A DNA stretch of 34,250 nucleotides from Maribacter sp. (lineage in GTDB: Bacteria > Bacteroidota > Bacteroidia > Flavobacteriales > Flavobacteriaceae): assembly GCA_029287355.1 (NCBI GenBank), contig JARFRH010000148.1, positions 1 to 34,250 of the forward strand. The letters are read 5' to 3'. Shown here piece by piece: positions 1 to 34,250 of this stretch. The notes beneath the pieces were generated by a model that did not search any database, was not told the origin of the DNA, and saw only the letters and a program-made list of their open reading frames with translations. The position numbers and the translations under genes are program-made. Position 1 is the stretch's first letter. Every line of letters starts with the position of its first letter.

Positions 1-174
1 GATTATGCAAGTGTTTTTATCGTTTCTCAAATTGGTAAGTCAATAGACGATCCTCAATTGCTGAATATTAAACTGAAAAGCAGCAAAATAAATCAAAAAA
101 AAGTAGAAGAACTTGCAGTGCTATGGCTAAAGAAACTACCAGATTACTGGAAAAGAATTACCGGAATACGATGA
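1..174 (+). CDS. S-adenosylmethionine synthetase, archaeal type (C-terminal end, partial)
   Basis: The window opens inside a reading frame that ends with TGA at 172-174 and leaves 57 visible residues. The segment VSQIGKSIDDP resembles the C-terminal 'SQIGKPID.P' signature of archaeal-type methionine adenosyltransferases (AdoMet_Synthase family), and the following helix with a Trp-Leu pair fits the family's end. That enzyme makes S-adenosylmethionine from methionine and ATP in the cytoplasm. Such enzymes occur sporadically in bacteria. The catalytic part lies outside the window, so the call rests on a short tail and is moderately sure. Confidence 0.5.
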   Translation, partial: DYASVFIVSQIGKSIDDPQLLNIKLKSSKINQKKVEELAVLWLKKLPDYWKRITGIR

Positions 175-230
175 AATTTGTCTCCCTACGTAATCTGAAC
201 AAAAAAGAATAAAACCAGCAGGTAAAAATC

Positions 231-246
231 GTTAGGCGCAATGTTG
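231..246 (+). repeat. attC-like right half-site (GTTAGGC core)
   Basis: The heptamer GTTAGGC at 231-237, continuing into gcaatgttg, matches the R' core (GTTRRRY) of integron attC sites. It lies between the AdoMet synthetase end and the next gene. The mirror-image half begins CTAAC(A/T)(A/T)TG and is found near 2304 and 3237. No complete attC hairpin and no integrase are visible, so this may be a decayed cassette boundary or a chance match. Confidence 0.25.
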
Positions 247-295
247 TTTTTAAAATTTCTTGGGATGAAATACAGTTTAAAAAGAAGGAATAGGT

Positions 296-1015
296 ATGAT
301 ATCGAAAAATGCTGATGAAAATGCGCTTAAAACAGCAAGCCCAAAATTGTGGGTTGGTTTAATAATAACGCATTTCCTCATACCCCTGGTTCTCTTTATA
401 AGTGGATGGGATCTCGGTTGGTGGCAGGCTTGGCTTTATTCAGCACTGATAGTTGTAACGGGTATTGGTTCACGGATATGGGCAGAAAAAAGGCATCCGG
501 GATTAATGGCAGAACGAGGTAAGTTTGGAGAAGCTCAGGATGTGAAATCGTGGGACAAAGTGCTTTCTCCATTAATGGCAGTGAGTATGACTTTCCCATT
601 AATTATTGTGGCGGGACTAGATCACCATTTTGGGTGGTCATTTGTATTTCCGACATGGCTCAACATCTTGGGCTTCATCTTGATTGCACTAGGATACAGC
701 TTCGCTGGATTGGCTTTGGTAGAGAACCGTTTCTTCTCAAGCGTCATGCGTATACAGGCGGACCGAGGACATGTGGTATGTGATAGTGGTCCATATCGGA
801 TTGTAAGACATCCTGGTTATGCTGGAAATATTCTAGCACTACCGGGCATTGTGCTGGCTTTAGGATCTGTTTGGACCAGCATTCCAGTGATAGTAGCGCT
901 GATCATTGCAGTGACAAGGACCACGCTTGAAGATAAAACTTTACAAGAAGAATTACCAGGGTATCTGGATTATGTGCGTCGTGTGCGTTATCGGTTGATT
1001 CCAGGTGTCTTCTGA
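296..1015 (+). CDS. isoprenylcysteine carboxyl methyltransferase-like integral membrane methyltransferase
   Basis: This 239-residue membrane protein has about five hydrophobic segments (roughly 17-37, 43-60, 92-108, 122-142, 178-207). The C-terminal half carries the family signature: GPYRIVRHPGY at 165-175, a Glu-Asp pair at 212-213, and ELPGYxxY near 219-226 before a basic R-V-R-Y stretch. These residues form the AdoMet pocket in the ICMT/PEMT family, which methylates carboxyl groups or lipids at the membrane. The bacterial substrate is unknown. The ATG at 296 follows the purine-rich aagaaggaa. The neighbours suggest no pathway, although AdoMet, its expected cofactor, would come from the gene just upstream. 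Confidence 0.8.
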   Translation: MISKNADENALKTASPKLWVGLIITHFLIPLVLFISGWDLGWWQAWLYSALIVVTGIGSRIWAEKRHPGLMAERGKFGEAQDVKSWDKVLSPLMAVSMTFPLIIVAGLDHHFGWSFVFPTWLNILGFILIALGYSFAGLALVENRFFSSVMRIQADRGHVVCDSGPYRIVRHPGYAGNILALPGIVLALGSVWTSIPVIVALIIAVTRTTLEDKTLQEELPGYLDYVRRVRYRLIPGVF

Positions 1016-1183
1016 GGAACATAATTCCGTGATGCAATTTGGCCTGGGTTGTTATAATTCATTAATGGAATCATTTTTTTAAATGGCGGTAGTTATATGA
1101 TGGTTCTTCATGAATACAGTGAACCATGGCGGTAATTGATTTTATAAATAACTAATCTTAGGCTTTAAAAAACAGAAATTCAT

Positions 1184-2200
1184 ATGAAAAAAATAAAGAT
1201 CCCGGATACGATGACAACTGTTGTTTTGGATTCATATTCTGGCGCTGATGCCTTACGAATTGAACAACGACCAGTACCAAGACCAGGCAGGAACGAAGTT
1301 TTGGTCAAAGTTGCCTTCGCACCAATAAATCCTTCGGATTTGGCAACTTTGACGGGTTATTATGGCTTTAAAAATCCAACACCTATTGTTCCAGGTGGAG
1401 AAGGTTCTGGAGAAGTTGTTTCTGCCGGACCAGGAGTTATGGCAAGCTATTTCCTTGGTAAGAATGTTGCCTGTACTGGTTGGGGAAAAGGTGGAGGTGT
1501 TTGGTCAGAATATGTAGTGAAAAGTGTTAAAGGAGGCGTATTGCCATTGAATAAATCATTGAGTTTTGAGCAAGGGGCAATGTCCATAATAAATCCGCTT
1601 ACGGCCAACGCTTTTATGGACATTTCGAAAAAAGGTGGACATAAAACAATTTTATTGACAGCTGCGGCAAGTTCACTTGGCCAAAAGGTGAACCGTCTGG
1701 GGAGAAACGAAGGAATTCAAATAGTAAATGTTGTTCGCAGGGATACACAAGTGGAACTTCTAAAAGCTCAAGGTGCTGACATTGTGCTGAATAGCAATGA
1801 TGAAGGTTTTGAAGAACAATTACATAATACATGCCATCAAACCAATACGCGTCTAGCATTTGATGCAGTGGCAGGTCCACTAACGAATCAGCTTTTAAAA
1901 GCTATGCCCCAAGATAGCAAGGTTACCGTGTTTAGCGCTCTTTCCCGTCAAGCGGTTCAAGCGAGTCCTGACCTTTTAATATTTGAGAATAAAATGGTTG
2001 ACAGTTTCTGGCTAGGCCCTTGGATGAGCAAACAAAATTTCGTCAAAATAATGCTGTTATGGAAACGTACACAGAAACAAATTCCAACCCATCTCAAAAG
2101 TGACATCAGAAAAATCTATCCGCTACAAGAAGCGAAAGAAGCCATAGACGATTATACCGGCCAAATGACTGGAGGAAAAATTTTGTTAAGAATGTCTTGA
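1184..2200 (+). CDS. zinc-independent MDR-family oxidoreductase (quinone reductase/enoyl reductase-like)
   Basis: This 338-residue protein is a medium-chain dehydrogenase/reductase. The GroES-like N-terminal half carries INPSDL at 48-53 and GGEGSGEV at 71-78. The Rossmann half starts near 155, with TAAASSLGQ at 159-167 in place of the usual Gly-rich NAD(P)H loop. No structural zinc Cys cluster is visible, so it belongs with quinone oxidoreductase or trans-2-enoyl-CoA reductase-like members that transfer hydride from NADPH to an activated double bond. Its substrate cannot be told. It stands alone, with about 170 bases upstream and 125 downstream, and a second MDR protein lies at 16626. A start at the internal Met 10 (1211) is possible. 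Confidence 0.82.
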   Translation: MKKIKIPDTMTTVVLDSYSGADALRIEQRPVPRPGRNEVLVKVAFAPINPSDLATLTGYYGFKNPTPIVPGGEGSGEVVSAGPGVMASYFLGKNVACTGWGKGGGVWSEYVVKSVKGGVLPLNKSLSFEQGAMSIINPLTANAFMDISKKGGHKTILLTAAASSLGQKVNRLGRNEGIQIVNVVRRDTQVELLKAQGADIVLNSNDEGFEEQLHNTCHQTNTRLAFDAVAGPLTNQLLKAMPQDSKVTVFSALSRQAVQASPDLLIFENKMVDSFWLGPWMSKQNFVKIMLLWKRTQKQIPTHLKSDIRKIYPLQEAKEAIDDYTGQMTGGKILLRMS

Positions 2201-2303
2201 TGAAAATAGATGGAGCTATTTACAGGGTTTTCGACATTTATCGCAAGTATATAAAAGATTGAATCCTTTTAATTGACAACATTAAATAAATGAATTTTTG
2301 CAA

Positions 2304-2319
2304 CCTAACAATGCGCATG
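2304..2319 (+). repeat. attC-like left half-site (CCTAACAATGCGCATG)
   Basis: CCTAACAATGCGCATG at 2304-2319 begins the spacer before the next gene. It shares the pattern CTAAC(A/T)(A/T)TG(C/T)(A/G)(C/T)ATG with 3237-3252 and complements the GTTAGGC core at 231. It resembles the R'' side of an attC site. The rest of the palindrome is not intact, so this is recorded only as a possible cassette scar. Confidence 0.25.
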
Positions 2320-2388
2320 TAGACTATGCTTTCCAGTTGCTCAGCGCTGTGTATGTGTGAACCGATAGAAGAAATAAAGAAGAATAAA

Positions 2389-2841
2389 ATGAATAAACAA
2401 AAATTATATTCTTTAGCTCTAGTTCTAGGTGCGGCTATTTTATTATTCAGAACTATTAGGTTGTTAACCCTTGAAAATGGCTGGATTACGCTCGCAAATT
2501 GGGTAATTGTATTAACTTTCATTGAAATGGCCATTGATATATTGTGTATCATTTTTTCATCTCATTGGTTGTTTAAAAATTCAGATAACTCAAAGTCAAT
2601 TGCCTTACATTTAGGTGCTTATGCCGCTATTTTTCATGCTTTTCGAGTTTTAATTTTTGTGTTGGGAAGAACAGGACCCTGGATTAATTTCGATGTAAAA
2701 CCTGAATTTCGATCAACGCATAATGTAGATATGTTTTGGATTTATTTCGCGGCTACACTGTCCATATTAGGAATTTTAGGCGTGATTATTATTTGGTTAT
2801 ATATAGAAAGGAAAAAAATAAATGGCAAAGCAAATAGGTAA
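2389..2841 (+). CDS. four-helix small integral membrane protein, unknown function
   Basis: Starting at the ATG at 2389, the product is 150 residues with four hydrophobic helices (about 7-24, 34-56, 69-90 and 116-139) and a basic tail. The frame stays open upstream to 2326, but those residues are Cys-rich and polar and overlap the attC-like repeat, so the internal ATG is preferred. I do not recognise a family. The last 20 bases overlap the start of the next gene in another frame, which suggests translational coupling with the SRPBCC protein. No catalytic motif is visible. Confidence 0.6.
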   Translation: MNKQKLYSLALVLGAAILLFRTIRLLTLENGWITLANWVIVLTFIEMAIDILCIIFSSHWLFKNSDNSKSIALHLGAYAAIFHAFRVLIFVLGRTGPWINFDVKPEFRSTHNVDMFWIYFAATLSILGILGVIIIWLYIERKKINGKANR

Positions 2842-3241
2842 AACAAAAGATACTGGATTTCAATTTGGAATCAGAAAAACATACCCACTTTCGAGTGATG
2901 ATATGTGGAATTTCTTGTTTTCGGAAAAAGGATTGAAAATATGGCTTGGCAAATTAGACGGAGAGCTTGAACTAAAAAAAGAATTCATAACTGAAAAAGG
3001 GGTTAGAGGGTATGTAAGGGTGTTCAAGCCAAGTTCGCACATAAGAATAAATTGGCAAAAGAAGAATTGGACAAACATATCAACAGTTCAACTTAGGGTG
3101 ATTGGAAACAAAAAAAAGACGACAATCAGCTTTCACCAAGAAAAATTAGTAGGATCGGAACAACGAGAAGAAATGAAACTATATTGGAATAAAATAGTGA
3201 ATAAAATTTCAATGGAGATAGAGAAAGAAGCTAGTCGCTAA
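2822..3241 (+). CDS. SRPBCC / AHSA1-like START-domain protein
   Basis: This 139-residue soluble protein has the layout of AHSA1-type SRPBCC proteins. A strand leading into 'TYPLSSDDMWNFLF' near 20-33 begins the helix-grip fold. A Gly-Leu-Lys-xx-Trp-Leu turn sits at about 37-42. A run of antiparallel strands follows, and a long C-terminal helix (114-136) covers the cavity. The family binds hydrophobic ligands or acts as an Hsp90 co-chaperone relative; no enzymatic role can be assigned. The start overlaps the preceding membrane-protein gene by 20 bases, and the stop is followed immediately by an attC-like repeat, so the pair may have moved together. Confidence 0.7.
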   Translation: MAKQIGKTKDTGFQFGIRKTYPLSSDDMWNFLFSEKGLKIWLGKLDGELELKKEFITEKGVRGYVRVFKPSSHIRINWQKKNWTNISTVQLRVIGNKKKTTISFHQEKLVGSEQREEMKLYWNKIVNKISMEIEKEASR

Positions 3242-3305
3242 CATTGTATATGACGGTCATGTCCCGCATTAGTTGGTCACGATACCAGACCGTTATAAAT
3301 AAGGG
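3237..3305 (+). repeat. attC-like repeat after the SRPBCC gene
   Basis: GCTAACATTGTATATGACGG begins at 3237, touching the stop codon of the SRPBCC gene. About 50 bases on, ccagaccgttataaataagg could be the opposite arm. The opening matches 2304-2319 in its first nine bases with one change and ends alike in ATG. Elements of this type follow genes in several Bacteroidota genomes and look like decayed integron attC sites or small palindromic repeats. The fold has not been computed. Confidence 0.35.
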
Positions 3306-3358
3306 CAAAAAGCAATTATCCTGATAAAGATTATTGACAAAGAAAAATTTATGGATAA

Positions 3359-3592
3359 ATGCAAAAATCATCGAAAAATAGCATAGAAAAATACCCTAAT
3401 TGGGAAGTGGTTTTTGCATTTGCAAAGCCCATGAAATTCAACGCATTCAACTCTGGAAGAATTACTGGAAAAGTAAATACATATGCCGACATGACATCCT
3501 TTCATAAGAATAAGCTTTTTAAAAATGAGGGGGTGAGCTTGGTTCCAATTGTCGGCGAGTCTAATGGTCTGCGATTCGCCTATAAGTTTTAG
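3359..3592 (+). CDS. short hypothetical ORF, possibly a gene remnant
   Basis: This is a 77-residue frame with a plausible mix of residues: a basic start, the aromatic-rich NWEVVFAFAKP at 14-24, and a Gly-rich end. I recognise no family. There is no clear ribosome site or promoter, and the same strand is open in another frame just upstream with coding-like residues, so it may be a frameshifted remnant. It lies between an attC-like repeat and a long non-coding stretch, typical of decaying accessory DNA. Confidence 0.25.
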   Translation: MQKSSKNSIEKYPNWEVVFAFAKPMKFNAFNSGRITGKVNTYADMTSFHKNKLFKNEGVSLVPIVGESNGLRFAYKF

Positions 3593-4035
3593 GTCTTATA
3601 TTCCAAAATAATTGATCATGGTCTAAACATAGGAGTTCCGTGGAGACTCATAATTCACTTTTTCTGTTAAAATCCCTCTTCTTTCCGCTTCTCGGCACGC
3701 GTTCTGTAACGTTTAGTTGAAGAGGCGTTATTTTATTTCTAAGTGCAATTTGCTTAATCGGCAGTACAGCACAACGCCCTTCATAGTTTGCACTAATGCA
3801 CATTTTTCTATTTTATTGGCATTGCGTATTTAAGCATATGCGACAAAAAAAGATTATCTCTTAAGAAGGCCAGTTAAGAGAACCGTTCGACTTCGAAGTT
3901 TTTCTAGGGGATAGACGTTCCATTCATGGTCTCATTTAATAGTAGAGATAATTCACCTTTTACGGAACCGTTTTTGCCGCTGGAATTTCTAAATCACGTA
4001 TACTTCGGCCTCAAGCGTACCAAGCAAAATACGCG
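3593..4035 (+). other. non-coding stretch between accessory block and upp
   Basis: No convincing gene is visible on either strand in these 443 bases. The 93-residue plus-strand frame starting at 3926 runs mostly antisense to upp and is rejected. The only structure I can support is the hairpin with an adjacent A tract at 3842-3881, read as a terminator for the minus-strand upp transcript. The rest has no recognisable repeat. Confidence 0.5.
3842..3881 (-). terminator. probable intrinsic terminator of upp
   Basis: An exact 8-bp inverted repeat, TCTCTTAA (3857-3864) and TTAAGAGA (3874-3881), encloses a 9-base loop. On the minus strand the stem is followed within a few bases by a run of seven T (the plus-strand A tract at about 3844-3851). 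It lies about 155 bases past the upp stop. The stem is AT-rich, so strength is uncertain. Confidence 0.5.
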
Positions 4036-4689
4036 CTACAACTTCTCTCCAAATGCCAAATCCCCTGCATCGCCAATACCAGGAAGGATATACCCCTTGT
4101 TATTCAATTCTGGGTCAATCGCAGCAATCCACAAATGGGTATTTTCAGGAAAGACTTTTTTGATGTGCTCAATACCTGACAAAGAACCGATTACGGAAAG
4201 AATATGAATTTGATTCGGTTCTCCGTGCCCTTTTAAAGCCTTCAACACATTTTCCAGGGTTTTCCCCGTCGCCAACATGGGGTCTGTTAGCACCAAGGTC
4301 TTCCCTCCTAAAGCAGGAGCAGCAAAATACTTGACAATCACTTCAAACGCATCCTCATCACCACGATGATGCCGATATGCCGATATAAAGGCATTTTCCG
4401 CTCCATCAAAATAATTCAACATCCCCTGGTGCAACGGCAATCCAGCTCTCAGAACAGAACATAATACCAGCTTATCGATTGGCAGAGACAGGGCTTTGGT
4501 ACCAAAAGGGGTTTTCACCGTTGTATTCCGGTATCCTAAAACCTTACTCAATTCATAGCTTAAGATTTCACCAATACGTTCGATATTGCGTCGAAAACGC
4601 ATGGGGTCTTTTTGGATTTCTACGTCACGAATCTCAGCAATAAATTGATTCAAAAGCGAATTTCCCTCGCCAAAATGGTGGATTTTCAT
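4036..4689 (-). CDS. upp: uracil phosphoribosyltransferase
   Basis: This 217-residue enzyme converts uracil and PRPP into UMP in pyrimidine salvage in the cytoplasm. The PRPP-binding loop is TDPMLATGKT at 135-144, a small variant of the usual DPMLATGG. RAGLP at 81-85 is the conserved flexible-loop element, and GYILPGIGDAGD at 199-210 is the uracil-binding signature. Length and both ends match the family. It is transcribed alone on the minus strand, with a likely terminator downstream and 171 bases separating it from the end of the site-2 protease gene. None of the window's repeated operators precedes it, so it looks like a housekeeping gene. Confidence 0.95.
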   Translation of the reverse strand: MKIHHFGEGNSLLNQFIAEIRDVEIQKDPMRFRRNIERIGEILSYELSKVLGYRNTTVKTPFGTKALSLPIDKLVLCSVLRAGLPLHQGMLNYFDGAENAFISAYRHHRGDEDAFEVIVKYFAAPALGGKTLVLTDPMLATGKTLENVLKALKGHGEPNQIHILSVIGSLSGIEHIKKVFPENTHLWIAAIDPELNNKGYILPGIGDAGDLAFGEKL

Positions 4690-4860
4690 AAGAAGATGAT
4701 GTGCCTAAAGATATTGATTTTTTATATGAAAGTATTTGTTGCTGTTTGAATATGAAATGATAGCTTTCATTCCATCAAAAAAGCAGGCTTCCACCTTCAT
4801 CCCGATTAATAGTTCATTTTTAAAATAGGTCCTAAGTTGCATAAGCGCCTCATACGAAGC

Positions 4861-5946
4861 CTAATTCTTTGCTGATTCTAAAAGGATAAACTCACTTATA
4901 TTGGTCATATCCACGGCGCCAATTGACTTATTTTCAAGAGCGACGGGAAAAAAGTCTTTCTTCTCTCTTCCCATCAATTCCAAAACTTTCGTGATTTCCA
5001 TAGCTGCATCAACCATTTTAAAATCTTTGTCCATAATATCCTTGACTAATACCATTGGCGTTTTGGCATATTTGATAATTACTTTTTGGGTTACAATACC
5101 TAAGACTTCATTATTTTCAACTACCACAAAATCCTTCTCAGTACCGGCTAAAATGATATTTATGACCTCCTGAACACTATTCTCGGGACTAAGCAGGGTG
5201 ATGCTGGTTAAAGTGGCTTCCTTAACCAAATGTCCTTCCAATAGTGAATTGCGTTTTACCATTTGGTTCTCCCCATATGCCCCAAAAAAGATAAAGAAGG
5301 CGATCAATATTAAAAATGGATTAAAGAAGAGGCCCAAAACAAAAAACAAAAATCCCAAGGTTTGGCCTAAACTTGCGGCGATTGCCGTGGCCTGTACACG
5401 TCCCAATTTAAATGACAATACCGCCCTTAGCACCCGACCACCGTCCATTGGAAAGGCAGGAACAAGGTTAAAGACTACCAACATTACATTGGCAATAAAA
5501 AGGTAGAACAGAAAGTTTTGAAGGCTTGGTTCATAAAGCATCTCTTCTGTGACAATGGCGTCAAAATTAAAATAGCTGCGAACGGGCACTACCAAGGCCA
5601 ACAGCAAGGCGATGACGACGTTTACAGCAGGGCCGGCCAAGGCAACAAGCAATTCCTGTCCTGGTTTTTCGGGCATTTTTTCCAATGATGCAATGCCCCC
5701 AATGGGCAGTAAGGTGATCTTTTGGGTCTTGATATGGAATCTTTTTGCCGTTAGGGCATGACCGAGTTCATGCAACACAACGCATAAGAACAATACCAAA
5801 ATCAAAGCTTCGTTGAGTAAGATCCTATCCAGGTTTCCCCCTTGTTGTATTTCCAGAAAGGCCACCCAAATCAGCAATAGGGTAAAGGTCCAATGTACCT
5901 CTATCTTGATTCCGGAAACACTTCCCAATTTCAGAACACCCTTCAT
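4861..5946 (-). CDS. site-2 protease (M50 family zinc metalloprotease) with C-terminal CBS pair
   Basis: This intramembrane protease is about 361 residues from the chosen start. HELGH near residues 59-63 supplies two zinc ligands and the catalytic Glu within a hydrophobic helix. NLVPAFPMDGGRVLRA in the middle supplies the Asp ligand (the LDG-like motif). About six hydrophobic segments fill the first two thirds, and two CBS-like repeats occupy roughly 235-355, probably binding an adenine nucleotide. The frame extends to 6006, but the promoter module at 5963-6036 covers that extension. Starts at 5946 or 5952 leave a short leader and begin with the family-typical MKGVLKLG. It is divergent from pfkB and shares its operator. 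Substrate unknown. Mycobacterial Rip3 (Rv2625c) is a comparable protease in the DosR regulon. Confidence 0.88.
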   Translation of the reverse strand: MKGVLKLGSVSGIKIEVHWTFTLLLIWVAFLEIQQGGNLDRILLNEALILVLFLCVVLHELGHALTAKRFHIKTQKITLLPIGGIASLEKMPEKPGQELLVALAGPAVNVVIALLLALVVPVRSYFNFDAIVTEEMLYEPSLQNFLFYLFIANVMLVVFNLVPAFPMDGGRVLRAVLSFKLGRVQATAIAASLGQTLGFLFFVLGLFFNPFLILIAFFIFFGAYGENQMVKRNSLLEGHLVKEATLTSITLLSPENSVQEVINIILAGTEKDFVVVENNEVLGIVTQKVIIKYAKTPMVLVKDIMDKDFKMVDAAMEITKVLELMGREKKDFFPVALENKSIGAVDMTNISEFILLESAKN

Positions 5947-5962
5947 ACCCATATATTTAAAG

Positions 5963-6036
5963 CGAAAGTAGTTTCGGACACCGTTTTGAGCAATGATAAA
6001 TATCATATGCAGCGCGAGAGGAGAGAGCTATATTTG
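5963..6036. promoter_or_regulatory. bidirectional operator with two -7 boxes (site-2 protease / pfkB)
   Basis: The palindrome TGATaaatATCA sits at 5994-6005. To the right, after 23 bases, lies TATATTTG (6029-6036), a perfect TAnnTTTG box, 16 bases before pfkB. To the left, after 23 bases on the minus strand, lies TACTTTCG (5963-5970), 10 to 16 bases before the protease start. One activator site therefore appears to serve both directions. The palindrome lies inside the extended protease reading frame, which argues against a start at 6006. Confidence 0.7.
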
Positions 6037-6051
6037 GTCTAGGATAATGCG

Positions 6052-7023
6052 ATGAAAATGGAAAACATTATAAGCCTTACGGTAAACCCGGCCATTGACA
6101 AGAGTACTTCCGTGGCGGGTATAAAACCCAATAGCAAACTAAGATGTGATACCCCTGTTTATGAGGCTGGTGGTGGTGGAATCAATATTTCCCGCGTCAT
6201 TAAGGAACTTGGAGGTACTTCGCTCTGTATGTACCTTGCTGGCTGCGCGACAGGTGTACATTTGAAACAAATGCTCACCGAGGCTGATATGCTTCAGCAG
6301 ATTATTCCCATTGCGGGCTGGACCAGGGAAAACCTCGCTGTCACCGATACCATGACCCAACAACAGTATCGATTTGGCATGCCGGGTCCGCAAATAACGG
6401 AAAAGGAATGGCAGCAAACGCTGGAACACTTGGTAGCAATTTTGGCCGAGGGCGACTATCTAGTGGCCAGTGGAAGCCTGCCTCCTGGAGTTCCAACGGA
6501 TTTTTACGCCAGGATAGCTGCAATCGCCAAAAGTAAAAATGTGAAGCTCATCTTGGATACTTCAGGGGAAGCATTGCTATATGGGGCCAAGGAAGGGGTC
6601 TATATGCTAAAACCCAACTTGGGCGAACTCAGCGCTTTGTGCGGGGTGAAGTCCGTATCGTCTATAGACCTGGAACCTTTGGCAAGGGAATTATTGGAGC
6701 AGAAGAGCTGTGAGGTCATTGTGGTCTCATTAGGAGCCAGGGGGGCTTTGTTGGTCACCAAAGATCTTACCGAATACATATCGGCGCCCACCATACACCC
6801 ACAAAGTACCATTGGTGCCGGGGACAGTATGTTGGCAGGTATGGTACTTGGTCTGGCCCAAGGAAAATCATTTAGCGAAATGGCAAAATTCGGCGTAGCC
6901 TGTGGTACTGCGGCGGCTATGAGTCCCGGAACGCAACTCTGCAAAAAGCAAGATGTGGAAGGGCTTTATAAATGGATACTATCAAATACCAATACAACTG
7001 GTAGAATTGAAATGGATACGTAA
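6052..7023 (+). CDS. pfkB: PfkB-family sugar kinase (6-phosphofructokinase 2 / 1-phosphofructokinase type)
   Basis: This 323-residue ribokinase-fold kinase phosphorylates a sugar phosphate with ATP. NPAID at 12-16 and GGGGINISR at 40-48 form the substrate side, matching Pfk-2, LacC and FruK enzymes (usually GGKGINVSR). SGSLPPG is at 140-146 and KPNLGEL at 187-193. GAGDS at 255-259 supplies the catalytic Asp 258 and anion hole. These motifs favour fructose-6-phosphate or fructose-1-phosphate over ribose. It heads a run of plus-strand genes, with DUF302 17 bases downstream. Its promoter is one of the window's repeated operator modules. In Mycobacterium tuberculosis a PfkB protein (Rv2029c) belongs to the DosR regulon, which fits the proposed stress role here. 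Confidence 0.88.
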   Translation: MKMENIISLTVNPAIDKSTSVAGIKPNSKLRCDTPVYEAGGGGINISRVIKELGGTSLCMYLAGCATGVHLKQMLTEADMLQQIIPIAGWTRENLAVTDTMTQQQYRFGMPGPQITEKEWQQTLEHLVAILAEGDYLVASGSLPPGVPTDFYARIAAIAKSKNVKLILDTSGEALLYGAKEGVYMLKPNLGELSALCGVKSVSSIDLEPLARELLEQKSCEVIVVSLGARGALLVTKDLTEYISAPTIHPQSTIGAGDSMLAGMVLGLAQGKSFSEMAKFGVACGTAAAMSPGTQLCKKQDVEGLYKWILSNTNTTGRIEMDT

Positions 7024-7040
7024 ATTTAAAAATTAGAGAG

Positions 7041-7427
7041 ATGGGATATTATTTTAACAAATCGCTCCCGAACCTTTCATTTGAGGAGGCGATCGAAAAA
7101 GTTACAGCCGCCCTAAAGCAAGAGGGCTTTGGCATTTTAACGGAAATAGACATCAAGGCAACCCTAAAAAAAAAGCTGGATGCCGACTTTCATCCCTATA
7201 AAATTTTAGGAGCCTGCAATCCTTCCTTTGCCCATAAAGCGCTAAATGCCGAGGACAAAATTGGAACCATGCTTCCCTGTAATGTCATTGTACAGGAAAA
7301 GGAGGGAATTGTTGAGGTTGCCGCAGTGAATCCTATAGCTTCAATGCAGGCTGTGGAAAATGAAGACTTGGCCGATATCGCTACATCGGTATCCGACAAA
7401 CTACAAAGGGCCGTGGAAAGTCTTTGA
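7041..7427 (+). CDS. DUF302 domain protein
   Basis: This 128-residue soluble protein has the DUF302 layout. FEEAIEKVTAALKQEGFG near 14-31 is the first helix and turn. The stretch around HPYKILGACNPSFAHKAL (51-68) is the conserved middle, and 'GTMLPCNVIVQE' near 74-85 is the last conserved strand. The family's biochemical role is unknown, though members often appear beside redox or thiol genes. It follows pfkB at 17 bases and is probably co-transcribed. The next gene has its own operator promoter, so the transcript may end or be reinforced after this gene. Confidence 0.8.
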   Translation: MGYYFNKSLPNLSFEEAIEKVTAALKQEGFGILTEIDIKATLKKKLDADFHPYKILGACNPSFAHKALNAEDKIGTMLPCNVIVQEKEGIVEVAAVNPIASMQAVENEDLADIATSVSDKLQRAVESL

Positions 7428-7496
7428 TCTTTCTGGCCGAATGTAGGGATACATACAGCGCTACTTCTAGGCAGTTGGCATTTTTCCATTTAAGAA

Positions 7497-7539
7497 TGAC
7501 AAATATCATTTTCACAGCCTCTTGGCTTCCGTAACTTTA
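7497..7539 (+). promoter_or_regulatory. operator and -7 box before the flavin-reductase operon
   Basis: The palindrome TGACaaatATCA lies at 7497-7508. After 23 bases comes TAACTTTA (7532-7539), close to TAnnTTTG. The start codon follows at 7562. The palindrome centre is 33 bases upstream of the centre of the -7 box, the same as at the other modules. The promoter should drive 7562-12424. Confidence 0.68.
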
Positions 7540-7561
7540 TGGATTACCCAAAGTTTTGTGT

Positions 7562-8173
7562 ATGGAAAAGGAATACATGACAGATTTCATTCCCCTAGCC
7601 ATGGATGCGCCTATCTGGAACCGGTTTTTCACGATTGCCCCGTTGATTGTAGTCGGTACTAAGGAGGATGATAGCTATGATTTGGCCCCAAAGCATATGG
7701 CTACGCCCATAGGGCCGTCGAATTATTTTGGTTTTGTTTGTACACCAAAGCATTCAACATATCGCAACATCACGAAAACAGGCGAGTTTGCCGTGAGTTT
7801 TCCAATGCCCGACCAAACCGTGCTGGCAGCACTTAGTGCTTCTCCACGTTGCGAGAATGGTTCAGGGGCCAAAAAAATTGTGGATGTATTACCCACCTTT
7901 AAGACCAATACCATTGATGCCCTTTTTATAAAAAATTCCTACCTGTATTTGGAATGCGAACTATTCAGGATAATGGATGGTTTTGATGGCTATAGTTTTA
8001 TCTCCGGAAAGGTTAAGGCGGCATTTGTCGATAAGGCGTATTTAAAGGTATCGGAACAAGATGAACAGCAACAGCTTCACAAACATCCATTACTAGCTTA
8101 TTTAGCACATGGACGATTCGCACAAATTTCCGAGACGTTCAACTTTCCATTTCCCAAGGACTTTAATTTTTAA
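7562..8173 (+). CDS. flavin reductase-like (split-barrel FMN-binding) protein
   Basis: This protein of about 203 residues belongs to the flavin reductase-like domain family (DIM6/NtaB type). After a short lead, LAPKHMATPIGPSNYFGFVC near 38-57 forms the FMN-binding turn. HSTYRNITKTGEFAVSFP near 61-78 is the family's second motif. The C-terminal part adds strands and ends in FPFPKDFNF. Such proteins bind FMN and reduce flavins or use them in oxidoreductase reactions. The frame can be read from a TTG at 7556, but ATG codons at 7562 and 7577 are better starts. It leads an operon with the M20 peptidase three bases downstream and has its own operator-type promoter. Confidence 0.78.
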   Translation: MEKEYMTDFIPLAMDAPIWNRFFTIAPLIVVGTKEDDSYDLAPKHMATPIGPSNYFGFVCTPKHSTYRNITKTGEFAVSFPMPDQTVLAALSASPRCENGSGAKKIVDVLPTFKTNTIDALFIKNSYLYLECELFRIMDGFDGYSFISGKVKAAFVDKAYLKVSEQDEQQQLHKHPLLAYLAHGRFAQISETFNFPFPKDFNF

Positions 8174-8176
8174 CGA

Positions 8177-9343
8177 GTGACGGACAAGGCCATTAAAATA
8201 CAGCAGTATTTGGACTCCCACAGGAAAGATATGGTCATTTTCCTTAGAAAATTGGCAGGTATGGAGACTCCTTCAAAAGAAAGCGCGACACAGCACGAAA
8301 TACTTTCCTTTCTTAAAAACAGTCTGGAAAGCCTGGGATACTATACCCTAAAGGTTCAAGGGAAACAAACAGGGGGCTATCTCTATGCGCGACCAAAAAA
8401 CAGGGCAAAAACACTGCCCTTACAGGTTTTGATAGGGCATTGCGATACCGTTTGGCCCATCGATACGCTATTGGAGATGCCCGTTGTAGAAACCATGGAC
8501 AAAATTAAGGGTCCCGGGGTCTATGATATGAAATCGGGTTTAACACAACTTGTATTTGCATTGCGAGCTATTAAGGATCTTGCGTTACCCTTGGAGGTAA
8601 CTCCCTTGGTGTTGATCAATTCGGATGAAGAAATCGGGAGCCACGAATCGACTCCTATTATCAAAACGCTGGCCAGATTGTGCGACCGAGCCTTTGTATT
8701 GGAACCTCCCTTAGGGCTTGAAGGTAAACTAAAAACGGCCAGAAAAGGCCTTGGAAGGTTTACCATTACCGCAAGAGGAAAGGCGGCACATGCCGGTTTA
8801 GATCCTGAAAAGGGAATCAATGCCATTGTGGAACTATCGTACCAAGTACAAAAACTGTATGAGATGAACGATGTCGGAAAAGGTATCTCTGTAAACGTAG
8901 GTATGATAGAAGGCGGTATTTCGGCCAATGTGGTGGCTCCTGAAAGTAGGGCGGTCATCGATGTACGCGTACTGACCGAATCGGATGGCATAGACATCAC
9001 GAATAGAATAAAGGGATTAAGGCCCCATCTTCCAGAGATCGAACTTCAAATAGAAGGTGGAATAGGTAGACCGCCTATGGAAAAAACCGAGCGCAACCAA
9101 AAACTTTGGAAAACGGCAGTGACCCAGGGTAAGCATTTAGGTGTCGAGCTGCGACAAGCCACTGCAGGGGGAGGATCCGACGCCAATACTACAAGCCTTT
9201 TCACCGCAACCTTGGACGGATTGGGGACTCCCGGTGATGGCGCACATGCCTCACATGAATATGTCTTGAGAAATAAATTGGTGGAAAGAACTGCCCTATT
9301 AACCCTGCTACTGCTGACAAAACCCTTAAATCGAAAATCATGA
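8177..9343 (+). CDS. M20-family metallopeptidase (glutamate carboxypeptidase-like)
   Basis: This 388-residue enzyme has the full dinuclear zinc site of M20 peptidases. HCD is at 88-90, the bridging Asp 117 is in GVYDMKSG, and catalytic Glu 151 is followed by Glu 152. A later Glu 176 and the final His near 357-360 in GAHASHEY complete the site. The lid domain lies at about 190-300. It probably hydrolyses an acyl or peptidyl bond, resembling carboxypeptidase G2-type enzymes; no signal peptide is seen, so it is cytoplasmic. It starts with GTG three bases after the previous stop and overlaps the next gene by four bases (ATGA), so translation is coupled. The pairing with a DUF1611-like protein suggests an amino-acid-derivative pathway. 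Confidence 0.88.
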   Translation: MTDKAIKIQQYLDSHRKDMVIFLRKLAGMETPSKESATQHEILSFLKNSLESLGYYTLKVQGKQTGGYLYARPKNRAKTLPLQVLIGHCDTVWPIDTLLEMPVVETMDKIKGPGVYDMKSGLTQLVFALRAIKDLALPLEVTPLVLINSDEEIGSHESTPIIKTLARLCDRAFVLEPPLGLEGKLKTARKGLGRFTITARGKAAHAGLDPEKGINAIVELSYQVQKLYEMNDVGKGISVNVGMIEGGISANVVAPESRAVIDVRVLTESDGIDITNRIKGLRPHLPEIELQIEGGIGRPPMEKTERNQKLWKTAVTQGKHLGVELRQATAGGGSDANTTSLFTATLDGLGTPGDGAHASHEYVLRNKLVERTALLTLLLLTKPLNRKS

Positions 9344-10359
9344 ACCATCGTTATATCTTTACCTCTTTGACCCGAATTTCAGATTTATCCGAGAAGGAAT
9401 TCACACTGAAAACACTTCCAAGGAACCAATGGGAAACAGGCGATTATATCGTTTGCGAAATTGTAAACGCCGGGAGTGAAACCTTAAAATTGGAGCTGCC
9501 CAATGGGAGAATGCGCGGTGTCATTGGGGGCGAATACATCGTCGGGGCCTTAGGGGAACGTTTTGCTACTCTGGAAGCTACCGGTACCTGGAGGAACGTT
9601 GGGGAAAATTTAATGATGGCTGTTTTGACCGGTGCAGGCCTTTTGGGAAAATTGACTTCCAAATCGGTCTTCCTTCCCCCAATGATGAAAATTCTTTACT
9701 CCGGTCATGCATTCCGGAGCGATACCAAAGTGACCATGGATAGCTTTGTGGAACCAACCCCTCATATCCCGTTTGATACTCCTGTGGTTTTGTTCGCAGG
9801 TACTTCGATGTCGGCCGGTAAGACGACTTCGGCCCGTATTGTCACCAACTTGTTCAAACAGGCAGGTCATAAGGTAGTAGGTGCTAAGCTAACCGGGGCA
9901 GGAAGGCTTAAGGACATCCTGGCCATCAAGGATGTCGGGGCAGATGCGGTGATGGATTTTGTAGATGTAGGCCTTCCCTCCTCCATTTGTCCCAAGGACA
10001 CCTTCGAAATTAAATTACAGCAGCTCCTAAGTAAAATTGCCCATGAAAAAGCGGATATCGCTATTATCGAAATAGGGGCCTCCCCCTTGGAACCTTACAA
10101 TGGTGACCTGGCCATTAATGCCATACGGGAGCAAGTAAAATGTACCATTCTTAGTGCTTCAGACCCATATGCGGTATACGGCTTAATGAAGGCCTTTGAC
10201 ATTGTTCCGGATATCGTTACCGGAATTACCTCGAATACGCTGGCGGGTATTCGCATGGTGGAGCAGCTTTGCGGCGTGAAGGCATTGAATTTAATCGATG
10301 CTACTACCACCAAAAGATTAAAACAAATTCTGTCGGCTTCCACAGGATTTGCCCTTTGA
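9340..10359 (+). CDS. P-loop NTPase, DUF1611-like
   Basis: This 339-residue protein has a beta-rich N-terminal part (1-140) and a SIMIBI-type P-loop half. The Walker A-like loop is GTSMSAGKTT at 154-163. GADAVMDFVDVG near 195-206 and IIEIGASPLEPYNGD near 243-257 look like the switch and Walker B regions. The layout resembles DUF1611, which includes the D-glutamate N-acetyltransferase DgcN; MobB-like nucleotide-binding proteins are an alternative. The family call is tentative. It overlaps the M20 peptidase by four bases, which is good evidence that the two act together. The hibernation factor gene follows after a short gap. Confidence 0.6.
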   Translation: MNHRYIFTSLTRISDLSEKEFTLKTLPRNQWETGDYIVCEIVNAGSETLKLELPNGRMRGVIGGEYIVGALGERFATLEATGTWRNVGENLMMAVLTGAGLLGKLTSKSVFLPPMMKILYSGHAFRSDTKVTMDSFVEPTPHIPFDTPVVLFAGTSMSAGKTTSARIVTNLFKQAGHKVVGAKLTGAGRLKDILAIKDVGADAVMDFVDVGLPSSICPKDTFEIKLQQLLSKIAHEKADIAIIEIGASPLEPYNGDLAINAIREQVKCTILSASDPYAVYGLMKAFDIVPDIVTGITSNTLAGIRMVEQLCGVKALNLIDATTTKRLKQILSASTGFAL

Positions 10360-10396
10360 GTATAATTTGAATCATACACCATTAATCAGTACAAAA

Positions 10397-10699
10397 ATGA
10401 AAACACAAATTCAATTTATTCACACGAAAGTGAATCCAACTATCGAAGAATTCATTCAAGACAAACTAAGACAACTGTCTGAAAAATACCCTTGGCTCAT
10501 TAGGGCCGATGTGATCATTAAAGAAGAAAACGACCCGACACCAAAGGGAAAAATTAGTGAAATCCGTCTCAGTGCTCCGGGACCGCTGATCTTTGCTTCT
10601 TCAGATGAAGAATCTTTTGAGGCTTCGGTGGCAGAAACCATTCGAGACTTGGAAAAACAGTTAAAAAAGCGGAAAGGTAAAATGAACCCCCATCTTTAA
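10397..10699 (+). CDS. hpf: ribosome hibernation promoting factor (HPF/RaiA family, short form)
   Basis: This 100-residue protein has the sigma-54 modulation/S30EA fold. It shows an opening strand (MKTQIQFIHTKV), a helix (EEFIQDKLRQLSEKYP), a strand (RADVIIKEEND), the central APGPLIFASSDEESFEASV, and a basic C-terminal helix (LEKQLKKRKGK). It binds the 30S decoding region and shuts translation down when cells stop growing. It lacks the long dimerising tail, so it is a short HPF. The frame is open from 10349, but homologous starts fit the ATG at 10397. It lies three bases before the ribonucleotide reductase. A broken paralogue lies at 29075-29442. Confidence 0.85.
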   Translation: MKTQIQFIHTKVNPTIEEFIQDKLRQLSEKYPWLIRADVIIKEENDPTPKGKISEIRLSAPGPLIFASSDEESFEASVAETIRDLEKQLKKRKGKMNPHL

Positions 10700-10702
10700 A
10701 AG

Positions 10703-12424
10703 ATGATCCCGAATCTCACAGCCAACGCAGTTCAAATTCTCAGGGAACGTTACTTTCTGCGAGACTCAAAAGGTGATGTCCGTGAAAATGTTCATCAACT
10801 TTTTAGAAGAGTGGCCGAACATGTTGCCAGCTCGGAGAAAAAAGACCAGGCGCAATGGGCGGATACCTTTCACAGGGTCATGTCAGACCTTGAATTTTTG
10901 CCCAACTCCCCTACCCTGATGAACGCCGGGCTAACCAACGGACAGTTGAGTGCCTGCTTTGTGTTGCCCGTGGAGGATCGTTTGGAAGCCATTTTCACTA
11001 CACTTAAAAATGCGGCTCTGATCCATCAAAGCGGCGGGGGAACGGGATACAATTTTTCCAAATTGCGACCCAAAGACGACTTAGTAAGTACCACCGGCGG
11101 AAGATCTTCAGGTCCGATTGCCTTTATGAAAGTATATGATGCGGCTACAGAACACGTAAAACAAGGTGGCAGGCGCAGAGGTGCCAATATGGGGATACTC
11201 AATGTGAACCATCCCGATATCGAGATGTTCGTTACCTCTAAATCGGAGGGCGAAAATTTGCAAAACTTTAATATTTCGGTAGGCATTACAGACGATTTTA
11301 TGGAGGCCGTAGAAAAGGATAAAGAGTGGCAATTGGTAAATCAAAGAACGAAAAAAGTCTCGAAGACCATAAGGGCCAGAGCGCTTTTTGGTTTGATCGC
11401 GGAGCAGGCACAAAAAACCGGAGATCCCGGACTCATCTTTTTGGATACGATCAATAAAGGAAACCCCCTGCCGAAACAAGGAAGCATGCAAAGCACAAAT
11501 CCATGCGGAGAAGTTCCGTTGTTCGATTTTGAGAGCTGTAATCTGGGCTCCATCAATCTGACCAAAATGATAGCCCAGGATACGGGGAAAAAGGAAATCG
11601 ATTGGGAGAAACTCAAAGAAACCGTTACAATAGCCATTCGGTTTTTGGATAACGTCATCACTTGTAATTATTACCTACTACCCGAAATAAAGGAAAAAAC
11701 CTTGGCCAATCGAAAAATTGGATTGGGCCTTATGGGCTGGGCGGAACTGTTGTTAATGCTTGATATTCCATATGCCTCGGACGAGGCAATACTACTGGGC
11801 GAAAAACTAATGAAATTTATTCAGCAGAGGAGCTATGAAGCCTCGGGCAACTTAGCCAAGGAAAGAGGATCTTTCCCTTCTTGGGAGAAAAGTCGCTATG
11901 CACCCAACAACCCTATGCGCAATGCCACATGTAATAGTATAGCACCTACGGGCAGCATCTCGGTCATCGCCAACACCTCGTACTCCATTGAACCATTGTA
12001 TGCACTTTCCTATAATAGGGTGGGAATTTTAGACGGTAAAACACAAACGGAGCTGAATATTGTTTTTATGGAAAAAATGAAACATATGAACCTTTGGACA
12101 GAAGAAATAAAAGCAGAAGTAATTGCTACCGGAAGCATCCAGCAGGTAAAATCCATTCCTATAAACATCAAAAAACTGTTCGAGACCAGTTTGGAAATTC
12201 CGTGGAAATACCACTTGCTACATCAGCGAGCCTTTCAAAAATATACGGACAATGCTGTTTCCAAGACCGTTAACCTTTTAAAAACGGCCACGGTAAAAGA
12301 AGTGGCGGATTGCTATCTAACGGCATGGCACTATGGTTTAAAGGGCATCACGGTCTACCGAAATGGAAGTAGACAACAGCAGGTCTTGCAACACTGCAGT
12401 CTCAATATGGTGGAAAACTGTTAA
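10703..12424 (+). CDS. nrdJ: adenosylcobalamin-dependent (class II) ribonucleoside reductase
   Basis: This 573-residue enzyme reduces ribonucleotides to deoxyribonucleotides without oxygen, using coenzyme B12. Active-site residues are Cys 85 (SACFVLP), the STNPCGE motif with Asn 266, radical Cys 268 and Glu 270, and Cys 279 (FESCNLGS), which pairs with Cys 85. HQSGGGTGYNFS at 108-119 binds substrate, and TGSISVIANTSYSIEP near 415-430 is the second conserved loop. Near the C-terminus GLKGITVYRNGSR is typical of NrdJ. The tail ends with Cys 565 and Cys 573, a shortened redox pair without the usual zinc-ribbon extension. Class II enzymes support DNA synthesis or repair at low oxygen. It follows hpf at three bases. 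No B12 riboswitch was seen upstream. Confidence 0.92.
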   Translation: MIPNLTANAVQILRERYFLRDSKGDVRENVHQLFRRVAEHVASSEKKDQAQWADTFHRVMSDLEFLPNSPTLMNAGLTNGQLSACFVLPVEDRLEAIFTTLKNAALIHQSGGGTGYNFSKLRPKDDLVSTTGGRSSGPIAFMKVYDAATEHVKQGGRRRGANMGILNVNHPDIEMFVTSKSEGENLQNFNISVGITDDFMEAVEKDKEWQLVNQRTKKVSKTIRARALFGLIAEQAQKTGDPGLIFLDTINKGNPLPKQGSMQSTNPCGEVPLFDFESCNLGSINLTKMIAQDTGKKEIDWEKLKETVTIAIRFLDNVITCNYYLLPEIKEKTLANRKIGLGLMGWAELLLMLDIPYASDEAILLGEKLMKFIQQRSYEASGNLAKERGSFPSWEKSRYAPNNPMRNATCNSIAPTGSISVIANTSYSIEPLYALSYNRVGILDGKTQTELNIVFMEKMKHMNLWTEEIKAEVIATGSIQQVKSIPINIKKLFETSLEIPWKYHLLHQRAFQKYTDNAVSKTVNLLKTATVKEVADCYLTAWHYGLKGITVYRNGSRQQQVLQHCSLNMVENC

Positions 12425-12486
12425 GACCTTCGTGCAAGTAGGAAAATCCGAAACTTTCTAACATTCAATTCATAAGCCTAACCAAA

Positions 12487-12636
12487 TCATGATTGCGCTG
12501 CACCAGTTATAGTTCTTTTAAACTTAAGAATTACGGCAGCTGCCTCAAAAGTCCGATCATTATCAAAATCATATTCTCCTGCAGTGTCGCTAAAGGAATC
12601 CTTCCATCTCAACGCATTTCTACTATTTTTGAGGTA
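12487..12636 (-). pseudogene. possible remnant of an unidentified protein C-terminus
   Basis: Read on the minus strand, about 49 residues run open to a TGA at 12487-12489. They have a coding-like pattern of Asp/Phe-rich turns followed by the strand EAAAVILKFKRTI. There is no start codon in a sensible place, and an in-frame stop lies just before the stretch. I do not recognise the family. It may be the last piece of a deleted gene, or chance. Confidence 0.2.
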
Positions 12637-12648
12637 CTAATCAAAATC

Positions 12649-12680
12649 ATTTGATACAACCCGAAAGGCGGCTATCTTTC
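12649..12680 (+). promoter_or_regulatory. Bacteroidota-type promoter for the 12734 gene
   Basis: TTG at 12649-12651 is followed after 21 bases by TATCTTTC at 12673-12680. This is close to the TTG-N19..21-TAnnTTTG pattern of the flavobacterial housekeeping sigma factor. The start codon is 53 bases downstream. No TGAY-N4-RTCA palindrome is at the regulon spacing. Confidence 0.4.
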
Positions 12681-12733
12681 GTACGGAATACTCAAAGTGG
12701 TTTCCCATTCAATTTCAGATACTTGATGGTACA

Positions 12734-13408
12734 ATGAGAACAACTAGTAAAAACCGCATAACCAATCCGAGTACATCGTTGCTACTACTGCTACCGCTAT
12801 TAGGGATGGGATTGTTCGTGTTTTTCTATGTCATTGCCGCCCTACGGTATCCAGGTGGTTCTTGGGTAGAACCGGATCAAGAAGGATTCAGTTTTTGGTA
12901 CAATTATTTATGTGATCTTTTAGATCAGAACGCTATCAATGGAGAATTGAACACGGCGCGATTTCACGCAAGGGCGGCCCTAGGCTTTCTATGTATAAGC
13001 GTCATTTTACTATGGTCTTACTTACCACGTCTCTTTTCAAACAAAAGCCTGAATCTAAAGTTGATGTGGTTTACGGGTATAGCATCTTTGATCACTATTA
13101 TGCTACTGGCTTCTGACACACATGATAGTACTGTCCGTATTGCCGGATTTTTAGGAGGAGTGGCCTTAATTAGCTGTTTTGTGGAGCTTTTTAAGGCCAG
13201 GTATTATAAATTATTCACTTTCGGTATGGTGTGCTTTATCGTGTTTTTGATTAATTATTATTGCTACGAAACAGGTTTATTCCTCCACTCCCTTCCCATG
13301 ATTCAGAAAATCACTTTTGTCCTGTTTCTGGTTTGGTTTGTTCTGTTGGATATTTCGATGTACCACAAACTAAAATCCAAAAAGAAAACGAGTTTGGAAA
13401 CCTCATAG
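12734..13408 (+). CDS. multi-pass membrane protein (DUF998-like)
   Basis: This 224-residue protein has six hydrophobic helices (about 14-38, 77-98, 112-130, 135-152, 158-176, 187-205) and a Lys-rich cytoplasmic tail. The layout, with an Asn-Tyr-Leu-Cys-Asp-Leu motif near 54-59 after the first helix, resembles DUF998 and related membrane families of unknown function. No catalytic residues stand out. It has its own promoter-like sequence and more than 200 bases on both sides, so it is probably monocistronic. Confidence 0.6.
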   Translation: MRTTSKNRITNPSTSLLLLLPLLGMGLFVFFYVIAALRYPGGSWVEPDQEGFSFWYNYLCDLLDQNAINGELNTARFHARAALGFLCISVILLWSYLPRLFSNKSLNLKLMWFTGIASLITIMLLASDTHDSTVRIAGFLGGVALISCFVELFKARYYKLFTFGMVCFIVFLINYYCYETGLFLHSLPMIQKITFVLFLVWFVLLDISMYHKLKSKKKTSLETS

Positions 13409-13470
13409 AACGAAGGTCTTTATGCTGTTAAGATGCCAAGAGGACAGTTTGAAATTCGGCACTGGATATT

Positions 13471-13500
13471 TTGTTAACCGTAGTTATTTTCGTAACTTTA
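13471..13500 (+). promoter_or_regulatory. Bacteroidota-type promoter for the slipin gene
   Basis: TTG at 13471-13473, a 19-base spacer, and TAACTTTA at 13493-13500 match the canonical flavobacterial promoter. No operator palindrome lies at the regulon spacing, so this serves as an in-window example of a promoter outside the proposed regulon. Confidence 0.5.
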
Positions 13501-13627
13501 AAAGAAGTGTACCTCCCTCAAAACAAGCCTTTTAAAGGCTCCAAATTTATGGTGGCTACTAAAAAAAGCGCATCAGAACAATGCTTGAAGGCATCGCGAA
13601 CAATAATAAAATATTAATCCAATAGCT

Positions 13628-14380
13628 ATGAATCCATTATTCTTATTTTCCGTCATTTCCCTCTTATTTTTATTATCAGGTTTACGAGTCATCTTTGAAT
13701 ACAAAAGAGCCTTAAAATTCCGTTTTGGAAAATATGTTAAAACATTGCAACCTGGTCTAAGATGGATTATCCCCATTGTAGAAACGATTCAAAAAGTGGA
13801 TATACGCGTCATCACCATTAATATAGTATCACAAGAAGTGATGACCGAGGATAATGTACCCTGTAGTATCGACGGGGTAGTTTTTTTTAAAATCAGTAAT
13901 CCCGAAAAGGCGGTTTTGGAGGTAGAGGAATACAACTTTGCCATAACCCAACTTTCACAAGCTGCATTGCGCGATGTTTGCGGAAAAGTAGAATTAGATA
14001 CGATTTTATCGAAAAGGGAGGAAATGGGAAAGAATATTAAGAGTATTGTAGAGACCGAAACACATCACTGGGGAATTGAAATCATCGATGTAAAAATCAA
14101 GGACATACAACTTCCTGAAAACATGAGGCGGATGATGGCCAATCAAGCAGAAGCCGAACGTTCAAGGAGGGCGCGCATCATTCTTGCAGAAGCTGAAGAG
14201 CAGGCAGCGGGAAAATTGCTGGAGGCCGGTTTGCAAATTGACAAATCGCCGTCGGCCATTAAACTCAGGCTCTACCAAACCTTATCGAATATTGCCGCCG
14301 AAAAAAATTCTACCATTCTTTTCCCCTTCCCTGAAGAGGTCTTACCGCGTGGTAAGAAGAGGAAGAAGAAAGATGAATAA
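13628..14380 (+). CDS. slipin / stomatin-like SPFH (band 7) protein
   Basis: This 250-residue membrane-anchored protein has one N-terminal hydrophobic segment (3-22). The SPFH domain follows from about 24 to 180, with R-F-G-K-Y-V near 32-37, VDIRVITI near 58-65 and the basic helix RRMMANQAEAERSRRA near 166-181. An Ala/Glu-rich coiled segment and a very basic tail end the protein. Slipins oligomerise in membrane microdomains and often pair with NfeD proteases, but no NfeD gene is adjacent. A -33/-7 type promoter lies 130 bases upstream. Confidence 0.85.
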   Translation: MNPLFLFSVISLLFLLSGLRVIFEYKRALKFRFGKYVKTLQPGLRWIIPIVETIQKVDIRVITINIVSQEVMTEDNVPCSIDGVVFFKISNPEKAVLEVEEYNFAITQLSQAALRDVCGKVELDTILSKREEMGKNIKSIVETETHHWGIEIIDVKIKDIQLPENMRRMMANQAEAERSRRARIILAEAEEQAAGKLLEAGLQIDKSPSAIKLRLYQTLSNIAAEKNSTILFPFPEEVLPRGKKRKKKDE

Positions 14381-14393
14381 CAGGTAAATCGAA

Positions 14394-14489
14394 ATGGTCA
14401 TTTTAATTGTAGCAATTTGTTTAGCGATGACCATAAATACAAGAACGACAATACCAACCCTCATTCTTGGGCTTATGAATAATACTTAG
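14394..14489 (+). CDS. possible 31-residue hydrophobic small protein
   Basis: A short frame 14 bases after the slipin stop encodes 31 mostly hydrophobic residues (MVILIVAICLAM...), which could form one membrane helix. The close spacing to slipin is the main support. No homology is recognisable and the start has no clear ribosome site. It may be chance. Confidence 0.2.
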   Translation: MVILIVAICLAMTINTRTTIPTLILGLMNNT

Positions 14490-14608
14490 AAATACATGAA
14501 AATAATCGCCGATAATGCCTACACGATTCCCGAACCCAAATTATTCGGGTTGTATGAATTAGTGGTCGCGACAAGCTGTACCCTTCGTTGTTGAGCCATC
14601 AAGCTTTA

Positions 14609-15148
14609 TCACACAACTTGAGGTTCGCTAAGCTTCAAGTGCTCTTTATCGACCATATCCGAAACCCATTTTAGAATAGGTTCGATACTCGATTTATCCA
14701 TATAATCGAATCCCTCTTCCATTCGTTTTTTGGTATCTGGATCTTTTTCGACCCGAGCAGCAAACTTCATTATTAATCGTACCGACCATGGCAATTCATC
14801 CAATATGAGTCTCCCACGTAAAGGCACATGGTACACCTGTGATAATAGAGCTTCTGAAAGGCTGTTCACCAGCCATTTTTTTAGGTCGGGATGACCCGGT
14901 TCCGTACCGGAAACCGTGAACAACAAAACAGGTTTGTTCTTAATGTTCGACCAGTTGGCCTTTAACCATTTTTGGATGGTTGGCTTCATAGCGATAATTG
15001 AACTTCCCAAAATCAGAAGATCATATTCGCTTGGGTCAGGGCGTTCCATGGCGAGATCAAAAACGGGCAAATACGTGCGCTCATTGATCCAAAACGCGTA
15101 TTTCTTGGTGCTACCGAACTTACCGCTATAAAATATAGCTGCTTTCAT
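14609..15148 (-). CDS. flavodoxin-domain protein (HemG-like)
   Basis: This 179-residue protein opens with YSGKFGSTKKYA, an FMN phosphate-binding loop of the flavodoxin type. YDLLILGSSIIAMKPT near 42-57 forms the second FMN loop. The stretch 'LLFTVSGTEPGHPDLKKW' near 75-92 is the third. Such stand-alone flavodoxins include menaquinone-dependent protoporphyrinogen oxidase HemG, but the electron partner here is unknown. A paralogue lies at 21591-22118 with the same motifs and the same ending, FDYxDxSSIEPIL. Both genes are preceded by the same type of operator-promoter module, and no haem genes are nearby. This argues for a stress-related redox role. Confidence 0.82.
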   Translation of the reverse strand: MKAAIFYSGKFGSTKKYAFWINERTYLPVFDLAMERPDPSEYDLLILGSSIIAMKPTIQKWLKANWSNIKNKPVLLFTVSGTEPGHPDLKKWLVNSLSEALLSQVYHVPLRGRLILDELPWSVRLIMKFAARVEKDPDTKKRMEEGFDYMDKSSIEPILKWVSDMVDKEHLKLSEPQVV

Positions 15149-15177
15149 TTTTCTTGGTTTTAAATCCTACTTAAAAT

Positions 15178-15220
15178 TCAAAGTATTGAAATCCCCACCC
15201 AATTAAAATGATCTTCATCA
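15178..15220 (-). promoter_or_regulatory. operator and -7 box before the first flavodoxin
   Basis: On the minus strand the palindrome TGATgaagATCA (15209-15220) is followed after 23 bases by TACTTTGA (15178-15185). The flavodoxin start is 30 bases further. In the opposite direction the octamer at the same spacing is not promoter-like, and the plus-strand gene instead uses its own operator at 15267. Confidence 0.58.
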
Positions 15221-15266
15221 CCTATGCTCTTTTTTATTTTTTCCTTTTTATGAATAATCGATATAC

Positions 15267-15309
15267 TGACGAATGTCATTTGATAACAGCAGGAATGGGG
15301 ATATCTTTT
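15267..15309 (+). promoter_or_regulatory. operator and -7 box before the zinc-ribbon gene
   Basis: The palindrome TGACgaatGTCA lies at 15267-15278. After 23 bases comes TATCTTTT (15302-15309). The zinc-ribbon start is at 15359. Two operators thus sit in one divergent region, one per direction, 58 bases apart. Confidence 0.65.
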
Positions 15310-15358
15310 CACCTACGAACACAAAAAAAAATAAGACAGTTATTCAAATAAAAAGCAT

Positions 15359-15649
15359 ATGAAACCTATAGACGTACATGGTAATATTTGTGAAAGTTGT
15401 GGCATGCCCATGCACCATTTATCCGATTTCGGCACCAATATAGATAATACCATAAATACGGAATTCTGTCATTTTTGCTTTCTAAAAGGAAGGTTTGTCG
15501 ACCACGGAATATCCTTGGAACAGAAAATCGAAAAAAACATAGCTATGGCTCAAAAATTGGGAATGTCTAGAGAAGAAGCTACTATGAAGGCGAATAATAC
15601 ACTCCCCAAGCTTAAAAGGTGGAAGGATTTGAAGCCTGTTGAAGAATAG
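15359..15649 (+). CDS. putative zinc-ribbon protein (CESCGMPM type)
   Basis: This 96-residue protein has the four Cys of a treble-clef or ribbon: CESCGMPM near 12-19 and FCHFCFLKGRF near 36-46. A helix-rich tail carries MAQKLGMSREEATMKANNTLPKL. This matches the 'putative zinc ribbon domain' family seen as small proteins or fused to regulators; its partner is unknown. Its promoter is an operator module, so it probably responds to the same signal as the flavodoxins. The start is 50 bases past the -7 box, a longer leader than at the other modules. The next frame begins at the stop codon. Confidence 0.75.
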   Translation: MKPIDVHGNICESCGMPMHHLSDFGTNIDNTINTEFCHFCFLKGRFVDHGISLEQKIEKNIAMAQKLGMSREEATMKANNTLPKLKRWKDLKPVEE

Positions 15650-15690
15650 TGCTTCTCGAAAAACTAAAATCAACTTTTAAAATAAAAAAC

Positions 15691-15873
15691 ATGACCACTA
15701 AAAAAGAGGATAAAAGTTCATGGGCCATTGGCGGAGGTATACTTATGGGCATAGGAATCGGTTTCTTTTTCTTAAGGGAGAACCCATTGGCCTTTGTAGG
15801 ATGTATACTCTTGGGTCTTGGAGTCGGCCTGATAATTACATCGATAATTTCAAGTAAAAACAGACAGACTTAG
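15691..15873 (+). CDS. small two-helix membrane protein
   Basis: From the ATG at 15691 the product is 60 residues. A polar lysine-rich lead is followed by two closely spaced Gly-rich hydrophobic helices (about 12-27 and 33-53) and a basic end. The frame can be extended back to 15649, where an ATG lies at the stop of the zinc-ribbon gene, but the extension is low complexity. Function is unknown. It lies in a compact run of plus-strand genes, 42 bases after the zinc-ribbon gene and 25 before the DUF6090 gene, so co-transcription is likely. Confidence 0.55.
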   Translation: MTTKKEDKSSWAIGGGILMGIGIGFFFLRENPLAFVGCILLGLGVGLIITSIISSKNRQT

Positions 15874-15897
15874 CGTTCGGAATTTTTTTTAACATAT

Positions 15898-16629
15898 ATG
15901 ATTAAGTTTTTTAGGAAAATCAGAATGCAACTGCTGAGCAAAAACAAGCTTGGTAAATACTTTATCTATGCGATAGGAGAGATATTTCTGGTGGTCATAG
16001 GAATATTGATTGCCTTATGGATAAACAATTGGAACAACGAAAGTATTGCAAAAAAAGAGGAGGAAAAATCATACCTAAATATTAAACAGCAAGTAGTGGA
16101 TGATAGAAAGGAAGTGGTCAAGGTAAAAGACCTCAACAACTATTATTACTCGATATACGACTACGCCACGAAAATTATTATCGCCCAGGATCGCACTAAA
16201 GTCGATTCATTGGCTCTTTTCGCCATGGGACTATCAAGATATTCAGATTTTAATCGCAACGGTAAAATATACGAAACCTTAGTAAACAGTGGAGAACTTC
16301 AACTTTTAGAAAATACCGACATCACCAGTGCCATTCAACAATTGGAGACGACCTACATTTATGTCAATAAATTGGAAGATATGCATTGGGAACTTATTAT
16401 GACAGAATTATCTCCAGAGCTAAAGGGGGTAATCAACTATGCAAATCTACAAACACTACAGCCTGAAAAACTGTATAGTATCGAATTACAAAATATCTTT
16501 TTTGAAATCATGGGTCTGTGCAAAATGAAGGATACCGACTATGGCGCTGCTTTGAACGACATAGATACCATTGTTGGTTTTATCGATAAAGAATTGAATT
16601 CGTCCGGGTTTGAACAATTAAACCAATGA
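15898..16629 (+). CDS. DUF6090 family membrane-anchored protein
   Basis: This 243-residue protein begins with the family-typical lead MIKFFRKIRMQLL. GKYFIYAIGEIFLVVIGILI follows at about 19-38, the single membrane helix, and then ALWINNWN and a long, mostly helical soluble part. This signature is common and often multi-copy in Flavobacteriaceae. Its function is unknown. The stop overlaps the next start by four bases (ATGA), indicating translational coupling with the MDR reductase. Confidence 0.8.
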   Translation: MIKFFRKIRMQLLSKNKLGKYFIYAIGEIFLVVIGILIALWINNWNNESIAKKEEEKSYLNIKQQVVDDRKEVVKVKDLNNYYYSIYDYATKIIIAQDRTKVDSLALFAMGLSRYSDFNRNGKIYETLVNSGELQLLENTDITSAIQQLETTYIYVNKLEDMHWELIMTELSPELKGVINYANLQTLQPEKLYSIELQNIFFEIMGLCKMKDTDYGAALNDIDTIVGFIDKELNSSGFEQLNQ

Positions 16630-17606
16630 AGGCCGCCGTTTACACAAAATATGGCCCAGCTGAGGTGCTTCAACTAAAAGAAGTCGAAAAACCCATACCA
16701 AAAGACAACGAAGTCTTGATTAAAATATTTGCCACTACCGTTACATCGCGGGATTGGCGGTTTCGAATAGCCGAACCATTCATGGCGCGGTTTTTTACAG
16801 GTCTTTTAAGACCCAGAATAACCATCTTGGGTTCTGATCTCGCCGGCGAAATTGAAGACATAGGAGAAGCGGTTACCTTGTTTAAAAAAGGAGACCAGGT
16901 TTTTGGTACTACAGATCACCATTTGGGTACCTATGCGGAGTACAAATGTATGCCTGAAGAAAGCATACTTGCCAAAAAACCGGACAATACATCCTACGAA
17001 GAAGCTGCCGCTGTATTTTTTGGAGGACATACTGCACTGCATTTTCTAAGAAAGGCAAATATCAAGAAAGGTCAAGCGCTACTTATCATAGGAGCTTCAG
17101 GGAGCGTAAGCTCTTACGGAGTACAACTCGCTAAATATTTTAAAGCGAAAGTTATGGGGGTTTGCAGTACCTCGAACCTAGAAATGGTCAAAGCTTTGGG
17201 AGCCGATTTGGTTATCGATTATATCCACGAAGATTTTACCAGACATGATAAGACTTACGATATTATTTTTGATACGGTGGGTGAAAATTCGCTCTCTGCC
17301 TCTATAAAATCCCTAAAGCAAAACGGCATTTATCTTGGAACGGTTCTTATGACTTTGCCGTTAATGATACAAGGACTATGGACTACAATGACCAGCAGCA
17401 AAACCGTAATCGGTGGTTCTGCAGGTGAACACAAAGAAGATCTTGTTTTTCTCAAAGAACTAATTGAGGCAGGTCATTTAAAACCAGTAATAGATCGATG
17501 CTACCCCCTAGAACAAATTGTCGAGGCCCACAGCTATGCTGAAAAAGGGCACAAGGTCTTAACTGTGACATCGCATCGAAACGAAACGAAACAAAATAGG
17601 CAATAG
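16626..17606 (+). CDS. MDR-family NAD(P)-dependent oxidoreductase (quinone reductase-like)
   Basis: This 326-residue protein has the quinone reductase layout. The N-terminal MKAAVYTKYGPAEVL is typical of the subfamily. TVTSRDWRFR near 38-47 replaces the N-P-x-D loop, and LGSDLAGEIE near 69-78 follows. The NADPH loop GASGSVSSYGVQLAKYF lies near 157-173. No structural zinc cluster is visible, so it is likely a reductase acting on quinones or reactive enones. It overlaps the DUF6090 gene by four bases and precedes DUF4386 by three bases, forming a tight operon. It is distinct from the MDR gene at 1184. Confidence 0.85.
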   Translation: MKAAVYTKYGPAEVLQLKEVEKPIPKDNEVLIKIFATTVTSRDWRFRIAEPFMARFFTGLLRPRITILGSDLAGEIEDIGEAVTLFKKGDQVFGTTDHHLGTYAEYKCMPEESILAKKPDNTSYEEAAAVFFGGHTALHFLRKANIKKGQALLIIGASGSVSSYGVQLAKYFKAKVMGVCSTSNLEMVKALGADLVIDYIHEDFTRHDKTYDIIFDTVGENSLSASIKSLKQNGIYLGTVLMTLPLMIQGLWTTMTSSKTVIGGSAGEHKEDLVFLKELIEAGHLKPVIDRCYPLEQIVEAHSYAEKGHKVLTVTSHRNETKQNRQ

Positions 17607-17609
17607 AAA

Positions 17610-18356
17610 ATGATCAAAACCAAAAAAACAACAAGTTTGTCCGACACTTCACCAAATAAGATGGTGAAAATTGCCGGTATGATGTTCCTATTTGCTTTCA
17701 TAGTGCCTACACTAAACTGGGCTTTCATCCTTTCCCAATTTCAGGTACCTAATGATGCATTAAACACAGGCAAAAACATTGTAGCGAATGAGTTGCTATT
17801 TCGCATTGGCATTTCAATTGAACTAGTAATGTCCATCGGTTTGGTTGTTCTGGGGGTGGCCCTTTATTCGCTACTCAAATCCATCAATAAAACCCTTGCC
17901 CAGTTTGCTCTAGCCCTTAAGCTGGTAGAAGCAGCCATTGCCGTGGTTATTACACTCGGGTCTTTTATCGCTTTACTAGCTTTAAGTGGGAATGATTCCT
18001 ATTTAGCCCCGTTGAATCAGGAGTCCTTGCAGGCCTTCGCAGGATTTATGCTACAAAAGCACACCGTACTCTATTCATTTCCCATGGTGTTCCTTGGTCT
18101 GGATATGATGTTATTCTGCTATTTGTTTTTCAAGTCGAGGTATATCCCGCGACTATTGGCCGGCTTTGGAGTCCTTTCTTTTGCGCTTATCTTCATTCAT
18201 GCCATCATGAATGTGATTGCTCCGCACTATGCGGCAATGCCTATAAACCAAATTGTATTTTGGGGGCCCAGTGGTCTTTTTGAAATACTAATTGGGTTAT
18301 GGCTATTGGTTAAGGGTTTAAACAAGGACCTACTTCACCCGATAACACAACGCTAA
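17610..18356 (+). CDS. DUF4386 family membrane protein
   Basis: This 248-residue protein has about six hydrophobic helices. The first, IAGMMFLFAFIVPTLNWAF, lies near 21-39, after a Lys/Thr-rich cytoplasmic lead. The order of helices, the NELLFRIGISIEL motif near 59-71, and 'FLGLDMMLFCYLFFKS' near 165-180 match DUF4386, a membrane family of unknown function. It follows the MDR reductase by three bases. No catalytic residue pattern is evident. Confidence 0.75.
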   Translation: MIKTKKTTSLSDTSPNKMVKIAGMMFLFAFIVPTLNWAFILSQFQVPNDALNTGKNIVANELLFRIGISIELVMSIGLVVLGVALYSLLKSINKTLAQFALALKLVEAAIAVVITLGSFIALLALSGNDSYLAPLNQESLQAFAGFMLQKHTVLYSFPMVFLGLDMMLFCYLFFKSRYIPRLLAGFGVLSFALIFIHAIMNVIAPHYAAMPINQIVFWGPSGLFEILIGLWLLVKGLNKDLLHPITQR

Positions 18357-18401
18357 AGAAATGGATTTAAAAAAAATGATAACCAATACATTTTCAAGCT
18401 T

Positions 18402-18878
18402 ATGAAAAAATCAATTTTAGCCGGCATATTTGCCATTGGAACAATTTTTAGTGTAATAGCCCAAGATGACCTTGAAAACGCTGAACCCCAGTTCGAGGTC
18501 AAGGTCATAACAAGCGTAGAATCGATAGTTCCACTTGGCCTGGGCCGTTCGCGTCTTATTTCAACTGAGGCTCCACGGGATTACAGGGAATTCTCTTCAG
18601 AACAAACGGAAGATGATGATACCCGCAATAAATCAAAACGCAAGGATATTCGCGTAAAGGATTTTGAGGAAACAAAACTGTTGAACTTCTACAATGTAGG
18701 TGGTATTCGTTTTCAGAATATTGCGGCCAATGATGCGGTCATATCATCAAAGCTAACAGCAATGTTGGCAGAAGGTTGGGATTTGATTTTTGTGACAAGT
18801 GCAGTCGAAAGTGATGCAGGGGAAGGTGATGAACAAGGCATTTTTATTACGCGCTATATTTTTAAAAGAGCTTTGTAA
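18402..18878 (+). CDS. secreted hypothetical protein (Bacteroidota-specific)
   Basis: This 158-residue protein has a typical signal peptide (MKKSILAGIFAIGTIFSVIAQ) with likely cleavage after Ala 20. An acidic linker follows. The C-terminal segment contains LLNFYNVGGIRFQNIAAND and, further on, WDLIFVTSAVES. It ends in ITRYIFKR, a small alpha/beta fold reminiscent of DUF4177-like proteins. It is probably periplasmic or outer-envelope. It lies 45 bases after DUF4386 and could be the last gene of that operon. Confidence 0.65.
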   Translation: MKKSILAGIFAIGTIFSVIAQDDLENAEPQFEVKVITSVESIVPLGLGRSRLISTEAPRDYREFSSEQTEDDDTRNKSKRKDIRVKDFEETKLLNFYNVGGIRFQNIAANDAVISSKLTAMLAEGWDLIFVTSAVESDAGEGDEQGIFITRYIFKRAL

Positions 18879-19023
18879 GCTATTATAAACTAGGGTACTT
18901 TGTAACGATCTTCGGTTTAAAGGTCGGAAGAAGATGGGTATGCATTCTACTTGTAGAAGTGTTTGGAAACAATGAATTATTCCAATCTTGAATTAAAGAC
19001 TTTAGATACAAAAGTTGAAAAAA

Positions 19024-19467
19024 ATGAAAATCGGTTTTAGGTTACTTATCGGTATAAGTGTTTTATTGACCCTCTTTCTAATAGTAGGTCAAACCTTTTC
19101 ATTGATAGATTACGATTGGGCCGTCGCGTTAGGCTTACAAGAATCGGAAAAAGAAGTAGGTAAAGTGGGCATAGCCTTTGCAAAGGGGTTTGCCTTTGGA
19201 GACACCCTTTTTTATTTACCCTTACTAATACTTGGGATCATCGGACTGTTGAAAAGCAAAAAATGGGGGTTCTATTTTATGCTCGGAAGTCTTGCTATTT
19301 CCGTCTATTGGCCTATTGTTCATCTTTATACGATTTATATAGGAAGAAATGTCCTTTCCCTACAACCCGATAAATATGTATCCTTCCCTATAACCTTATC
19401 TTTAATTATTAGCTATGGTCTTTGGGGAATGTGGTATTTATACAAGAATCAAAAGAACTTGATATAA
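19024..19467 (+). CDS. four-helix integral membrane protein, unknown function
   Basis: From the ATG at 19024 this is a 147-residue protein with four hydrophobic helices (about 4-21, 57-73, 80-100 and 119-136). It carries an acidic loop (LQESEKEVGKVG) after helix 1 and a short basic tail. The longer frame would use a TTG at 19015, which is less likely in this lineage. I do not recognise a family. It precedes a small ORF and a serine hydrolase on the same strand at short spacing. Confidence 0.6.
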   Translation: MKIGFRLLIGISVLLTLFLIVGQTFSLIDYDWAVALGLQESEKEVGKVGIAFAKGFAFGDTLFYLPLLILGIIGLLKSKKWGFYFMLGSLAISVYWPIVHLYTIYIGRNVLSLQPDKYVSFPITLSLIISYGLWGMWYLYKNQKNLI

Positions 19468-19486
19468 TGAGAAAGCCGATTGCAAT

Positions 19487-19693
19487 ATGGCCATTTATGA
19501 ATCCGATATTTTTTCAAAAGGTAGCTGCCTTTGCTTCCAAGAAAACAACGAATTAATAGGAATTGTGGGTTCGAGGTTTGGTATAGTGCGCTCCCATCAA
19601 ATGGATTCCGAATTACTTGCTAGCCCTGAAAGTGACAAGTTTTATATCGGATCTCCTCTTTTAGGTTCTTACACCAAGAAACAATTGAAATGA
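19487..19693 (+). CDS. short hypothetical protein, translationally coupled to the serine hydrolase
   Basis: This 68-residue frame runs from an ATG at 19487 to a TGA that overlaps the ATG of the serine hydrolase (19690). The frame is open a further 24 bases upstream. No family is recognisable. The sequence (GSCLCFQENNELIGIVGSR near 12-30) has no membrane segment. The overlap suggests real translation, but it may be a remnant of a larger gene. Confidence 0.35.
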   Translation: MAIYESDIFSKGSCLCFQENNELIGIVGSRFGIVRSHQMDSELLASPESDKFYIGSPLLGSYTKKQLK

Positions 19694-20772
19694 ATGAAGT
19701 TGACACAATTTTAAGAAAACAAATTGACGGTGGGTTAAGCCCGTCGGTTCACTATATTATTTTCAACGAAAATAAGGTCATACATAAGTTTTTGGGTGGT
19801 TTTGCCCACCTAAAAAATCAAAAAAAAACATCGGAAAACACTGCTTACCATTTGTTCTCCATAACAAAAACCTTTACCGCTTTGGCCATTTTACAGCTAG
19901 CGGAGCAGGAAAAACTACATATTGACCAATTTGTAAAAGAGCACCTGCCAGAATTTCCATACGGATCTGAAATAACCATACGGCAATTGATGAGCCATTC
20001 GGCAGGCATTCCAAATCCGATACCCCTAAGCTGGATCCATTTGCCCGAAGAACACCAATCCTTCGATAGCACTACTTTCTTCAATCACATCTACGCCAAA
20101 AACAGTAGAGTAAAAGCCCGACCAAATGAAAAGTTTGGGTATTCGAACCTGGGATATGTACTGCTTGGACAGCTAATAGAAAAGGTCTCCGGGTTACCTT
20201 ATGAAGAATACATCAACATACACATATTAAAACCATCGGGCATTATGGAAACCGAAATGGGTTTTACAATTCCCCATTCCGAGCAGTGCGCAAAGGGCTA
20301 TCATAAAAGGTTTGGCTTTTCAAATCTCATACTTGGGTTTTTGATGGACAAATCAAAATTTATGGCCAAACCCGAAGGAAAATGGGTTCCATTTAAAGAA
20401 AACTATGTCAATGGTACTGCATACGGTGGTTTGATAGGAACTCCTTACTCATTGGTAAAATATGCCCAAGCATTATTAAAACCCAATTCCCAATTAATTT
20501 CTGACGACTACAAGCAAATGCTTTTTACTGAAAATTTTACAAATCAAAATAAAGCCACCGGCATGTGCCTTTCTTGGTTTACTGGAGAATTAAACGGACA
20601 TCGATATGTGACCCATGCTGGCGGTGGCGGTGGTTATTATTGTGAAATAAGGCTTTACCCGGAAAAGGGAATTGGAAGCGTGATTCTATTCAATCGCTCA
20701 GGAATGCGTGATGAACGCTTTCTAGATAAACTAGATGAACATTTTTTAAAGAACAGAAACCGTGCATCATGA
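19690..20772 (+). CDS. serine hydrolase, class C beta-lactamase-like family
   Basis: This 360-residue protein has the serine active site S-I-T-K at 57-60, the Tyr-Ser-Asn motif at 151-153 (FGYSNLGY), and THAGGGGG near 313-320 in place of the K-T-G box. These mark the class C beta-lactamase/D-Ala-D-Ala carboxypeptidase-like fold, used by esterases, peptidases and some beta-lactamases. There is no clear signal peptide, so it may act in the cytoplasm, unlike most relatives. It is linked to its neighbours by four-base overlaps at both ends. The substrate cannot be told. Confidence 0.83.
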   Translation: MNEVDTILRKQIDGGLSPSVHYIIFNENKVIHKFLGGFAHLKNQKKTSENTAYHLFSITKTFTALAILQLAEQEKLHIDQFVKEHLPEFPYGSEITIRQLMSHSAGIPNPIPLSWIHLPEEHQSFDSTTFFNHIYAKNSRVKARPNEKFGYSNLGYVLLGQLIEKVSGLPYEEYINIHILKPSGIMETEMGFTIPHSEQCAKGYHKRFGFSNLILGFLMDKSKFMAKPEGKWVPFKENYVNGTAYGGLIGTPYSLVKYAQALLKPNSQLISDDYKQMLFTENFTNQNKATGMCLSWFTGELNGHRYVTHAGGGGGYYCEIRLYPEKGIGSVILFNRSGMRDERFLDKLDEHFLKNRNRAS

Positions 20773-21497
20773 AACAAAATGAGACTCGATTTACTTTTAT
20801 GCAAATCTTAGAGGGGTTGGAAGGTATTGTCATTATCGTTGCTTGTTATCTTAGCTTTTTTCTAAAACCCTTGCGAGAGCGATGGGGCCTCAGCAAAGAA
20901 GAGGCATCCCGTTCCCTACCGGGCGATGAAATCATTAGCGCTCCAAAATCAAAATTCACCCATGCCGTCAAAATAAATGCCCCGAAAGAATATGTATGGC
21001 CTTGGATAGCACAAATCGGTCAAGGAAGAGGGGGGTTTTATAGTTATGAGGCACTGGAGAATTTAATCGGGCTACAAATTTACAATTCCGATAATGTGCT
21101 GCCCGAATATCAAAATACTACCCTAGGCGATACTGTTGCTTTTGGCCCAGGAGATAGTTTGCCAATCGTTATTTGTGAACATGGGCATGCTATGGCGATA
21201 GAGAATTCCCTTGACCTTGACAACAACCAATTATATGACCCCAAGGGGTCTTTGCCAAAAAACTATTTACATCTTAGCTGGCTCTGGTATGTGGAAGCGC
21301 TAGACGATGAGCATTCCAGGTTTATTTCCAGAAACAGGGTAGATTATGGTCCCTCCTTCAAAAGCAAGTTAATGTTTGGACCGTTAACAGAGCCAGTAGT
21401 TTTTGCAATGGACCGGAAAATGTGCTTGGGCATCAAAAAACGGGCTGAACGTTTATATCGACAGAGACCGAATCTGGTTAAAGAAGAATCAATATAA
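20769..21497 (+). CDS. SRPBCC family protein with N-terminal membrane anchor
   Basis: This 242-residue protein has a hydrophobic segment near 12-29 followed by a SRPBCC-like domain. 'HAVKINAPKEYVWPWIAQIG' near 65-84 is the classic polyketide-cyclase/START opening with aromatic residues at the cavity mouth. The RGGFYSYEALENLIGL stretch near 87-102 is common in this subfamily. A C-terminal helix contains MDRKMCLGIKKRAER. It probably binds a hydrophobic ligand at the membrane. The start overlaps the serine hydrolase stop by four bases. Confidence 0.72.
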   Translation: MKQNETRFTFMQILEGLEGIVIIVACYLSFFLKPLRERWGLSKEEASRSLPGDEIISAPKSKFTHAVKINAPKEYVWPWIAQIGQGRGGFYSYEALENLIGLQIYNSDNVLPEYQNTTLGDTVAFGPGDSLPIVICEHGHAMAIENSLDLDNNQLYDPKGSLPKNYLHLSWLWYVEALDDEHSRFISRNRVDYGPSFKSKLMFGPLTEPVVFAMDRKMCLGIKKRAERLYRQRPNLVKEESI

Positions 21498-21523
21498 ATA
21501 TTTTAATCGTAAACGCTCCTAGC

Positions 21524-21566
21524 TGACGAATATCATTCATTTGCTTGGCTTTTCAATGTATTATTA
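21524..21566 (+). promoter_or_regulatory. operator and -7-like box before the second flavodoxin
   Basis: The palindrome TGACgaatATCA is at 21524-21535. After 23 bases comes TATTATTA (21559-21566), the weakest -7 match of the twelve. The start codon at 21591 lies 24 bases further on. The operator half is identical to that at 15267 except for one base. Confidence 0.55.
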
Positions 21567-21590
21567 AATTGATAACCTCAATAATACATT

Positions 21591-22118
21591 ATGAGCGGAG
21601 CAATTTTTTTCTCAACCAAGCACGGTAGCACGGCCGAATATGCCAATTGGATCGGCGAAGCTTCTGGTTTGCCGGTATTTGATGTGAATGATACCAACGC
21701 TGACCCATCTAAGTACGACTTTTTGGTATTAGGCAGCGCATTGATATTCTATAAACTGACCATAAGAAGATGGGCAAAAGCGAATTTGGCGGATATAGCG
21801 CATAAGTCAAAGATTCTGTTTTCGGTTTCCGGTGCGGGAGATAGTCCTAAACTACAGAGATGGGTTGCTGCATCCTTACCCGAAAAATTACTTTCGAAAA
21901 TGGACCATGTAGCACTTCGTGGTAGAATGGATCCGAAGAAACTTAACTGGGCACTGCGGTTGATAATGAGAATTGGTGCGTTTCTAAATCCCGATCCCCG
22001 AGCCAGTAAAGAAGAACGGGTAGGGTTTGATTATGTGGATAGAAGTAGTATTGAACCAATTCTAAAAATGATTGAGCAACACCAATCGAAGTTCGCCCCA
22101 GCAGATATGCCAAATTAA
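21591..22118 (+). CDS. flavodoxin-domain protein (HemG-like), paralogue of 14609-15148
   Basis: This 175-residue protein opens with FSTKHGSTAEYA, the FMN phosphate loop. YDFLVLGSALIFYKLT near 43-58 and ILFSVSGAGDSPKLQRW near 75-91 are further flavin-side loops. It ends with FDYVDRSSIEPIL, which matches the first flavodoxin. The two differ widely elsewhere, so the duplication is old. It sits alone between a plus-strand operon and a convergent membrane-protein gene whose 3' end overlaps it by 57 bases. The operator module upstream is the reason to place it in the proposed regulon. Confidence 0.83.
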   Translation: MSGAIFFSTKHGSTAEYANWIGEASGLPVFDVNDTNADPSKYDFLVLGSALIFYKLTIRRWAKANLADIAHKSKILFSVSGAGDSPKLQRWVAASLPEKLLSKMDHVALRGRMDPKKLNWALRLIMRIGAFLNPDPRASKEERVGFDYVDRSSIEPILKMIEQHQSKFAPADMPN

Positions 22119-22772
22119 GTAATAGAACAGACGCATGGCATACATAAAAATAAAACCATATCGCTTCAATACCATCAACTGCAACAGGTTGAATAAAAAC
22201 AGATTTATCCAAACAATTGCCATAGCCCAATTCGGGTATGTATCCATGTAAATTTGATAGGTAGGTTCAAATATGGCAATGATCAATAGCGCAATCCAAA
22301 GTAATTTTTGAGTTGATATGGTTTTAAAAATCGACAAAAGAATGGGAAACACCAAAGCAAGTGGTATACTATGAAAGAGCATCTCAACTAAAAAAGCCAT
22401 GGCCGGATAGAACAACAAAGACTTTGGAAACAGGATATTCATATCCATTGGGAAAACGATTTTTAAGTCGATTACTATGGCAATTGATACCAGTGGCACT
22501 ACGATAAGAAAAAAGCGAAACAACTCTTTTACATTCCCAGATTTATAGCTGCCCAATACGCCTTTGTTTTCTAACAAGAACAGGCCCAAAAAACCTATCA
22601 AGCCACTCAGTCCCATGGCCAGCAAGGGGTGGGTGCTTCCTAAAAATCTTTGAAAATACATACCATCTTGGCGCCAGAGCACCATGGTCGCGAACAGCAC
22701 GCAGCCCCATAAGACAAAAAGGATTTTATACGATGATTTGTTCGAATTGAACGAGGTCTTTAGCAGGTTCAT
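22062..22772 (-). CDS. multi-pass membrane protein, possibly CPBP-like
   Basis: This 236-residue protein has about seven hydrophobic helices. VEMLFHSIPLALVFPILLS near 126-144 and the later helix MYAMRLFYYLIWHICWG near 209-225 carry scattered Glu, His and Arg. They resemble the metal-dependent CPBP (CAAX-protease) fold, though the usual Glu-Glu motif is absent. It could be a degenerate or non-catalytic member. Its last 57 bases overlap the end of the convergent flavodoxin gene. The metallophosphoesterase gene lies nine bases upstream, so the two form an operon. Confidence 0.55.
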   Translation of the reverse strand: MNLLKTSFNSNKSSYKILFVLWGCVLFATMVLWRQDGMYFQRFLGSTHPLLAMGLSGLIGFLGLFLLENKGVLGSYKSGNVKELFRFFLIVVPLVSIAIVIDLKIVFPMDMNILFPKSLLFYPAMAFLVEMLFHSIPLALVFPILLSIFKTISTQKLLWIALLIIAIFEPTYQIYMDTYPNWAMAIVWINLFLFNLLQLMVLKRYGFIFMYAMRLFYYLIWHICWGELRLVLLNHF

Positions 22773-22781
22773 TTGAGTACA

Positions 22782-23993
22782 TTACTTAAAATCAATACAA
22801 GTAATTTCTGGGCGCATTCCAAGCCTACCCGGAAATCCAAGCCATCCTAAGCCTCGGTTTACATAAAGATGTTGACTCCCCTCAGTATAAAGACCGGCCC
22901 AATGTTCATATTTGTATTTAATCGGGCTCCATTGGCTGTTTTTTAAATGTATGCCTGCTTGCATCCCATGGGTATGACCTGAAAGTGTAAGTGCGATATC
23001 GGTATCATGGGTTACTTCGCCACTCCAATGTGAAGGGTCATGGGAAAGTAAGATCTTAAACGGAATATCAATGACCGATTCAAGAGCTTTTTCAAGATTA
23101 CCATATTGTTTAAATGGCGGATTCCCCCAATTTTCCACACCCAAAATCGCCATCTTTTCCCCTTGAATTTCAATCGATTTCGCCTCATTGAGCAAAAGTT
23201 CAAATCCAATGTCTTTGTGGAATTTTTTTATCCCCTCAAAATTTTCTTGCTTATCCTTTGGTGAATCCCATTCACTATAGTCTCCGTAATCATGATTGCC
23301 CAATACGGAAAATTTCCCTTTTTTAGCATTCAATTTTTCAAAGGTTGATTGCCAGCCCTTCAGTTCCCATTGAAAATTATTGACTAAGTCGCCCGTAAAA
23401 AATATAAAATCAGGTTCCTGCCGATTGATTAGCTCCACTGCCTTATCGAAAACGTGATACTTGTGGCTAAAACTCCCCAGGTGCGTATCCGAAATATGGA
23501 CCACACGAAGCCCTTTAAAACTTTGTGGTATCGCGTCAAATTTGATTCTTAGATGACGGACCTTAAATCGGTAACGGGCCATAAAAATGGCATATACAAT
23601 AACGAAAAAAGGAAGAAAACCAGAAAATAATCCTATAAGAGGTATCACGATCAACGATTCTTCTTCTGAAAAGGCATAGTTCGTAAAACGCAGTATACTG
23701 ATAACCAAAACAAAAATCAGTTTTGGAACAAAAGAAGAAATGCTAAGGCCGTACAAGGACGAAACCAATACTTGTTTGCGCTGTGGATGTATAGAATCAA
23801 GTCGTACCCTCAATATCAGGATAGCACCAACCAAACCTATAGTAAAAAACCAAAAGGCACCATTGATAGCTGTCCTCATACGAACTGAAGTGATCAGTTG
23901 GGTGATGGACTGCAGCCAATAGAACGCTAGAATATCTATTAGAAGTATGGCCAAACAAAGCAAGACGATAGTAAAAAAGGAGTATCGTCTCAT
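22782..23993 (-). CDS. membrane-anchored metallophosphoesterase
   Basis: This 403-residue protein has four N-terminal hydrophobic helices (about 6-26, 45-62, 87-102, 115-137) and a calcineurin-like phosphoesterase domain. Metal-site motifs appear in order: SDTHLG at 168-173, GDLVNN at 201-206, GNHDYGD at 232-238, SHDPSHW near 315-321 and SGHTHGMQ near 332-339. All metal ligands seem present. Homologues such as YkuE and YaeI-type enzymes cleave lipid-linked phosphate esters; the substrate here is unknown. It is co-transcribed with the downstream membrane protein at nine bases. Confidence 0.88.
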   Translation of the reverse strand: MRRYSFFTIVLLCLAILLIDILAFYWLQSITQLITSVRMRTAINGAFWFFTIGLVGAILILRVRLDSIHPQRKQVLVSSLYGLSISSFVPKLIFVLVISILRFTNYAFSEEESLIVIPLIGLFSGFLPFFVIVYAIFMARYRFKVRHLRIKFDAIPQSFKGLRVVHISDTHLGSFSHKYHVFDKAVELINRQEPDFIFFTGDLVNNFQWELKGWQSTFEKLNAKKGKFSVLGNHDYGDYSEWDSPKDKQENFEGIKKFHKDIGFELLLNEAKSIEIQGEKMAILGVENWGNPPFKQYGNLEKALESVIDIPFKILLSHDPSHWSGEVTHDTDIALTLSGHTHGMQAGIHLKNSQWSPIKYKYEHWAGLYTEGSQHLYVNRGLGWLGFPGRLGMRPEITCIDFK

Positions 23994-24060
23994 TGACAGA
24001 TAGGGCTAAAAATTTGAACTAGTCGGCAAAAAGGAACCATTGCTACTCTACTTTTACGGA

Positions 24061-24582
24061 TTACTGACTTTTATGGAGCGCTGCAAACAAGACCATATAA
24101 TTATGTCCCGCTTCTTTGGCACATTTGGGGCAATAGGCATAGTGCACATAATAGTCCTCGGCCTTTTTACCTTGCTTGGCCAAATGAGCATCCATCTGTT
24201 TCATGAATTTTGGGGCAGAATTAAAGGGTCCGTCAAATACCTTGCTCACAAAGGTTCCAGTAAGGGTGGTATTCTCAGCATGAGGCACGGTATCAGTGAC
24301 CGATAGAAACATTTCGGACTTAAATGCCGTGGGATCCATGAAAAGTAATAAAATGTCTTCTCGGTTCTCGGCGAGCCGCTGAGCATCTTCTGCCAATTTT
24401 ACCATTTTTGTGACCTTCTTGCCGATCATCGGTGGCAGTGGAATATGAAAAAGGGTGGGTACTGACGCCTTGATAAATTTTTTCTTATTCCATTCATAGG
24501 TTTTGCCTTCCCATTTTTCGGGATGGAAGGAAGGGCAGCATTCTTCCTTTAACTTTTCTTCTTCTTTTTTTAAAAGTTCCAT
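24061..24582 (-). CDS. conserved hypothetical protein with C-terminal CPKC motif
   Basis: This 173-residue soluble protein has a Lys/Glu-rich lead with a Cys-Cys pair near 15-16. A middle part has the basic MIGKKVTKMVKLAEDAQ near 52-68. The C-terminal CPKCAKEAGHNYMVLFA (about 151-167) could bind a metal through Cys-x-x-Cys and a nearby His. I recognise no named domain. It lies at the end of the minus-strand run that begins at 28193, 72 bases after the GNAT gene, and may belong to that operon. Confidence 0.6.
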   Translation of the reverse strand: MELLKKEEEKLKEECCPSFHPEKWEGKTYEWNKKKFIKASVPTLFHIPLPPMIGKKVTKMVKLAEDAQRLAENREDILLLFMDPTAFKSEMFLSVTDTVPHAENTTLTGTFVSKVFDGPFNSAPKFMKQMDAHLAKQGKKAEDYYVHYAYCPKCAKEAGHNYMVLFAALHKSQ

Positions 24583-24654
24583 AGTTAATTATTTTCTATT
24601 CAACTCCTATTTTTCCTTCCAAAAACTTTTCAAAAAGATTTGTGACTATCTGTT

Positions 24655-25434
24655 TTATTCAAGTTCTTGTAGCTCTTTTTTTAAAATGTTTCTGAAGCGA
24701 GTTTCACTTAAATAGTGATCTTCCAGTAGTTTACCGTCGTGCAAAAGATTGAACACGCCAAAACCAGAGGGTGCTGCTTTAGCTTCTTGAACTGTTTCCA
24801 GTTCCTTTATTTTTAGTTCAATGTCAAAATCCATCGCGACATTCAACAAAGCCTCAACTGATTTTTCATGCCACGGACATTGATTCGCATATAACAAATG
24901 CCAGCCTTTATATTGTGCTTGTTGTGCCGTCCAATTCATAAATTTGGGATCAGCTGCAGTAGTTTCCCATTTTTTTGAAAGCAGCTCAAACCTGTCCTTC
25001 TTGGCTAGCACTTCAAAACCCTTATTTTCAAAGATGCTTTTATCGGCCAACCAGGCACCTTTACTGGTCATAGCGCATACGCCTGACATTCCTGTTGACT
25101 TGGCTTCCTTTTCGACCTCATTCAACAATAGGCTTCCGTAGCCTTGATTTCGGTCTTTTTTGGAATACACAAGAATACAATGAATGAACATAAGGTTATC
25201 CGCTTGAATTGGGCGCCATGCTTTATTCGCGGGTATATGCTCAATGAAGCCTAGCATCCTATCTGTATTATCCTTTAAGATCTTCATCCGTAGCCCCTCC
25301 TCGTATCTTTTTACGAACCATTTTCGTTTACTTTCAAAACCAGGGTTGGCAATGTCTTTCACGCAAAAAAGAGTTTCCTCTTTGACATTTTGTGGTGTTA
25401 CCTCTATAATCTTAATGGCATTCATCTTTTGCAT
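24655..25434 (-). CDS. GNAT acetyltransferase with YoaP-type C-terminal domain
   Basis: This 259-residue protein has an N-terminal GNAT fold; the acetyl-CoA loop is RNQGYGSLLLNEVEKEAK near 95-112. The C-terminal half resembles YoaP domains, with ANQCPWHEKSVEAL near 183-196 carrying a Cys that could be redox-active, and APSGFGVFNLLHDGKLLEDHY near 220-240. Such proteins transfer an acetyl group to an unknown acceptor. Start codons at 25434 and 25425 are both ATG. The FMN-binding lipoprotein gene lies 14 bases upstream in the same run. Confidence 0.75.
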   Translation of the reverse strand: MQKMNAIKIIEVTPQNVKEETLFCVKDIANPGFESKRKWFVKRYEEGLRMKILKDNTDRMLGFIEHIPANKAWRPIQADNLMFIHCILVYSKKDRNQGYGSLLLNEVEKEAKSTGMSGVCAMTSKGAWLADKSIFENKGFEVLAKKDRFELLSKKWETTAADPKFMNWTAQQAQYKGWHLLYANQCPWHEKSVEALLNVAMDFDIELKIKELETVQEAKAAPSGFGVFNLLHDGKLLEDHYLSETRFRNILKKELQELE

Positions 25435-25448
25435 TAAAATTCATCTAT

Positions 25449-26123
25449 TTATTTTGGCATTAGGTATTCCTTATATTTTTTCAATCCTAAATTCATCATT
25501 TCAATCACACCATCACTGGTCATGGTCGCACCTGAAATGCCATCAACGACCATCCCATCATCCAATCTTTGTTCCATGTTCTTTTTGAGGATAAAGGAGT
25601 TTTCATCAAGATTTATTTTTGCGCCTACAAATTGGTTTTCAAAAGTACTTTGCGTAAGTGCAGCCCCATAGCCTTCTGATTCGGCCTTATGTTCAAAGGT
25701 TATTTTTTTAATTTCCAAGGTCTTCCTGTCAACCACTACATTAGCCCAAATGGCTCCGCCAAAGCCCTTACCTTGAATCGGAAGTATAACCATGTCCGTG
25801 TTTTTTATTTCAAATATGGGCATCGCAGAAACTTGCTGGGGTTTGGTTATGGCCTTATATAGGTCTATTGCCCTTTGCCTATTTATTGAGGTAACCGTGC
25901 CGTTGGCATCGATCTCTTTGAAAATCATCCATTCATCGCTGTTCGCGGCATCGGAGAAAGTAGGCACTGCAAATTTTGCCAGTTCCTTGATACTTGTAGG
26001 TAACTCGGCAACGGCAAGCGTTTCTTGTTTCGATACTTCGACTTTTGGTTTTGCTGTATCCGAATTTTCCTTGCAGTTCCATATCATGGGAACCAAAATC
26101 AACACTAATATTTTTATTTTCAT
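25449..26123 (-). CDS. FMN-binding lipoprotein (NqrC/RnfG-like FMN-bind domain)
   Basis: This 224-residue protein begins with a lipoprotein signal (MKIKILVLILVPMIWNC) ending in a lipobox with Cys 17. It should be lipid-anchored, facing the periplasm. The C-terminal part carries DGISGATMTSDG near 194-205, the motif at which ApbE-type flavin transferases attach FMN to the second Thr (Thr 202). The upstream 'GYGAALTQSTFENQFVGAKI' near 151-170 is typical of the FMN-bind domain. It probably passes electrons across the envelope. No ApbE or Nqr genes are in the window. Confidence 0.82.
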   Translation of the reverse strand: MKIKILVLILVPMIWNCKENSDTAKPKVEVSKQETLAVAELPTSIKELAKFAVPTFSDAANSDEWMIFKEIDANGTVTSINRQRAIDLYKAITKPQQVSAMPIFEIKNTDMVILPIQGKGFGGAIWANVVVDRKTLEIKKITFEHKAESEGYGAALTQSTFENQFVGAKINLDENSFILKKNMEQRLDDGMVVDGISGATMTSDGVIEMMNLGLKKYKEYLMPK

Positions 26124-26174
26124 TCCAGTGGTCTTTAAGAGTTTAAGCCAATATATATATTATCGATAAACCTT

Positions 26175-26732
26175 TCAGTCTCTTTTGATTAGCTGTTTTC
26201 TATAAGTGATTTTTTTATTGTCTACATCCCAAATCTCCATGACTGGCGTATCTGATTCGTATCCCTTTTCTGCTACATACTTTTCAAGTGATGGATACAC
26301 TTTCATCAGCCCAAGAACAATGGAAGGTATTCCCATATAGGGAAACTCGGCAACGAGATATTCCCCAATCGGGTATTCTGAGACTTCGAAATCGCTCTTC
26401 AAAGCTTCCAACTTATCAAAATCAGATTCTAGAATACACCCGACATCAGAACGTAATCGGCTCTTTTCTTCAGTCTTGGGATTGTCATAAAAAATGCCAA
26501 ATCCCTTTGTGGTTTCTATACCGTGATCATCGATTAATTTTTGGTAAACCCGATCTGAAACAATTCCACTTTGTGCGTAATCCCCGGTCATTTTTTCATA
26601 GACAAGTTTTTCGCCCCCACATTCCTGAATTATTGGGGATATGGTTGTAAATCCACCGTAATAGGTGAATGTTCCAATTATTACGGTTAGAAATAGCAGG
26701 AAAATGCCCAGAATTACTCTCTTCGTTTTCAT
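26175..26732 (-). CDS. membrane-anchored GyrI-like effector-binding domain protein
   Basis: The ATG at 26732 gives 185 residues; the longer frame would need a TTG. One N-terminal helix (about 7-26) is followed by a GyrI-like domain. The pattern 'VYEKMTGDYAQSGIVSDRVY' near 44-63 and 'FGIFYDNPKTEE' near 78-89 fits, as does a C-terminal strand with TPVMEIWDVDNKKITYRK. GyrI-like domains bind small molecules. A membrane-tethered form with no DNA-binding part could act as an envelope-side sensor or carrier. It lies 21 bases downstream of the SDR gene. Confidence 0.72.
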   Translation of the reverse strand: MKTKRVILGIFLLFLTVIIGTFTYYGGFTTISPIIQECGGEKLVYEKMTGDYAQSGIVSDRVYQKLIDDHGIETTKGFGIFYDNPKTEEKSRLRSDVGCILESDFDKLEALKSDFEVSEYPIGEYLVAEFPYMGIPSIVLGLMKVYPSLEKYVAEKGYESDTPVMEIWDVDNKKITYRKQLIKRD

Positions 26733-26753
26733 TTTACCCAATTTTTCAGGTCA

Positions 26754-27515
26754 TCAACCCGTCATCATTCCCCCGTCAACGACATGGATGCAACCCGTAA
26801 TAAATTTGCTATCTTCCGAAGCTAAGAATAGGGCCATGTCGGCAATTTCATCAGACTCCACATACCTACCAAAAGGCACGGTGGCCTCAAAACCTTTCAT
26901 TACCTCATTGGGATTTTCAGGAGAAATATCCTTTTCTATCCTCCGCATCATATCATTGTTGACCGGTCCCGGATGAATGGTGTTCACCCTAATTTTTCGT
27001 TCGGCATTTTCAAGAGCGGCTACGCGCATAATGCCGATTACGGCATGCTTAGTAGCCACATAAGCGCCCAGTCCGGCAAAACCTTTAAGTCCCGCTACCG
27101 AAGACGTAATCATAACACTACCCCCAACCTCCATCTTCGGAATAACATAATGACAACCCAACCAAACGCCTTTCAAGTTCACGGCAATGACCTTATCGAA
27201 CATCGCTTCTGGATATTCTGAAATAGGTTTAGAGGTTCCTTCGATGCCGGCATTGGCAAAAAAGATGTCAATCTTACCATGTACTTTCAAAGTATTTTTG
27301 ACGAACTTTTCATTATCCTCGGCTTTTGAGACGTCTGCAACGCAGTAAGAGATGTTCTCGTGGGCCAGAGCAAAGGTGGCTTTTTCCAAAGCTTCTTTAT
27401 CAAGGTCTACGATAACCACTTTAGCACCTTCTTTCAAAAAAAGATTTGCAGTGGCCATTCCTATTCCACCGGCACCACCTGTAATAATTGCTACCTTACC
27501 TTTTAATCGTTCCAT
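26754..27515 (-). CDS. short-chain dehydrogenase/reductase (SDR)
   Basis: This protein of about 253 residues (start at the second ATG, MERLKGKVAIITGG) is a classical SDR. The cofactor loop is TGGAGGIGMATA near 12-23, the N-A-G motif sits in FFANAGIEG, and the catalytic set is Ser of MITSSVAG with YVATKH. The Asp in VIVDLDKE near 34-41 suggests NAD(H) preference. HPGPVNNDMM follows the active site. It oxidises or reduces an unknown alcohol or ketone. The wider frame starts at 27536 but adds a non-family lead. It follows the WG-repeat gene by about 40 bases. Confidence 0.88.
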   Translation of the reverse strand: MERLKGKVAIITGGAGGIGMATANLFLKEGAKVVIVDLDKEALEKATFALAHENISYCVADVSKAEDNEKFVKNTLKVHGKIDIFFANAGIEGTSKPISEYPEAMFDKVIAVNLKGVWLGCHYVIPKMEVGGSVMITSSVAGLKGFAGLGAYVATKHAVIGIMRVAALENAERKIRVNTIHPGPVNNDMMRRIEKDISPENPNEVMKGFEATVPFGRYVESDEIADMALFLASEDSKFITGCIHVVDGGMMTG

Positions 27516-27557
27516 TTTAAGAATTTTTATTGTCATTCCCTTGAAAGGGGGAATCGC

Positions 27558-28193
27558 TTAGTTTTCCAAGGCTAATTTTCGCACATCCCAACCTTTTCCC
27601 TTGGTTTTTACCGCAACGGCTTTATCCGACAGTTTATTGACCCAAATTGAAGGAAGTTCATATCTGTTCTTTCGCATTTGAATATTTTCCCTTTCCCCGA
27701 AAAATTCCACAATTTTACCAGAACTATCCATCAGTACATCGTTAAATTTATAATCGAATACCGACATTTTGATTTCATTTTGACCCATAAGGACCTTTCG
27801 AAAGAGAACGCCAGTGGTATACCCATTTTCAAAAGACCGTACATTTAGAAATTGTGGTTCAATGACTACCACACCTGTTTTATCCATAAATCCGTAGAGT
27901 GGAATATCCCCCTCCATTTTCCATACAATGCACTTGCCTTCCTTGAACATTGGATAGCGAACTCCTTTGATATCCGACCTAGAAGTGTTTGCATCTTTGT
28001 TCCAAAGTAAATCACTCCTAAAATCGATAACCAAGGCGCCTTCCTGATTGATAAAACCCCATTGATTTCCTTGGCGAACAGCCGCCAAGCCATCACTGAA
28101 AGGAGCTATTTCGTCGATTCCTTTTAAGTCTTGCGAGAATGCCATTACCGGTAAGGCCAACACCACCATAAATACTACTATAATACGTTTCAT
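27558..28193 (-). CDS. secreted WG-repeat (KWG) protein
   Basis: This 211-residue protein has a signal peptide (MKRIIVVFMVVLALPVMAFSQ) and WG-type beta repeats. 'AAVRQGNQWGFINQEGALVI' near 37-56 is one repeat, and a second has LYGFMDKTGVVVIEPQF near 99-115 with its Trp replaced. WG-repeat proteins are common in Bacteroidota envelopes and probably mediate binding. It heads a minus-strand run of six genes (to 24061) and is preceded by an operator module. That places the SDR, GyrI-like, FMN-binding, GNAT and CPKC-protein genes possibly under the same control. Confidence 0.75.
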   Translation of the reverse strand: MKRIIVVFMVVLALPVMAFSQDLKGIDEIAPFSDGLAAVRQGNQWGFINQEGALVIDFRSDLLWNKDANTSRSDIKGVRYPMFKEGKCIVWKMEGDIPLYGFMDKTGVVVIEPQFLNVRSFENGYTTGVLFRKVLMGQNEIKMSVFDYKFNDVLMDSSGKIVEFFGERENIQMRKNRYELPSIWVNKLSDKAVAVKTKGKGWDVRKLALEN

Positions 28194-28500
28194 AAGCTGT
28201 AATTTTGAGTTTATGCTAAAGTATCGCCCCCATGCCTAATTAAATATGACGTTGGTCATGTGTGTCATGGTTCTTTGTTTTTCCAATGGGAGATTGACGG
28301 AACACCGCAAATCAAAACCAATGACATGTTTAGGTCATTTAGACCTGATTGAATCAAATTGTATCCCCCAACGGTCAAGGATCAGGCAAGTGGAAGCTGT
28401 TATCGAAAAAGTGAACAGTGAGTTGCTGAAATAAAATCCGAAGGTGGTATGGCCTGTATTTCGCTTTCGCTATTCGGAATACTGCATTCTGGCTTCAGGT
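28194..28500 (-). other. intergenic region with operator promoter, otherwise non-coding
   Basis: These 307 bases carry the minus-strand operator module for the WG-repeat gene at 28216-28258. The remaining part, up to the end of the DUF2267 gene, shows no convincing ORF; a 62-residue plus-strand frame starting at 28246 overlaps the operator and has no recognisable protein. No terminator hairpin with a T tract is evident. Confidence 0.45.
28216..28258 (-). promoter_or_regulatory. operator and -7 box before the WG-repeat operon
   Basis: Read on the minus strand, TGACcaacGTCA (28247-28258) is followed after 23 bases by TACTTTAG (28216-28223). The start codon follows at 28193. The plus-strand octamer at the same distance is not promoter-like, in keeping with the absence of a plus-strand gene. 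Confidence 0.6.
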
Positions 28501-28953
28501 TTAAAACATCAAATTGGTATAGATCATACTCTTCAAGTCTTTAGGCAGACTGCCGCGGATATCTTCCATTTCGCCTAGGGAAATATACTTCCTTAAGTAG
28601 ATAAATGTCGTATCAACATACCGTTCCGCAACCTCATCACTATATTCGAAGTCGTTGACCTCTGCAGGCCAATCGTGCGCACGAACCAAATCCAGAAATT
28701 CGGGCATGTGTTTGATCTTTGGTTTTTCTTTTTTGATATTCCAACCGTTTACATAGACTGCCTTAAGGAACATAGGCAACTGTGCAATTAACTGTAAGGA
28801 TTCTTCCGGTGGAATAATATCTCGCAGGGCGTGCATAATTGCCGTGAATATCCGACCTGCCTTATTGCGGTCATGGGGCATATTCATTTCCTTGGCATAG
28901 TCTTTCAAAAAGGTATTTCCTTCCGTTGCATATTGATTAAAATTAAGTGCCAT
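28501..28953 (-). CDS. DUF2267 family protein
   Basis: From the ATG at 28953 this is a 150-residue helical protein. FNQYATEGNTFLKDYAKEM near 4-22 and 'AGRIFTAIMHALRDIIPPEE' near 32-51 match DUF2267, as does LIAQLPMFLKAVYVNGW near 55-71. The frame is open back to 28980, but the -7 box at 28978-28985 sits there, so transcription must begin inside that extension and the later start is required. DUF2267 proteins are of unknown function and often neighbour stress genes. The upstream operator is shared with the broken hibernation-factor gene on the other strand. Confidence 0.8.
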   Translation of the reverse strand: MALNFNQYATEGNTFLKDYAKEMNMPHDRNKAGRIFTAIMHALRDIIPPEESLQLIAQLPMFLKAVYVNGWNIKKEKPKIKHMPEFLDLVRAHDWPAEVNDFEYSDEVAERYVDTTFIYLRKYISLGEMEDIRGSLPKDLKSMIYTNLMF

Positions 28954-28977
28954 GATTTCTAGTATTAAAGATTTGAC

Positions 28978-29051
28978 CAAAGTTTGGCATTCAGATATTG
29001 AAATGAAATGATTTAAGTCATTTTGGAAGAAGAATCGCTGTGATACCTTCT
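28978..29051. promoter_or_regulatory. bidirectional operator with two -7 boxes (DUF2267 / hpf pseudogene)
   Basis: The palindrome TGATttaaGTCA sits at 29009-29020. On the minus strand, after 23 bases, comes AAACTTTG (28978-28985), leading to the DUF2267 start at 28953. On the plus strand, after 23 bases, comes TACCTTCT (29044-29051), leading to the hpf pseudogene at 29075. The site repeats the two-way arrangement found at 5994. Confidence 0.58.
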
Positions 29052-29074
29052 AATAAAATGCTAAAATTTGAAAG

Positions 29075-29442
29075 ATGACCATACATATTCAATAGCTACA
29101 GATGCCTACGAGCGAATCATGGAGCACAATTGTTACGTGTAACCTTAGAAAATTAGCACACAAATTCGAGTTTCATTTCAGATGCGATGTAACATTTAAA
29201 TTGGGAACGCCAACCAGGGAAACGATACAATTTTCGAAATCGAGCCAAATGCCCCGGGGCCTAGAATATTTGCAGAATCAAATGCGGACAACTTTGAGAA
29301 GGCCGCGGCCGAAACCTTAAACAATCTGAAAAGGCAACTCCGAAAACGAAAGGAAAAATTCGGAAGACGTCAAAAAGGTATTAAAAATGAAGAAAATTGC
29401 CGTACCCGAACGATTTTTTGTGGATCTCAAAATATGCAATAG
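29075..29442 (+). pseudogene. broken ribosome hibernation factor gene (hpf pseudogene)
   Basis: Reading from the ATG at 29075 gives MTIHIQ, then a stop (TAG at 29093-29095), then a readable HPF-like stretch (LRKLAHKFEF) to about 29205. There the frame shifts by one. The rest continues with NAPGPRIFAESNADNFEKAA, matching the APGPLIFASSDEESFEAS segment of the intact hpf at 10397, and a basic helix RQLRKRKEKF. One nonsense change and one frameshift disable the gene. The natural stop is unclear, and the frame runs on to 29442. It keeps an operator-type promoter, so it was once part of the regulon. Confidence 0.72.
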
Positions 29443-29481
29443 AAGTAGTAATCATCATTGACTACGACATAGAACAGGATC

Positions 29482-29886
29482 TTATTCCTTTAACAAAAGC
29501 TGCAATTTGGCCAACAGCACCAACTCCGCCTTATTCTTTCCTGAAAAAGCGTCGGCAATGGCATTGGCAGTTTTCTTGGTTAAGGATATGATTTCCTCTG
29601 AGAAGGCATGTGGATGTTCTTGATAAAACTCCTTGAATTCCTCAAAACACTCCGCACCCGTTTTTTCATACTCTAAGAGCCAGTCGAAGACAATCTCGAT
29701 CTGGTTGGCGGCATCAGTACCATATCGATCTGTAAAATCATCTACGTATAGCCAATCTTCCTTTACGATTTCCTTTACTTTATCCCATTCCTTGACATGT
29801 ACACTGCCATCGCTAATAGCCACGGCATAGAATAACCTCCCCAGATTTTGATACAGGCCGTTCATCGTTTTCGGTGTATTTTTCAT
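29482..29886 (-). CDS. TerB-like helical protein
   Basis: This 134-residue all-helical protein has GRLFYAVAISDGSVHVKEWD near 16-35. This is the acidic 'A.aDG.....E' motif of TerB/DjlA-like domains that may bind metal. A second motif, FDWLLEYEKTGAECFEEFKE, lies near 67-86. TerB-like proteins are linked to tellurite and general stress responses, but the exact role is unclear. It lies between the hpf pseudogene and the histidine kinase, on the minus strand, with its own operator module. Confidence 0.6.
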   Translation of the reverse strand: MKNTPKTMNGLYQNLGRLFYAVAISDGSVHVKEWDKVKEIVKEDWLYVDDFTDRYGTDAANQIEIVFDWLLEYEKTGAECFEEFKEFYQEHPHAFSEEIISLTKKTANAIADAFSGKNKAELVLLAKLQLLLKE

Positions 29887-29909
29887 AATTGCGTATTACG
29901 TTGAGTGTA

Positions 29910-29952
29910 CTAAACTAAGATACCTGGCTTACGATTTCTATGATAAACATCA
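29910..29952 (-). promoter_or_regulatory. operator and -7 box before the TerB-like gene; overlaps the kinase promoter region
   Basis: On the minus strand TGATgtttATCA (29941-29952) is followed after 23 bases by TAGTTTAG (29910-29917), then the start at 29886. In the plus direction there is no -7 box at 23 bases. A perfect TATATTTG (29965-29972) for the histidine kinase lies only 12 bases away, so the same bound protein would overlap the kinase promoter. Confidence 0.58.
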
Positions 29953-29964
29953 GTTTGTATTTCA

Positions 29965-29972
29965 TATATTTG
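29965..29972 (+). promoter_or_regulatory. likely -7 box of the histidine kinase gene
   Basis: TATATTTG is a perfect TAnnTTTG box five bases before the kinase ATG at 29977, implying an almost leaderless transcript. No TTG lies 19-21 bases upstream; that space is occupied by the operator palindrome at 29941-29952. Confidence 0.4.
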
Positions 29973-29976
29973 ATTC

Positions 29977-31494
29977 ATGCGCGTTTTTCAAAAGAACAGT
30001 AATATTTTCAATCTGCTTTCAGAGGGGGTTTCCGAAGGGATTATTGTGGTTAATTCAGAGCAACTCATTGTTGCCACTAATTCTTCTGCAGAAGAAATGT
30101 TCGGTTATGAAAAGGATGAACTTGTCGGAAAAAACCTCGACACGATTATTCCAAAGAGATACCATCAAGCACACCATTCACACGTAAAAAACTTTATTTC
30201 AAGAAGTGAAAAGCGACAGATGGCCAAAGGGCTTGACCTTTCAGGTGTAGCTAAAGATGGAAAGGAATTTCCTGTTGAGGCGGGCTTAAATCCATTTAAG
30301 CTTTATGGGAACACATTTGTTATGGCCTTGGTCATAGATATTAGCGAACGAAAAGCAAGGGAAGAGGAACTCAGTCATTGGGCCAAGATTTTTGACGAAT
30401 CCCTGAACGAGATATTCGTTTTTGACAGGCACTCCTTAAAATTTATTAACGCAAATCAGGGCGCACAAGATAATATTGGCTACACTTTGGATGAGTTGCT
30501 GCGACTAACCCCTATAGATATCAAACCGGATATAGATGAAATAAGGTTTCGGAAACTTATTTCACCCCTGCTTAAAAAAACGAAAAAGAAAATTCAATTT
30601 GAAACTATACATCAGCGTAAAGATGGTAGCAGATATCCAGTTGAAGTACATTTACAACCCTCGAACTTTGGTCATCAGGAGGTATTTATTGCTATAATTC
30701 TAGACATAACCGAACGACACGATTATACCGAAAAACTCGAAAGAACCGTAAGGAAACGTACTGAGCAGCTTACGCAAGCTTTGGCCAAGGAGAAAGAGCT
30801 GAGCGAACTAAAAACGCGATTTTTATCCTTGGTGTCCCACGAATTCAAAACTCCCCTTAGTAGTATTTTGACTTCCATTACCTTACTGGGTAAATACACC
30901 CAGACCGAACAACAGGAAAAACGAGACAAACATGTGACCACAATACGTAACAAAGTAAAATATCTGGATACTATTCTGAATGACTTTCTTTCTGTGGAAC
31001 GTTTGGAGTCTGGCAAGGTCAATTATAAAGTAGAGTGCTTTCCCTTGAGCAAAGTAATCAACGAGGTAGTCTATGATTCGAACATGCTGCTCAAAGCGGG
31101 ACAAAAAATACAATATCCCGAGAATATTGATGATTTGATTATCACATTCGATGAAAAAATCCTTCAGCTCGCTTTATCCAATTTGGTACATAATGCTATC
31201 AAATATTCCCCCGAAAATTCGATCATTGATTTGCAAGTGGAAAATAAAGAGGATGCGCTCATTTTAAAAGTAATCGATGAAGGTATAGGTATTCCAGAGG
31301 CGGAACAGAAACACATTTTTAACCGTTATTATAGAGCTGTAAATGCTTTACTAATACAAGGTACCGGCATTGGCCTGAACACTGCCAAACAACATCTGGA
31401 GAATCTAGGGGCGACCTTGGAATTTGATAGCAAAGAGAACAATGGATCGACATTTATCGTATGCATCTGCAAAGAACCTACTACCAGCTATTAA
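29977..31494 (+). CDS. two-PAS sensor histidine kinase, no membrane segment
   Basis: This 505-residue cytoplasmic kinase has PAS1 (about 8-125), PAS2 (about 134-248), a short coiled linker, HisKA with the phospho-accepting His 288 (SHEFKTPL), and HATPase motifs. The motifs are Asn 406 (N box), DEGIG at 434-438 (G1) and GTGIGL at 462-467 (G2). PAS1 resembles the FixL haem PAS: IIPKRYHQAHHSHVKNF places His 66 where FixL has its proximal haem His, though the distal Arg is a Leu. It could therefore sense oxygen, NO or redox state. The response regulator gene follows 86 bases later. Ligand binding is inferred only. Confidence 0.9.
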   Translation: MRVFQKNSNIFNLLSEGVSEGIIVVNSEQLIVATNSSAEEMFGYEKDELVGKNLDTIIPKRYHQAHHSHVKNFISRSEKRQMAKGLDLSGVAKDGKEFPVEAGLNPFKLYGNTFVMALVIDISERKAREEELSHWAKIFDESLNEIFVFDRHSLKFINANQGAQDNIGYTLDELLRLTPIDIKPDIDEIRFRKLISPLLKKTKKKIQFETIHQRKDGSRYPVEVHLQPSNFGHQEVFIAIILDITERHDYTEKLERTVRKRTEQLTQALAKEKELSELKTRFLSLVSHEFKTPLSSILTSITLLGKYTQTEQQEKRDKHVTTIRNKVKYLDTILNDFLSVERLESGKVNYKVECFPLSKVINEVVYDSNMLLKAGQKIQYPENIDDLIITFDEKILQLALSNLVHNAIKYSPENSIIDLQVENKEDALILKVIDEGIGIPEAEQKHIFNRYYRAVNALLIQGTGIGLNTAKQHLENLGATLEFDSKENNGSTFIVCICKEPTTSY

Positions 31495-31580
31495 AAAATG
31501 ATCTATGAAAATATTTGAAGCCTGCCCAAATAGTAGTTGCAAATTACACCTGATCATTAAAAACGGATAAAAATAAGCAG

Positions 31581-32630
31581 ATGAAAACAATTTTACTCAT
31601 TGAGGATGATAGGGCCCTTCGTGAAAACACCGAAGAGCTTCTAGAGCTTTCAGGTTATTCGGTAATAACAGCGCCTAATGGAAAAGTAGGTATTAAGGTG
31701 GCCAAAGAAAATCTACCCGATATCATTATCTGCGATATCATGATGCCGATGATTGATGGCTATGGAGTTTTAGCAGCTCTTTCTGCTGAAGAGACCACCA
31801 AACACATTCCCTTTATCTTCCTTTCCGCTAAAACGGAGCATAAGGAAATCCGAAAGGGGATGGATTTGGGCGCGGACGATTATTTGACCAAACCCTTTGA
31901 GGAAGAAGACCTTTTAAGCGCTGTTGAGAGTAGACTCGCCAAAGCACAAATTCTTGCACGAGTCCTCAATGAAAAAAAGGAAGCGCTCCCTTCAGAGGCC
32001 GAAATGCGCACCTTACATGAACTGAAGAATTTTTTTGACGATAATGGGGAGCAGGTCGATTTCAACCAAGGTGAAACCGTCTACATCGAAGGTTCGCGTT
32101 CCAATAAAATCTATTTAATTCTAAAAGGGGTCGTCAAATGCCATAATATGGACGAGGATGGAAAAGAATTGATTACCTCTTTGTATCGCGCAGATGATTT
32201 TTTGGGCTTTACTTCGTTCATGAACAACATACCATACCAAGAATCAGCCACGGCAATAGAAAATGTTCGGCTTGCAGGAATATCAAAGGAAAATCTAATG
32301 TCCATTTTGGAAAAGAACCATACGATTTCATTGGAACTGATGGAACTATTGACAAACGATATTACCGAAATAAAAGCACAATTGCTGCAGATGGCCTATA
32401 GTTCAGTGCGTAAGAAGACAGCCCAGACACTGCTACAGTTTGCCAGAATCATGGACACAAAGACCGAAGAACCCATCAAAATATCTCGAAACGATCTCGC
32501 TAGTGTCGCCGGTATCGCTACTGAAAGTTTAATTCGTACGTTGTCAGGATTCAGAAAAGAGGGACTTATCTCCATTGAGGGTCGGAATATTAGAATAATG
32601 GAGTTGAAGGCACTACAGTATGTGAGTTAA
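31581..32630 (+). CDS. response regulator: receiver domain fused to CRP/FNR-type DNA-binding module
   Basis: This 349-residue protein has a CheY-like receiver (1-120: acidic pair Asp 9-Asp 10, phospho-Asp 52, Lys 104). A cyclic-nucleotide-fold domain (about 145-255) and a Crp-type winged helix (about 275-345) follow. In the recognition helix, IATESLIRTLSGF, Glu 315 and Arg 319 align with the Glu and Arg that contact G and C of TGA half-sites in CRP and FNR. In the nucleotide pocket the Glu and Arg that bind cAMP are replaced (FLGFTSF and YQESATA), and no FeS cysteine set is present. Activity is therefore probably set by phosphorylation from the adjacent kinase. It is the best in-window candidate for the TGAY-N4-RTCA sites. 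Confidence 0.9.
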   Translation: MKTILLIEDDRALRENTEELLELSGYSVITAPNGKVGIKVAKENLPDIIICDIMMPMIDGYGVLAALSAEETTKHIPFIFLSAKTEHKEIRKGMDLGADDYLTKPFEEEDLLSAVESRLAKAQILARVLNEKKEALPSEAEMRTLHELKNFFDDNGEQVDFNQGETVYIEGSRSNKIYLILKGVVKCHNMDEDGKELITSLYRADDFLGFTSFMNNIPYQESATAIENVRLAGISKENLMSILEKNHTISLELMELLTNDITEIKAQLLQMAYSSVRKKTAQTLLQFARIMDTKTEEPIKISRNDLASVAGIATESLIRTLSGFRKEGLISIEGRNIRIMELKALQYVS

Positions 32631-32652
32631 GGATTTGGTTTTTTACTTAAGC

Positions 32653-32695
32653 TGATTAATATCATAAATTACAATCGGTCGCATGACTATTTTTG
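32653..32695 (+). promoter_or_regulatory. operator and -7 box before the first universal stress gene
   Basis: The palindrome TGATtaatATCA (32653-32664) is followed after 23 bases by TATTTTTG (32688-32695), a perfect TAnnTTTG box. The start codon is 18 bases downstream at 32713. This is the best-matched of the modules. Confidence 0.72.
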
Positions 32696-32712
32696 TTGAC
32701 CAAGCCATTTGA

Positions 32713-33549
32713 ATGAACCATATTTTAATCCCCACAGATTTTTCCGGTAATTCTTGGAACGCTTTAGAATATGCCGTACGGTTCTATAAAAACGACCCTT
32801 GCAACTTCTACATTTTGCATATTGGCGATTTAAGGGAATCATCTGTTGAAAGCAATTCCTTTGCTCTTCCCATAGAAAAGATCAGTCCTTCCATAAAAAA
32901 TAAGTTGAACTTATTTTTTGAAGGTATATCGCTTTTACCCGGTAACCAAAAACACCATTTTATTGCACTTCAAGAATACGGAAGTTTTATCGATATTATG
33001 CGTAAAACGGTTCAAGACAAAAAAATAGACCTTATCGTTATGGGCACCAAAGGAGCATCAGGTATAAAGGCCTCAGTGGTTGGCAGCAACACAGGGGATG
33101 TCATTACCAAAGTACCCTGTAATGTATTGGTAATTCCAGAGAATGCCCCAATAAAAATGGCCAAGAAAATCGCCTTCCCTTCGGATTACAACCTTTTCTA
33201 CACCCACCCCATTCTAGAGGTGCTGTCTAAAGTAATGCGAACTTCAAAAGCCAGACTACTAGTTTTGAATGTAACACCGGATTCCTTCAGCCTTACAAAA
33301 TCGCAGAAAAAAAATAAGGCGTATTTACAAGATCATTTGGCGGAAACTTTTCCTAAACTATGTAGTTATCATCACATAGCAGGTAAAAATATCAAGCCTG
33401 CCATCCTGAATTTTGTGACGGACAACGAAGTTGATATGGTAACGATGGTGGCCAAAAACCTGAATTTTTTGCAGCAACTTTTGTTCGACACCGCAATTGA
33501 AAAGTTAAGTTTTCATATGACCGTTCCTCTTTTGGTACTCCACGAGTAG
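32713..33549 (+). CDS. universal stress protein (tandem UspA domains)
   Basis: This 278-residue protein contains two Usp domains. The first starts MNHILIPTDFSGNS and ends with the ATP-binding motif G-x2-G-x9-G-S (GTKGASGIK...VVGSN near 114-129). The second, from about 150 (KKIAFPSDYN), lacks a clear ATP motif. Such proteins are induced in growth arrest, hypoxia and starvation and bind ATP or other ligands. It lies 82 bases after the regulator gene, has its own operator module, and is followed by a second Usp gene with a separate module. Confidence 0.9.
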   Translation: MNHILIPTDFSGNSWNALEYAVRFYKNDPCNFYILHIGDLRESSVESNSFALPIEKISPSIKNKLNLFFEGISLLPGNQKHHFIALQEYGSFIDIMRKTVQDKKIDLIVMGTKGASGIKASVVGSNTGDVITKVPCNVLVIPENAPIKMAKKIAFPSDYNLFYTHPILEVLSKVMRTSKARLLVLNVTPDSFSLTKSQKKNKAYLQDHLAETFPKLCSYHHIAGKNIKPAILNFVTDNEVDMVTMVAKNLNFLQQLLFDTAIEKLSFHMTVPLLVLHE

Positions 33550-33579
33550 GATGCAGTATATCTGGCGGCTTCATTGAAC

Positions 33580-33622
33580 TGACCAATATCATTGATTTTT
33601 GAACCTCTCGCGTCTATTTTTA
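33580..33622 (+). promoter_or_regulatory. operator and -7 box before the second universal stress gene
   Basis: The palindrome TGACcaatATCA (33580-33591) is followed after 23 bases by TATTTTTA (33615-33622), then a ribosome site aaagga and the ATG at 33646. Each of the two adjacent Usp genes thus has its own copy of the module. Confidence 0.7.
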
Positions 33623-33645
33623 TGGAAACGTAGAAAGGAAAACCG

Positions 33646-34250
33646 ATGAAAAAAATATTGATTACCACCGATTTTTCAGCGAACTCAAAGAATGCCGTAC
33701 ACTATGCACTTGATTTGTTCCAAGAAACCCCATGCCACTTTTTTCTTCTGTATGTAAATATGCAAGGTCTAGCCTATATGGAAAAACCTATTTACGATTT
33801 CGGAACGAACATTTTGGTGGAAAAGGAGTCAAAAACGATTGAACAAAAACTAAGGGATTTGGAAAAGTACTTCAAAACGATTTCTGCTACAAAGAACATC
33901 CACCTTTTTACCACGATTCATGAAGAAGGCTATTTTTTGAAATCTATCCGAAAACATATCGAAGAAAACAATATAGAACTTATTGTGATGGGCACCAAAG
34001 GGGCGAATGATGTTAAGGAATTCTTTATGGGAAGTAATGCTGGGGACGTTATCACTAAAGTAGAATGTGATGTTTTGGTCATTCCTGATAAAGCACGATA
34101 TGAGGGTTACGAGGAAGTTGTTTTTGCCACTGACTTTGCTCTACCCTATTTGGATGACATATTGATTGGTATTTCGACTCTTATTTCATCGAAAGCAAGC
34201 AAAATACGGGTACTTTATGTCGCCAAAACCGCGAAACGATTGAGCGATAT
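33646..34250 (+). CDS. universal stress protein (partial, runs off the window)
   Basis: At least 201 residues are visible. The protein opens with MKKILITTDFSANSKNA, a Usp start. The ATP-binding motif GTKGANDVKEFFMGSN (G-x2-G-x9-G-S) lies near 117-132, followed by VLVIPDKA. A second Usp domain begins near 161 (EEVVFATDFA) and is cut by the window end. It is closely similar in layout to the preceding Usp but clearly diverged, so this is an older tandem duplication. Own operator module upstream; a purine-rich ribosome site is visible at about 33634-33639. Confidence 0.88.
   Translation, partial: MKKILITTDFSANSKNAVHYALDLFQETPCHFFLLYVNMQGLAYMEKPIYDFGTNILVEKESKTIEQKLRDLEKYFKTISATKNIHLFTTIHEEGYFLKSIRKHIEENNIELIVMGTKGANDVKEFFMGSNAGDVITKVECDVLVIPDKARYEGYEEVVFATDFALPYLDDILIGISTLISSKASKIRVLYVAKTAKRLSD

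Follow-up and report, generated by a model that had tools for sequence, protein, structure and literature searches.

Ten short palindromes in the intergenic DNA of a 34,250-nt stretch of a Maribacter sp. genome (the window) raise the question of whether they define one regulon and which protein acts on them. An initial annotation had described these TGAY-N4-RTCA palindromes, with a promoter-like octamer downstream in twelve gene-directed orientations, as an unrecognised regulon under one activator bound at a class II CRP/FNR position. All palindromes (10/10) were found where it had placed them (Table 1), and each of the twelve octamers began exactly 23 bases past its palindrome with the letters as given. 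Palindromes were more numerous than expected in the window (10 versus 2.24 +/- 1.47; at least 10 in 0/100 shuffles), and 10 gene-directed orientations matched TAnnTT, versus 0.04 expected for the whole composite; the octamer TATTATTA at 21559-21566 did not match it. When gaps of 0 to 59 were scanned across the window, more than one TAnnTT was found at gap 23 alone. The plus direction of 29941 had been counted among those without a gene, but the kinase gene begins at 29977 and TATATTTG lies at gap 12. At 29009, TACCTTCT on the plus side faces only a doubtful 72-aa ORF; the DUF2267 gene lies on the minus side. That gene bodies contain no site is true only with 5952, not the first ATG (6006), as the start of the M50 gene, and with a 62-aa ORF at 28246-28434 left out of account. 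Behind the 7497 operator, the flavin-reductase-like gene is closely followed by the M20 peptidase, 9340 ORF, HPF and NrdJ genes, which from their spacing would form one operon.

Table 1. Operators, -7 boxes and genes in the window
Feature	Position	Strand	Remark
Operator with two -7 boxes	5994..6005	.	Boxes 6029-6036 (+) and 5963-5970 (-); flanked by PfkB gene at 6052 (+ side) and M50-CBS protease gene, likely start 5952 (- side)
PfkB-type hexose kinase	6052..7023	+	Proposed target
Operator	7497..7508	+	Box 7532-7539; upstream of flavin-reductase-like gene
S30AE/HPF-type ribosome hibernation factor	10349..10699	+	Presumed operon behind 7497
B12-dependent ribonucleotide reductase NrdJ	10703..12424	+	Presumed operon behind 7497
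Operator	15209..15220	-	Box 15178-15185; upstream of Flavodoxin_5 gene 14609-15148
Operator	15267..15278	+	Box 15302-15309; upstream of zinc-ribbon gene 15359-15649
Operator	21524..21535	+	Imperfect box 21559-21566; upstream of Flavodoxin_5 gene 21591-22118
Operator	28247..28258	-	Box 28216-28223; upstream of WG-repeat gene 27558-28193
Operator	29009..29020	.	Minus side: AAACTTTG at 28978-28985, DUF2267 gene 28501-28980
Box on plus side of 29009 operator	29044-29051	+	TACCTTCT; without convincing gene
TerB-like small protein	29482..29886	-	Divergent from kinase; weak TerB (Pfam) label
Operator common to TerB-like and kinase genes	29941..29952	.	Divergent genes; TerB-like box 29910-29917 at gap 23, kinase box at gap 12
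Kinase -7 box	29965-29972	+	TATATTTG; starts 12 nt before ATG; operator centre about -30.5
Sensor histidine kinase	29977..31494	+	PAS (DosP/FixL-like), PAS, HisKA, HATPase_c
Response regulator with CRP/FNR output	31581..32630	+	Receiver, cNMP-binding fold, HTH_Crp_2; proposed activator
Operator	32653..32664	+	Box 32688-32695; upstream of Usp gene at 32713
Universal stress protein (Usp)	32713..33549	+	Proposed target
Operator	33580..33591	+	Box 33615-33622; upstream of Usp gene at 33646
Universal stress protein (Usp)	33646..34248	+	Proposed target; contig end cuts gene

The same geometry was found across the genome and in relatives, both of which the initial annotation had proposed to scan. TGAYNNNNRTCA followed after 23 bases by TAnnTT occurred 111 times in the 4.23 Mb of the window's genome (G000) versus 4 times for the reversed pattern, our control for site counts. 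At 80 named flavobacterial loci, retrieved through a regulator gene rather than through the motif, a box stood at gap 23 in 402 of 834 palindrome directions, compared with 13 one base closer (gap 22) and 22 one base further away (gap 24). Only 5 of the 402 sites lay within ORFs of 150 aa or more, though such ORFs cover 81% of the bases. Of 427 palindromes, 32 had a box on each side. Boxes also peaked at gap 0 (51 cases), which is explained by a gap-23 box at 49 of those palindromes, and of the TAnnTTTG peaks at gaps 11, 12 and 24 (44 in total) 42 precede the kinase gene. The median distance from box start to start codon was 33.5 nt (58/68 within 15-70), corresponding to a 5' UTR of roughly 21 nt; the published flavobacterial median is 24 (PMC9723704). 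These data support a genome-wide regulon of about 100 promoters with fixed operator-promoter geometry. Nothing was found in favour of chance or a compositional artefact, which the shuffles, the composite count, the genome scan, the 80-locus directions and the ORF counts reject as vanishingly improbable. No paper on the regulon was found in the portion of the open-access literature that the check covered, and to that extent "unrecognised" stands.

The consensus was refined to an MTGAY-N4-RTCAT operator with a TAnTTTTR box. Among 76 sites of this genome, the base following RTCA was T in 97% and the outer base of the palindrome A or C in 98%; with that outer base, the FNR site TTGAT-N4-ATCAA was not matched by these 76 sites. 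No consistent -33 TTG lay between operator and box. The -7 box occupies -12 to -5 in the F. psychrophilum start-site map (PMC9723704), which together with gap 23 puts the palindrome centre at -41.5, a figure transferred from that map and so predicted for this organism. The class II position proposed earlier is thereby borne out; the TGA-N6-TCA dyad is present and a regulator with a CRP-type HTH is encoded. An alternative sigma factor reading the palindrome as its upstream element would suit the very rigid spacing, but the downstream box is the sigma-A element TAnnTTTG (PMC9723704), the palindrome itself is a loose-cored dyad whose half-sites have the CRP/FNR spacing, and both the two-sided boxes and the different spacings before the kinase gene speak against this reading, which we regard as highly improbable.

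The candidate activator is the receiver-CRP fusion encoded in the window. At 80/80 named loci a site was present in the sequence covered, which reached at most 6 kb to either side of the fusion gene. Features of a DNA-binding response regulator were present, with the phosphoacceptor Asp52 and Lys104 kept in 81/81 fusions, as were E315, I318 and R319 of the recognition helix. The N-terminal cysteine cluster of FNR is absent from the fusion, in which a receiver domain precedes the CRP fold. cAMP-CRP carries a phosphate-contacting Arg in its cyclic-nucleotide pocket. By eye, this Arg was absent from the 81 fusions, where the consensus is PYQESATA (Glu221 81/81, Gln220 67/81), and cAMP-CRP was set aside as sole explanation on these pocket residues. 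The fusion is likely the regulator of these sites.

Comparison of 50 family genomes bears on this assignment. The 17 genomes with a close fusion, G000 among them, had a median excess of 7.6 sites per Mb; the median was 3.6 in the 10 genomes with a distant fusion alone and 2.7 in the 23 with neither. The difference between close fusion and none (P = 1e-5 with G000 left out) was larger than that between distant-only and none (P = 0.08), P values that are optimistic because the genomes are related; one genome with a distant fusion (G221) had just 8/4 sites. Five genomes with a close fusion and no FNR-like match at 1e-30 held 106 sites versus 12 in the control. On the stretches examined from G102 and G167, the genes behind most sites belong to families that also stand behind sites in G000.

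A stand-alone FNR-like protein with two N-terminal Cys (G000, contig C9) could instead be the main activator, with receiver-CRP proteins on few sites or as modulators. A match to it was found in 133/296 genomes of the order, most of them without the fusion, which matched in 35/296, and the 23 family genomes without a fusion match still have 351 sites versus 88, some being site-rich (G256 27/4, G143 32/2). Its own gene has one site before it and one after, and further sites lie at ccoNO and hemN. In the same-genus genome G286, one of two sites examined (L185) precedes a Usp gene, so Usp genes are not exclusive to the fusion. Palindrome cores differed in a first count over 4/7 FNR-only and 2/5 fusion-only genomes (all-A/T in 38/54 versus 9/55). 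The difference shrank when every row was taken (77/120 versus 34/106, P = 1.5e-6, composition uncorrected), which favours the FNR-like protein, and is treated as weak because of this shrinkage, the uncorrected composition and a contrary fusion-only genome (G241, 14/22). Against this protein as main activator, G286 has an 81%-identical FNR-like protein, no fusion match and just 9 versus 7 sites, with 5 Usp genes (47 in G000), and the five genomes without an FNR-like match are enriched for sites. FNR as the only regulator was set aside on the family-genome site counts and the outer base A/C, and the FNR-like protein as main activator seems to us unlikely.

A shared network on the same operator, without a main regulator, has somewhat better prospects but is still doubtful. 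G000 encodes three receiver-CRP paralogues beside the FNR-like protein, all four with E...I-R recognition helices, and it alone of the 50 family genomes has three matches, and also the most sites. Of the five site-richest relatives, however, three (G079, G109 and G087) have one fusion match each and the others (G276 and G138) two each. The FNR-like protein probably shares the operator with the fusion, and the earlier idea of one activator is not supported in that form: at least two CRP/FNR-family proteins appear to use the operator, and the operator facing the kinase gene lacks the activating spacing. The regulon and its class II position are what remain of that interpretation.

The kinase gene lay directly upstream of the fusion gene in 77/81 cases and overlapped it in 3 more. 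Against solved structures, 13 of 17 PAS1 matches, at the top of the list, were DosP or FixL (best 9e-14 and 4e-13, respectively), and three blue-light LOV proteins matched more weakly; PAS2 gave no DosP or FixL match. His66 of PAS1 was conserved in 77/77 and aligns with a DosP His that we take to be the heme ligand. PAS similarity and a conserved His are insufficient to prove heme, which is putative here; the resemblance to the heme PAS of DosP and FixL makes low oxygen, or a redox or gas signal related to it, a likely input. FixL acts with a FixJ-type regulator, whereas the kinase partner here is CRP-type. A leaderless mRNA is predicted for the kinase gene, and the arrangement of its promoter, with the operator off the activating spacing, recurs in relatives. 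The operator there is mostly centred at -27.5 to -30.5 (about -28 to -31) or -42.5 to -43.5, positions that would fit repression or no effect; no pair of palindrome and box was obtained at 14/77 kinase loci. At 71 of the 402 sites with a box at gap 23, the gene that follows is the divergent TerB-like one. A weak TerB match was found in 16/37 family members and none for the window's own protein; the search of solved structures gave chance-level matches alone.

We consider it probable, taken as a whole, that MTGAY-N4-RTCAT serves as operator for activators of the CRP/FNR family, the fusion being the main one, in a kinase-switched survival programme. Which protein binds, phosphorylation, oxygen, activation and autorepression are parts that we infer from the observed operator, spacing, gene content, co-occurrence and conservation. 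The fusion would be switched via Asp52 phosphorylation by the upstream-encoded kinase rather than through cAMP or an Fe-S cluster, probably in response to oxygen shortage or a redox/gas signal related to it. Bound at -41.5 of ordinary sigma-A promoters with a TAnnTTTG -7 box, it would activate universal stress proteins, Hsp20, the ribosome hibernation factor, PfkB, PEP-synthesis and glycogen enzymes and redox proteins. The FNR-like protein would use the same half-sites, perhaps favouring an A/T core, with overlap on cbb3 oxidase and HemN. Operators of the 29941 type would serve the divergent neighbour from -41.5 and lie elsewhere for the kinase promoter, with repression or no effect there. On the bolder reading given below, whether the operator activates or represses would depend only on where it lies, and the same operator at about -30 of the sensor's leaderless promoter would let the circuit limit its own supply, a candidate case of a single operator that works from two positions.

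Site-linked genes comprised Usp, Hsp20, HPF, PfkB, BON-like and other genes, a set that resembles the DosR and lxa survival sets; the Usp/Hsp20/PfkB set, hypoxia-induced in DosR-type regulons, is present here as genes whose induction is putative. The DosR regulon includes NrdZ, a Rip3-like M50-CBS protein and an HPF-like protein, and the DosR output domain is of LuxR/NarL type. Here the output domain is CRP/FNR, and operator and phylum also differ. In the available portions of the published accounts, DosR/DevR of mycobacteria and OsdR-OsdK of Streptomyces likewise combine two-component control with Usp, heat-shock and redox proteins; DosR controls 10 Usp among 48 genes, alpha-crystallin and a phosphofructokinase, with Usp genes near the regulator (PMC5069765, PMC6127331), and PPDK is a predicted OsdR target. 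The lxa locus of Burkholderia cenocepacia, as far as the accessible text goes, unites six Usp, a heat-shock protein, a BON protein, a cytochrome c, a flavin/nitro reduction protein and a phosphofructokinase in one low-oxygen cluster; stand-alone Anr-type regulators are required for anoxic survival in that species, and the same text mentions no receiver-CRP fusion. FNR, DNR, HcpR and HcpR2 bind CRP/FNR-superfamily dyads with the same overall spacing as the sites here, published, in the part of the source available, as TTGATnnnnATCAA for FNR/DNR, TTGACnnnnGTCAA for HcpR and GTAACnnnnGTTAC for HcpR2 of Bacteroides and others (PMC1274295); unlike these, the present sites have A or C, not T, as outer base, and their regulator is proposed to be switched through a receiver domain.

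More tentatively, and with slightly less than even confidence, we suggest that marine Flavobacteriaceae independently built a DosR-like dormancy regulon of some 100 promoters from a phosphorylation-gated CRP/FNR regulator and a DosP/FixL-like kinase, through one operator set at -41.5 and with position-dependent self-limitation. The locus offers a candidate activation rule, precise to a single base, for flavobacterial TAnnTTTG promoters. It also names a candidate regulator and kinase, with a target list that looks like the dormancy programmes known from mycobacteria and Burkholderia but that a protein of another kind would control. It is a marine model for the convergent assembly of bacterial survival regulons. 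Outside the order, 20 regions held 12 gap-23 sites; the pair was kept, the Usp islands were gone and Usp genes occurred in 2/20 regions. A separate peak of 16 boxes at gap 45 in these regions, spread over 12 loci, may be conserved coding sequence, which is our guess.

The ten TGAY-N4-RTCA palindromes listed in the initial annotation were all found at their positions (10/10), and each of the twelve octamers resembling the -7 promoter box TAnnTTTG was confirmed to start 23 bases after its palindrome (gap 23). The strict composite TGAYNNNNRTCA-N23-TAnnTT occurred 10 times in the window versus 0.04 expected from shuffles, and a scan of the whole genome (G000) revealed 111 composites compared with 4 for the pattern read backwards. 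Analysis of 76 G000 sites, drawn from the window and 20 fetched stretches, gave an element consensus of MTGAY-N4-RTCAT, with T following RTCA in 97% of sites, and an extended box form, TAnTTTTR. As far as sequence evidence can go, this operator-box feature is firmly established. At the 29009 palindrome, the + direction has a good box at gap 23 yet no convincing gene ahead; the box may serve a small RNA or be there by chance.

The proposed class II position of the operator is well supported. In the Flavobacterium psychrophilum start-site map (PMC9723704), the TAnnTTTG box lies at -12 to -5 and the median 5' UTR is 24 nt; with a gap of 23, the dyad centre would thus fall at -41.5. The start codon in G000 lay a median of 33.5 nt downstream of the box start (15-70 nt in 58 of the 68 ORF-bearing sites), giving a predicted 5' UTR of about 21 nt; no ORF of 60 aa was present within 300 nt at 8/76 sites.

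The spacing was then examined in relatives using the 80 top-ranked of 235 loci obtained in a named-genome scan with the receiver-CRP protein (Maribacter, Arenibacter, Flagellimonas, Aquimarina, Pricia and other Flavobacteriaceae), picked via the regulator gene and independently of the motif. These loci (1.0 Mb) contained 417 palindromes; eight altered patterns each gave between 44 and 99. TAnnTT followed at gap 23 in 402 of 834 directions, compared with 13 for gap 22 and 22 for gap 24. Among the remaining gaps up to 60, the highest count was 51, at gap 0, and 49 of those 51 palindromes additionally had a gap-23 box. Only 5/402 gap-23 sites fell within ORFs of at least 150 aa, whereas such ORFs cover 81% of bases. 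Every locus (80/80) had at least one site and 62 had at least three, although the loci are mutually related and the counts are therefore non-independent events.

The likeliest main regulator would be encoded in the window itself, as a CRP/FNR protein switched by phosphorylation of its fused receiver domain (see table). Across 81 such fusions, Asp52, Lys104 and the recognition-helix residues Glu315, Ile318 and Arg319 were invariant. The kinase gene lay immediately upstream in 77/81 and overlapped the fusion in three more; L151 was the sole fusion locus of the 81 where it was not found. Nine cNMP-binding matches were identified in G000, including three receiver-CRP fusions and one stand-alone FNR-like protein, whose recognition helix is similar to that of the fusions. 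The other two fusions (C128:5569-6612 and C231:2136-3191; 54% and 42% identity to the window copy) have operator sites within ~1.1 kb.

Features of the regulator locus in the window
Feature	Position	Strand	Remark
TerB-like small protein, divergent from kinase	29482-29886	-	weak TerB match in 16/37 members
Kinase box-to-ATG segment	29965-29977	+	TAnnTTTG 12 nt before ATG, one of 43/77 loci
PAS-PAS histidine kinase	29977-31494	+	
Receiver domain fused to CRP/FNR protein	31581-32630	+	86 nt beyond kinase gene

Motif sites, fusion matches (E up to 1e-40) and FNR-like matches (E up to 1e-30) were all sought in one and the same draw of 296 order genomes. Summed over family genomes, motif and control counts were 647 versus 60 with a close fusion (17 genomes, G000 included), 252 versus 43 with a distant fusion only (10) and 351 versus 88 with neither (23 of 50); the distant-only and no-fusion genomes did not differ significantly (P = 0.08). 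Within the genus, G000 with its three fusions had 111 sites versus 4, and G286, with no fusion match, 9 versus 7; G286 is site-poor yet carries an FNR-like protein 81% identical to that of G000. Five genomes with a close fusion and no FNR-like match had 106 sites versus 12 for the control. Against the fusion, however, G256 and G143 were site-rich with no fusion match, G221 had a distant fusion and few sites, and FNR-only genomes do contain sites; in G286, a Usp gene follows one of the two sites within the stretch examined. The earlier proposal of one activator is thus not supported, and from these mixed results we read the operator as shared, probably common to the receiver-CRP fusion and the FNR-like protein, with the window fusion, in our judgement, a probable main activator at the class II operator. 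The core was entirely A/T in 77/120 FNR-only and 34/106 fusion-only sites, a weak difference because G241 is an exception and the counts are raw for genome composition. No description of the operator, fusion regulator or regulon was found among the papers listed in an open-access library.

The PAS1 domain of the kinase most closely matched DosP (9e-14) and FixL (4e-13) among solved structures; 13/17 matches were to these two, and the other four were to a further kinase and three blue-light proteins. PAS2, used as a control, had a single match, to another sensor (7e-5). The PAS1 residue aligned to a DosP His, which we take to be the heme ligand, was His in 77/77 kinases. PAS1 thus fits oxygen or gas sensing, with a putative heme.

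One operator lies between the kinase gene and the divergent TerB-like gene, with gap 23 on the TerB-like side. Of 77 kinase loci, 63 had a palindrome, then a TAnnTT box at gap 5-34, then an ATG in frame. With one box chosen per locus (TAnnTTTG preferred, then closest to ATG), the ATG lay 11-13 nt past the box start in 62 of the 63 (12 nt in 47), and the kinase mRNA is therefore predicted to be leaderless, in contrast to the predicted leader of the targets. A palindrome-blind scan found TAnnTTTG exactly 12 nt before the first ATG of the kinase ORF in 43/77 loci; within the 8-60 nt range, no other spacing was seen in more than 2 loci. Kinase-side gaps were 9-12 (38 loci), 24-25 (23 loci), 14 (one locus) and 31 (one locus); without box selection, none of 74 boxes before the kinase was at gap 23, and a looser scan counted a single kinase-like ORF with a gap-23 site ahead of it. 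Gaps of 24-25 put the operator 1-2 bp away from the class II position. Gaps of 9-12 centre it at -27.5 to -30.5, covering the -33 region. A CRP-type protein bound there would presumably act as a repressor, and we infer that the kinase may be autorepressed through this operator.

Genes behind sites were surveyed in G000 in the window and 20 stretches selected for holding sites. Usp genes accounted for 12/68, and others encode PfkB, M50-CBS, Hsp20, glycogen synthase/phosphorylase, an acetyl-CoA-synthetase-like AMP-binding enzyme, baeRF, PCMT, MscS, MlaE, thioredoxin, peroxiredoxin, pyridoxamine-oxidase-like and YgaP-like proteins, ccoNO and the FNR-like protein itself. BON, PPDK, PEP synthase and HemN are presumably also represented, named by reading sequences without a library match. 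Behind the 402 sites of the 80 loci were Usp (195), TerB-like (71), HPF (21), WG-repeat (21), thioredoxin (14) and M50-CBS (13) genes and others in small numbers, with 42 sites lacking an assigned gene. The TerB-like protein is conserved, with 14 invariant residues. Usp expansion in G000 is very large (47 domain matches, the most among 50 family genomes, versus 5 in G286), and Usp count tracked motif excess across these genomes (Spearman 0.68, kinship ignored). Among genomes with no FNR-like match, G102 and G167 have sites in front of Usp, YtxH, MlaE, PNPOx-like and DUF2267 genes and of the same small uncharacterised families as in G000. In G241, also with no FNR-like match, sites in two stretches lay ahead of genes for HemN and cytochrome c and of two unassigned genes; its fusion-gene stretch contained no site. 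An 85-89 aa protein family has three G000 copies behind sites (L160 3585, L159 11405, L177 506, all minus) and further such copies in G102, G167 and G087.

At the phylum scale, the fusion (E up to 1e-50) was identified in 43/296 genomes of a phylum draw, 26 of them out-of-order, and 20 stretches from 19 of these 26 were examined. The kinase adjoined the fusion in 18/20, and Usp genes were scarce. The two-component pair thus has a wide distribution in the class, and the large stress regulon seems to have been elaborated in some Flavobacteriaceae. The 20 stretches contained 84 palindromes; seven altered patterns each gave between 9 and 55. TAnnTT occurred at gap 23 in 12/168 directions and at most 3 times at other gaps up to 45, except gap 45 itself, with 16 occurrences over 12 of the loci L198-L217.
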